NCBI GenBank assembly: GCA_001574975.1
Contig: KQ965733.1
Location: 437,012 to 501,011 of the forward strand
Reading direction: 5' to 3'
From: Gonapodya prolifera JEL478
Lineage: Eukaryota; Monoblepharomycota; Monoblepharidomycetes; Monoblepharidales; Gonapodyaceae
DNA: 64,000 nucleotides
The notes beneath the pieces were generated by a model. That model was not told the DNA's origin. It made no database searches and worked only from the letters and a program-made list of their open reading frames with translations. Below are positions 1 to 64,000 of the stretch, in pieces. The translations under genes were made by a program, and so were the position numbers. Within the stretch, counting starts at the first letter, position 1. Every line of letters starts with the position of its first letter.

Positions 1-229
1 GTGGAGGAAATGTTGTTGTACCGGCTGGTACGAATGCGTGACTTGAGAATGGAACGTTTTCGTTTCGCCAAAGCGCGTTCCTTGGTGGACACATGCTTTA
101 AAAATCGACAAACACAGGCGAGTGTACGCAGTCCCCGTATGTTAAGGAAAGCGCAACTACCTCGAAGACATCGAGGGGAAGTTTTGGTGTTGGGGTCGCT
201 CGCGACTGCATTGGTGCGCATACTTCCAT
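1..229 (-). pseudogene. Broken tandem copy of the neighbouring F-box protein (5' part only)
   Basis: The reverse strand of this stretch repeats the start of the gene at 502-1446, at both DNA and protein level. It keeps a PLDVFE F-box core, but the frame breaks about 20 codons after it. In a shifted frame the homology resumes as RGLRTLACVCRFLKHV, matching RGLRALACVCRFLKHV of the intact gene. A second shift follows near KERA. The start is either position 229 or 210; the latter aligns with the MESR of the intact copy. The copy runs off the left edge, so only its 5' end is visible. The high identity between copies suggests a fairly recent tandem duplication followed by decay. Confidence 0.75.
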
Positions 230-501
230 CGAATAATTTGGGGGATGATCCGCCGTGTCTTTTTTTGACAACGCCTGCCCGCAACACCAAAACAAGACGA
301 TTAAGCGTTTCGCGTTCAGTTCGGTCAACCAACGCTTTCCATGGTTCGTGACCTGTGCACGTCCGAAGGACACAATTTACCTTGCACGTCATCTAAACGG
401 GCTAAACTTTCTTAAGACATCTTCTTCGATTGTACAATGCCACTTAACATACACGTAAACGCAATTAGTTAACGTTACAGACATTTCAGACAATTGCAAT
501 C

Positions 502-1446
502 TTATGTGGCAGTGCTACTGGTAGCTTTGGATTCCGTTCGAATGTCAGCAAACTTATCGATATCGGTTATCTGGCAATCAGGGAGCACTCCATGGGGATT
601 GAGCGTATTGTGTTTCGAAAACCACACGTCAATTGGTCCCACCACAAGTCTGAAAAACTGTCTGTATACCATCCCCCTGCCCGGGAGCGGTAAGGACTCG
701 TGCGGTGTTTTATCAGTCATCCAGAAGATTGCCCCCGCCTTCAAATCCATTGGGCCTGAAAAGAGATGGCGCACACTGCCCAGGTCACCATCCCGACCCA
801 CCAGTGCGGTATTAAGCACGACGTGACGGTACAAGCGGGAGGAATGGGCGATGTTGGACCCAAAGTATATCCCGTCGACAGGTAAGCTGGTCACACTATC
901 CACGCTACCAAAGCCCCAATTGAACATAATTCGGCCACGAGATTTCTTCGTGGCCGTCTTCTCGGCTTGCTTCCTCTTGATCCCCGCCAGTGGGTCTCCA
1001 CTTCTCACCACTGGGCTTTCCACGTGCAATCCCGACCGTCGATGTGCTTCACCCGCGGGAACCCTTCTTTCATCAATGGTGAGATATACAACACCATTGT
1101 TCTTCAAGAGGAGACATTGTTGGATCATATCACGGTATCCACGGCAATCTTCCGGCAACGTCCCCGTCAGATTGTTTGCAAGAATAGGCATCATGTTGAT
1201 CTGAATGCCCTTGGGTGCAGGAAACGTTGCACTGAAGGCCGGTAAGTACGCCTGCCCAACATATGGGACATTTTCCTTCCGCCAGGCGCGCTCTTTGGTG
1301 GCCACATGTTTTAGGAATCGGCAAACGCAGGCGAGTGCCCGCAGTCCCCGTCGATCAAGATAGAGCACCACTCCCTCGAAGACATCGAGGGCAATTTTTG
1401 GAGTAGAGACGACTCGTGATTCCATGTGCTCCGGTGGGTCCATCAT
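502..1446 (-). CDS. F-box-like protein with a C-terminal domain resembling 2-oxoglutarate oxygenases
   Basis: This is a 314-residue single-exon gene. Residues about 18-55 form an F-box-like helix set (ALDVFEGVVLYL, then RALACVCRFLKHVA and an aromatic W), a motif known to bind Skp1 in SCF ubiquitin ligases. The C-terminal third holds a conserved-looking block with TPHESLPL, a QFFRLVVGP strand and FSKHNTLNPHGV, which recalls 2OG-Fe(II) oxygenase-like folds in which a late His and Arg bind iron and substrate. I could not place a full HxD...H triad, so that half of the call is tentative. The middle holds a Lys/Arg-rich stretch that may be a nuclear signal. A degraded copy lies just beyond it at the window edge. 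Two in-frame Met codons open the ORF; the second Met block (MESR) is the one shared with the broken copy. Confidence 0.6.
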   Translation of the reverse strand: MMDPPEHMESRVVSTPKIALDVFEGVVLYLDRRGLRALACVCRFLKHVATKERAWRKENVPYVGQAYLPAFSATFPAPKGIQINMMPILANNLTGTLPEDCRGYRDMIQQCLLLKNNGVVYLTIDERRVPAGEAHRRSGLHVESPVVRSGDPLAGIKRKQAEKTATKKSRGRIMFNWGFGSVDSVTSLPVDGIYFGSNIAHSSRLYRHVVLNTALVGRDGDLGSVRHLFSGPMDLKAGAIFWMTDKTPHESLPLPGRGMVYRQFFRLVVGPIDVWFSKHNTLNPHGVLPDCQITDIDKFADIRTESKATSSTAT

Positions 1447-2041
1447 GGCTTGAGTTTGAAAACGAAACTACTCGCTGTGGGCGATTTACCTGCCTCCCCA
1501 ACATCCCGAAAACCTTGAAATGTATATTGCGGGAAAGGAGCATTGTTGATTGATTTTGTTACACGCTGTGACTAAAGAAGATTCTCCATGCGGATCTCAC
1601 CAACCAGGAACCATCTGAGTCAGATGTGTGACAGGAAAGTACGTTCATATCACGGTGAGTAAGAAGCAAACTTATTACTTGAGAGCCACTGCGATAAGTA
1701 CTCCATGGTGCACGAATTCATTGAATGTGGTACAAGACAGTGTTACATTAATTATTTTGTCTCCCTGTGTATTGGATTTCGAACATTTTCACCTTTCTTT
1801 AGTTCTTCATTGCTCAGTCTTACTTTTGTAGCAATATCGTGTGAAAGGAAAGCCCCTCACTTTAAATGTCAACCTTTGAAATTTTCAATGCAAGAAAAAA
1901 ATAAGAAGCAAAACGATACTCTTCAATACATTAGCCTCCTCTCGCCCTGCTGCCCTCAAGAAAAACATGTCGAGGTGCACAATTTGCTTCCCAATGACAA
2001 CCCTTCAGCTTCCTGCATGTTGAATCCAACTCCCTCCCATT
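1447..2041. other. Intergenic stretch, no gene seen
   Basis: About 600 bases, AT-richer than the flanks, lie between the start of the F-box gene and the stop of the BTB gene. It must carry the F-box promoter and the BTB 3' UTR. I see no other supported feature. Confidence 0.6.
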
Positions 2042-5000
2042 TTAGAACAACCCAAACCTCTTCTTGGCATCCCTTTCAAATTCGCCATCTCCTCCATTCC
2101 CCTTTCCGCTGCCCTTGTTCTTGCCGGTCCTTCCGCTAACCACCCGGCTCAGCTTTGCTGACCCAGAGCCCAAACCCGCCCAACTCGCACGATCAACCGC
2201 CGTTGGCGTGGTCCGCCGGGACGTTCGGTCGTCACCGCTGCTTTTGACGGTTGTCTGCGAAACAACGCTCTTGGCCGACGACACTGCAGTGGTTGACGTT
2301 CCCGCCGAGTGCGGAGGGGAGTCGGGTGGGGCAGATGTGGAGTGAACGAGAGCGCCGCCGCGTGGGGGGTGTTTGAGAACTGGCGATCCACCTCGTGAAC
2401 TGTTTGGTGACCAACTAGCTGAAGTTCCTAGGGCGGTAGGAAGCGGCGGCGGCGTGGGGAACGTCATCTGCCCAGAGCTGTTGTGCCACTCAAACGAGCC
2501 ACCCTGCCACACACGTCCCCCGACACTTCCCAAAACCAAACTTCCTCCCCTCGCCAACTTTGCGCCCTCCTGCTCTCCAGCAGCGCCGTCACCCCCCATC
2601 AGCATCCTCTGCAACTCCGCTACATGCTTCACGTCGTGCGAAAACACCGCCGATACAGGCCGCGACGTCCCAAACGCCATCACTGACAGCATTCCTGGCC
2701 CCGAAGTCGGCCTTGCCTGCCCGCCTCCAGATTCCCCAGCTCCACCGATCCCCCTTGCCCGCACACCAGTCGTAGGTGTGGCCGATCGCGCCCTTGTGTC
2801 CACAAACACGAACGGTCTCAACGTTGGCGACGGCGGTATCACCCCTCCCTCGCCTTCGGGCTCAGCAGCGGTCGCGACAGACCCCGCAGACGCCGGGCGG
2901 AACGTGCGCATGGCTTCGAGCGAGGGGATGCGGGAGGGGCGAAACGAGGGACGTAGCGTTTCAAGCGAGGGCACGCGGGCGGGGCGAACGTTTGGCGGGG
3001 TCTCGGTCCTGGAGGGTGCAGAGTGGGGAATGGCGGGGTGAGGGCGGCGGAGTCTTGTTGGGGGTGAGGGGTGGATCGCGTGAGAATCTCTGTGCACTCC
3101 AACCCGCTACGTAACCGAACGTAGCAAAGACACACTCACTTTGAAAGCATGGTCGAAATAATCAGCGACTCGGGCACCACGCCCTCCCTACACGCTTGCT
3201 CCAGCTCGTCCACTTCCATCCGCGCAAACTCCACTGCGGCCCAAAGCGTCTCGAGGGGGACATCCTCTTCATCTTCGGCGGTGTGCTCTGTTCTGTTCGA
3301 GTCAGGGTCCTTGTTTTCCCCGCCGCCGCCGGCCTTCCTCTGCGCAGCCTCACGCTCCCTCACATGCTCTCGCACGATCTCATACTGCGCCACTGCCGGA
3401 ATCGCCACCCCTCCAACGCTACCTTTTGCCCCGCGCGCCAACACGTCGGCCACAAACCGGCCACTCACGCCTCTCACCTGCCCCGCATCCGCCGCCGCCA
3501 ACAGCACCGCGGCGTCCACGACGCGCTCCGTGGGAACACCCAACGTAACAGGGGCGGCATGCGCGGCAGCAAGATCCGCCAAACTTGCAAACTCGAGCTG
3601 CACGGCGCTCCATAGGGACTCGGCCGCGTGGATGGGTACAGGGCGGCCTGTACTGTTGTGCGCGGACAAGAACTGCATCAGCGCTGGCAGGGCGCGGGCT
3701 GGGTCCGCGTTGGGAAGCACGGACGCCATGGCGAGGGCAGGCGCGGTGGCAAGCACGTCGGCCGGCGTGTTGGGGCTCAGGAGGCGCAGCGAAAGGCGCG
3801 CTGTCGCGGCGTGCGCGATGTGAGGCAGGTCCCATGCAATTGCTTCGGTGACCACGCGGTGCAGGGCGGCGGGGCTCGGAGACGGGTTGGTGAGCAGGGA
3901 AGACAGGTGCGAGGTGGCGATGGTGGCGAGGGGCGGGAGGGAGAATGCGGAGGCGAGGCGGATCAGGCCGAGGATCTGGGGTGGTGGGATGGGAAGTGGG
4001 GTGTGATTGTGGTGTGGGTGTGAGTGATGGGTACGTGGGTACATGGGTGTGAGAAAAGCAGTGACGTGTTGCGCTTGTATGCCGCGACAAGCCAAAAGAC
4101 CGGAAAAGAGAGCCGACAAGTATTCCGCACCCTCCGCGCAGAAGTCGCCTCCAACGGTGTCCTCAGTCGGCGCTTCGCGATGAGGCCTCTGCCTCACTTC
4201 GCCATGAGTATTTGATGAGTACATACTCCGCTCCGCGTACGCTCATCCGTCTCGGGCAGAGTCCTCGGTCAGCGCTTCGTGCTTAGGCCTCGAGCTCGCT
4301 GCGCTCGCGCCTCGCGACTCACCTGATCCCACTCGCCCTCCCTCACGACACACCCGCCACCATACGCCCACACAAGGACCTCTCCCACGACCTGGACGAG
4401 GCTGGGGTGCGCGGGGAGCACGGGCAGGGTGAACACGGGCAGGCGGGTCAGGAGGTGCATATCCGGGCGGGGCTGCGAGAACAGGTCGTCGAAGAAGGTG
4501 GAGCGGTGCGAGAGGAGGACGCGGTGGATGGGGACGGCGGTGAGCTGTGGAGGGGAGTGGGAGTGGGAGGTGGGGGTTGGGGTGGGAGGCGGGGATGTGA
4601 GATGAGGAAAAGCAGTTGAGAAATCGGGGCAACGGAGGCCCAATCGCTCATCGCAATGGGCTGGCCAAACCCATGACCACCGCACACCACGCGATTGCGA
4701 GTCGATGAATTTTTCGCTCCATCTCCACATTCTCCAAGTCTGACGAGGCCATAACGGGAAGAAAGGGTGCAAAGGGGACTCTTGTCGCCATATCGCAATG
4801 GGCTGCAAACCCACGTCCCGCATACCGTGCATCCTCGATTCAGTCCGCTTTCCACTCCATGTCCCCATTTTCCCTCTCTCACCAGGCTCGATACAGACTC
4901 TCCAGGCCCAGGCAGCCACCGGGCCGCCCGCCAACGGCCCACGCATCGGCACGCACCTTGCCGTTGGTGTCCCTGACTTTGAGCATCGCGTCGGCGTACT

Positions 5001-5124
5001 TTCCCGCGCGGAGATACGTTGTGAATCCAGCGTCGTGGGCGGCGGGGTGTGCTGCGTGTTTGGCGGGCGGCGGGGAGGACGAGCCCGGGGAGTGTTGCGT
5101 CTGCGAAGCGTCCGAGTGTGCCAT
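2042..5124 (-). CDS. BTB/POZ-domain protein with long disordered C-terminus
   Basis: Four exons join in phase: 5124-4957, 4544-4323, 3975-3140 and 3089-2042, giving about 757 residues. The BTB fold is split over exons 1-3. DAMLKV opens it, then an IHRVLLSHRSTFFDDLF core follows intron 1, and a LVQVVGEVLVWAYGG strand-helix ends exon 2. BTB domains mediate dimerisation and often recruit substrates to Cul3 ligases. Exon 3 (ILGLIRLASAF onward) looks like a helical BACK-like extension. Exon 4 is Ser/Pro/Gly-rich, disordered, and carries two similar RPSFRPSRIPSLE-type repeats. An upstream in-frame ATG at 5187 would add 21 residues; the inner ATG (MAHSDA) is preferred because the extra residues look like leader noise. 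Intron 1 is 412 nt and intron 2 is 347 nt, both far above the local norm, and intron 2 carries the repeat family described below. Confidence 0.8.
3976..4322 (-). repeat. Introner-like repeat inside BTB intron 2
   Basis: This is a whole 347-nt intron. In the sense (minus) direction it holds two related blocks. One, about 4253-4292, reads GAGGCCTAAGCACG then AAGCGCTGACCGAGGACT. A weaker one, about 4142-4190, reads GAGGCCTCATCGCG then AAGCGCCGACTGAGGAC. The same block occurs in introns at 9144-9490, 47791-48040 and, weaker, 49162-49492, always in the sense direction. Confidence 0.65.
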
Positions 5125-5187
5125 GGCTGGACGTGGGGTCTCTGCGGGACGGGAGCGGCCAAGAGCGAGCGGAAAGGTACGCAGCAA

Positions 5188-6635
5188 GGGCGCAGGAGCA
5201 GAGGATGAGCCGGCGGATAATCCTGAGGGACACAGGGGTCGCGAGTGCGTGTGGTGCGCCGCGCGGGATGGCGGATGGCTGCACGCGTGGTCCGGAATCG
5301 CGCGTGAGTCAGCGGTGGATTGGCCTGAAAAACAAAAAGAGATTCTCCGCGCCTGCGTGATGATGACGGCGCTGCAGGGAGCGGGGAATTGGGTGGCCGC
5401 AGGGAAGGGTGCGAGTTTTATCCCGATTTGGACTTATAGCTTATTGGTAGTGCACAGGGAGGGGTTTTGCCGGGGCAGGTGCGTTAAATCGCGCATCTCT
5501 GGCGCCAGAGTTGCAGATATATGTCGCGGTGTCGTTTGGGTGTTGGGAGGGGATGGTTCGTAAGGGGATCTGTCCACAATAGCAGTACGCATCTCCAAAT
5601 GGCGCGTGCTCGCTCCGCTCCGATGTCAGCAACCGCTCGTTGCCATATCCTTTCACACAGATACCACCCACACCGCTCTTACGCAGTGGCAAACAGTAAC
5701 GCGCTGTTCTGACTTTGAACGGGATGATCTATTTACGTAACAGGAGGGACCAATTCGCTGTTCGCCCTGATGCATGTTTCAATCACGTGATTCATGGGCT
5801 TGCACACTCCACCTAATTATCTTTGAACTGTCCGCTGAATCTACATTTTTGCAGTGATCACTGGGTCAGAGTCTCAGAAAGACATGCGGAGCAAGTGAAT
5901 AACGTCTTGTGAATCCCGGTTGTGATTGCACCACATTTCATGTCGCTATTGATATCCCAACGTATCTCAAGAATCCTCGCCACTTATTTTGCGCCTCAGA
6001 TGGCTCGAAATGGCCCGCTATAACTTGGACTTTTCACCAAATGAACATCATTACAGTGCTGGATCCGACGTAATTCAGCATGAGGATGATATTCATTGTT
6101 GGTGGAAAAGCCCATCATTTGGGTCATCAATCGATTAAAAGTCTTCATGCATTTTGCACGGCGGGCCCCACAAAACAAGAGAAAATTGTAACTGTTCATG
6201 GGGCCCGCCGTGGCAAACATATGATGAAGGACTCCTTGATCCGGCAAGTCTGAACTTTCCAGGGACATGAAAAGCTCGTGACGTTCAACCCTTGAGCATA
6301 ACAGGGCAGGATGTGTTGCTGCCCAGCCACCCCTGCGTCGGGTTTGAATAACCAAAATGGGTTCTTCAGTTTGCCGCACGGTTAGCGCCAGCGCCTTTGG
6401 ACCAGAGATCCCTCTACCTTAATGTTGTATGCATTTTGAAGGACAGTCAATGCACATGATAAACGCCTACAAAATTAGGGTAGTGGAATCGCCTCCATTA
6501 TAAATCTTCATCACACGAATCAAACAGCACATGCTCTGTTAGCTCATGACACAATATCACATTTTTCTTATAACAAGCTTGCTCGTTATCGTCTCCAAAA
6601 TTTTGTTTTTGTGATGGTTTGTTCCCTTCTCACAT
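5188..6635. other. 1.4 kb intergenic region with one strong hairpin
   Basis: I find no credible gene here. It separates the 5' end of the BTB gene from the 3' end of the methyltransferase pseudogene. The only structure noted is the inverted repeat at 6152-6217. A 127-codon reverse ORF at 5996-6379 shows no family motif and runs through that hairpin. Confidence 0.55.
6152..6217. repeat. Inverted repeat / hairpin
   Basis: Two arms (about 6152-6170 and 6199-6217) share a perfect 14-bp core, CACGGCGGGCCCCA, and further pairing beyond it, around a loop of 28 nt. The arms are GC-rich in an AT-rich intergenic stretch, so the structure should be stable. It could be a relic of a small inverted-repeat element or a structured RNA; nothing else supports either. 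Confidence 0.7.
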
Positions 6636-7193
6636 TCACCGCTTCACAGCAATGACCCAAAAGAACGCCGCCGCGTCATCCTCCTCAACCGTCTCCCTAA
6701 CGACGATTTTCATACCCGCTCCCTCCAGAGCCTTTGTATACCCATCGTACCCCAAACTGCTCCAAAGGATCCACCCCTTCTCGTCCAACCAGTGCTCCGC
6801 AACCAATCCCTCCATCCCCGGCCCAGCCACAAAGTTGACCAGGATGCATCCGCCACGCTTCAGCCACCGCACGGCTCGCGAAATGACCTCGCGCTGCTCG
6901 TTCTGGGGTAAGTGGTTTACGCTCCACAGCGCTGGCGGCTAGAACCTCAGTTAGGACCGGAACGCCCGCACCGCACCCAAGCTCAACCACGGCCGCTTTC
7001 TTTGCAGCGAACCCGGACGCCGTCGGTTCTGTCGCGGTAAGGCTGGGACAGTGCGTAAAGAGCTTTGCCAGGTACCGATGTTGTAACGTATGGTGCGTGG
7101 CGGTCCATGGGTTGACACGGAAGCGATCGCGTCGTAGGATGCTTTGACGCGCGGCTTGAGATCTGCGGGAGGCGATGACGCATGGAATTCCAT
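6636..7193 (-). pseudogene. Decayed SAM-dependent methyltransferase
   Basis: Pieces of a UbiE-like class I methyltransferase are spread over three frames. The N-terminus (LKPRVKASYDAIA) is followed by a frame change before NPWTATHHTLQHRYLAKL. Motif I is intact (VVELGCGAGVPVLTEVLA). The usual 40-55 residues holding the acidic loop and motifs II-III are then missing. A shifted frame resumes at ALWSVNHLPQNEQ, then WLKRGG, and a normal C-terminus (AEHWLDEKGWILWS) ends in a stop at 6636. The internal deletion removes part of the cofactor pocket, so a working enzyme is unlikely. No splice sites would bridge the gap. An assembly error is possible for the frame changes but not for the missing block. 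Confidence 0.7.
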
Positions 7194-8377
7194 TTCTGAT
7201 GGACCGACAAGGGAAGTGTTGTTGTGAAGGTGTCCTTGTCTCCCGACCCTTCCACAAAACAGGTCTCAAGGAGCGCCGAACTGACCCGGGAACTTTGTCA
7301 GCAAAAACCCATGACGTGACAGCGGCCGGTAGAAAGCATGATCTTTCTGTACACTAGCGCTTGCTTTCCGTCAGCATTGGATCCCTACCCCGCCGTCCTC
7401 GGCACTCGGCACGCGGCAGCTGCCAGGGTGTGCATTTCTTACATAACACGTGATTACAGCCTCATCATAGATATAGGAGCCATCAGTGGCTCAAAACAAA
7501 CTGCTGGATGAGGCGCTCTCTCACGGAGGCGAGCCATTCCGTACCTGGACTCATCGCGGCAATTCATGGAATTTCCAGTGACTCGAGCGCGCACAGTAGA
7601 CCACGCAGACCACGCAAACCACACGACGTAACGTTTTGTGGTGGAGAAGGCGGGGGAGGGGGTGTGTATTATCGTGTTTGGGGTTGTGGTGACCCATGAA
7701 TAAGTGATTCAAAGCGACGCCAAAAGCCGTTTCCCGACTAGCTGTCTTCTCGGGGAAGGTGTGTTTGGTGAGGTGAGCCAAGGACTCAGCTCAGGGTCGG
7801 ACAATTCGGTTGTTTGGCATCGTTCTGGACTTTTCGTTCCTGAATGAGAACGTAACGGTGGCTCGAGGAAGAATGGAATGAGGTTTCTGTGAGCGTGGAT
7901 GCGAGGAGGTGGTGAGTGGGACTTTTGTCACGTTGCATGTAACAGACTGATATGTAATCACATGGCTTGATTGGATACATATTATGCGGCTATTGAATCA
8001 CATGACTGCTCATGACTTTGTATGTTGGATATATTTAGCCAAATATGGGATGGATACACAGGTTTGGTGCTCAGCACACTAACTTGGCCTTGGCTCCGAC
8101 AAACATTCAGCACCAATTCGAGTCAAGCAGGAACATGGGAAGCTTAAGAAGCGAAAAGGAGGACGGGAGGGGAAAGACGAAATGAGGTGCGACGGTATCT
8201 TGGGACGTTGCCTGAACAGGGACACAGAACTCCCGGGACACGCGGGCGGGACGCATTTGGCGAATTCGGGGGACTTGAACGAGCCCACACCGGAGAGCGG
8301 ACGCGAGCGAGCGGACACGAATTGAATCTGAGCAGAAGAGGCGATACCCGGGAAGACGGCGTGGCGCAGACACGGAC
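7194..8377. other. Intergenic region upstream of the ankyrin gene
   Basis: About 1.2 kb with no supported gene. Short reverse ORFs at 7551-7781 and 7786-7980 have no recognisable motif. The last 300 bases probably hold the promoter and 5' UTR of the ankyrin gene. Confidence 0.5.
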
Positions 8378-11300
8378 ATGAGCGCGCAGGTGCAGGTGCA
8401 GGAGCGGGAGCGCAGAAGCGAGGGCAGTGGCGACAGCGCGGGGTCCGCGAGGGCGAGCGCGGGGACGGGGCAGGCGAGGGGAGCGGCCAGCGAGGAGAAA
8501 CCGCGGGCGAAGTCGCGCGAGGATGCGACGGATGACGGGACGGGACGGCGGCAGCGGCATTCGGTTCCCTCAGCGACGCACGCGGCACAGGCAGCGCAGG
8601 CGCCCACGCTCGCACGCCTCAGCAGCCCGCACGCTGCGCCCCCGCCGCCATCGCCCACACTGCGCTCCGAGGCGTCCGCAGCACATCCATACGCACACCA
8701 CGCGCACTCGCTCTCGCTGTCCTCGCAGTCCTCGCTCTCCACAACAGCCCCGTCGCCCTCTCTCCCGCGTCCGCTGTCCACGCACTCGATCGACTCACAC
8801 GCGCTGCTCTCGCCAAACCACCTGCTGATCCTCGCAGCAGAGTCGCACAACCTGGCAGCACTTCTCGCCGCGCTCGCAAAGGGCGCCAACCCAAACGCCA
8901 GAAAGAGAGTCCAGCTCACTGCGACAGTGTCGCACCCGAAACGGACCCCTCTCCTTCCCCAACTCGCGTCTCGCCATGCCGCGTCCTTCTTCTCCCGCTC
9001 GTCGGCGTCGGCCCACGACACACACCACGCGCAGCAGCAGCTGTCGTCTGAAGTCCTCGTCGACGCACTCCCAGCAGAGAGCGCACTCGCGCTCGCTATA
9101 AGGTCAAAGAACGTCGACGTCATATCGACCTTGCTCGACCACGGTGCGTCTTTGCGGGAAGGCGAGCGAGGTCTGGAGTAGCGCGGAGGGCCGAGCACCG
9201 AGGCTTAAGCGCGAAGCGCTGCCCGATGACTCTATCGCGGAGCGAGCCCGAGGCCTAGGCGCGATAGCGCCGACCGAGGAGTCTGCTGGGTGCAAATCAC
9301 CCGTGGATCGGAATAGTACTCCTGCCGGAGGCGAATACCCCACGGAGCACCTATTCTCGCCGCAGGCAATTCCCCCGCGGAGCGGAACAGCACGTGCGGA
9401 TAGTACCACTCCTGAAGCGCGGTGTCCTTCGACTGCAAAACATCCCACACACTTGCTCACCACTCACCCCCACCCCCTTTCCCCTCGTAGGCGCCGACCC
9501 CACGCTCCCCATCTCATGGCAGGTGCCGTCCTCCCACCCTCTCTGGACGCCCACGCTGTGGCAAAGCTCGCGCTGGTCACCCCCCGACACGCTCCTATTC
9601 CCCTCGGCGCTGTCCTTCTCCCTCGCGCGGGGCCATGTACCCTTCAACCTCCCCGGAGCCCGGGTCGCCGTGACCTCACCGCGAAATCCGGCCCAATGCC
9701 GTGTCGTGCACTCGCTGGAACCGGACCCCGCCGTCGTCCGCGCGATCCTGGCCCGGTCGGCGCACTCGGCGGACGCGGCGCGCGCGGCGGTCAAGGTGCT
9801 TAGTGACCGCGAAGTGAGGGACTTGGCGCCCGCGATGGCCTCGCTTGTTGCGGACGCCACGGCGGTGCTGAGAAGGGACAGAGGGGCTGGGTTCGGACTT
9901 GGTGGTGCAGGAGTAGGAGCAGGCGGTGCAGCAGCAGCGGAGTCGGCACGCGCGAATGACCGTATTGCTCGTGCGGAACGCGTCGCGGTCGCGCAGGCGG
10001 CCAGGGTGCGCGAGCTTGAATGGGAGGTCGCGGATCTGCTTCAAGTCATTGCGTCTTCCGCTTCCAGTTCTGGGCCTGGTGCTGATGTCGGTTCTGGTGC
10101 TGGTAGTGGTGGCGGTGCGGGTATGGCTGGAGCGAGTACGATTGGATCCGGTACAAGCGCCAGTACGTCAACCGCAACCACATCCACCGAGCCCGACCGA
10201 CGCGACAGCGTCCAATCCGCCCCGCCACCACGCACAGCCAAAACACCTCCTGTCCCCTCCACTCTTTCCTCCACGACTCCCACATCCCCCGCAACCCCAA
10301 CCGCCACCCGCCCACCGGCCACATCCCGCGCCCGCACCACTCCGCGCCCGCGGTCGCTGGCGCTCGAGTTCATGCGCGTCGGGTGGGGTGAGGACTTTTC
10401 TGCTTCTGCTTCGGTCTCTACCGCCGCCGGGGTGACGGTGGTGGGAAGAGCGGGATCCAAGAAGACCCAGAGGAGTGCACGGAGTGTGGAGAGGAGTGTG
10501 GGTGTGGGTGGAGAAAGAGGTGAGCTTTCGCGTTGTGTGTGGCGTGAGAGGGTGTGTGACTGACGTTTTGTTGTACACTGTGTTGTTTTGTGGAATGACC
10601 TTGCAGGGTTCGCAAGTGTCCGTGAGCGGTGAGTTCCCCTTTCTTCCCATCCCGCACACCACACCGAACTAACCACCGCACTCCAACCGCAACCGCGTCC
10701 ACCCAAAGCCCTACGCCCTCGCAAGACCACGACCCAATAACACCTCCCGCCTCGTCACCTTCACCAACCTCGTCCCGCTCCTCGTCGCCGACCTCGGCGT
10801 CTTCCTCCTCCGAGGGAACTCCGCCAAGACAGAACCCAACCCCGCCGTCGCCTAATGACCCGCACACGAATGCAAAGGGAGCAGGAGCGGGAGCACCAAA
10901 CGGAACCGGAAACGGCACCCCCCCCATGCTCCGCCGCTCGCCCTACTCTATCCCGCTCACGTACCGCCACTCGCGCACCGGGTCGGACTCGTCGGCATTC
11001 CGCGCGCCCGTGCCGCTCTCCAACACAACGGGGACACACTCGAGCTCGGCATCCTCGTCGCGGCGAAACTCGGTGATCCTCCCCGCGCGCCCGGCCAGTA
11101 TCGCGGTGCTTGCCGACGGGAGCGTGGTGGAGTGGGGTAGTACCCCCGCCATTGTGCTGGAGGAGAGTTCTGACGTGGGCGAGGAAGGGGGTGGGTGGGG
11201 TGCGGGGACAGTCGCGGCGGCGAGGGAGAGGGAAAGGGCAGAGAGGGAAAAGGAAAGGGAGCGGGAGAGGGAGAGGGAGAGGGAGAAGGAACGGGAACGG

Positions 11301-11744
11301 GAACGAGTACGAGAACGGGAGCAGGAGCAGGACAAAGACGCACCGCAGACCGAAGACGACTCCGACCCCCGCAAAGGCGGAGAAGTCGCGCGGGCTGACC
11401 CGTCTGATACGGGCGAGTCCGACAACGACCCCTCTGATTGGGCAGAGTGGGCCCCGCGCGTGCTGTCCCAGGTTGGGGGACTCGTTGGGGCGACACCAGA
11501 GACCGACACCAGGGGGCGGGAGGGCGTCGACAGCGGTGGTGGTGCAGTGGTGGCGGGGGCGGGGGCGGAAATGGGAGTGGGAGTCGGAGCGCGTACAGGA
11601 ACGGCTCAAAGAAAGATCAGGCAGCGACAGCCCCGCGGCCGGAGCGAGGGCGGCGAGAAGAAGCGGTATTCGCGGTCGCTCATGGAGGAGATTGAGGGGT
11701 TCACTCAGGTTTTTAAACGGTTGGGTAGCGGGAAGAAGGAGTGA
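8378..11744 (+). CDS. Ankyrin-repeat protein with large disordered, low-complexity tail
   Basis: Exons 8378-9143, 9491-10519, 10607-10628 and 10709-11744 keep frame and give about 950 residues. The N-terminal 120 residues are Ser/Ala-rich. Ankyrin-like helices follow (HLLILAAESHNLAALLAAL, then LALAIRSKNVDVISTLLDHG). Intron 1 splits the finger GA-DPTLPISWQV, a typical ankyrin turn. The second half is Ser/Pro-rich with a charged run of alternating Arg/Glu (about 11220-11330). It ends in a basic helix SLMEEIEGFTQVFKRL. The third exon is only 22 nt; a single intron from 10520 to about 10727 would also keep frame and is the alternative. Ankyrin repeats bind other proteins; the target cannot be read from sequence. 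Intron 1 (347 nt) carries the introner-like repeat. Confidence 0.75.
9144..9490 (+). repeat. Introner-like repeat inside ankyrin-gene intron 1
   Basis: A 347-nt intron with a GTGCGT donor and CTCGTAG acceptor. About 9199-9290 holds two tandem blocks in sense direction: GAGGCTTAAGCGCG then AAGCGCTGCCCGATGACTCT, and GAGGCCTAGGCGCG then ATAGCGCCGACCGAGGAGTC. These match the blocks in the BTB and VWA8 introns. Confidence 0.65.
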
Positions 11745-12706
11745 TCGGAGGGAGTTTGGATGTTGGACGTTGAGTTTTAGGGGGTTGGGTGGAGTGAAGT
11801 GATCAAGTTTTAGAGACAAATTTTTGGAAGTAATGGACAGTCGGGGGACTTTGGGACCGAAGGGCGCCAGGTCGAATGACGATTACGAGGCGACGGCAGA
11901 CGAAAAACAAGACGGAATGACAGGACAAGGACGTTTTTTTCTCCACACATTTTGCAAGTTCAACACATCACCACCCTTTTTCTCACGCCGTTTTTACCAA
12001 TCCACCATTCCCAAACGGCAGCCGGGGCGCCCTTCTCACGGGCTTCTGGTCACGGTTCTTCTCTCTACCCTACACGTTGGATTGCTTCTTTCCCTTTCTT
12101 CTAAATTTTCATTGTCCCCTTCAGGGCTTTGTTTGTTTCTTTTGCTTCCATGGTGTTTTTGTCGCCACGTGCTGGTGCAGTGCCCAGCAGGAGGTTGATG
12201 CGATATCCTCATCTTTCACACCCGTCACAAAACGAAATGGATTCCTTGGCGAGAATATGTAGTGCAAGTTGCGAGGCACGTAGTGTCTTAATTGTAGTGT
12301 TAGACTCGTCGCTTATAATCCGGGCGGCATCTTTTCTTGCGTCAAAAAGACTTTTCTTTTAACAGTCCAAGATGTTGGGGTCGGCCTAAAGGGACGTCAC
12401 GGAAGTGGCTTCACCTCGAAGAATCCCTGGGATGGCTTGTTATCGTGTCTGGGCAGATCTTGGTGTGTTCGTTGTCGATTTTTCCATACGATCTTAAAGT
12501 TCCAACAAAATCGCACTGTTGGAACCTAGTATCGCGAACGGGTATCACCTTGAAATAACTCTTTGACGACAAAGGGACGCGGGGGTTGCGCTTTAACCGT
12601 GGCTCGGCTTTCCAGGGTGTCGCAGGCAGGCTTTGAACTCATCAAATCTCACGTGAGTAACACCCCAAGGCTTTCCTCCACCCGCGCGATCGCCACATTG
12701 CGAACG
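11745..12706. other. Intergenic region between ankyrin and globin-like genes
   Basis: Nearly 1 kb, T-rich on the plus strand from about 11930 to 12360, with no supported gene. An in-frame ATG at 12563 could extend the globin-like protein by 48 residues, but the homologous start in the second copy argues for 12707. Confidence 0.55.
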
Positions 12707-14169
12707 ATGGCATCCAATCCTCCAGTAGAATCACTTCCGCCGCTCCCAGAATTGACCACACTGGGGTCGTCACTTTCGCCCGACATGATAACTGAACTAA
12801 TCGCACTTCGAGCCGAGGTGGCATTGCTGAGGGCAGAGAATGAAAAGCTCAGAGCGCATCAAGCATCTCAGACGATTCTGCCCATCAGCATACCTGTACC
12901 TGACACCGCGAATGCTCCCGTTGCTTCCGACACCAAAGGCGAAATCACCCTGACGCCTCCCAAACAAGACACTCATTCCGGCGAAGTTCAGACACTCAGA
13001 AATCAAGTCCATACGCTCCAGAAAGCGCACGAATTGCTCGCCGAGCGGGTAAAACTTCTCGAGACATGCGACTTCGCCAAGAAAGAAACCAACGTTGTTG
13101 CATCACCGGTCAGCCTATCAATTTCACCAGAAGAAGCACCAACGTGCCCATTCGTGCCCCAGACTGAGCGAAAGAACTCCGCAGGCGGCTTCTCCTTCAC
13201 GGACATGTTGGCGGAGGGTGGCACAGTATCTGCATTCAGCCCAGCGGCGAAAGAAGGTGAAGAGGACGATACAATTGGTGACGGTTCACTATCCCACAAA
13301 TCGGTGGTCAATGAAACATTCGGGTCATACTGTCCGGATGAGAAACAGAGGCGAAAGTCCGCCTTATCTTCGAAGCTTTCGTCCAGTTCTACAACCTCTT
13401 CCACGCTCAAGGCTGTAATTTCATACGACTGGAACACTTTGGTCGCAATGAAAACGGGTCCTTGGGCGGATATCACTGTGGATGTGTCCAAACAACAGCT
13501 CGAAACAGTCATAGCCAGCTGGAACGCCATAAAGAACGGTGGCCTTGTGGCCAAGCTGGTAAGAAACAAACATCACCCTGTTCTTCTTTGCTATGGGCTC
13601 AACAAACTCTTTACTGTGATCAAGGGCACTTCTGCGATGGAGTGTCTCTTCTCACAGAACCCAGGTGAGCTTTCTGTTCCCACTCGAGTGCACTCCATAA
13701 AGTTCTAACACATACCCGAAGGATACAAGCGACTCTATGCGGATCCATCTGCTTTCCCCCTCTCCAACATTGTTGAACGTATCGTTTCGCACTCCCACCG
13801 CTCCTTTGGCAAAAAACAACGCCAGGTAGTTGCAGACATCCTTCTTCTTGGATGGCGACATATGCATCAAATGGGAGGACTGGGCCTCAGCGACTTCAAG
13901 TGCATGGTGGTGGCAGTGTAAGTAAGATCGGGCATCCAATGAACGATGCGACATCTCACCGTGCACTGCGCTGCAGTACCTACGGAATTAGCGAAATGCG
14001 AAGCCTCACTCACGATGAAAAGAAGAAGGAAATCTTGTCATGGCAAGTGCTCTTAAGGGAGATCTCTGTGATAATGGCGCGAGGAGGGGAGATGTCGGCG
14101 GAAGATCTTGCTGATGTGCAAAAGTTCCAGAAAGGAAATGGAGACGAAAAGCAATGTAAAGTTATGTAA
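12707..14169 (+). CDS. Globin-like protein with coiled-coil N-terminus and CaaX box (copy 1)
   Basis: Exons 12707-13558, 13625-13664, 13722-13917 and 13977-14169 give 426 residues. Residues about 20-45 form a Leu/Glu coiled coil (ALRAEVALLRAENEKLRAH). A Ser/Thr/Glu-rich linker follows. The C-terminal 150 residues look like a globin fold: a helix-A type W (LETVIASWNAIK), a LFSQNPGYKRLY corner with the globin C2 Pro, an F-helix pattern LGWRHMHQMGG whose first His (about residue 344) would be the proximal haem ligand, and a final helix ILSWQVLLREISVIM. The protein ends KQCKVM. Such a CaaX box is normally farnesylated, so membrane attachment is predicted. The globin assignment is by pattern only. 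A paralogue with the same exon plan follows directly. Confidence 0.65.
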
Positions 14170-14518
14170 AGTTAAATTGACCACTTGATCAGTACATACA
14201 AACCTAGTCGACCATCACCTCAGACACTATGTTGTACGCAACTCATCAGGTTTGGTAAGCGTTTGCAGATTGTCGTGAAAAGCATGAATAAGGCGGGTCC
14301 CTGCATTAATTTATTCAGAACTGGTTGTACTTTATTCAGATTTGTTGCATCGGAATTGGTTGTACTGGAGGGGTTTTCTGGTTGGCTGCCTTCAGAGCGA
14401 AGACCTCCAGCGAGGATGCACGCGGGATATTCAGGAGATTCTTCGCCCTTGTTCAACATTGTCAGAGCAGCTTCCGTTTCGACAAAGAGCTCCCTCGCAA
14501 CCGAGATCGCTCAAATCA
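14170..14518. other. Spacer between the two globin-like genes
   Basis: About 350 bases with no supported gene. It must hold the terminator of copy 1 and promoter of copy 2. A short direct repeat of TGGTTGTACT lies near 14322 and 14356. Confidence 0.6.
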
Positions 14519-15920
14519 ATGACTGACTGTCTCAAGCCCGATGTTCTCCCCATCCCGAATGCAATCGATGACCCCAAGTCCATCTCAAGCGACCTCATGG
14601 CGGAGCTCATACTTCTCAGGTCGCAAGTTGTCGTCCTCCGTGCTGAGAACGAAGCTCTTCGCGCTCAGATCAAAGAACCACTTCACGCCAAAGTCATACC
14701 AACGAGCACCGGGACTCTGAACGAAGCATCCGACATCGCGGATCTCCAAAAGAAAATCGCATCTCTCTTATTGTCTCATGGCCTTCTTGTATCTCGGGTG
14801 GAGAAGCTTGAACGTGAAGCAGACAACCCCGATCTGGACACCGAATCGGCGAACAACAAGCCGACCTGCCCATTCGCACCCAAGGACACTGCGCTCCCTC
14901 TCACGAGCCGGCGAGGCTCTGACGTGGGCTCCATTTCTACAATCAATTCAGTCCTCGAAGAGGAAGATGACGGCGAAGAACAACCGTCAATGCCTCGTCC
15001 TCATTCCCGCCGAAGTAGTGTTACAACTGATCTGACGTCCATGGTTTCCTATGTCAAGAGGAGGGCCAGTGCGGCGTCATCCTCGTCCGCTCGTTCTTCG
15101 CTTCGTGGGACGGCTTACGACTGGAACACACTAGTGGCGGCAAAGCAAGTGCCGTGGACGGACATTACGATTGACGTGACTAAAGAACAGATGGACACTG
15201 TGATAGAGAGCTGGAAGGCGATAAAGAAGGCCGGACAAGTGGACAAGTTGGTAGGTATCAGATGAAGCGCCAATCAGGGGACCACGAAGAATCGGATTGC
15301 TGACAATGCGTCTTCACTCTTAGGGCAAATCGGCTATGGAGTGTCTCTTTTCGCAAAATCCAGGTGAGCTTTTCCTTGATCGTCGAACATTAGCAACCAC
15401 CCGAGCACAAATATACTCTCTTTGGGATCAACTCCAATCACCCCAGGCTACAAGCGATTATACCCCGACCCTTCGGCGTTTCCTCTCGCCAACATCGTCG
15501 AACGCATTGTGTCGCACTCTCAGCGCAATTTCGGGAAGAAGACGCGAGCTGTCGTAGCGGATGTCTTGGTTCTCGGTTGGAAGCACATGCACGAAATGGG
15601 TGGATTAAAGCTCAAGGATTTCAAGTGCATGACGTTGGCCGTGTGAGTACATTCACATTCGGCTTCTACTCTCTGAGTTATGTGGAAATGTATTGATATG
15701 CTCCTCCAACAGCACTTACGGTATCACCGAAGTCCGCGACATACCCCATGACGCCAAGAAGAAGGAGATTCTTGCGTGGCAGGTACTTATGCGAGAATTA
15801 TCCGTGATCATGTCACGCGGGGGGGCGATGACGAAGGACGAAATCGAGCAGGTGATCAAAGGCGCAAAAGTTGGGGCAGGTGCAGGGGCATCGGATGAAA
15901 AGCAGTGCAAGGTGATGTAG
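14519..15920 (+). CDS. Globin-like protein with coiled-coil N-terminus and CaaX box (copy 2)
   Basis: Exons 14519-15250, 15324-15363, 15447-15642 and 15713-15920 give 391 residues. The second and third exons are 40 and 196 nt, exactly as in copy 1, and all intron phases agree, which proves duplication. The layout is the same: a coiled coil (VVVLRAENEALRAQI), a variable Ser/Glu linker, then the globin-like region with MDTVIESWKAIKKAG, LFSQNPGYKRLYPD, the F-helix pattern LGWKHMHEMGG (candidate proximal His about residue 304) and ILAWQVLMRELSVIM. It also ends in KQCKVM. The linker has diverged far more than the globin-like part and the CaaX box, which implies selection on haem/ligand function and membrane tethering. 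A redox, NO or oxygen-sensing role is possible but unproven. Confidence 0.65.
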
Positions 15921-16205
15921 GATGTTAGCAGGTCGTATCTGCAAATTGTCTGGGTTGAATGTACAGTATTGTTCTGCATAATAAACCATCCAGCAGCGCG
16001 AACCGTCAGCCCATTCAATGTTAAAAAGTAAAGTGTGGTCAGACGTTCTCTTGGAAGAAAAAGACTTCACCGTGCCCCAAGAAATGCCAAAATTAATTGT
16101 TGTTGAGGTGCTCCTGTGGAGCTTTGGCCACTTGGCTTTGCATCCCACCACATTTGTGACACTAGTTCAGAAGGCCACGAAGCGCCACCGTCGAAACCCC
16201 CCCCG

Positions 16206-18010
16206 ATGGCGTCTGGAACGCGAGTGGGACAAAGACCAGGAACGAGTTCGTCGGAGCGGCGACGGCAGGAGACACAGGCTGCGGTGGGGGACGAGGACTT
16301 TGGCGAGACGGATGCGGACACGACGGGCGTGACTGACGCGGCGAGCTTTGCGCTGGACAGGAGCTTTGCGTCGACAACGTCGCGCGGTGGGCGCAAAAAA
16401 GGTGAGCGGTTTGTACACTGATGGCGAGGCGTCCTTTCACCGAAATCATTCCACTCTCTCTACTCGCGATCGATGAAACTTGTTGAACAAGTCCGGCATG
16501 TACCGTCTCGATACATGCAGGCAAAGACGCCCACGAAACTCGCACCTCCCACACCCCTTCCTCACGCTGCTCCAAAGACCCAAAAGACTCCCACAAAACC
16601 TCCCCCAATGTCTCCCTCCTCCCGCACTCCTGGTCGCTCGGGCAATCTTGTCGCAGCACGTATAGCAGCGGGAATGGTACCTGGCGTTGCACCTCCTACT
16701 GTTGCCAGAAAACAACCCCCACCTCCTTCAACACGACCAGCCGAGTCGCGTGCTCGGGCAACAGTCGCCAATGCAGACAGAACTGTCACCAAACCAAAAG
16801 GTACGCTCACTAGTATATTCCCGGAGGCGGAATTTCCGGACACGGGAACATCTGTGGACAAATTGGGCCGAAAGACGTTGCGGGCTTGTTTCGGGCTTCA
16901 CCTTCGTATGTTCATTCAACGTTATGTGACCGCCTTCGACGAACAGCCTCCACAGATCCCTCTAAACTCCCCGAGGATGCTCTTCTCCTCCGACGCTCCC
17001 GCCTCCTCCAATGGAAGTACCTCAACGCCCGAGCAGCGCACGCTGCCCATCTCCGCCAGTTATCTGCCCGACAACAGCTCGAAGAAGCGTTTGAGGTCGC
17101 CAAGGACGCGCAAGAGAGAGCCGGAAAGTTGAAGGTGGAAGTGGATAGGGAGGAAAAAGCAGGAAGGGATGCGGACGCATTGGAAGAACAGGTGGGTTTA
17201 CAGGACATGGCAGAAGGCTCTTTCAGTTTGGATAAAGGGCAGGATGGGACCCGAATCCCTCCGTCTCTTTTCATTGGAAGCTGGCTCAACACTCTCGTTC
17301 TCGCTTCGAATGGGGAACTCAACCGCCTTCCTGGTTCGTCCCTTTCAAAAGGGCCGCGCCCTCTCCAGCCTCGCTCCCCACCTCGACCCAGTCCGCCCTG
17401 CCTACGCCGAGCTCGCCCGGGCGCTCCGCGCCAGTGCAATCAGAATGCCCCTGGAAGGGGTCGTCGTAACGGATCGAGGTTGGTGTTCATTGTGTGACTG
17501 GATGGCATGGATGACTTGGCACAAAGGGGTGTGTTGTGGGGAGTGGTGCGCTCATCGCAGTCAAGGAATGCCTTTCATTTCGGCATGTGACAATGTTCTG
17601 AAATACGTCGATCTTTTACTACCCAAGATGCCCTCGTCACCGAGCTCGAAAAATGCAGCCACCTGCTGGAAGCATTAAAGCACGTTGCAATTGACGCTCC
17701 CGACGGGTCGAGCGCAGCTGTTCGGGTGAGTTGGAAATGCTATTCTTGGGAGACGCACGACCTTGATTGGGCTCATCGAACGTGTTTTTTGATATCCCGC
17801 AAAAACCAGGCGGTACTGCCGACTCGCTCCCTCGTTTCGTCCCTAACTCAAACACTGACTCTACTCACTGCTTCGGCTGATCTCGTGCGCGACCTTGAGC
17901 GTGCCCTTTCGGTCTCGGCGAGTTTAAAATTGGGTACCGCACAGGTCTCAGAAGTTGGAGTGGATCAAATTGGCACAGCGGTTGGAGGACTAGTGGGGTC
18001 TAACAGTTGA
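16206..18010 (+). CDS. HAUS8: Augmin complex subunit HAUS8/AUG8 (QWRF-motif family)
   Basis: Exons 16206-16401, 16492-16800, 16947-17191, 17352-17478, 17628-17725 and 17810-18010 give 391 residues, close to HAUS8 (about 410). The N-terminal HVPSRYMQ block matches the SRYxQ element seen at the start of HAUS8/AUG8 proteins and is followed by a Pro/Thr-rich basic stretch, known in the family to bind microtubules. RLLQWKYLNARAA is the QWRF-type signature, followed by a coiled coil and then AELARALRASAIRMPLEGV, a second family block. Augmin recruits gamma-tubulin to the side of spindle microtubules for branching nucleation. The joins around exon 4 are the least certain; the model shown is the one that keeps phase and runs into the family block. 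Confidence 0.8.
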
Positions 18011-18359
18011 ATTGAGGTCGATTTTTTCATGATACCCTGATTTACGCCAATTGGGCGATTTCTATTATTTGAAGGATCGATGTATGTTACAGCAGCGCGC
18101 AAGAGCTCTGAACGCTAAGTAAAGTGTGAGCTTTTTCGAAATCGAAAATCCTCAACGACGACACCACCATTACACATAAGCGAGTATTGCGGTGCACCAA
18201 TGCAAAGGCAGGTAAAGGCCATTCGCATTGTCCCAGAGTGCACCAACAAGCAACAAAACATGGAACACAAATCAATGTAAAGACAACACGGAAGCGTTAT
18301 CGCTGCCACGCTTCGGCGAAGCTGAACACACACAAAATAAGTTTGCCGAAGGTTGCTTC
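18011..18359. other. Convergent intergenic stretch
   Basis: Lies between the 3' ends of HAUS8 and the SIM-containing gene. It should carry both poly(A) regions. No gene is supported. Confidence 0.55.
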
Positions 18360-21300
18360 TCAAGGTCGCCCTCCACGCATCGCTTGTTGCGCCGCCCGAG
18401 AAGGGCCGCCGTGGCGATTCCAATCGACTTGTCGGTCAGAAGGGGATTCTCGCCTGCTGTAGTCCAAAGGTGCTCCAAGTTGTCTTTGCGAAGGTGGGTA
18501 TGTGTCAGTCGGTTCGGTGTTGCGGTGTGCGTACATCTGTGGTGCGTGTCGGTATCTCCATTCTCTGTCCCCAAAATGTGATACTGGATGCATCACTCTA
18601 GGGTAAGGGCCAGGGTAGAAACCTCGAGGGGCCTGGTATCGGGAGGAGCTTGGTGGGAAACCCCTCAGTGGATGAGCAGATGGCATAACACGTTGATATG
18701 GTCCGACCCGCGGCTGGGAACGGTACACATAATCTCTGTCGGCTCCACCTCCCCTTGGCGGCATCGTATTAGGTGTCTGGGGATGTTCGTGAAAGCTCGG
18801 TGCAGAATTCAATTCGGGTGCATTTGGGGGATTGCTTCCACCAGCAATCTGCTCAGGGTCCTTTTTCACATTCACCGACTGGGATTGTTGATCCTCCTGC
18901 TGGACGATACTCGAGTATCCCGTATCTAATAGTTCTTCGTCCTCGCGTTCGCGTTCGTGTTGAGAATGGTCATTGTCACCTTGACCAAGTTCCTCGGCAC
19001 CTCCAGGAAAGTAGGTAACTTGGACAATAGAGTTTGCATCGTCATCAAGAGCGTCTTCACTGGGCAAGCTTGGCATCGCTTCCGACACAGATGTTGGGGA
19101 TTGGGGATTCGAAATTGGGATAGCGGATTCAAGGAGTTCTCGGAATTTCTCTGACAACTTACGAGTCAAGCAATTCAGACGAAGCGACCGTAAATCATTC
19201 ATTGAAAGCATTACTGACCATTTTTCTAGAGGTTTTAGAAGAATTGTGGGCACTGGGTGGGACGGGAGTCGACACATTCGCTACAGGCTGCGAATTCGCT
19301 GTATCAGCTAAATGCTTATTTTGAGACGCTTCCGCAGGTGGGCGATACCTAAAAAATGCAACCGGTTAGGTATTTTGTTGGCGATCACTTTGCCTTGTAA
19401 CTGACTCACGGCATCTTTATCCCACCTTTTACGTAGTAACCCCCAGTGTCTTGTGCAAATTGAGATCCGGAATAGCTGCGCTGATTTTCCGTCTCAGGGG
19501 GGTTCTGACCCTGAGGTAGAACCCCCGGCAATGACGAACTTGACGAAGTATCGAGACGTGAGTTCCGTCTCTGGGCCACCGACGCCATGTGAGGATGGGT
19601 TTGCAGTGGAGGTGACTGTTGGTTGATTCCGGCTGGCGGAAGATATTGGTCCGGGGCCATGTACATTTCTTGGTCATCATCGAAAATATCGCCTCTCGTG
19701 TAGTACTCTCCATTAGGTCCAATATCATAGACGTATCCGCGCGTATCGACGAAGGGTTCCTCGTACTCAATGGGGGAATCATCGTATAGATCATACTCCT
19801 GGGGATGAACCCTTGAGTGTGTCCAACGCTCCATCGGACGTGCTCCTGAGTATTGGCCCCTTGGATGAAGAGCTTCTTTTCTCGGTAGGTGACTTGACTG
19901 ACGATTATCAGCAAGCTGCCGAGGTAGGCGCGAATATGCTACATCTGCTGCGGGAGTCAGATCCACGAGGTCAGGGCTTCGTGACATCTCCATTGGGCCG
20001 TCTGCATCCTCCAGGGTCAAATCTACTAAAGGCCGAGACCGTGAGTTTTGGGTGGTGAGGGGAGAATGACGCTGCAATGCTGACGAATCAGTTCGAGTCC
20101 GCTTTAACTGTCCAACGTTCGACGAATCGACATCAATCACATCTCCAGAAACAGAGGGGGACCCGACAGGACCTAAATGCCTCTTGATATATGGTCCGTT
20201 GTTGCCTACAGAAGTCTTTGCTCCGATTTTCTCAGATTCAACCATTGATAATCCGGCACCGTCCTCGTCGACAAAATATGGGTCTTCGGCACTAGAAATC
20301 ACGGAGACATCGGACTTGGGTGACACAGGAGATATTGCGATCACATGTGGGCTCTGCAAAACATGAGCGTTGGAATTGATGTTGGCCTCCACATTGATCC
20401 TGGGTAGCTCTCTTTTTCCACCTGTTGAGGACTTCGTGGAACCTGCAGTCGGGGGTGCCTCACTTTCCGGTATCCTAACACGAACGTCATCAGGCGAAGG
20501 TATGCTATAAGGTTTTTTCGAAAGCCGCACTCTCTTGGCTGCACTGGTGTTGCGCAATACAAGAGGGACGGACCGTTCTCGAGACCTCTCTTGCAATGAC
20601 GCTCCTTTGGATCCTTCTTGACGTGGCCCACGACCGCCCACGTGCGCAGTTGATTGTGTTTCCGAGCCGGCAGACGAAGACGCCGGGGAAATATCTTCGC
20701 ACGACGCAGCGACTTGGGGTACGTCATTTGAGGCCACCCCAGATGCTAGCCCCAAGTCCCTCGCGCGCCACTCCCTTTCATCTTCCTGCTGCCTTTTGCC
20801 CTCCCGAGCCTTGCGCGATAAGAATCCATTCGGTGGAACTACAACGTTGTTGTCCAGAGGTTGTTCCGATGTTGTGATTCGTGTCACGCTGTCGCGCGAT
20901 GTTTTAGCTTCGCTTCCACGTCCGGAAAGGTAGTGTCGTTCAGGGAGTTGTACGGCTGGGGACTGCTGAAAGTCGGGTATCGCAATGTCACCATCTCTCC
21001 TGTCGCCCTCAGACAAATCCCGCCCATAATTGCTGCTATTGACGTCGTCAACTGATCGATTCGAATCTCTGCCATCGAGCTGCATGTGTTCCGCGCCGCT
21101 GGCCCCATTCGTTTCATTGTCCCCAACAGAACCAACATCCGAATCAACCAACATTCGCCGCGAGGTGAAGAGCCCTCCATCAGTCTCGACGACTTTGGGT
21201 CTGGCACCGAGTCGAGAACGAATTGAGCCTCGGGATTTGGGTGCTGACTGCACCTTCTTGTCGGATGGGATGGACGTTGGGGGAGCGCCTGCCTCAGCGT

Positions 21301-21787
21301 GGTCTCTACCACGGAGGTCAATCGCATTTTTCTGCACGCTCCGAGGGGGGTTCGAAGCAGCTTTTGCAGCCCTGTTTGACTGCGTTTCGAGTCGTAAGGG
21401 AACTTTATTCCCCTTCCCGTCACCCGAACTTCCTTCTGAGGACGTCGGTGGCCGTTTGGATCGCAGTGCTGAAGTGAAAAATCCCTGCTTGCCACTGTGT
21501 GGGCTGTCAGATGTCCGATGACTTTCGAGGCGAGGTGGCAGCACAGTCGGTTTCGACCGTGAGGTGAACAGCGCGAAGGGTTTGTCGTCTGGGGATTCCC
21601 GAAGACGCATTGCCGCAGTCGACGCAGTTGCAGTCGAGCCGCCGGTCGATACGCTGCCAGATTTGAAGTGCTTGGTGTGAAACCCGAGACGACCGTTGAT
21701 TGGTGCTTTGGGGCCGAAAGAGGGATGGCGTGTCGAGTTGTCAGGTCCGTGACTTCGTGCGTCGAATCCATCTTGAGTCGCTTCCAA
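18360..21787 (-). CDS. Large disordered protein with SUMO-interaction-like motifs
   Basis: Exons 21787-19410, 19348-19219 and 19157-18360 keep frame and give about 1101 residues. No folded domain is recognised. Most of the chain is Ser/Pro/Arg-rich. Between about residues 500 and 650 it carries short hydrophobic-acidic motifs: VIDVDSS, LVDLTLEDADG and DLVDLTPAAD. These fit the SUMO-interaction consensus (V/I-x-V/I-V/I or V-D-L-T beside acidic residues). The C-terminus is rich in Tyr, Arg, Pro and Gly, ending RAAQQAMRGGRP, like RNA-binding or phase-separating tails. A nuclear role in a SUMO-linked process is an inference. The acceptor of the last exon could also be 5 nt later, but that would change frame. 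Confidence 0.65.
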
Positions 21788-22744
21788 GGCCGTCCCGCGT
21801 TCCGTGTTCGATTGGCGGTCTATCGTTCAACGGCCGTGCAACCCATCCCAATGATACCGACACCGACACCGACACCGCACCGACCGGACATCAATACCGA
21901 TGGCGAAAACGCAAACACGGGAAAACACACCATGAGACCTTTGGAGCGTTGCCATCGTTGCTGGGCAATACTGCTGCGAATGAAATGAAGTGGTGCGTTA
22001 AAAGAGTGGGCCGAAATGGAATGGAAGACAAAGAGATACGGCTGATGGAAGCAAAAAGAAGCGTAGATGTTAGATGACTCTCGCGCGCTTATACCTGACC
22101 CGTGAAAATGTGAGGTGACACTTTTTGTGGGATCAGTCAGCCGAATGGGACGCTCATGAAGCCAGAGTTTTATTGTAACAGGCATCCACATTTGACCTCC
22201 AACGCTTTCGTATCCAAGTTTTTCTTTTTTAAGTGCAGTGCAGTTTTCCATCAAAGCACCCCACTCTTTGATGTGGGAAGTCTTTCTTCTGTTGTAATTG
22301 AAGTTTTCGCATGGACAGAATGCAGCAATAGGTGTTCATAATGTAAGTGGACGAATGTCTCTTATCATTGCTGTCCAACAATTTTGCTTACGTAACTCAT
22401 CAGTTTGTCGTGAAACCACGACGCATGCATTGGTCCCCCAACTGACACCGCCGCCCGTCTCTACGCAGACCCGGAAAAGTTTACGTCAGGCCATGGGTAG
22501 TGGTTTTTAAGGCTTCATAGGAGCGCTCAAACTCGGTGGTATCGCGTCAAAGACTGTGACAACCTGAATTACCACGCACGAATTGCGCCGATATGAAAAC
22601 CACCGAACTCGCACTTCGGTATTCCAAGAATAATAAGCCGCTTGAGCTTTGTAAAAGATCACGCTAATAATTTGCCCGCCCCGCCCTCAAAGGAACGCAC
22701 TCGGTAGGAGGCCGTTTCTTTCATACATACTCGCACTTCGGGTG
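21788..22744. other. Divergent intergenic region
   Basis: About 960 bases between the starts of the SIM-containing gene (minus) and the GATA gene (plus), so it holds both promoters. A short direct tract of ACCGACACCGACACCGACACC lies near 21858. No gene is supported. Confidence 0.55.
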
Positions 22745-24006
22745 ATGCAGCCGGAGCGACACAATCCTCCTGCCTTGACGCCGGCACTTCCTTGGAGTAA
22801 TTCAACACGCTTCTCCGGCCAACATTACCATCTTCCTCCGACCTCAAGCTCACAATTCCGACCGCCGGGTACAAGCGCCGACCTGCGAACAGAGCTTGCC
22901 GGTTTTTTGAACGCATACAGTCACACGCAGCGCGTGTTTGTGCGCTCGCTGCAATGGCTGTCTATGTCGGGAGCTATTGAGGACGCAGTTCGGGGCGATG
23001 CGCGAATTCCGCTGGTGGAGACCATTCGGCCACTTCTTCTGATGACCGGGCCAGACGATCAGGACGACGTTGCCGCCGTGGCGCAGATCATCTGGGCTGT
23101 GAGCTCTACACGACCTGGTTCAATACCGGAAGCGCCGGGAGGGTCCTCGATGACGCCCCCTGCTCCCTCGGCGGAGGCCGCGGCCCCGATACAAACAACG
23201 CCTCACGTGCAAGTGAGAAGTCTCTTACGGACGTTTGATTTGTGGAGAATAAATTTGGTGAACGAGTTGTCGCGGAACGTGGACTATGTTCGGCAGATAG
23301 TGTCGGAGGACAATGCGACCGCCCAAGTCGTCAGGCAGCGACTGTACATGTTTGAGCAGGACAACTTGAGCGAGGTGAGGGACCGCGCCTCGACACTGGT
23401 CGGGCTGCTATTCCCTTCACAAAGCGAGGAAATCTTGCAAACCCAGGAGCAACCGGAAGAAGGTGAGGGGTAAAGTTCACGTCCGGGTTGTGCTGTTCAT
23501 GGCACACTCATAAAGGTTGTGCGTTTCCTGCGCTTGGCCGGAAATCGGTTTTGTAGTGCCCAGAGTTCCGTTGATTCGGACACGGTCCATGCCCCTGTGG
23601 GTATCCTTGCATTCCCTTGCTATCATTGACTTCTGAAAGTCACGTCTCTTTTAGAGCGCTTGAAGAGACCAGCAGCGAAAGTAGCGCCCGCCAACGGCAC
23701 CGCGGAAAGGGCCGCTCGCTTTCAGCGGACGACCCCAAGATGTTTACCGGTCCTTCTGTATTAAGCACAGAAGGAAGTTCTGCAACCTTGACCAACCAAC
23801 CGAGTGATGTTCCGAAATGCGCCCGCTGTGGGAGCACAACATCTCCTCTTTGGAGATCAGGGCCTCACGATTCAAAGTATGTTCGCGTGCGTTTGTGGTT
23901 GTAACGCACACTTAATTTCCCTCCCTCTAAACAACACAGACTCTGCAACGCTTGTGGCTTGCGCTATCTGAGGCACAAAGCCAAGTTCAAGAAGAAAAGT
24001 CACTGA
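22745..24006 (+). CDS. GATA-type zinc-finger protein
   Basis: Exons 22745-23462, 23657-23876 and 23940-24006 give about 334 residues. The only recognisable fold is at the C-terminus: CARCGSTTSPLWRSGPH, then LCNACGLRYL after intron 2, followed by a basic tail RHKAKFKKKSH. This is the single GATA finger (CxxC...CNAC) that binds WGATAR DNA in fungal nitrogen, light and development regulators. The finger sits at the extreme end of the protein, with only about 17 residues after the last Cys. The N-terminal 240 residues are helical with no known domain (a conserved-looking block is FVRSLQWLSMSG). Intron 1 is 194 nt and its acceptor is inferred from phase. Confidence 0.8.
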
Positions 24007-24327
24007 AACGAAACGGAGCGGGGCGATTATACCCTCCCACTTGCATGGAAAAACTCTAAATTTTGCACATTGCAAGGCAACGGCACATAGACATAGATAG
24101 ACTATTCTTGAAATATATTACAAAGTTACCGCATGTAGAAACTTTATTTGCGTGTCATGCAGTCAAGCAAACATCCTGCACCCTATGACGGACGCCCGTG
24201 TAAAAATTTGAGCGCAAATTCGCGATACAATGATCGTCGAAACGTTCACCGCTCAATCTTTGAGTCAAACAGTCAAGCAAACATCTTCCATAACGGCAGT
24301 ACATATATTCTCTGAGTTCAAAACTTG
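24007..24327. other. Convergent intergenic stretch with a 16-bp direct repeat
   Basis: Between the 3' ends of the GATA and TOE1-like genes. CAGTCAAGCAAACATC occurs twice (24160-24175 and 24270-24285). Otherwise only 3' UTR-like AT-rich sequence. Confidence 0.6.
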
Positions 24328-26331
24328 TCATACACCACTCATCGTAACGCTCGTTGCCCAATTTCCCCAATGCTTCCACTTCTCTCGGTGCCCTTCACCG
24401 CTTTTCCCAAGTGCTCCCCGCCGCAACAGGAGCGGCTGGTCTTTCCCGCTCAAATACACCTTGTTGCGGTACTTGTCCCACCCAGATGGAAGATCGTTTG
24501 GATCCCACGTCTTGGACACGGGCGCTCCCGGCGTGCAGTGCAGCAGGCGTTGGAAGGCAAAGACAAAGGCAGTCATGTACGAGTCCAGCGCGGCGGAATG
24601 CGCAGACGTGGGATGGACACGAGCGCTGGCATCGGCGTCGTCCGAGGTACTGACAGCCCAATTGTCAGCCAGCCGTGGTCGCTTCACAACGGACTCTGGC
24701 GCGGTCGATCTCGATCTCTTCGACCCTGTTTGTGGGGCCATCTTCTTACCAGGCGCATCCAAGCTCTCGGGTTCGATATCCTCCAGTCTCGGCACCTTGC
24801 GCTTCTCCTCGTCCCAATCCATGGCGACGTCAAGGTCGTGGCTTTTCTGGCATGCTCGGCCGTCTTTGCAAAACCCATGGTGAGCGTAGCTGGCGCAATA
24901 GGGCAGGTCGCGGAGGTTCTTGGGACCAGAGGACGCTGACGCAATTTCGGTGTGTTGAACTGGTGGCGGTGGAATCGGCGTGGGCGGTGGAGGTGGCGGC
25001 GCCAACGGCTCTGCGACATGAAAGCGAAGAAAGGGGAGTCGAAGATGGCGGCGCCGAGTGTTCAGACGTTCACTGGCAAGGCGAAATTGGTTTCCACACC
25101 ATCCAACGTCGCAATTCAATTCGACAATTTTACCCACTATTTCCGAAAGAGAAAGCCTAAGAAGCTGCTTTCCTCTCGCTCCCACGACTTTCCCAGATCC
25201 GCCCCCGCCTTGCTCCCAAGGTCGAGGCTGTCCTCCGTTTCACCGTACTCCGCAACATACTTGGTATCCCACCAGCCCCCTCCTCCGGCCGCCTCTGCAA
25301 GGTCCCCTGCAAATTCCTCAAGCGTGCGAGGCAGAGACGCATACAGGTGGTGATGGAGGAACATCAAGTCAAGTATGCCGTTGTGAAAAACAATGGGAAC
25401 ATGACGTGCGTGGGCCGCCCGAAGCAGTCGCATAACGAGCATTCTTAGAGGATGGAGAGGGGTGCTCAAATTCGGGGTGGGAGGAGGCGGGGGCTTTGGT
25501 GGGACCGCTCCACCTTTCCGTCCGGCCATTTCTTGATGAGCATGAGCGTGCGCTACACCATCATCACCCGGCAGGTACGGAATGCCTAGAATAAATTGGC
25601 GATTGAAGTCATGTCCGTGAGTTGCGAGAAATGCCGCCGAGCTCGGAGAAATGAGGTGGGAGTCCTGGAGTTAAAGAACCAATCAAAATCAGTAAAGAAT
25701 TGAATTTATCAAAAGTAAGGGAAGGTCATGTCCTTGAGCGGTGGCACGACCGACGTTGGTTGGCAACGCAATTCCAACTTTCAATAAGCAGCAACGTTGC
25801 AAGTCACAGGACACGTTACGCGTTGCAAAGTAACCCACCTCGCGTAAAGTCAGAAATTCAAAATTATGAACCGAAAAGTCAATTCCGTTCGAATCCTATT
25901 GGTTGTGAATGGTGGACAAGAGACGCTGGGTGTTCAGACTAAATTTGCAGGATTCAAGGACAAATTCAGCAACGAACCTCATCTTCCGGTTGCAATGTAT
26001 GCGCTCCGTGGTTAGACGCTCGGTCGCCAGTGTCTCGCAACACGACGGTCAGTCCAAGACCGACGAGGCCATGACCCATCACGATCCCACGGATCTGCTT
26101 GTATCGTTCCTGAATATTCTTCTCGCGAAAGACCGAGGAGCCAGGGCCTGTTCCCATTCCGGAAAACTCAGTGTCCAAAGACAAGAAAACCAAGTCTGAT
26201 CTGTCGAGCAGTTTCGCGAGAACGGGAGCGATGGCATCGAGCGAGAGCCGCGACACTTGGGTTGGGAAGGGAATGGAGGTCGAGTGCGGGTATCGCGGAA
26301 CTGAATTGGGCGGGGATGTCGATGAATCCAT
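24328..26331 (-). CDS. TOE1: TOE1-like CAF1-family 3' exonuclease (snRNA deadenylase)
   Basis: Exons 26331-25978, 25895-25839, 25664-25138 and 25072-24328 give 560 residues, near the TOE1 family length. The DEDD nuclease residues are visible: FLSLDTEFSGM (Asp-x-Glu, motif I), FHNGILDLMFL (motif II Asp) and HSAALDSYMTAF (motif III region with a preceding His and Asp). Between them are FNRQFILGIPYLPGDD and WDTKYVAEY, both typical of CAF1 nucleases. After a Pro-rich linker comes a CCCH zinc finger (CASYAHHGFC ... CQKSH), as in TOE1, where it sits just before the last nuclease motif. TOE1 trims the 3' tails of small nuclear and telomerase RNAs in Cajal bodies. The gene is divergent from the next one to the right. 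Confidence 0.85.
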
Positions 26332-26762
26332 GAATGCGCAGTTGAATGGGTTACTGCTACGGTCACACACCGGGCTGTGGCACAGCAACACGGCTGCTCG
26401 CAACGAGCGGCGCTCACAGAAGAGACAAGGCGGGCGCTTCTCCACTCCCCTATCGCGATCGCTCACTCCTTTCGGGGGGGGGGGGGGGGGGGGAAGGTCT
26501 ACGGGTTGTATATACGTCTCATCTGGCACAATTATTATTGAATCATAGCTGTAGTACATCATCCCGGTTGCACGGAGCAAAAGAAGTACTTTATCGACAA
26601 ATCTCGCTCCATATTGACTAACGGAGATGAAGCTAAGACGAGAGGCCACGATCACATCTCCGGGCCGCATATGAAAATGTGGCGAGTGCACGCACTCGCC
26701 AAACGACGGGTGTTAAGAAGCACCAACCAAGTGGATGCAAACGCTTTTCACATCGGGTCCAA
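26332..26762. promoter_or_regulatory. Divergent intergenic region with a G20 tract
   Basis: Between the start of the TOE1-like gene (minus) and of the unknown gene (plus). It contains an uninterrupted run of 20 G residues (26474-26493) about 140 bp upstream of the TOE1 start. That both genes are driven from here is an inference from layout. Confidence 0.5.
26474..26493 (+). repeat. Homopolymer run of 20 G
   Basis: An unbroken G20 on the plus strand. Such a tract can form a G-quadruplex and is prone to slippage, so its exact length in the assembly should be treated with care. Confidence 0.95.
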
Positions 26763-27580
26763 ATGCCTGTTTTAGAGCTCTTGCAGGAGGTGCTGTATTT
26801 TGCTTCTTGCATGCATGTGCTGAAGACATCTCATACGTACAACAGGCAAAAGGCCTTTACGCCCAAATTAACGAAGAGATTTTCGAGAATCTCCTTCCTC
26901 TGGAGATGATGATTCTTATGAAGGAGAGTTTGGGAAAGGGTGTCCGAGGGCGATTCGTCTGGGGTTCGAAAATGTGAGCTGTTCTCTCCCTTCCGTGATG
27001 ACTTGAAACCCAACAAATCATTTTTATAGGCGAATCGAGATCTGCAGTGCTGAAGTCAAAGATTTACGTGAGGACTTCTTCCCGATATTAATTTCTTCTT
27101 TGTATTCTTATTGACCTTCTTGTTAATAGCAACCTTGACGGACGTTTTGACGGAGGAGATGTGCGTTGCCGCCAGCCACATTCAAGAGTCAAGCCAATTG
27201 GCTCCTCGTGTGCGAGCTCCCGATATTGATACCAGGTGTGTTTTCAGGAAACAAGTTAACTGAAATACGTAGCCTTCTCACACCACCATTTCCAATGCAC
27301 AAGCATCGACGGTATCACCACAGAGCCACTTTCGGGAACACAATGTGACAGAGCTGACTTGCGCCTGGGAAAGGGACCTGTGACGCCGGTTACACGAAGA
27401 CTCGACCGGTTGATTGCGCCAGAAGGGAGAACGCGAGGAAGGTATGTCACGACGTCGACGGAGTTGTTGAATTCGAGTACAAACTCCGTATGCCATAGGT
27501 GGAACAAAACAAACCAGAAGTTCGCACTCTCTCTCCTCGCCGAGATGGAGGAGGGGTATTCGGAGTCAGAGAACTTTTAG
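26763..27580 (+). CDS. Small six-exon protein of unknown function
   Basis: I do not recognise this protein. Exons 26763-26789, 26846-26973, 27030-27067, 27130-27235, 27304-27441 and 27499-27580 sum to 519 nt and give 172 residues with good GT-AG sites and matching phases, which makes the gene real. The N-terminal half is helical (NEEIFENLLPLEMMILMKE, then LPTLTDVLTEEMCVAASHIQ). The middle is polar. The C-terminus (PVTRRLDRLIAPEGRTRGRW, then KFALSLLAEMEEGY) is basic then acidic and could be a conserved binding helix. The size and layout recall small kinetochore or complex-adaptor subunits, but no motif proves it. The first 27-nt exon is the weakest part of the model. Confidence 0.55.
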
Positions 27581-27791
27581 CTACTCCTAGGTGGTGAGGA
27601 GGGGGTAATCGGAGACAGAAAAAATTCCATTTAACCACAGCCACTTCCGTATTAGTGACACGCTCCTATGCTATATGTACGTAATTGCAATCATGCATTA
27701 TAGGCACCCACGCACGAAAGTAGAGGATGCATTCCGTGTTGCATAAAAAGAATCGTCCCCAAAAAACGACATGGTCCATTAAAGTAATCAC

Positions 27792-29100
27792 TCAATAGCC
27801 TCTCCCGACTTGTGGAGCAGAGCCTCTCTTGTGAACTGGCACAGGCTGGCCACCATATCCTTGCGGTGGCGGTCCACCATACCCTCCGTTAGGTGGAGAG
27901 GCGTCCCCCGGCCCAGGGGCAGCACTGCTCGAACGGTGATGAGCGTGGTCCCCCGGATAGCTGTTCGGCGATCGACTTGTTTGATATGGTGGAGCAGGGC
28001 GGCCAACCCCCCGAGGGGGCTCGGCACTTGAATTTTGCGGAGCGTTCATCGCATAAGGTGGCCGCGATACAGGATATGACGCCGCAGGCGGAGGGTTATG
28101 GCTTGGTGCGGGATACGAGGACGCTCGCGGCGGCCCGTTTACCGGGCGAGGCGGAGCGTACGCTTGTTGTTGCGGCGGTGGCTTGTACGAAGGTTGTTGG
28201 TATCCTGCAGGTGGGGGAGGCTGCGATTGATAGTTCCGGCGGGGAGAATTCGGGGCAGGGGAAGAGGAAGAAGATTGGTAGCGTGGTTGAGGTGGACCAG
28301 GGTACCCAGGAGGTTGGCTGCTTCGACCAGGCGCGGGGTAAGATCCACCTTGGGGGAACTGGTTTGGAGGTGGGGTGCGAATCACTGGGGCAGGCCTGAA
28401 GGAGGGGAGGCAAAATCAATCATCAGGAACAAAACATTCGAAGAGACATAATACACTAGTACGGCCTTGGAAGTAGCCCCGTATTACTCGCGCAGTCGCC
28501 CACGGGGCCGTCCGTCTACAAGCGACTGGACAAAGGTACTCACGCCGGTGCCGGTGGTGGTGGGGCCAGTTTAACCCACTTCTCGACTTGTTTCCCGGTG
28601 TTGTCCGTGTAGCCGACGCAATGACCTTGTTTTTGGGTGGCATGGAATTGAGGGGACCGAACGTCAGACGAAGAAAGCCACCACAAGTGTGAAGGTGTCA
28701 ACCGAGACCAGTGATCCCGCGAAACTGCCGTCGATGCGCTCTCCGCGATCCTTTATATCCCTGGTATGAAAGCACAGCATCACCACGTTCTCGTTGAGTG
28801 ATAGGGTCACCTTCAAGATCCAACCGTTCCGCATGACTGCCCAAATTCATCTCCCGAGTCCACTGCAAGCACAAGGGTCGCGGGCGCCATCGTCTCCTTC
28901 TCTTCACGCTCACCTTTCGCCGGATCATACTCGATGATTCGCGCCCTGTTGGAAGAGCCATCCCGATGTGCTATGTCCACAAGGGCACCAATTTCCCAAC
29001 CACCATTAGCTGAAGCAGGAGGAGCTGCAAAGCAGAAACAGTTGAGGCGCGACACAGGTGCCATCGACCCGTCAGTCAGCGTACCGCTTCCGCGTCGCAT
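27792..29100 (-). CDS. Tudor-like domain protein with Pro/Gln-rich tail
   Basis: Exons 29100-29085, 29024-28914, 28625-28544 and 28395-27792 sum to 813 nt and give 270 residues. Residues about 15-70 form a Tudor-like barrel: GWEIGALVDIAHRDG, then RARIIEYDPAKG, then across a 288-nt intron HCVGYTDNTGKQVEKWVKL. Known Tudor and agenet folds share the pattern W-x-G-x-x-V...A-x-I...V-x-Y-x-D...V and bind methylated Lys or Arg. The rest (about 200 residues) is Pro, Gln, Ser and Tyr-rich and disordered, of the kind that drives condensates. The first exon is only 16 nt. The long intron before exon 3 contains further splice-like signals, so alternative forms are possible. Confidence 0.65.
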
Positions 29101-29631
29101 GGAGGAAGGGTGGCGAGCGAGGGGCGATTTGCCTTGATGTGGCGACTGCTACGGTTGGTTCTCCCGCCCTTGCACGGTCGCCACCAAATATGTAGAAGAC
29201 CACAATTTAGGCATAGGGGTGATGAAGAAAACTTTTCGCACGCTGTCTTCTCAAACATGCCTGGTTTGAGGTGCCAATCTTAACCATCAGGAATATTATG
29301 ATACTTCACATTGTGGGAGAGTGAAAACTTTATTACTCAAGAGGAAATTCATCGTCACAAGGGAAAAAAGTGTGGCAACCTTGAAGAACAAAGCAAATTT
29401 GAATTCGCCCTTGAGTTGTGAGATCACACGAACGACTAGTCTCCCGAGTCGATCGGTTGTACAAAACCAACAATCCCAGCCTGCTCACGACCTACGTCAG
29501 CTACCCACTCTTTCTACGAACGTGGCTTCTTCCACCAGAGGCCCGGACCGACGCCACCAAAGGAGGTCATAGAAATCGCCTCCTCGAGCCTGCTCTCCAT
29601 CGAATCTCAGGACCCTCCACTTGCACCACCC
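29101..29631. other. Divergent intergenic region
   Basis: About 530 bases between the starts of the Tudor-like gene (minus) and the Josephin gene (plus). No gene is supported; it should hold both promoters. Confidence 0.55.
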
Positions 29632-31082
29632 ATGGCATCGGCGTCGCAGGAACCGTCATCCGTGTCACCAGAATCGCCACCGTCGCAGCCCAACGGCTCG
29701 GCACCTCAGGACTCGTCAGGTTCTGTGGCATCAATCCCACCGAGGCAGGTCCAGTTGCAGGGTGGGGTCACGGTCCCGTACCATGAACAGCAGTTTTTTT
29801 ATTGTTGCGCAATGGTGAGGATCCCGGGCGACGTAAAAAGGCTGAGGCCCTTTGGAAATGGGTCGAGGGATTGATGGAGAGAGCAGGTGGAACCCGGACT
29901 TGCACTTGCAGCTTGCAGGGGATGCAGAATGGAAGCTCACAAACCTGGAGTACGAAAGTGGAGGAAGCGCAATCATTTCTACTCTGTCGAACAAACCATT
30001 TGACGATTAGTGTCTCCTTCACCCCATCCCATAATAGCACGCCGTGAACTGCGCGCTCCAGAAGCGCGTCTACTACAAGCGAGATTTCGACCGTGTCGCG
30101 GAACGCCTGCACAAGGAGACGAGGAGGGTCCAACCGTTCCCGTGGAACGTTGTGAATCCTCACAAAAGTTTGCTGTGAGTGTTGGCTCGTGATAATGACC
30201 GGGCAGTCGTTTCGGGGGGATTGGTGCGATGGTACCGGGCAGTCGTGAGCTTTACTTGTGATACAGAGTGGTTGGTTTCGTGGGAGACGTGAACCGACCA
30301 CCGCAAAACAGAAGGAACGATGGAATTTACCGGAGCAAGACCTACAGATATCGTCGAACGTTTTGCGGCCGATGTTCTCTATCTCACTACTCACGCCGCC
30401 TCGCCCCAAACGCTGTTGTTGCAAACCCATGTTGTTCACATTATCGCCTTCACATTTCGCTTTATCAGTGGAGTAGGGAATTACGATGTCAATGTAATTT
30501 CGCGGTCACTGGAAGAGCATGGATTTGAACTCCAATGGTGGGACTTGCGAAAGTGTAAGTATGCGATATTTGATAGCGCCAACTTGAGCTGATGTTTCTT
30601 TTGTTCCCAAAAAATCTCCTGATGCCCTCAAACCAGCTTTCACACTGGTGCCCTTTTCCAGCGCATCGTTTCTGGCTCTTCTTATAAACACCGCCTCAGC
30701 CGATCTTCTTTCCTCTCACCACTTCTGGACGATCCGCGAATACCCCCGACACTCCAACACATGGTGGACACTGGACTCGAAGCAGGAGAAACCAGACCGA
30801 ATCGGCGACTTGGATGCACTGTTAGGAATGCTGAATATGCTCAAAGCTGCGAAGAGGGAATTACAAGTCATGGTTGTCGTTGCGAAGCAAAAGGAAGATG
30901 TCCCAACGTCGGGACCGGCGGACGGAGCGAATGTATCCTCTTCGCAAGAGGTTGAGGCAGACGCGGAGGAGCGGGAGAGGAGCGCGAAGCTGGAGAAGCA
31001 GCACCCAATGCCGTATGAAATAGCGATGGAAAGACGTGGTTCTGGATATGCCGCCGTCTTCGCGACTCAGGGAAAGGGATAA
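29632..31082 (+). CDS. Josephin-domain deubiquitinase (JOSD1/2-like)
   Basis: Exons 29632-29814, 30038-30174, 30469-30554 and 30637-31082 give 283 residues. The Josephin catalytic layout is clear. Residues about 50-65 read VPYHEQQ then CCAMHAVN across intron 1, matching the active-site CAxHAxN motif. LNPHxSLL-type NPHKSLL follows, then GVGNYDVNVISRSLEEHGF, the family hallmark, and WWDLRK. HHFWTIRE supplies the catalytic His, and WWTLDSK the DSK strand. A 60-residue Ser/Pro-rich leader and a 60-residue acidic tail flank the domain. Josephins cut ubiquitin chains or mono-ubiquitin, and JOSD1 acts at membranes. A 34-nt intron with an acceptor at 30588 would also keep frame but is too short to be likely. 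Confidence 0.85.
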
Positions 31083-31498
31083 CCATGAGGTAGCCATAAG
31101 ACTTTCAATGCAAATAATTGGACGGTGTTTATGGGCGGTGGCTGAATGGCAATTGATATGATATGTTAATAATTTTTGAGTTTCTAGCCACACATATTTT
31201 CTACTTTTACTTTTACTGTCGAGTCCAGATTTCTTCCGAATTAGGAAGCCGATCAACTTCGATGACGGGTGCGCCCTCGCCCCAAGCCACAATTTGCGGC
31301 CGAGGCTTCTCCTTCTTTTCACATTTATCAGTTGTCCTTTCGCAGCCCACTCCAGACTCGATCGCATCAGGTGAGCCCGCAGCTGACAGCGTGTGCCTGG
31401 ATTCGCCTGCGTCTGTGCTCACCGGCATTTGGTCGCACACCCCTGGCACCCTTGCCATCTCCTCTCCCCCACTCCCGCTCCCCCTACGCCATCGCAGA
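31083..31498. other. Intergenic region upstream of the secreted protein
   Basis: About 415 bases. The last 170 bases are C-rich and look like 5' UTR/promoter. No gene is supported. Confidence 0.5.
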
Positions 31499-32896
31499 AT
31501 GTCTGCGCACTCCCAGTCTTCTGTCTCTCGCCTTCTGACGGCAGCCGCTCTAGTGGCCGCTCCGCTCCTTGCTGCCGCCCAGACCTACAACCCGGCGACC
31601 TGCACCGGAGCGGATTATCCTGTCATCGTCAACTTACCCGCTGGATCCAACATCACCATTCCTGGAGGTGTCATCGGAACGAGCAGTGAGTCTTCGTAGA
31701 CGGACAACCACTCTGAGAGTTGTACTTTTCGAATCTGTGGCATTCAATGTGGAACCGGACTGGAGACCACATAGTACCATCCTAAGACCAGTCCACACTA
31801 TTCCTTCGCTCTATCTGGGACAGGAATGCTCTCGCAAGGACAGGAAATTAGTCCAAATCAGTTATTCCGCATGATGGGGCCATACTTGCGAGTCACGTTA
31901 TTGATTTACCAACCTCGCTTCTTCTCCCAATCTTCGATATTAAAATTAGCTGGTGCTCTCGGAACGGATGCTGTCACATGGGTCGTCGAGGACGGTGGTG
32001 TCACCGTGAACCCCAACCCCGCCTACCTGCCCAACGACAACTTCTGGTTCTACAAGTTTGACACCGCCGAGTGTTTCGACATCACTCAATGGAACACAAT
32101 CGAGTTCGAGTACATGGCACCCGCCGGATCGTCCTTCGGCTGGACCATGACAGTGCACCAGCCCTCGTGCTCCCTCGCTGGACCATTCGGTTGCTTCAAT
32201 GCCACCTACTACTGCCCTAGGGGACCTGGTGAATCTTTCAAGCGACCCTTGTATTTTTTGATTTGGCTGATGTTTTGTCTGCCTCGAAGACACCTCGTAC
32301 CACTTCCTGAACGAGTACACCAAGTCTGGTATAACCGACGGGTCCTGGCAGAAGCTTTCCCTTCCTCTGTACGACTTCCGTACCAACACCGCCGACAACG
32401 CCACGGACTTCTTCCACATTAAGGACTGGTGAGCACATTGTTTCAACGATTTTATGAGTTGGTAATCACGTGACATCTGAATCTCGTTCTCAGGACCTTT
32501 GTCAACATGAACCCCGTTAACGCCACCTATAAATGGCGCAACGTTAAGCTCACTTGCCGCAAGGACTACCCCTCAATTGCCAACATGGGTACCCTTCTTA
32601 CCACCGCAAACCCGAACCCTGCTGGTTTCAGCTGGGACAAGACCGGAGTCGACTTCACTGGAGCGACCGTCGGTACCAAGGTCGCTGTGAACGGCTCCAC
32701 CACTGGAACTGGAACTGCCACTTCCTCCCGCGCTGGGGCTGCGGCTAGCACTACTGCCGGAGGTTCGGCTGCCGCCGGAAGCACTGCGTCGGCGACGTCC
32801 CCTGCCGCAACCAAGCCCGGCTCTGCTAACCGCATCGGTGGATCGTGGAGTGTGGCTGCCCTTGTTGCCGGAGCCGCTGTTGTCCTTGGTCTGTAA
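31499..32896 (+). CDS. Secreted, probably GPI-anchored cell-surface protein
   Basis: Exons 31499-31685, 31950-32228, 32290-32428 and 32494-32896 sum to 1008 nt and give 335 residues. A signal peptide is clear (LLTAAALVAAPLLAAAQT). The mature part holds Cys-paired segments and several N-glycosylation sites (NITI, NATY, NATD, NGST). A beta-rich region (VTWVVEDGGVTV, FEYMAPAGSSFGWTMTVH, WQKLSLPLYDF) resembles carbohydrate-binding jelly rolls, though I cannot name the family. A Ser/Thr/Ala/Gly-rich stalk of about 60 residues precedes a hydrophobic C-terminus (VAALVAGAAVVLGL), which fits a GPI-attachment signal. A cell-wall or adhesion role is an inference. Confidence 0.75.
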
Positions 32897-33772
32897 AGTT
32901 TCACAAACGCAGCGCCGCAATGGGAAACGATTGATTGGGAATACGGTACTGAGTTTTTTAAAGACTTAAGGGCACCATAAATTAGATCATTGTTCCAATC
33001 TTCGTTTGATCGCACCGTTGGTTTTTACACATTTGAGGTTATTGCTAAATACACACCCATGTACTGTGACGGATGCCTTGCGAGTGTGACTGAATTAAAC
33101 ATGGGTGAATGGTTTCTGTCTTTCTGAAGGCGGAAGTGTCTTGAACATCAACTGAAATATTTCGAACACACACTGACACAATACGAATGTCAGTGACACG
33201 GTCGACTTACAATCAATTAACAGATTTTGTACCAGGAGACAGGAGAGTTCGTGGGTGGGAGGGGAGCCCGAATTCATCCACAAGGATTGTGTGCAACCTG
33301 GGCTCCTTCATCTTGCACTATTTTCAGTCCACTGCCCAGCCTGCTTGCATTTGCGGGACTTGACAATCGTATGTCCAATTTGCATGATTCCATTCCCCCC
33401 CTCTACTGTGCCAGTTCTCCCTTTTCACAGTGTATCATGTGACACAAGTACCCGCCTTTGCCACGTATTTCTTCCTGCCCTGAAGCTAAATGCCACAACT
33501 TTTGGAGAGAAGTCGACAGATATGCATTTTTTTTTATCGAAATCAATGGATTACTAGTAATGCTAAGTATGTACCAATCCAAAGCTCGCTGATGGCATGC
33601 AACAGCAAGAGATCGGAGAGTGAGATATTACAGTAAAAATGATTAGGCTGCAGCTTTGTTTAGACGCCCTGATGAGAGTACAAGCTCTCCTAATGAGGCA
33701 CATGGAAATGAAACTTGAATAAGGGCTGAGTGTCGCTTGTCCCCCAACGGAGCCCCCACCACGAAACAAGAC
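32897..33772. other. Intergenic region between the surface protein and V-ATPase E
   Basis: About 880 bases with only short ORFs and no family motif. It should hold the surface-protein 3' UTR and the V-ATPase promoter. Confidence 0.55.
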
Positions 33773-34839
33773 ATGGCATCCGCCGCGGCAGCTCGTGGAC
33801 TCAATGACCAGGAAGTTCAACAAGTGAGCTCGTTCTTTCCTCGCCAGCTCCACTGGAATGCCATGTTTTCCCAATGAAGCGGAGCACGTTTAACATGATA
33901 CGATTCCCTCTCGTTTGACAGGAGATGAACAAGATGGTACGAAGCATTTTATTTGCCATCGTCGCGCAAATAAGCTCAGCTCTGCTCGACGCTCCACGAA
34001 GACTTCGTTCATCAAGCAAGAGGCCTTGGAGAAGGCCCGTGAAATCAAAGTCAAGGCGGACGAGGAGTTTAACATTGAGAAGGTACGAGGTCATTCAATG
34101 CTGCTCTTGGTGCTTTCAAAACTCACGAGAGGCTGCTGCTTCAGGCCAAGCTTGTGCGACAAGAAACCCTGAACATCGAGGCTTTCTACGAGAAGAAGCA
34201 AAAGCAGGCAGAAGTTCAGAAGCGAATGTAAGGAAATGTGGTTTCCTTTGGGGAATGGATGGCTTTAATCTTTGGGAGCAGCACACAGTCCACCCATGTC
34301 AACAAGTCCCGTCTCAGGATTCTTCAATCGCGACAGACGTTGTTAAACCAGCTGATGGAAGAGGCGAAACAAAAGCTCTTCACCCTTTCCGCAGACCCGA
34401 AGTCTTACCAGGTTTTGTTAAAGGACCTCACACTCCAGGTTGGGACGAACAACATGTTGTGTCGTCAGTGTATTTGGGTTCATGATTATTCTTTCAGGGC
34501 CTCTACCAGCTCATGGAAAAGGATATCATTATTCAGGTTCGGAAGAAGGACGTAGCCCTTCTTGAAGCCGTTCTTCCTGCAGCAAAGAAGGAGTTCGAGG
34601 AAGCTTTGAAGATACCATCCAATGCCACAATAGACAAGAACAACTTCCTTCCTGAAAACAGGTGGGGGTTTTACTCGCGCAAACTTTCCGCGTTGTTCTG
34701 TTAACCATATTTCGGTTGCAGCGCTGGTGGAGTTGTTCTATTTGCTCTTGGTAACCGGATCAAATGCTCGAACACCCTGGAAAGCCGATTGGAAATCTTG
34801 GGCGAAACTGCACTTCCAGATGTGCGCACAATGCTGTAG
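33773..34839 (+). CDS. VMA4: V-type proton ATPase subunit E
   Basis: Exons 33773-33823, 33922-33936, 34002-34082, 34145-34227, 34282-34438, 34498-34661 and 34722-34839 give 222 residues; the family is about 226-233. The signature helix runs across the small exons: LNDQEVQQ, EMNKM, then FIKQEALEKAREIKVKADEE and AKLVRQE. SRLRILQSRQTLLNQLMEEA and LYQLMEKDIIIQVRKKD follow, and SAGGVVLF near the end is the usual C-terminal strand. Subunit E pairs with G to form the peripheral stalk that holds V1 to Vo and so acidifies vacuoles and endosomes. The second exon is only 15 nt (five codons). Confidence 0.9.
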
Positions 34840-35206
34840 GTACTCCGTTTGTGAAGTTGTTCCCATAAATTTATTCGAGCATTCCATCTGCCCGTACCGA
34901 TGTGGATTGTGGACATTCAAGATTTGGAGGTAGGTTCTCTATTTGTTTCGTTTTGTAAGGTACCGATTTCACGGCCTTGTAATGTTTGTAGTTTCGACTT
35001 CAAGAAAGTTCTACTCGTAGTTAACGACGTTGTGACCCTTATTGGCGAATGCTCAAGAATTTTCGTCGGGTTATCGATTAGTGAAAAGTAAAAAAATCCC
35101 ATTTCAATTCCATTCAAAAAGGCTGGAGGGAAGAGGATCACTTTCGACTCTGCTTTGGTCATAAGAGCCAGGTCTTGTTCATCGATCGTTGGTGTAAAAT
35201 CAGTGG
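34840..35206. other. Tandem intergenic spacer
   Basis: About 370 AT-rich bases between V-ATPase E and Sec10, both on the plus strand. No gene is supported. Confidence 0.55.
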
Positions 35207-38200
35207 ATGGCATCATGGGCAAACTTCACGGAGCAGGTGTTTTCAGAAGAGGCATTTGTGGAAGGGATTAGCCAACGTCTGGTGGAGGATTCCAGGAAGC
35301 AGAATCAGGGTATGTTTCCCAGTCAATTCAAGCCACCCGGTTTTGTATTGCCACTAACTTATCTGGCATCCATCTCAAGAATTTCATCCGAAAGTGTTCA
35401 TTCGAACATTTGAGTCGGCAGTTGAAGAGGTCACAAAACTGAGGAAATCCATGCTCCGGCGAATCGCTGACCTTGAAGACACAGCCGGGGCTGCTGATTC
35501 GGCTCGAAGGAAGCGCCTTGCAGAGCTTAATGGGGTTTTTGAGGTAATAGCGCTTCTGAGATGCCGAAGAAACCTTGAGCAACATTCTTGTGCAGGAAGT
35601 GTACAGCGCCTTTGATGGGCTGGAGAATCGAATCTCTGCAATCGGAAATACGGCCGTTCGTATTGGTAGGTTTTGCATATGCCACCAGAAGAATGTCTGA
35701 TGTGCCAACTTCAGTGACATGTTAGGGGAACAGCTGGAGGTCATAAACAAGCAGAAAGCTAAAGCGACCGAAGCAAGGGACGTCATTGTCTACTTTTTGG
35801 AAATGCAAAGCGGCGACAACAGGCGACTGGAATCACTGCGACAAAGTGGCCCCGACGGGGAGTATCAGGTTGCCATTATCTCCAGGCGGCTCAGCGCGAT
35901 TGCAAAAGAAATCGATGCGCCAGGTACAGAAAAGGTGGTAGCTTTTTTGCCAGTATTCGCAAACGTCTTCTCACAATGACTTCATAAAAGACTCGTGCCA
36001 ACATTGAGCGATACTGTGAGGAGCTTGAGAAAACAATGCTGGACTCTTTCGACAACGCTTACAGGTCCGGAGATGTCAAAGGGATGGCGGTTCGTTGTTG
36101 GTTGCGTTCAGCACACAACTTCAGAGGTATTCATTTCACTTTTCATCAGTACTGCGCCAAGACTCTCTACGACTTCAACGGGGGCAGCTCTTGCGTGCAA
36201 GCTTACGTGAACCAGCATGAATTTTTCATTGACAGGTTAGTTCACAACGGTTAAGTGCCGAAAATCCACCTTTTAATTAAAACATTGGCCCACTGAAGAG
36301 CTAAAGTAGAGCTTGCCGCGGACGGAAATACGTGAGCATTTTGCCAGGGTGTTATCTTCAACACTTGGGAACTCACGGTCAAAGTACTCCCCAGAAATCT
36401 CGAGGAAGGCTTGACGAAGCTTTTCACAGACATTGAAGAGACGATAAAACGTGAATGGGAAGTAATGTGCGTGGTTTTTCCCAACGCGGCTGCGGTGATG
36501 CAGCAGTTTATTGGACGTGTGTACGCGCAATCGGTGGGTCCCATCAGAAAGGAACCGGATCTGACGTGTTCACGAATTGCGTATTCTGAAATCAAACAGG
36601 CACAATCTTATATCGAAACGATGTTGGAGAATGCGGAGAGGGATTCAAAGCACGCGTATCTTCGGGGGTTGGCATCTGCGCATTCGATGTCCCGGAAGCT
36701 TGTGAAGACGTTGCGATTTGATGATATTCGGCGTTCGGGAGCCAGTTTCGTATCATCTTCCTCCATCATAAACACATTGGAACGATGCCACGAGGATCTT
36801 TTTATTCCATACACAAAGGAAGATCGATATTTACAAAGAGAGTTGAAATTCTTGCTGGAGCTTTACGACAAGGAACTCTCTACCTTCACTGCATACTACG
36901 TGAGTTATTGTTACAAAAGGTGCATTGATGTGTCCTCCGGTATCTAAAACCGTGGTTTTGAAAAGAACCTACGTAAGCAACAAGGACGCGCGCACGTCCT
37001 TCTTACGACATTACGGGATGTCCAATCGGTTGCCTCAAGTCAACTCTTGTCATTGTCTATTCCTGGTTTATCAGCGGGAAGTAAAGACTCGCCGGAGGCT
37101 GGAAAACCAGCCGCCGAAGAACTCTTGTCACTCGATATCAGTGTCCAAATAATAACTGCGCACGCTGAAGCGATTGCACGCTGCGTGGAGCTCACGAAAC
37201 CCTCCGATTTGTGAGTGCAAACGTTGCAGTTTTGGTTTGTCGAAGTTCAAGTGCGTTCTGCATTGACTCTGCAGGCCACGTCATATTCTTGCCTTATTCA
37301 AGGGTGTTGTTGATAACCTAGGTCGGCGGTACGTGGAAGGAGCGATTGACATGTAGGTGCCCGGATGATTCTTCTCGTTGTGGAAAGTATCCGAATGCTT
37401 CCCAGGGTTCTTGAAGACTTGAGTTTGACGGACTCAAAATCGGAACCTGCCGTCCGTCATCTCACTGCCGTGAAAGTAGCAAATCAAATCATGCAACTCC
37501 TTCAGCTGCACTCGCAGAACTTTGTTGTACGTTTTTTGCTGTTCATTTAGGAACGGGCCAAGGTCTGACCCTCACCTCGTTGGGAAGGTTCCGTTTGTCA
37601 ACGCTGCGCCGACATTGCACAGAGAGATGGTGCTGCACAAGAATGGTTTCTTTGCAGATATGGAGGATAAGATCAACAAACTTCTTGGGAAGCAGACGGA
37701 TGGTGAGGGTGCTTCGTTTGATCTTCGAACTCAGGTACACCTTTGCCCACGAATGTTCGCGATAATATCTACACACCAGTGGCAATCAATTGGATGAGCT
37801 CAGTGCTCGGGAAACAGAAAAAGAACGAGTACAAACCCAAGGAGGATGTCATGTCGTCCGGCATAACTTCGCTGGTGACTCCTACCTGCGTTAGCCTTGA
37901 AGTGTTCCTTCGGCGGGTGGCGGCTGAGTGCCCGAAATCTCTCGAAGGTGAAAACCTGAATAGCTTTTTGCGCCAGATCGGGACCTCCCTGCACAGGTGA
38001 GGGGTGACTTTTTTCAATGTGGGCCATTTCCTGTACCAATCTTTTCTTCCAAGTCTACTCTTGGATCACCTCAAGAAGTTTTCGGTCAACAGCATGGGAG
38101 GACTGTTTCTCACCAAAGATCTCGCAACGTACCAAGAAGCCATCGCTACATTCAAGCAGCCTGTTCTGGATGAGAAGTTTGAGCTTCTCAGACAGATTGG

Positions 38201-38336
38201 CAACCTCTTTGTCGTCCGACCCGAGAATCTTCGGACGGTTATCGGAGAGGGTTATTTGGGTAAAATTGACCGGGAGCTGCTAGTGCCTTACGTCAATTGT
38301 CGTGCCGATGTATCCACGTTGGGACATTGGTGGTGA
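35207..38336 (+). CDS. SEC10: Exocyst complex subunit Sec10
   Basis: A gene of more than ten exons. Firm exons are 35207-35309, 35380-35543, 35596-35669, 35715-35934, 35991-36089, 36150-36235, one ending at 36533, and 36600-36899; others continue to the stop at 38336. The N-terminal half is coiled coil (VEEVTKLRKSMLRRIADLE). Sec10 hallmarks follow: VVFPNAAAVMQQFIGRVYAQ, HAYLRGLASAH, LLSLDISVQIITAHAEAIAR, LALFKGVVDNLGRRYVEGA, then LFLTKDLATYQEAI and IGNLFVVRPENLR near the end. Sec10 is one of eight exocyst subunits tethering secretory vesicles to the plasma membrane. The join near 36236-36400 does not keep phase in the simplest model, so that exon is unresolved. Joins between 36900 and 37550 are also approximate. 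Confidence 0.85.
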
Positions 38337-38568
38337 TGAAGGAGGAATCTGTGTGGAACGTTTCTAGGCTTGTGAAATAGCAATTTCGTTTTTGTACATT
38401 CGCACTTAATGTATAGTTTTTGTGTCCGCCTGCCTTTGCGAACCCTTGTTTATGGCTTCTAAACGTGCAGGTCGCCCACGACTGGCTCTACAAGGAACAA
38501 AACCCAATTACGTCTTTAATCTTAATTCCTTTCGATAACCTCTCTTCTATTTTGTACATTTAAAATAC

Positions 38569-41956
<3,388 letters not shown>

Positions 41957-42110
41957 TTGGCTTTGGGAGAGGGGAAAACGGGGCCCGTGTTATCTCTTCC
42001 CATCGACCGCAGTCAGACCACAGGGACCATGGCCACAGGACCCGTCAGGGGAAAGAGAAAGTACTCTGGTAAAAGTATTAAATCTAGTCTGATGCAATCT
42101 AGTAGTTCAT

Positions 42111-45100
42111 CTAGGACGAGGCAGCAATGGTGCTGGCAAAAATCTCGCGACTGAAAAGAGTACATAGTTGAGTGGCGGACATGAGCGATTTCTGTGTGAA
42201 GAATGCTCAACTCACATAATGCGAGGGATATCAGAACCTTGCATCGCAATGAAGGCACGACCAGGTGGAAGTTCGGCACTTAGTCGTTGAGCTTCGTCTT
42301 CCAAGGTGCCTGTAGGTGAAATCGCAAGATGCACACCAGGAATTGACCGGTTGATACTCATGACAGCATTCCAAGAAACATATCGCCATCTACCTACCAA
42401 TAAAGAGAGCGACACAAGTGACCTTTGAGTCACTCGTCAACACTTTTCCAAAATCTTTTGGCGCGATCCCATATCGCCTCAAGTTGGCGTCGCTCAGCAC
42501 AATCACCACCCAATCGTCAGCGTCCTCTTGCGAGATATCCTGGATCGCCTGCTTCGTCGCCGGAAGCGTGTTGTCCCCACTGCCCGTGAACTGCGCGTGG
42601 GAAAGCATGGCGCGGACGACTTTGAGGCGATCCATCTCGTTCTGCGGAGGTCGCTCGGCATCAACGAGGGGGATGTTGTCGCTGTCGCCAGAGTGGCCAG
42701 AAATGTCGTACTTATACTTGTGGCCAAGGGTTTGCAGTGCCTCCATGATCTTCAAGGCGCCAAGTCAGTTAATCAGAAATGGGTGTAAATGGCAAATGAG
42801 GTCGCACAACTCACCATCACCGCAGTCTCAAGACTCCGACTCAGTCGCCCGTCAACTCCGTTGAAGCGATACATACTGTCACACATCAGTTAATCGTCTC
42901 GTCACCAAGTGTAACGCAGTTGCACAAAGACGATTGGAATTACCTTCCACTTAAATCAAACACGAATTTCAGTCTCTTGGGCTTCTTTTGAGGTGCCCCG
43001 TATTCCGGTTTCTCCTCTCCGCGACGCTTGTATATTGCGTGCTCACCGGTCAAACCTTCATTTAGTGGTTTAATGACATGCGTTAGTGTCCTGTCCGTGC
43101 CACAACCTCAACCACTATTTACCATCAATGAGTTTCCGATCATCGAGCTCGCCCTCTGTTTGGTTTTTGAGCCAAACTCGCTCGCGCTGTTTCGCCTCGA
43201 CACCCTCCAAAACGACACGAAGTTGCTGCACTTCGTTTCGGACACTGTCATACAGGTCCTTGTACTGAGCGGCCTCTTGACCCGACATGTTGATTTCCTG
43301 CAGCCGCTTCATCAAACCGTCCCTGGCGTTGTCCAAAGCCGCGGATCGGATTTCGTCGGAAACTTGATTTTTGAGCTGCTCGGCAATTTGGAAAACGGTT
43401 TCCCCTCCCTTGTTGAGGCGATGGGGTCCGGATTTTCCACCCTGTCCGGGAGACGAAGTTCCGCCGCCGCCACCCTGAAACTGGTTGCCACCCTTGTGCT
43501 CTTCATCTCCGTCGTCGACACCTTCGTGGTCTGGGAGCTCGATCTTGAGGTCGGAGTGAAGATATCACGTTAGGCGCCAGAGTTTGTCATTCGACATCAA
43601 GAGCACTCACAGCAGGTTCAGGCCCGTCATATTCAAGGACAAGTTGTGGTTTCTCTTGGAGAGGTTTGTTGCCTTCCAAAGCATTTGGACCTATCCGAAG
43701 CTCGCGTTTTGGGACACTGTGAGAAAAGAAAGGTCAATTAATACACACACAACAACAACAAAAAAAAAAACGATGGACAGGGTTGTGAACATACTCGTGC
43801 TTATCCAATATACGCATCAGCAGCTCATGGTATTCTTTCCGAGTAACATCGAAATCAAACACGTTGCGCAGAACCGAGTCAAGGGCCTCATCCGGGAATT
43901 TCTGCAGATCGCAATTGTAACGTCTCGGTTAATCTACATTAGAACATCGACTTACCCGCATATGTTTCACCACATTGATAAGCTCTCTCAATGAGAACGG
44001 ATAGGACACCAGTCCGTCATCGAAAGCCTGTCGGAGTTCAGCAAACACTCCAACCAGACGACGGAGTCTTCCTTTCAGGATTTCCGGAGCCATTTGCGCT
44101 AGAAGCTCGAGCTCCGACTCCTCATCCGGATTGTCGACGGCATGCGTAGCGAATACATCACCAATCTGACTGTAGAAGTCATTCCCCAAGAAAGGATATC
44201 CGGGCCTGTTTGCAAGCAGAATCAATCTGAAGTCCTAGACAATCAAAAACGGTTCATATCGCGGTTCTCTGTCATAGGCTTTCTCGTTACCGTACCTTGT
44301 GCACAATGATGTCATTCTCCCGAACAGCGCCAGTTCCAGCAGCTGACAGAGGTCGGATTTTGCGCCCATCACTGAGGTTCATTTCACCATTCTCCGCCAA
44401 AGATTTCAGAACAGATGTGATGTACACTGGGGCTTTGTCGGCTTCATCGACAACCAACACTCGGCCAGTTTTCACGGCACGGACCAAGGGAGAATCCTTG
44501 TAGAATATGACACCGTTTTCAACCGTGGGCTGTACCATCAGAGCTTGAACTGTTGTATCACTTGAAACCAGAGATGGCGGTACTTTGTGGTATATTCGTG
44601 CAGAGTGAAGAAAAATCGCGCACATACCGGTGAAGCTGAATGTATTCGCGAGGCCGGTTGAGCAACTCCAGGAACCGGTCAGTTAACCTGTTCTTCCCGA
44701 CTCCTTGGTTTCCAATGAGCAATAAATGTTCTCCACCGTTAAAATCAATCGCCATCTCTCGCATGACAAGGGTATGAAGATCGTTATCGAAGAAGGTGGT
44801 TGGCACGCGCGGGACCAGTGCAGATCCTTCGGGGTCCTCTGGCGGGATCACATAGATAGGCACAGAAACATCTCCGATATGAAGCCGGTTCTGCGAGGAG
44901 TAAGGCTTCCCGATGTCCTTATGCGTGAATATCGAGTCAACTTTTGAACTTCTGCACTTTCTTGCATGCGTCAATCCGAACCACATACCTTCCTCAACAC
45001 TTTCTCCTTGATGTTAACTTCAGCTAGCAAACCTTCGAGGGTTTGCTTTGCCGGCAGCGGCAAGAAGGGACCCAAGCACGCTCTGTTGATAGCTCTGTAA

Positions 45101-48100
45101 AGATCCTCGTCCTCGTGGTCCGTCAGTCGCCGACCGATACGGATGAGCTGACGTGTGGAAAGAGCCGCGGACTTGGAGAGGCTGGCTCCTTGGCCTTCGT
45201 CATCTCCAATGAATCGAAGACGTTGAGCGAAATCGAACAGCTGAGACATGGGTCCCTGGGGACAGCGTGTGACCGCTACCGAAAGTATGATGTCAGTCTG
45301 TCGCATTGGAATAATGAGCAACAAATGGACTTCTCACAAGCAACGATTTCCTCCTCTTCCAAACGCTCCATCTGGCCCCAGACCACGAAATGGAACATGT
45401 TGACGACTTCTTCCGTAAGCCAGGGAAGGTTTTCGTTGAGTGTTCCTGTGCTGTTCGGGTTGAGAGGCGTGGACGCCATCGCGACGAGGCGAAAGGATGG
45501 GTGGATGGGAATGACATTTCGGACCGTGATGAGCTCGTGCGGTGTCAATCCGGTTTTGGTCTGGATCGCTTGGAAGTTGGCCAAAGACGTGAGCCAGCTA
45601 CCGTCTGGGAGAGGGATTTCACTGCGATGATGACACCATCGATGAATAAACACATTACGCCTTCAATGTAAAAACAGTTAACGCGACTCACCGATCCTGC
45701 GTGAGCCTCTGCAAGCTCGCGAGAGTACCTCCCTCGAGCATCTCAATTCCGTCCAGGACACACAGCTTCCCCTCAATAGCGCTGGTGACAAGGTTCGAGT
45801 TCTCCCAGTACGTGCTCCCGTCACGGCGCGTCCCACGCCGTTGCAGCAGATCGCGCGCGGTCATTTCTTTGTAACAGTGGACGGTTTCCGTGTACCCCGC
45901 GTCGTAGCCAAGCATCGCCGCGAACCGCCTGCACCAAATTGCACCTCAGTGTGAGCTCGGACGTCATGACACTCACGTTTCAGGGGCACATACCTCAACG
46001 CAGTCGACTTCCCAGACCCTCGTGGCCCCACAACGCAAAAGTCCATTCCCAGCGCATGCGCCTGCGCCATCCGCGTCACCGCGTCCCGGAAGCGGGGCAT
46101 ATCGACAAACAACTTTCCATCCCCGCCTCGCGCAATGCTCGAAAACCCGTCGGCTGTAGAGGTCGGCACAAGAGCGGGCGCCGGTCCGGCGGGAACCAGC
46201 ACCTCGAGCGGTAGCGTGCTGCGATCCCCGGAATTCCGCGCTCGGAAGGTAAGCACCACCTTTGGCCCGGCAACGGTCGCGCCCCCGCGCGCAGCGAGCC
46301 TCATATCATCCGCGCGGCGCACGTGGACAACCTCGTACGCGCTCCGCCGGGCGTTGCGGCGCATCGAGGCCACAAAGTGGTCAAAGTCCTTGCGCACCGC
46401 GGCAGCCTCCGCGGCGGCTTTGGCGTTCTTGGCAGCCGCTTGCATCCGCCGCACGGATTCCAGCCCGGCGGGTTCGACGACGTCCGAAGGTGATGCTTGC
46501 GCGGCAGTGGCGGGGGGTGTGGGCGCCACGGAGGGTCTGCGGGCGGCTTTAGGCGGGGCGGCGACGGCGGGGATCATTTTGAATTGGGTCAAGTATCCGA
46601 TCCAGGCGTCGGTTTGGTCGCGGTTCATTCCGCCCGAAAGGCCCGGGTAGGGGAATATGCGCTCGATGAGAGAGCTGGAGTACCCGAACGTGCATTCTTC
46701 GGGGAACATTGTCGTGATTGCGAGCAGTGTGGGAAGGGAGATTTGAGGGAACGGAGGGAGGAGGTTGGAGGTGGACCCCGAGGCGGATATGGGGTCGTCT
46801 GTTTGTTGATGGAAATGGGGGTCTAGAGCTGGGTAGAGGGAGGGGGGTTAGGAGTACGACGCACTCACCAATCTTTGCCGAGAACCGAATTGTCTCCATC
46901 AGATACACCACATCCCGCATCACATTCTTGACACTGTCCGCATTCCCCGGGACGCTCCACTTCGCCTTCACCACAAGCGACTGCGCCAGCCTGCTCCCTC
47001 CGATACCCCACCCGTCGACCCACCGGACCTGGAACCGGGACCGGAAGGGCGGGTCAAGCGGGTTCCCGCGGTACGGCGGGACGGGGATCCCGAGCGCGAT
47101 GACCCGGAAGTCTGGCGAAACGCGGACGAGTTTCCACGCGTCGAGCTCGGCGCGGGTCTTGCCGGATTGGAGCAGGTTGTCGTAGAATGAGGGGTTGACG
47201 AGCTGCGGGAGTGCGGCGATGAGACGGGGCGGGGTGGGGCGGGTTGGTAAGGACGCGAGGGGATGGCAGGCAGGGTATGCAAGGGTACAACTCAACGCAC
47301 ATGTCGTCCGTCCTCGAGATTAACCTCCCTGTTCTCAAGCAGGTTGTTGAGCACGGGAAGCACGTTGAGTTCGCACTTCTCGACGCCTTCGAGGATCAGC
47401 ACGCGGCCCTCGATGGCCGCCGTGACAGCCGCGGCGTCGCACCATTCGGCCTTGAGTCGGATTCCGCCAAGGCCCGAGGATGCGTCCGAGGAGGGGGAGG
47501 AGCGCTCGTCGCGTGTTATTTCACGGCGCTGTTTGAGGTCGGACTCAGCCTAGGTGGTGAGGGCGTAAAAGAATGTGTTCAGGGGTTGGGAAGGAATTCA
47601 TTGGGGGAATGGGTCATGTCACATGTGATTGTTATAGAGTGATGGAACAAGTCACATGAAAATCACTCGGCAACGTCACAAGCGACAGAAACGTACCGAA
47701 GTGTCTCTGTGAAGGACAATGTACTCGTGCTCCCGCTGTAGCAGCGCGCAGAATGTCAGCGCGAGATGGCGACGAAGCGGTCCTGGTCCCCTGTGGTCGA
47801 TGTCGAGTTGAGCGTGGTTGGTCATGGTTCTTTCTCCCCTCCATCCCCCCCACACGACGTGCTTAGGCCTCGGGTTCGCTCCGTGAGAGTATATACCGCT
47901 TCGCGAATCACTCGCCTCCGGCGGACACACTCGCTTCGCTCGTGTCCTCGGTCAGCGTAATCGCGGTCAGGCCTTCGGGCTCGTCGGACGGCCTTGCAGG
48001 TCTCCGTCGGTCTCGAACCCCACTACCCCCGAATACGCACCCGAGCAAAAAAATGTCCTGACCGAGCATATCCTTTTTGATCATCCATTGGAGAGACTCG

Positions 48101-48454
48101 AGAATGTCCTGCTTCTCGAGGTCGACCGTGACTTCTACGGGCACCTTTTCCGGCCATCGCGGCACGAGATTGATCTGCGCCGAAACGCTTCCGATTCGCA
48201 GTGTGGTGGTCGTGAGCTGGGTCTTGGAAGCCAGGTCTTTCTCCTCTGTAATAAGAATTGCGAGGAGTGAAGATGGAGTGACATCCGAGAGTGCAGCGCA
48301 GTGCAGACTCGGAAGCGACGGGCAACGCACCTCCGGCCCGCTTGTGCGTGGCGGGATTGAGGGTGGACGAGATGTGCTGCAGGCGTCTCACCGCGGATTG
48401 CGACTGCGCGGAGTTTGGTGCTGCATCGCCGGTTGGCGTCTTCCGAGGAGCCAT
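42111..48454 (-). CDS. VWA8: VWA8: AAA+ ATPase with C-terminal von Willebrand A domain
   Basis: A 20-exon gene of 1589 residues; every phase agrees. Exons: 48454-48331, 48245-48041, 47790-47697, 47543-47301, 47202-46869, 46828-45994, 45928-45692, 45621-45338, 45275-44989, 44917-44628, 44560-44296, 44234-43956, 43901-43795, 43716-43611, 43543-43123, 43055-42944, 42875-42815, 42749-42398, 42309-42216 and 42150-42111. Three AAA-type modules are visible: the first has the degenerate GGPGPLRRHLAL loop typical of VWA8, the second GPRGSGKST, the third GNQGVGKNRL with NRPREYIQLHR and LVVDEADKAP. The C-terminal VWA domain has the MIDAS start FDLSGSMYRFN and YKYDISGHSGDSD. VWA8 is a mitochondrial or peroxisomal ATPase with a midasin-like plan. 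The first 40 residues are basic, Ser-rich and could be a targeting signal. Intron 2 carries an introner-like repeat. Confidence 0.92.
47791..48040 (-). repeat. Introner-like repeat inside VWA8 intron 2
   Basis: A 250-nt intron. In the sense (minus) direction it holds GGCCTGACCGCG then ATTACGCTGACCGAGGACAC, and further on GATTCGCGAAGCGGTATA and CCCGAGGCCTAAGCACG. The last string shares 15 identical bases with the block in BTB intron 2. Confidence 0.65.
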
Positions 48455-48674
48455 GAGACTTGACGCGAGTGTTTCTGGAGACGCGCCGGAGGAGGAGAGG
48501 AGAGAGCGTTCACACGGTCGCGGATGTTGCAGGGATTCGTTGAGCAGCCGATGGAGTTGTGGCTTCGGAGAGCAATTTGATCGGAAGGACGACCCGAAAT
48601 TATGTCGGTGGGGCCACAGCTGGTAACTCTATCCGACTGTCACATATATTCCAACACACACGCACACACGCGCC
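48455..48674. promoter_or_regulatory. Short divergent promoter between VWA8 and TRAPPC13
   Basis: Only 220 bp separate the two start codons, so both promoters and 5' UTRs must fit here. This is inferred from layout; I see no clear TATA box. Confidence 0.5.
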
Positions 48675-50703
48675 ATGGCCGACGCGCAGCCCCCGCAACA
48701 GCCGCACCCGCTGCACCTCAAGGTCATGCGCCTGTCCGCGCCCGCGTTCGTGCCATCCGCACCTATCCACGTCGACCCATCCAAGCGCGATCCCGTGTCG
48801 ATGGCCATTCGCGACCTGCTCTACTCAGACCCCCTCACGCTCAGAGACTCCCCCGCCCTCGCTCCCCCGCCCGACGCACCCGACGCCTCCCCTCCACCCC
48901 ATCCTCCACAACCCATGCTCAGCGACCTCGCAATCTCGGGCCTCCTCTCCCTCCCCACATCCTTTGGCTCAATATACCTCGGAGAGACGTTCGCCTCATA
49001 CATCTCAATCAACAACGAGTCCCTCGCAACCGTCCAGGCCGTCGGCGTCAAGGTCGAGATGCAGACTTCGGCCCACAGGTTTACATTGGTCGATACAACG
49101 GGAGGGATGCCTTCCACCACGGCCAATTCGTCGACTGTGTCGCTGCAGGGCGTGGAGCAAGGTGTGTATCGAGTCTGCGTAGCGGAGTGAGACGAACCGA
49201 TAGCCTAGGCGAATTGGTAAGCTCGAAGACCGACGAGTCTGACGGAGTCCGTTTGACTGCCGCGGAGCCGTATTTGTCGTCATGCAACATGGGCAGAGAG
49301 GCGAATGACATCACCGAAGCGGGACTCGTCTTCGCGGAGTGACCGTGTTGACACAGGGAGACGAGGGAGACGCGATTTCGTCCAAGCTGAACAGATGGGT
49401 TCGATGTACACCTACCGCCATCGTCTCACATCCATTTTCCACCTGCCTCTGCCCCCTGCCCTGTCCCCACTCAGCCACAACAACAACCCCAGCCTCCCTC
49501 GTCGACCTCGCGCCGCACCGCAGCTCGGAGCACATCGTGCGGCACGAGATCAAAGAGCTGGGTACGCATATCCTCGTATGCTCCGTGCACTACTCCTCTC
49601 CTTCCTCGGGGACCGGGACCGGCCCCACCGTCCTCGCCGCCACCCCACCAAACCCGCTCACCAACACCACACCCACACCCGCTCCCTCCCGCCGCACATT
49701 CCGCAAATTCTACAAATTCCAAGTCTCGAACCCCCTCTCGGTCCGCACAAAGGTCAACTCGCTCTCCGACGGCCGAGTGTTTCTGGAAGCACAAGTCCAC
49801 AACGCCGCGTCCGCCGCCATGTTTATCGAACGCATGCGGTTCGAGCCCGGGAATGGGTTCGCTTACGTCGATTTGAACTATGTCAATGTCGCGCCGGAAA
49901 CGGGAAGGGCAAAGGTGGGCCCGGGGGGCGTGCGCGTCCCGGCGAGCGCGGAGGGTGCTGAAGGGAAGGACGCGGATGGTGCGCTGGGCGGAGAAGATAA
50001 GGAAACAGGACGGCTTGTGGTGGCGGGGGAGAAGAGCGCGGGTGGCGTTGCGGACCGACTCATGTGGGACCTCTCCCACCCCACACCTGCCCCCACCTCC
50101 TCCGCACCCACCCGCGTCGAATCCACATTCGGCCCCACGAACCTCCTCCACCCGACCGACGTGCGGCAGTACCTGTACATCCTGCACCCGCGCCACCCCT
50201 CCGACCCGCTCACGCTCACGACGGCCACCCTGGGCAAGCTCGACATCCAATGGCGCGGACCCATGGGCGAGGTCGGCCGCCTGCAGACGTCCCAGCTAAG
50301 CCGCAAAGTGCCCCCTCTGGAAACCCTCGACGTGCTCCCCGGTGCGATATCGCCGGGGGACGTCGTACCCCTGGAACGCCCCTTCCGGATCACCGTGCGG
50401 ATTAGGAACAACGACCCCGCAGACGCCGTCCGCGTCGTGCTGCAGGCCTCGGGCCGGAAAGCCATGGGCAGCGTGCTCCTGCGCGGGCCCAGCACGTACC
50501 ATGTCGGCGACGTACCCCCCCGCGGCGGGGTGCGCGAGGTGCAGCTCGAGTACGTGCCCGTCGTGGCGGGTCTGCATAGAGTTGGCGGGTTCAGAGTCGT
50601 GGATTTGATTTCGGGCGCTGCGAGGGAGGTCGAGGGCGTCGCCGAGGTGTTTGTGGTGGATGATGGCGCGGGGGAGGAGGGTGTGTTGGCTGCGGGGGGA
50701 TAA
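48675..50703 (+). CDS. TRAPPC13: TRAPP complex subunit 13 (TRAPPC13)
   Basis: Two exons (48675-49161 and 49493-50703) sum to 566 codons including stop, giving 565 residues. LHLKVMRLSAPAF opens the family domain, followed after a Pro-rich insert by LSLPTSFGSIYLGETFASYI and a VKVEMQTS strand. Exon 2 starts at LVDLAPHRSSEHIVRHEIKE and carries LGTHILVCSVHYS, FRKFYKFQV and DGRVFLEAQVHN, all family blocks. The C-terminal half is Ig-like beta structure (RPFRITVRIRNNDP). TRAPPC13 is a TRAPPIII subunit linked to ER-Golgi traffic and autophagy. The protein is longer than the animal form because of Pro/Ala/Gly-rich inserts in both exons. The 331-nt intron contains the fourth introner-like repeat. Confidence 0.88.
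49162..49492 (+). repeat. Introner-like repeat inside TRAPPC13 intron (diverged)
   Basis: A 331-nt intron. About 49194-49250 reads GATAGCCTAGGCGAATTGG and then GACCGACGAGTCTGACGG in the sense direction, a diverged form of the GCCTAGGCGCG...GACCGAGGAGTCTG block in the ankyrin-gene intron. This is the weakest of the four matches. Confidence 0.45.
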
Positions 50704-51166
50704 TGGTGGTGGGGCTCAGACGTGGTGACTTGGGTGATGGTTGGGCAGCGGTTTGGGGGCGGGCGAATGACCCTGTATGACACACGGACTAATGGTGAGG
50801 AGGACTTATTAATGTTGTGGTGGTCTGTGAGTGGACCCTGGACGCGAGCGGTGGCGTGAGACAGGACTGTATACGTGTATCTCAAGTCTGCGCAGTTCTG
50901 GGCATGTATGTCCAACGTAAATATATCGTGTGCCCTGTAACTCCAGTCGCCTAATGCGGAAACACCATCTTTGGGACCTATGGGTGAACGGTGGTGCAAC
51001 CACAGCCCACCAAAACAGTGTCTCAGCAGAATTTATTGAAAAAAAAAAACAGGCAGATGTTCAATTTTCTGTTATTTTCCCCTATCGTTAACCACCTTTG
51101 CTTTGTTTTTGGTTTTTGTTTCTTTCCCACCATACCCATCGCCCACCATGCCCCAGCTCACTCCTC
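50704..51166. other. Convergent intergenic stretch
   Basis: About 460 bases between the 3' ends of TRAPPC13 and the F-box protein. An A10 tract lies near 51041. No gene is supported. Confidence 0.55.
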
Positions 51167-53397
51167 TCACTCCTCACCAGACCATTCACCCGGCTCGAGG
51201 CTACCCTCCCGCTTGCGCTTCGTGCCCGCCCCGGGGTGCCGCTCGGCCTTGTCGTGGGCCTTCTGCTTCTTCGCCTCGCCTCGCCCTACGCTGACCACTC
51301 GTTTGCGCTTCGCACCCTTGCCGTTGTCGCGGTCAGATCTGGCGCCCTCCTTGCGCTTCTTCGTCTGTGTCTCGTTTCGCTCGCTGCTGGCATCCCTCTT
51401 TCGCTTTGCACCCTTGCCGTTGTCGCGGTCAGCTCCGTCAACCTCCTTGCGCTTCTTCACCTGTGCCTCGCTCCGCACTCCGCTGGCATCCCACTTGCGT
51501 TTTTCCTCGTTCGGGTCGCAATGGGATTTTTTCGCGCCACCTTCGCGTTTCTTCGTCTCCGGGTCACTTCGCTCGCCCCTGGCGTCCACCTTGTCCTTCT
51601 TTGCTATCTTCGTTGCTCGTTTCTTCAGTATCGCTTTGCGCATACCCTCGACCTCCCGTCGTAGCGTGAACGGCACCGTTTCGAGATTGCAGTCTTTCCT
51701 GGCGGCGAAATTTTTCAAGGCGCCCTTTTTGGCATGCTCCAAGAGTTCTTGATGCTTCGCAGGGGTGGGCGTCAAGGTCCCCTTCTGCAGAACAGGAGCG
51801 AACAGCGCGAACACATCAGCATCCTCTTCGACACTACAGGGAACACACGACACATCGCGTCGTGATTAACTCACAACAAAAACCCCGTCGGTGATCCGTA
51901 TGCCCTTCTTGTATGTGACCACACGCTCGGATCTCCAACGATTGAGTTCGTTGTTGAGGAAATTGGTGAGGTGAGCAATTTCCCAAAAGGGGTCCTCATC
52001 GTGCGCACGAAGCCTTGCGACTGTCACATCCAGAGAAGGTTCATTTGCAATCACATACTGCCGGTTAGGTTAAGACATCATTCACGTTGCAAGGCAAATC
52101 AAGGTGGGTTCAAGAGAGCTTACCGTGTAGCAATCCCTGCTGGGCAATGCTGGAATTGGCTGAGTCGTCACACTGTAAACCATGACGTCTGGTTTTCTCG
52201 GGTAGTACACAAACTCGCGAGGCGGTCGGTTCCAAGTGCGAGGGTCGATTTCAATGATATATCCAAGTGGTTTGAGACGGGACTTGAGCGCCTCGACGCG
52301 ATTCAACACTTCTTTCTGAGCCCGTTTCAAGAAATCAACCAGTCCAGCATCTGAAGCCTTTGGAACGTGCCGGTAGTCGGTTCCCACAGGAACGTCGTAT
52401 CTGTCCAAGTATTGCTCCACCAAAGTAGAATGGCCTTTGATATCTATTCCCAGAGCTCGTCCAACCTTTGCCATCGTTGTTCGTCGCCAGTGCGCGAGTT
52501 TCTCCATTTTCGCGTTTGAGATGGAGCCGAATGTTTGGATTGCAAGGCGTCGCACCGATATGCGGAAGTAGACCGGGTGCAACTTACTGTTATGATCCTT
52601 GCGGAACAGGTGTGCAGGCCGTAGCTTGTTCACAATGTCGGATGCTTTGAGTCCAAACGCTTTGGCGGCGAAACTGCTGGTGTGCAGTGCGAATGGGTCG
52701 TTATCTTCCAAAACAAAAGGCAAACCTAGAAAGAGTATACAGTATGCAGTCACTTTCAGCACCAAGCTCACCACAGCAAGTGGGACACAGTCTGCATCGT
52801 GTTTCATCACTCCATTTCCAAATCGCTGTTCCTTGCCACCCTCCCCTGTTACAGGAGATACAGAGGTTCCGAAACGGCAGTCTCTTGAATATAGTTTCTT
52901 TGCCTCTCAGCGCCAGTAAGTAGTACGCTACAGTCAAGGGCACATTCGCGCTCTGAGCAACCGTTAAGATATCTTCGGACTTTGAATCGTTCTGGACGAC
53001 CATTCTCAGCTTCCTGTTGCAGGCTTTAAGTGTGCAAAAGTCTTGTGGATTTGGGAGATAACGTCGCACGAGAATGCCGAGTACAAGATCGGGAAGTGTG
53101 TCCAATGTGCCTTTGAAATCCAACCTCCACTTCGGGATCTCGCGTTGCACGATCAAAGGATGAGCAACCACATGTTGGGCGTCAACTGCATCCAGCTCGG
53201 GTGATTCGATGCCCACATCAGTTTCTCCGGTGTCGGTTTCTCCGGTGTTTCCTGTTTCAGCGTCGTCTTCATCGCTTGACTCAACAACCATTCTGTCTGT
53301 GTCGGTGTTCGGCGGAGCGTCGGCAGAAGGGTTATCGATATCAGCTTGAGGGTTTTCCGTCATTTGAACTTCATCAGAAGGCTCCATGGAGGGTGTA
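51167..53397 (-). CDS. F-box protein with Cys-rich segment and repetitive basic tail
   Basis: Exons 53397-52773, 52725-52124, 52057-51875 and 51823-51167 give 688 residues. An acidic, Thr/Asp-rich leader precedes an F-box (LDTLPDLVLGILVRRYLPNP, then FCTLKACNRKLRMVV). A Cys-rich segment follows (CISCNRGG ... CRLCPTCC) that may bind zinc. A helical region of about 250 residues (LVDFLKRAQKEVLNRVEAL) has no known domain. The last 150 residues are Lys/Arg/Glu-rich and contain two near-identical 32-residue repeats with GKGAKRKR and QTKKRKE, likely nuclear or nucleolar signals. F-box proteins select substrates for SCF ligases; the tail suggests a nuclear target. The upstream Met at 53429 would add 11 residues. 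The exon 4 acceptor is the one that keeps phase. Confidence 0.7.
51301..51494. repeat. 96-bp tandem repeat coding the basic tail
   Basis: Two adjacent 96-bp units share CACCCTTGCCGTTGTCGCGG at 96-bp spacing (near 51313 and 51409). The period is an exact multiple of three, so the repeat adds 32 residues per unit to the F-box protein without breaking frame. A weaker third unit seems to lie at 51495-51590. Confidence 0.8.
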
Positions 53398-53449
53398 CAC
53401 ATGTGCGGTTGGCGTCCGCAGCAGTTCAACCTTCACCAATACAGAAGAC
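53398..53449. promoter_or_regulatory. Very short divergent start region
   Basis: Only 52 bp lie between the start codons of two divergent genes (20 bp if the upstream Met at 53429 is used). Either the 5' UTRs overlap or transcription starts inside the neighbouring gene. This is read from layout only. Confidence 0.5.
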
Positions 53450-54297
53450 ATGTCAGAAGCTGTTGAACCTGTCGATGCCCAAAATGACGCAGAGTCGAAG
53501 GAAAAGGAAAAGAAGCCCGTGGTACCTCAGCAAGGTGTGTTGGTGATTCCACGGTGTGAAACGTTCCTATCTTACAACTACCCCTTCACCGTGGGCACGC
53601 GTCGCGTCTCAAGTTTTTAGCAACGATGGAAGCTTCTTGGAAAGATTTAAGGTTCGTTTCATAAGCTGCAGCTTTACTTGGCGTCTCTGTCTGATGGAAC
53701 CCGACTTCCCCCCTTCCTCCAGCTCTTAAAGGGCATTGAGGATGAGAAGAAGAAGGCACAGGAATCGCTCAAGAAGTGAGTCTTTGTGGTCAACTTGAGC
53801 ATGGAGTGGAACTCCGACCGGCCTCCCATGCCGGCCCCTCTGTCTTGCCGTAAGCTCCATAACAGTGGCTGCTGCTGGATGCTCTGCACAGTGGCAAACA
53901 GCTCCAGAAGCTGCTAGGAGAGGTCTCTTTGGGACGAGAGACGAAACGATTGAGTCTTCCAACGCGTCTTTCAAAATACGTCTCTCTAACTATTGAGTTT
54001 CCTCCGTGCTGTTTTTTAACACTCGCTACTTGTGTGACTTTGAAGGCGAAAGGAGTGGGAGGACTCACTGGTGAGCTCCTTCGCATCGTTTAGTGCCTTG
54101 CAATGAGTGTTATCTCATTTGCCATATGTTTCTCACAGAAACGACGAGGCAAGCGCAAGAAGCCCAGACTCACCGAAGATGTCGAGAAAGCTCCGGGTGG
54201 CGAGGATGCCGCTGCTTCTGCCTACCTGAAAGAGATGAAACAGTACACGTCGCGGCTGCTCAAAGACGATTCTGGTCCCAGACCGTTGGTCAAGTGA
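53450..54297 (+). CDS. Small basic nuclear-type protein, function unknown
   Basis: Exons 53450-53534, 53614-53651, 53723-53775, 54046-54070 and 54139-54297 sum to 360 nt and give 119 residues. An acidic leader (EKEKKPVVPQQ) precedes SNDGSFLERFKLL, a short block I believe is conserved in small eukaryotic proteins but cannot name with confidence. A Lys/Glu helix (EDEKKKAQESLKKRKEWED) leads to a nuclear signal (KRRGKRKKPR). The C-terminus is SAYLKEMKQYTSRLL. Exon 4 is 25 nt. All phases agree. The layout fits an RNA-associated nuclear factor, which is an inference. Confidence 0.65.
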
Positions 54298-54630
54298 AAT
54301 GGGATGATACTATTCCGCTTGTGACGTACGATGTAATATTAGTAGTCTTTGCATCCTCGTCTGTACAGAAATACCACAACCTTTTGTTTCCCAGAAACGT
54401 GATGAGTCTCCCTTCGGAAACCACAGTACTATCACATTTTCATGCAAAGTACTCCTCGCATCACTTCAATCACGATCATTCCAGTCCCTCGATCACCTAC
54501 CCCTATCCTAAGCTCGCATGATGGACCATCCGATGGCGAATCGTGAGTCAAATATGGCTTTTGTGCTGCATGCACTTCAACGTGTACCGTTGGACACGAA
54601 AGCGCCATAATCACTGCGAAACCAAGATCG
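54298..54630. other. Tandem intergenic spacer
   Basis: About 330 bases between the small basic protein and the coiled-coil gene on the same strand. No gene is supported. Confidence 0.5.
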
Positions 54631-56706
54631 ATGGGCACTTTTGCACGCGCTAGGACCAGAGGGCGAAGTAGGGAAGCATTGATGGGTGCCATCAAGTCCA
54701 AGTTTGGTTCAGCGACAACCGACGAATATGAAGAAGACACGATTGCAGAAGAAAGCACAGATGAAATGAATGCTCCTGAATTTCGGCCTCACGTTCGCCG
54801 TGCTAGCTTAAGCAGGCCCTGCTTACCGCCTCCAAACCTGGCAAGAAGCCCCTCTGGTCTTGCAATGCCGACTGCACCACTGGACGTTTCACCGACTCAC
54901 CTTCCAGACGTCATGCTCGAACTAAAACGTCGTGCAGAGGTAGCTGAAATGCTTCTGGAGCAAGAGAGAGACGAAAGGGGCGTTTGGGAAGGAAGAGCCA
55001 CAAGGGCAGAAGAAGAGCTGGTAAGTTGACCTCGCAAAGTGTGGCAAAACATCCGGCTTTGTTATGCAATGATTGAAACCGTGCTAATCCCCTTTTCGTG
55101 TTCCGTTTGTGCCGGTAGAGATCGTCGCGTGGTCAACTCTCCCACCTTCGAGTCAGGCTTTCCCGTTTAGCGTCGGTTCATGCCCAGACCGCCGACCGGG
55201 TTGCTGACCGAGCTGAGCTCGAGAGCAGCTTGATGCAGATGCGAGAGGAGCTGGTGGCAGTGCTCGAGAAAGCGCGACGCGAGGACAGGGCCTCGAATAC
55301 AAAACAGGACGAGTCGGAAAGGGATGCACAGAGGAAGCAAGATGAAGAAAAGGTAGAATCGTAATGAAACTATGCACTACGCTTTTCTTCATTTCGTTCG
55401 TCACTAGATCCGCTGCTTTGAACAGGAGAACTCTCGACTACAAGCAGAATTACTAGCAAAGGTATGTGATATATGGAACCACCAGGTATTGCGATGGATA
55501 CATGCTCTCCCCCTTTCCATCAGTGCCGCGAGAATTCAAGAATCCTTTCCTCACTTCAAACCCACCGTTCCGACCTCGCACGCCTTCGTGATGAATGTGC
55601 CTCTCGCGCGGAGCAATGTCTTTCACTTTCCCAACGTCTTTCGGTGACACAAACTGCACTTGCTGCACGATCAGCGGCCCTTAAAGAAACACTCCACGCT
55701 TGGAAGCAATGCAAGATAGAGTTGAGCAAGGCAACGCGAGAGGCAGAGAGCTACAAAGCGGAAGCGGATGATGCGAAAAAAATGGCGAAAGGCGAACAAC
55801 TCCGTGGTCGAGAAAAGAGCAAAGTGGAAGCCGAGGTATGTGATACAGTTGAACGCCACGGCTATGAGCTTGATCATCTTAAAACAACTTTGACTCATGG
55901 CACCGCCAAGGCGTTGTCGGCTGCTCTGGTGCGCATACGGTCTCTGGAGCGCAGAGAGAATCATCTGCAAACTCTGCTTCGAGAGCGGGGCAACGAGCTC
56001 CAAGAATGCAGGAAGATGCTCAAAGAAAAAGGAACTGAGCTGGAGCTTGTGGTAGCGAAGCACGAGACTCGTAATGAAGTCTCGTCAGAATCCAAGTTGT
56101 CAGCGACTCCCATGACTGTTGGCCCAACATCTCCTCAAACCTCATTCGAATCTCGGGGAACGCAAGCAACGATTGTTTCAGATCACAATGAAGGTGCATG
56201 TCCACGGTGCCGACATTGCCGCTCCGCACTGAAAAAGCAACGAGCAACTGAGGAGGAGGTTGCAGCGCGTGCAGCGGAAATTGCAGCCACGGTGCGTACG
56301 CACAATGTACTTGCGTCCTCGGTCTTTTGTAAACCAAGATGCTCATCTTGCGGCTCTATGCATAGATCCTTCGTATCGATCCATCCCAGCTATCATTTTC
56401 ATCGTAACTTTTGGTGATGAACCAAAACTTACATTAACTGTCCTAACAAAATTATTTCCTGTTTCAGCTGGCTCTTCTTTCCCTTCTTCCCGCCTTTGGC
56501 TAATCTTGACGTGACGACATCTCCACCATCCAGAGAGAAGAAACTGACATTGCCGGATGAGACAACCGCAAGCACTACACGCGGATGACGCAGGACAGGA
56601 GCAGAAGCTGGGGGAAAAGTTGGAGGCACAGAACTGCTTGGAAGATGTTGTGAGAGGAGTCGGAGAATATGGGGATCGAATGACCTATGTCGAGGAAGCA
56701 AGATGA
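54631..56706 (+). CDS. Long coiled-coil protein
   Basis: Exons 54631-55020, 55119-55352, 55408-55461 and 55524-56291 are firm. The last exon is uncertain: 56468-56503 has a good acceptor but ends in an odd LALLSLLPAFG tail, whereas about 56600-56706 keeps phase, continues the coiled coil (EQKLGEKLEAQNCLEDVV) and stops close to the convergent Sen54 gene. I favour the second. The result is about 515 residues. After a Ser/Arg/Pro-rich head, nearly the whole chain from about residue 95 is heptad-like (MLELKRRAEVAEMLLEQE, then RSLERRENHLQTLLRERG). A CPRCRHC cluster near residue 450 could bind zinc. A cytoskeletal or centrosomal scaffold is plausible, but I do not recognise a family. Confidence 0.65.
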
Positions 56707-56767
56707 TAGAATCACAAATCTGAATCGTGGCAACACTTGCAAGCAAGTTTCAGGGTGATCGACAACA

Positions 56768-58157
56768 TCACATGATCTTTGCAGAGCCCCTTGAGCAAAC
56801 GGTGATGACTTACGTTCGTACATGCACCACGAAGTCTGGTTGCCCTGGTGCACTTTTGCGGAATCCTTGTGATGCACGATACACAAGAAAATGGCATGGA
56901 AGGGGATGTATGACTTTTTCTGGCATCGACGCTCGTCCAATCGCAAGGGAGGTGGACAGCTTGTGTGCGAACGATACATTGAGCGGAGCATCAGCGGGGT
57001 ATGATTGAATGTCGGACTCACTAGCCGCCATCCAACACAGGATGAATAGAACGAGAGGCGGAAGGAGCTTGGGCTCAGGAAAAAAGCTGTTTAGAGTATA
57101 GTATACAGTAAAACGTCATTTTAGTGAATGCGAGTTCAAAAATGCCACTTCCACTCTCAATGAAACGGAGTACCTTGCAAGTAACTTTTGGTTTTGATCC
57201 AAACACAGGTTGCAATTGTACTTAGCCAGTCGGTAAGAGAGCGCCACCAGCCAACGTTTTTGCTTTGTGCTCTGTGCTTTGGGGATCTGTTCAGTTTTTT
57301 TGGGTACAGGGAATCGGCATCACTTCGGAACACCGCGAACCCCAGCCGTTTGAGATGCGAGTAGACCTGAGCACGAGAGCGCGTATTCGTTCATTGACCT
57401 GCACCGAGCAATCTTGCGCAGCGAAGAAGATCTACCTGATATTGTGAGAAGGTCAAGGCGGGTGTTGACGACCTAACTTGCAATTCAGAAGTCGCGGAGT
57501 CAGGGTCCACCATCAATCCATAGGCTTGTTGCATGGACACAGTCGGTGCGAGACTCTTGGCTGTCGTGGACGATGCCTCCAAACTAGATACTGCGGCAAG
57601 GTCCACTGTCAACCGGCCAGTTTCGAGAAGAAAAAGACATTCCTCAGGGAGGAGCCACGTCGTCCCGGCTACTGTCCGGCCAACTGTGTTGAAAAGAGAG
57701 CCCTGAGTCGTGTGAACTTGGGCAAGACGGAGTGAAGGCAAGTACGACGCAGTGGCAAGGTTTCGCCTGTCACGGGTGGACGTGAATCCAAGACATGGTG
57801 CGAGCTCAAGTGTGAGTGGTACCTAGTAAAGACTCTTTGCTCGGAAATAATCTCTCGGAGGGCCTCATTAGAGCGATTGATCAAAGTTCTTTCTTGGTCG
57901 GATCCGGAAGGTCGCGAACCCTTTCCCACGTGCAAATCGTCGGATTCCATGTTCAAATCACTGGTTATTTTCATTTTATTTGGATGAGCAGAAGTAGCGA
58001 ATGTACATTTGACAAAGCAAACTCTCATTGCTCAGAAGACCCACGTGGTTCCCCTCGCCAGCGCGGCATAGTTTGCGATTCCTTCTGCTTCGTTGATAAC
58101 ACGTTGATCATCTCCAGGGGCATTCGCTCCATCTTCAGCCTCCGAATCATTGTCCAT
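56768..58157 (-). CDS. SEN54: tRNA-splicing endonuclease subunit Sen54
   Basis: Firm exons are 58157-58045, 57960-57823, 57766-57436 and one starting at 57366; the last part lies at about 57070-56808 with a short final exon ending at 56768. Sen54 hallmarks are in order: NEAEGIANYAALARG, RSNEALREIISEQRV, TTWLLPEECLFLLETG, VSMQQAYGLMV, LTFSQYQ then VYSHLKRLGFAVFRS across an intron, and near the C-terminus FRKSAPGQPDFVVHV, the conserved structural block. Sen54 is the non-catalytic subunit that measures the mature domain of intron-bearing tRNAs beside Sen2, Sen34 and Sen15. The join between the fourth and fifth exons (about 57200-57070) is unresolved because no pair of sites I tried keeps phase cleanly. 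Confidence 0.82.
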
Positions 58158-58435
58158 TACAAGCCAATGTACAATGATCGTGGCACAAGGCAAATGGGAG
58201 CGAAGTGCACGAGCCCTATACGATTCCTCGGGCGCGCTCTTTCATTTCTTCAACCCCTTGAGCGGACTTAGAATGGTTCGTTCACGACGTGTTCTCTACA
58301 GTGCTCTTGCGAGGGATACAGATGGACTCGCTGTGAGAGCAAGCGCACCATACCATCAGCGGCGCATGGAGGCCGAACTGCAGGAAGGATCCTGACGATA
58401 TCGAGCTTAGATGAAGGGTACTGGGATGGTGGATT

Positions 58436-59050
58436 GATGCACTGGAGTCTGGATTTGATGTCCTTGAACCTCCTCTTTGGATACGTGTGGCATCTCGACC
58501 CATCACCTTTGTCGTTATAACATTTGAATTTCAGTCAGAGGTGGAAGAAACCATCAAGCGGCTGTCCTCTCACAAGGGCGTCGAGGGCATCGTCATCGTA
58601 AACTCTGAGGGCATCCCCATCCGCTCAACGATCGACAATAACCTCACTATACAATACTCTGCGCTCATCACACAGCTCGCTGCGAAGGCAAAGAGTGTCG
58701 TCAGAGACTTGGACCCACAGGTGAGAGGGTCAAGGACAGAACATTGGCGTCTACAGGCGGAAACAAGCGGATTGCGGCTGTTGCAACGTAGTTCAGAGCG
58801 CGTCGTACAACGAGCTCCCTTGATTGATTGTGGGGGGAGCTTTAATAAGACTAAACCTGAACTCTCACATTCTGTTTAGAACGACCTGACTTTTCTTCGG
58901 CTACGTACGAAGAAGCATGAAATAATGGTCGCACCTGGTAAGTGATATGCCACTTCTCGCCAAAGGGATGTCTCGATTCCTGACCTCGTTTATGTAGACA
59001 AGGAGTACATTCTGATTGTTATCCAAAATCCTCATGAAGCATCGTCATGA
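58436..59050 (+). CDS. DYNLRB: Dynein light chain roadblock (LC7 family)
   Basis: Exons 58535-58720, 58880-58937 and 58998-59050 carry the whole Roadblock/LC7 fold: [34 protein letters not shown], then [19 protein letters not shown] across intron 2 and [15 protein letters not shown] to the end. The family is about 96 residues; this model gives 99. The start is not in the second exon, so a first exon holding little more than the ATG is needed; ATG at 58436-58438 with a 96-nt intron fits phase and gives MSEVEETI, like the animal protein. The donor there is weak, so the start is provisional. Roadblock dimers bind the dynein intermediate chain in cytoplasmic and flagellar dyneins. Confidence 0.85.
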
Positions 59051-59483
59051 GGAACACGCTGTGGGCGGTTCCTTCCGCCCACGACTCCATGTGAAGATAT
59101 ACCCGTGCTCTTTGTTGCATAGATGTATCATAGATAAAATCTGTTGTGTTTGGAATATGGACTTCGTTCCTGCAACCTACAAAAGTTACTAGGCAAGAAC
59201 GAGATGTGAACTACCGGGGTTGCACACAGCTGGTGCGTTCCCCCCACCGAACCACCAGCACTCCACCATTGATGCACATCCCGATTGGTGCAACCGCCGG
59301 CAAAACATGATGTTATCGCGCAACTGTTTTCCTTTCAAGCCACTTCGTTCCTGCAACTGTGATTGAAGGCCGGGAAGAGGATTGAAACACCACACATAAA
59401 AACCAACTTACTTGACTGTAAAAGTGTGCAAATCAAAGTACCGTTGCGAATTTTAGTTGTGTCGTTCCAAGCGGACCATAGCA
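59051..59483. other. Intergenic region with a 16-bp direct repeat
   Basis: About 430 bases between roadblock and IDI1. ACTTCGTTCCTGCAAC occurs at 59161-59176 and 59342-59357 in the same direction. No gene is supported. The repeat may mark an old insertion or duplicated regulatory site. Confidence 0.6.
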
Positions 59484-60562
59484 ATGCTTTGCTTCGCCCG
59501 TTCGATCATCGTGGCTACCACAATGCCCATCAGGGCCTTCCTCACTCCTATTCTTTTCCGCCATCCTCGTCTCACTCCAGTTCCTCGGCGACGCCTGTTC
59601 ACGATGCTGCCTGTTGCAACGGATACCGCAACAAAACGTGAGCATTCCACAACGATACCGTAGCGCGCCTCCTTGGCTGATCACTTCGGTCCGATTCAAT
59701 CCAAACTTTGACGGTGCATGTAGCTGTGACCCAATCGGGGAAACTGGATGTACTCACTGGTTACGATGCGACCCAAGTTCGTGTTGTGTGGTTGCTTCAG
59801 CGTCAAGTACGACTAACAAGCTCGTTTTACCCCGTGCATGGTGCTTCCTCATTCGTCAACTAGATTGCGCTTATGGAGGAGAACGTAATCGTCGTGGACC
59901 CCGAGGACCGACCTTTACGGTCGGGCTCGAAGAAAGAAACTCACCTCATGTCCACAATACAAAACGGCCTTCTCCACCGAGCTTTCTCCGTGTTCCTCTT
60001 CGATAGCCATGGACGGCTTCTGCTGCAACAGCGGTCGGACGAGAAAATCACGTTCCCGCAAATGTGGACCAACACATGCTGTTCGCACCCGTTGCACTAC
60101 CCTGAGGAAATGGAAGAGGAGGGAGCGAAGGGTGTCAAGTTTGCGGCGAGGCGAAAGCTTGAGCACGAGCTTGGGATCCCGCAGAGCGCGTTGGAACTGG
60201 ACCAATTCAAATATCTGACAAGGATTCATTACCTTGCACCGTCGGATGGACTGTGGGGGGAGCACGAGAGTAAGTCTAAACATCAATGACAAATATCGAT
60301 CTCTAACATTTCCATACTGACAGTTGACTACGTCTTGATTCTTCCATACCGAGACTTGGAGCTGAACCCCAACCCCAACGAGGTCAAAGCAGTCAAATAC
60401 GTGACTCAACCAGAACTCAAAGACTTGTTTGACCGACAAAAGGAGCTGGGAATCGAGTTCACACCGTGGTTTAGAATCATTGCGGAGAAGTTTTTGTATA
60501 AATGGTGGGACAGGCTCGACGCATTGGACGAATTTGTAGATACGAAGATACACCGGATGTAG
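59484..60562 (+). CDS. IDI1: Isopentenyl-diphosphate delta-isomerase type 1
   Basis: Exons 59484-59637, 59724-59776, 59864-60269 and 60324-60562 give 283 residues. The Nudix-fold IPP isomerase is unmistakable: LTGYDATQ, then MEENVIVVDPEDRPL, SVFLFDSHGRLLLQQRSDEK and TFPQMWTNTCCSHPL with the catalytic Cys, FAARRKLEHELGI (Nudix helix) and WGEHEIDYVLIL with the catalytic Glu. It interconverts isopentenyl and dimethylallyl diphosphate at the head of sterol and prenyl synthesis. The first exon codes an Arg/Ser/Leu-rich leader (ARSIIVATTMPIRAF) that looks like a mitochondrial signal, and an internal ATG at 59604 could give a shorter cytosolic or peroxisomal form. The product also feeds the farnesyl group that the globin-like CaaX proteins in this window would need. 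Confidence 0.92.
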
Positions 60563-60674
60563 TTGATTAGATTCATAGAGTAATTTGCATTCATTGTTTT
60601 TGAGCTCGGAGTTGCAATTGTGTTTGTGTGTTGCTTGCGTGAGCGCATCCTATCCCCCAGACAACATCGCAGTC

Positions 60675-61793
60675 ATGGTGAGCTTGGAATCCCTGCCTGC
60701 GTCGAGGCCCCTCGAAAGTTTTTTAATGGACCCGTTGCCGACGCTTATGCCATCCTTCCTCGGCCGACCTTCGTAAACGCCGACTGACAGAGCATTATGG
60801 ATTACAACGGAGCGGTAAGGTTTCCTAAAGGAAAGACCTGGTGATCTGAATGCCCCTTGATTGATGTCTTGCCTGATTCCTCTCCCCCGTCAACCGTCGT
60901 GGAACCCAGGCCATCGTGGCCATGAAGGTCAGTCAATCCTTCTGTTTTATCGAACCCTCCGCCTTTGTAATCGTTCTCCTGGTCGAAACCCTTCTGTGAC
61001 TCATTTTCATACAACTACAGGGCAAAAACTGCGTCGCTATTGCTTCTGACCGGCGATTCGGTGTGCAGGCGCAAACTGTCTCCACCAACTTCAAGAAGAT
61101 ATTCGAGGTGCACCCGCAACTGTACTACGGGCTTGGAGGACTGGCTACGGATGTATTGACTCTGTGAGTTTGCATGTGTGGCGATGAAGGTGCGGACGGT
61201 CCCCATAATGAAGCTGGTCTGTTGAACAGCTCCGAAATCTTCGAGTACAAACTCAGCATGTACAAGCTCCGTGAGGGCCGCGACATTTCCCCAAAGACGT
61301 TTGCCAACCTTGCGGCGTCAACCCTGTACGAGCGGCGCTTTGGCCCTTGGTTTGTGGAACCCGTCATTGCTGGCTTGGAAAAGGACGGCACACCGTTCGT
61401 ATGCGGAATGGACCTCATCGGCGCTCTCAACTTTGCGACGGACTTCATCGTTTCGGGAACCGCGAAGGAGCAGTTGTATGGTATGGCGGAGAGCTTGTGG
61501 GAGCCTGACCTGGTTGGTTCGACACATGTCGAAGGTTGTTGGAGGGTGTGTTCTCAACATATTCCGATTGTTCCACTACGATACAGGGTCCTGAGGATCT
61601 CTTCGAGATCATCTCTCAAACCCTACTGAACGCTCAGGATCGTGATGCGCTGAGTGGATGGGGTGGGGTTGTCACGGTCATGTGAGTTCTCGATGGCGAC
61701 CTGCAAAATGTGCAAACGTGTTAATATCAAGTGTGCACTTGCAGTACGCCCGAAGGAGCGACAACTCGTTACTTGAAGAGCAGAATGGATTAG
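60675..61793 (+). CDS. PSMB3: 20S proteasome subunit beta type-3
   Basis: Exons 60675-60677, 60791-60814, 60910-60927, 61021-61163, 61230-61512, 61587-61681 and 61745-61793 sum to 615 nt and give 204 residues; the family has 205. The first exon codes only the start Met, and the next two are 24 and 18 nt; together they spell MSIMDYNGA and AIVAMK, the expected N-terminus. [43 protein letters not shown] and AESLWEP follow, with YLKSRMD at the end. Beta-3 is a non-catalytic ring subunit, so the absence of a processed N-terminal Thr is normal. The spacing to IDI1 is only 112 bp. Confidence 0.93.
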
Positions 61794-62166
61794 TTGAACT
61801 GTACATAATGGAAATAGCATCGATGTCTATGAAGCGTCATAAACCAAGCCAATGGGACTTTCAATAAACTGCCGGAAAAATGTGCGGGTAAAATGTGCTT
61901 CGGCCACGTTTGTACAGTGCACACACCACCTAGTCTTCGCAAAAACTGTGACTCTTCAAGGGGACATGGGACCGAGTTTGCAGGGGAAAAGGCGAGTGAT
62001 TCGAACAATTTTGGACACGGAGATTTGAGATCCGTGCTAAAACGTTCCGCACTGTTAAAGCGGTGATCACTTCCCAATGAACAAATGTTCTGCCAACCTC
62101 GTTGCCGAAAACGGACCACAACTAAACAATAGAACGCAAGGAGGATCGTCACAGGGAATCGCTCAG
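61794..62166. other. Intergenic spacer
   Basis: About 370 bases between proteasome beta-3 and the next gene on the same strand. No gene is supported. Confidence 0.5.
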
Positions 62167-63942
62167 ATGACATTGACCGCAGTGTGGGCCAAGCAAGCTG
62201 TTTCGTCGCCAGTGTCGAAATCACAGAGCAGTCAGGCGAACTCGAGGCTGGGACCATCGTCTTCGTCTGAGAGGCAGGCTGTGAACAGCGAAGTCATTGT
62301 TGTAGACGACGATGTCGATGAGGTTTTGATTGAGGTCCCAGCGGTGGGACGAGTGGACAGAGCTCGCTCGTTCACAGCGTCACCAGCGGTCTCCAAGGCT
62401 TCATCAACTGCGATGTCAGTTGCGTCAATATCGTCAGCACTACAGTCAACTTCCGGGAGCTCCCCCGTCTCGCGACATATTGCGCGTCAACGCACGCCTT
62501 CCCCAACTCCATCGGTGAAGAGACGCCGGATCGTTAAAACTCAACCACTGGATCCCCTGTCGTCGCCCCTTTCTCCTCTCCCCATGTCTCTCACCCACCC
62601 GCAACCGAACACTGCAGAGAGCGCGAATCGCTCCGTCTCGTCTACACGGACAAACTCTGACCGCAATACATCTCTCTCCGCCCTTCCCCTCGGGTCTTCC
62701 TCGCGACGACGATTTCATACTGGTCTTACTGACCTCACAGGCTCAGACTCAAACTTACACCGATCTTTCAAGTCTCCTCCGTCGCCTCAGTCCGCCGATG
62801 GAAGCCCGGAACGTTGGCAGGAAGCATCGGACAGCATTGACTTCGAGAACTCGCCCGTCGCTGTTTTTGATGGAGACGCGAGCCGGGTCCATGAAGATGG
62901 TGTGCCACTTCACGACCCAATCGATGATGTGATTGATCTCGAGTCACCGCGACTCCGGCGGTCTGACAACCCGAAGAAGTCGTCGAAGGGGAGTGCAAAA
63001 GATGTCAAAGTTGTCGCGAGCAAAGTCTCCATTGATGTCGATCAAATGGATGATCTTGGGAGGCCCCCCGTCTCGCCGCATGCTACAATGAACTCTTCCA
63101 CCGCGAAGATTCCCACACAGGACTTCAACATCGATGGCATCGCCGAACCGTGGTATGATGATGAATTCGACGATGAAAATTCCGGCGCAGGAGAAGTCGA
63201 CAGAAGCGTTTCCTCGAACGTTACTCGAACGCGCCGCCATTATACCCCCCGGCACGTCAATCCTTCGTCTCGACCGGATCGCACACCTCCCCAAATCTCC
63301 TCCAGCGCCCGCCACAACCCCGCCACCACCCGACCAATACCATCTCGACGTGGTTCTTTGGGACCAAATCCATCCCCCTCCCGTGCGGGTCCCCGCCCCC
63401 AACCATCCTTCACCATTATAATTCCGACTGGACCACGAACACCACCACTCCCTTCCTCGCGCAAGCCTGGTGGACCTCGGCCAATGCCCTCTGCGAATGC
63501 AGTTGGCGTGTCCATTGTTAGAGAGACGGCTGTCGCGTCCGTGACGACGGCCATTGTACATAAGCCCACAACGGAACCCCCCCGGCCACCACCCCGTCCA
63601 ACCTCATCGCCATTGGCTTCGCATCCTTCAAAGCGCGTTGATAACTCTGACTCCGATTCAGACTCCTCGTTACCCTCACCGTCTCGGTTACTTCATCCTC
63701 GGAAGGCTGCAAGTGTTGCGCCAAGTGCACCTCCTACAGAAGAGAATCTTTCTCGGCGCTCGTCATCCCGCATCAACTCTCATTCCACGCCTGCGGCAAT
63801 TGCGAGGAGCTCGTCGGGAGCGCTTGGAGTGAACACTTTTGGTGCAGGTGTGGACCCGTCGGTGGTCCGGCTTCGAAAGCTGATGGAGGACAGGCGGAAG
63901 CGTGAGGAAGAGGAAAAGTGGAGAGGGCAAGTAAGGGCAGAG
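62167..63942 (+). CDS. Large disordered Ser/Pro-rich protein, cut by the window edge
   Basis: An open frame from the ATG at 62167 runs 592 codons to a GTAAGT donor at 63943, so the gene continues beyond the window. There is no folded domain. The chain is rich in Ser, Pro, Arg and Thr. It holds hydrophobic-acidic strings VIVVDDDVDEVLIEV, DVIDLESP and LTDLTG that fit SUMO-interaction motifs, and an acidic patch WYDDEFDDE. A basic cluster VKRRRIVK is a likely nuclear signal. The end (VVRLRKLMEDRRKREEEEKW) begins a charged helix or coiled coil. It resembles the gene at 18360-21787 in style, but I see no alignable similarity. Confidence 0.65.
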
Positions 63943-64000
63943 GTAAGTAGTGGAGTTTGGGGTCCATGTTTTGCATGCCTGCTTGAATCCCCGAATGTGG

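Follow-up and report, generated by a model that had tools for sequence, protein, structure and literature searches.

MITEs and SINE-like non-autonomous elements are short, non-coding and dispersed, and are present or absent between paralogs. Introners are known from Micromonas, Dothideomycetes and others (PMC9860276, PMC4457414). According to PMC9860276, the introner search required similarity near both splice boundaries so as to keep out elements that had inserted secondarily into an intron already present, and target-site duplications occur in many introner families and are absent from the ascomycete ones. Mitochondrial GC clusters or double-hairpin elements, such as GC42 of yeast, are built of short palindromes rich in GC, which are reported to merge, shuffle and turn over as modules, and they lie mostly in mitochondrial intergenic regions (PMC4478555).

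The elements described here resemble introners in being related sequences in sense orientation in introns of many unrelated genes, with which they are presumably spliced. They share GC-rich palindromic modules, merging and shuffling with the mitochondrial clusters; unlike them, they are found close to the 5′ splice site of spliceosomal introns in the nuclear genome, face a single way and have C(GNA)G loops. In the available portions of the openly licensed literature, we did not find a C(GNA)G hairpin-array family described. We consider it probable that these non-autonomous hairpin arrays entered introns that already existed, in most cases immediately after the 5′ splice site, by a spreading mechanism that we infer.

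The window, that is, the whole 64-kb stretch of DNA that was analysed, contains seven profile matches (E ≤ 0.05), which are not independent of the profile, since its stronger matches and sampled copies were the profile's source. All seven lie inside the four introns in which the original prediction had seen a shared block, and all run in the direction of transcription, as it had also proposed. The BTB-gene intron (3976..4322, minus strand; spliced frame open across the junction) has two matches, at 4219..4291 (E=3.8e-13) and 4116..4189 (E=2.6e-11) on the same strand, and two copies of a 33-nt core, with zero and six mismatches. Three matches fall in the ankyrin-gene intron (9144..9490, plus strand; spliced frame open): a partial unit at 9200..9237 (E=3.8e-4), a unit at 9250..9321 (E=3.9e-12) and another partial one at 9322..9353 (E=0.011), all on the plus strand. 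The VWA8 intron (47791..48040, minus strand) carries one unit at 47877..47974 (minus strand, E=3.2e-14). The TRAPPC13 intron (49162..49492, plus strand), with TRAPPC13 domains in the downstream exon, holds a degenerate element with one weak unit at 49219..49277 (plus strand, E=0.034), and is the only one of 45 introns lacking coverage in the self-comparison.

The block had also been said to occur often twice per intron, and indeed the BTB and ankyrin introns have two copies each and VWA8 has one in separated halves. As for the predicted borders, the gene model, trained partly on the window, recovered those of the BTB and ankyrin introns and the 5′ border of the VWA8 intron. The 3′ border of the latter differs in the model, yet the one originally proposed fits the reading frame, and for the TRAPPC13 intron the model favours an acceptor at 49474 over 49492.

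The repeats of this family are short, modular and non-coding; each is a string of tiny hairpins whose loops, on the sense strand, are C(GNA)G or C(GNNA)G. We counted 109 C(GNA)G mini-hairpins versus 2.6±1.5 in 30 shuffles, and the loop type is strand-specific (109 C(GNA)G versus 1 C(TNC)G). Modules were gained or lost between paralogous element introns (L010/L040, L018/L062 and L014/L063). Rfam gave no match at gathering in the window and only two matches in 7 loci (E 0.86 and 0.93), neither of them in the element. A tRNA-like part was not found in the 7 loci scanned either; thus, nothing pointing to a tRNA or Rfam origin was found in the loci tested.

Genome-wide, a 30-nt core has 177 copies (up to 3 mismatches) and a reversed control has none, so the repeat is more than a chance occurrence. 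Among 40 sampled loci, 37 are in sense introns, none is antisense and 3 are unplaced (automatic placement gave 35 sense, 1 antisense and 4 unplaced, and two calls were corrected by hand). This agrees with the proposed restriction to introns in sense orientation; many copies outside introns or in antisense, named in advance as the contrary case, were not seen among the sampled loci. One correction concerned L011, called antisense, whose gene is Spt4 on the other strand. The other moved L017 from intergenic to sense intron on the basis of reading frames, with no domain match; additionally, a missed 57-nt exon was added by hand to L025. The unplaced loci are the main array of L012, L020 and L021, none of them in a recognised intron, and a second, weak match of the L012 locus is in a sense intron. 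L009 has one weak antisense match (E=0.0026) beside five sense matches; it was not counted as a locus.

The spliced peptides of element-bearing genes had a Pfam match in 8 of 10 and 9 of 10 cases in two sets, with examples such as Aminotran_3, NGP1NT, eIF-3_zeta, Spt4, Isy1 and adh_short. Judging by the Spt4, eIF3d and Nog2 domain matches, the host genes look nuclear. Because the gene model annotates its own training sequences, its exon borders are not independent evidence; a first model was dropped for far too many introns and a re-costed one was used instead.

In 124 kb of sequence selected without regard to the pattern, 12 matches were found, and 11 of them were in sense introns. The twelfth, a weak one, was the only match in the approximately 58 kb that the gene model assigns to intergenic sequence. 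This bears on the suggestion that we are dealing with an ordinary non-autonomous transposon which inserts anywhere, selection alone clearing antisense, exonic and 3′-proximal copies. Such an element would leave common, randomly oriented intergenic copies, and besides the single weak intergenic match, only 3 of the 40 pattern loci were unplaced. Selection of this kind would have something to act on, as reversed elements carry more acceptor-like sites (19 antisense vs 4 sense) and donor-like sites (4 vs 1), and a short intron has hardly any space close to its branch point. It also fits that the leader motif is only moderately biased towards the donor (p=0.004 vs a uniform spread over 0–30 nt, with 22 of 38 leaders at ≤10 nt). 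The elements are, like MITEs and SINE-like elements, short, non-coding, dispersed and variably present between paralogs; they differ in having no tRNA-like part (7 loci) and few intergenic copies in the sample, no donor-side target-site duplication signal was found, and their ends vary too much to define terminal repeats. We regard insertion anywhere, with selection alone clearing copies, as possible but doubtful.

Sampled copies nearly always lie in ordinary spliceosomal introns, in sense. Most begin no more than about 30 nt from the 5′ splice site, and 3′ of the element there is usually an ordinary intron's worth of unrelated sequence. Across 44 introns, element coverage begins at a median of 8.5 nt from the 5′ splice site, a value somewhat flattered by the donor letters that all introns share, and ends at a median of 76.5 nt from the 3′ splice site. 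Plus/minus matches (52 vs 4649 plus/plus) did not count towards this coverage, nor did matches between introns of one locus or between L010 and L040. The intron residue outside the element is 93.5 nt in these 44 introns versus 79 nt in 61 element-free introns, whose restriction to ≤160 nt lowers their median. Not every intron follows this layout. In 4 of 44 the element begins farther than 31 nt from the 5′ site (two of these models possibly being merged introns), in 4 of 44 it extends to less than 30 nt from the 3′ site, and in the hand-corrected L017 the leader begins 166 nt behind the donor.

The same arrangement was found independently of gene models. Of 119 copies of two leader motifs, 48 have a GTGAGT no more than 30 nt upstream, with about 0.9 expected by chance (38 of 91 and 10 of 28 for the single leaders; 0 in both controls, with control counts of 6 and 2), and the leader starts at a median of 10 nt past GTGAGT. 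A donor borne by the element itself is not supported: spacers between donor and leader are not clearly shared, and uncommon donors are common to element-bearing and element-free paralogs (GTGCGTG in L036A/L043, GTACGT in L025/L052). Element introns are nonetheless richer in GTGAGT donors (27 of 45 vs 18 of 61 element-free introns).

Another way to spread such arrays would be ectopic template switching or gene conversion between introns, not a transposase or reverse transcriptase, acting for instance at hairpins and G-runs of the exposed non-template strand. Of 45 element introns, 16 have a run of at least five G within their first 60 nt, against 4 of 61 element-free ones, the hairpins are strand-specific, and in L013 a second donor-like GTAAGTGATG follows directly after the insert. 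The modular turnover between paralogs and the finding of neither fixed ends nor target-site duplications are also consistent with it. Copying anchored at the donor is not supported, however, because spacers on the donor side share 4-mers in 6 of 465 pairs (31 of 38 spacers being long enough) vs 5 of 780 in element-free introns. We consider spread by template switching or gene conversion unlikely.

Whether intron or element came first was assessed with paralogs. They were available for 15 element introns, from the best 49 of 83, the best 30 of 233 and 44 of 44 candidates scored, which means that some may have been missed; several other element introns had no junction-spanning paralog among these candidates. 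At six of the 15, the intron is shared with a paralog that lacks the element. The SDR locus L016 has an intron of 373 nt with the element, and the same intron is element-free in L042 (63 nt) and L041 (54 nt). Intron A of thiolase L036 (320 nt) is element-free in L043 (69 nt), L044 (91 nt) and L045 (73 nt), the intron of aminotransferase L013 (503 nt) in L049 (213 nt), and that of L032 (217 nt) in L051 (84 nt). The L025 intron (334 nt) lacks the element in four paralogs, L052 (70 nt), L053 (61 nt), L054 (67 nt) and L055 (64 nt), and the 250-nt VWA8 intron in L066 (66 nt).

At these six loci, comparison of the sequences suggests that the intron most likely preceded the element, although at any single locus the element may have come first and then been cleanly lost. 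Seven of the 15 introns say nothing about intron creation because close paralogs share both intron and element. The BTB intron is missing from all five distant paralogs examined, among 13 junction-spanning matches listed, and the L035 intron from the one distant paralog; with only distant, intronless paralogs found, the element may have created the intron in these two cases. Additionally, thiolases L046 and L047 are without introns A and B, and several distant SDR paralogs of L016 (31–41% identity) lack the intron, by match rows alone. These absences in the BTB, L035, thiolase and SDR paralogs indicate that some element introns are not ancient.

The original prediction saw in the repeats the hallmark of introners, which create new introns on insertion. 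Such an element would carry or generate both splice sites, and the hairpin array would be its body. Sense-only placement in introns of unrelated genes (37 of 40 loci), similarity reaching the 5′ splice boundary, the commoner GTGAGT and the intronless distant paralogs of BTB and L035 are all in line with it, and the last two loci are still compatible with it. Where it can best be tested, intron creation is not supported: the six element-free introns among 15 point to an intron without element, if the order of paralogs is right, and for L036A and L025 an unusual donor is shared with an element-free paralog. Similarity near both boundaries was not found in the 44 introns either, since it mostly stops well before the 3′ splice site and only 4 come within 30 nt of it. 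Compared with the introners of PMC9860276, similarity here is mostly confined to the 5′ side. The suggested target-site duplications gave no donor-side signal (own score 6.29 vs 6.19 in 900 mismatched controls, 45 introns) in a test of the donor side only, with one row malformed, that is weak for old copies. We consider true introners improbable.

Least likely of all, in our opinion, are RNA structures useful to the host, inserted by chance and kept by selection for help in splicing or an intronic RNA function: the strand-specific loops, a sense fold more stable than the antisense in 32 of 41 elements (RNA) and 34 of 41 (DNA) and weak covariation in one stem (0.8625 paired vs 0.825±0.011 in 1000 shuffles, maximum 0.869; 32 distinct copies) would agree with them, but strong global RNA folding was not seen in whole elements versus dinucleotide shuffles (median z about −0.1), no Rfam family was matched in the window and 7 loci, and arrays are gained, lost and decayed between paralogs, several of which do without one.

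We return to the entry of hairpin arrays into existing introns. No autonomous partner element was found, and no fixed ends were found among the copies, whose ends are too variable to define terminal repeats; given this and the lack of a target-site duplication signal, we infer mobility from presence and absence between paralogs. A copy would enter, or be copied into, an existing intron just behind its native donor and would then be spliced out together with the intron. Later, the array may grow and shrink by module duplication, shuffling and decay. Selection could be partly behind the sense-only, 5′-proximal placement, as antisense copies have more 3′-splice-like sites and short introns offer little room before the branch point. 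Part of the bias may also arise during transcription, if the non-template strand is where copies insert or where templates are switched.

More tentatively, the C(GNA)G mini-hairpin arrays might form a mobile family of the nucleus whose delivery is specific to the stretch that follows the 5′ splice site in introns already present, and to the sense orientation. Delivery would then be coupled to transcription or splicing, through the exposed non-template strand or the nascent intron; we hold this stricter version to be possible but less likely than not. Under it, introns would grow from their 5′ end.

Repeats that are confined to introns of unrelated genes and always lie in sense can easily be mistaken for intron-creating elements. 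Here, an introner-like signature comes from elements in introns that paralogs have element-free, at six testable loci. Before such repeats are called introners, they need to be tested against paralogs or relatives, and the 3′ boundary has to be inspected. Presence, absence and module turnover can be measured directly in this genome, thanks to its near-duplicate gene pairs. The family may indicate that insertion or copying is connected with the 5′ splice site, and it may be a nuclear counterpart of the shuffling mitochondrial hairpin elements. If true, delivery to the 5′ splice site would be a way to build long introns that is distinct from introners.

The repeated element is built from units of about 80 nt, each with a larger hairpin (GAGGCCTAAGCGC-loop-GCGCTGACCGAGG) and smaller hairpins behind one of several leader motifs. 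In 11.9 kb of element sequence, we found 109 stems of at least 4 pairs with C(GNA)G loops, compared with 2.6 ± 1.5 in 30 dinucleotide shuffles, and a single stem of the opposite-strand form C(TNC)G. C(GNNA)G tetraloops numbered 16 (2.9 in shuffles), with one C(TNNC)G. Loops of the C(GNA)G type are unusually stable in single-stranded DNA. Whole elements folded no more stably than shuffles (median z −0.14 as RNA, −0.10 as DNA) and main-stem covariation was weak; the sense strand was more stable than the antisense in 32 of 41 elements as RNA and 34 of 41 as DNA.

An element profile gave seven matches at E ≤ 0.05 in the 64-kb window, all in the direction of transcription and all within the four introns in which the original prediction had placed a sense-oriented block: those of the BTB (3976–4322, minus strand), ankyrin (9144–9490, plus), VWA8 (47791–48040, minus) and TRAPPC13 (49162–49492, plus) genes. 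The TRAPPC13 match is weak (E = 0.034), and the window's own stronger matches were part of the profile. Near the window start, two direct-repeat pairs lie about 1.2 kb apart (64–211 and 1277–1425; 75 nt at 81% and 62 nt at 76%).

Genome-wide (47.6 Mb, 207 contigs, the window being on C3), a core pattern of 30 nt, allowing up to 3 mismatches, occurred 87 times forward and 90 times in reverse, and its reversed control not once. We fetched 3 kb around 40 places picked from the first listed of these 177. Twenty were among the 21 zero-mismatch places listed, the remaining one lying in the window; the other 20 were our own choice (3 with one mismatch, 17 with two). Gene structures came from a small purpose-written gene finder trained on the same sequences; spliced peptides had Pfam matches in 8 of 10 cases in one set, the misses being L009 and a wrong model at L011, and in 9 of 10 in another. 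The automatic call for the main matches was 35 in sense introns, 1 antisense and 4 intergenic. By hand, the gene at L011 was identified as Spt4, encoded by the opposite strand (Pfam E = 3.9e-23), and the L017 element was placed within a coding intron from reading frames only. The final tally of 37 sense-intronic, no antisense and 3 unplaced loci (the L012 main array, L020 and L021) supports the predicted intron-bound, sense-only distribution as far as these loci sample the genome. Inspection by eye showed that a direct repeat of about 70 nt, imperfectly matched, flanks the apparently intergenic copy L020 (contig C123).

A profile scan of sequence selected without the core pattern, the window and six arbitrary 10-kb pieces (124 kb in total), agreed with that distribution: of 12 matches at E ≤ 0.05, 11 fell within six introns, all sense, and one weak match (E = 0.0026) was intergenic. 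The gene models divide this sequence into 29.5 kb of intron, 36.7 kb of exon and 57.8 kb of intergenic DNA, an intron share that is probably too high because neighbouring genes were merged; in some pieces, genes were called rarely or not at all. Scaled up simply, the count corresponds to about 2,300 element introns per genome (Poisson range 840 to 5,000).

Most copies lie near the start of the intron. Exact copies of the leader GAGGTCTGGAGTG number 91 (control 6), and 38 of them are preceded on their own strand by GTGAGT no more than 30 nt away (control 0; no gene models used), at a spacing of 4–30 nt (median 10). A second leader, GAGCGACGGAGGCC, occurs 28 times (control 2), and GTGAGT precedes it in this way in 10 of these (control 0); chance would supply about 0.9 of 119, assuming equal bases. 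In the gene models, the median distance from the 5′ splice site to the onset of similarity between copies is 8.5 nt, and that from its end to the 3′ site 76.5 nt (44 of 45 introns with coverage). In four of the 44, similarity sets in more than 31 nt into the intron, and in four it leaves at most 30 nt before the 3′ site; the leader lies 41 nt behind the donor in L011 and 166 nt in the hand-added L017. Outside the element, a median of 93.5 nt remains, against 79 nt in 61 element-free introns limited to 160 nt. The usual layout is thus that of an ordinary intron with a block placed near its start.

The original prediction held that the element creates introns. Paralogs sought genome-wide speak against this at six of the 15 introns (paralogous ones counted once) for which at least one paralog spans the site: among the candidates scored, some paralog carries an intron in the corresponding position in which no element was detected. 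These are the SDR gene L016 (373 nt; element-free 63 nt in L042 and 54 nt in the pseudogene-like L041), thiolase L036 intron A (320 nt; 69, 91 and 73 nt in L043, L044 and L045), aminotransferase L013 (503 nt; 213 nt in L049, upstream exon part 91% identical), L025 (334 nt; 70, 61, 67 and 64 nt in L052–L055), L032 (217 nt; 84 nt in L051, with the element also in L050) and the window's VWA8 (250 nt; 66 nt in L066). Alignment of L013 with L049 shows a single insert of about 300 nt directly behind GTGAGTG. Unusual donors are common to element and element-free introns (GTGCGTG in L036 intron A and L043, GTACGT in L025 and L052), so the native donor was kept. L041 (C62:166300–167900), a tandem paralog of L016, has an in-frame stop and frame changes and looks like a pseudogene still keeping its short intron.

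At seven of the 15, the intron is common to close paralogs, of which one or more likewise have the element. These are L010/L040 (two introns), L014/L063, L018/L062, L019/L064, L033/L065 and thiolase intron B, which has it in L044 and L045, with none detected in the 178-nt intron of L043. Clear module differences separate the members of L010/L040, L014/L063 and L018/L062; in L019/L064, most differences are substitutions and small indels. At the 5′ end of the L063 element, a run of N comes after a long G-run and marks an assembly gap or a withheld stretch. Many genes have a close second copy on another contig (the five pairs above, L013/L049, L032/L050 and L036/L043; about 70–91% nucleotide identity in aligned pieces), a pattern suggestive of a hybrid, of diverged haplotypes or of whole-genome duplication in the distant past.

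For the last two, every spanning paralog recovered among the candidates scored was distant and intronless, and the element may have created the intron. The BTB intron is absent from all five paralogs fetched of 13 spanning matches (33–37% identity), and that of carboxypeptidase L035 from L072 (35%). Thiolase introns A and B are also absent from distant paralogs L046 and L047, as is the SDR intron from distant paralogs at 31–41% identity, by match rows alone. The BTB-like family is sizeable (L067–L071, the five fetched, and further contigs), and L046 (C33) has an element unit elsewhere in its gene region (146–197).

PMC9860276 describes an introner search that takes introns similar near both splice boundaries, to exclude secondary insertion into existing introns; our element mostly lacks such both-boundary similarity and, unlike introners, probably did not create the intron at the six loci. 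Fungal introner-like elements are described in PMC4457414 as near-identical introns gained where other species have none. The closest resemblance is to the GC clusters that, according to PMC4478555, merge and shuffle, although those are mitochondrial. The literature searched yielded no description matching this hairpin family.

Target-site duplications, which the original prediction proposed to look for at the splice sites, gave no signal on the donor side, and copies showed no clear sharing of the bases that separate donor from leader. In L013, a second donor-like GTAAGTGATG directly behind the element resembles the GTGAGTGATG with which the intron of the element-free paralog begins, and is possibly a duplicated donor site. 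G-runs occur near the start of 16 of 45 element introns and 4 of 61 others. Acceptor-like sites number 19 in the antisense of elements and 4 in the sense, so that selection could account for the single orientation. Such selection would not explain the scarcity of intergenic copies, which leaves room for elements that are targeted to introns or copied from intron to intron.
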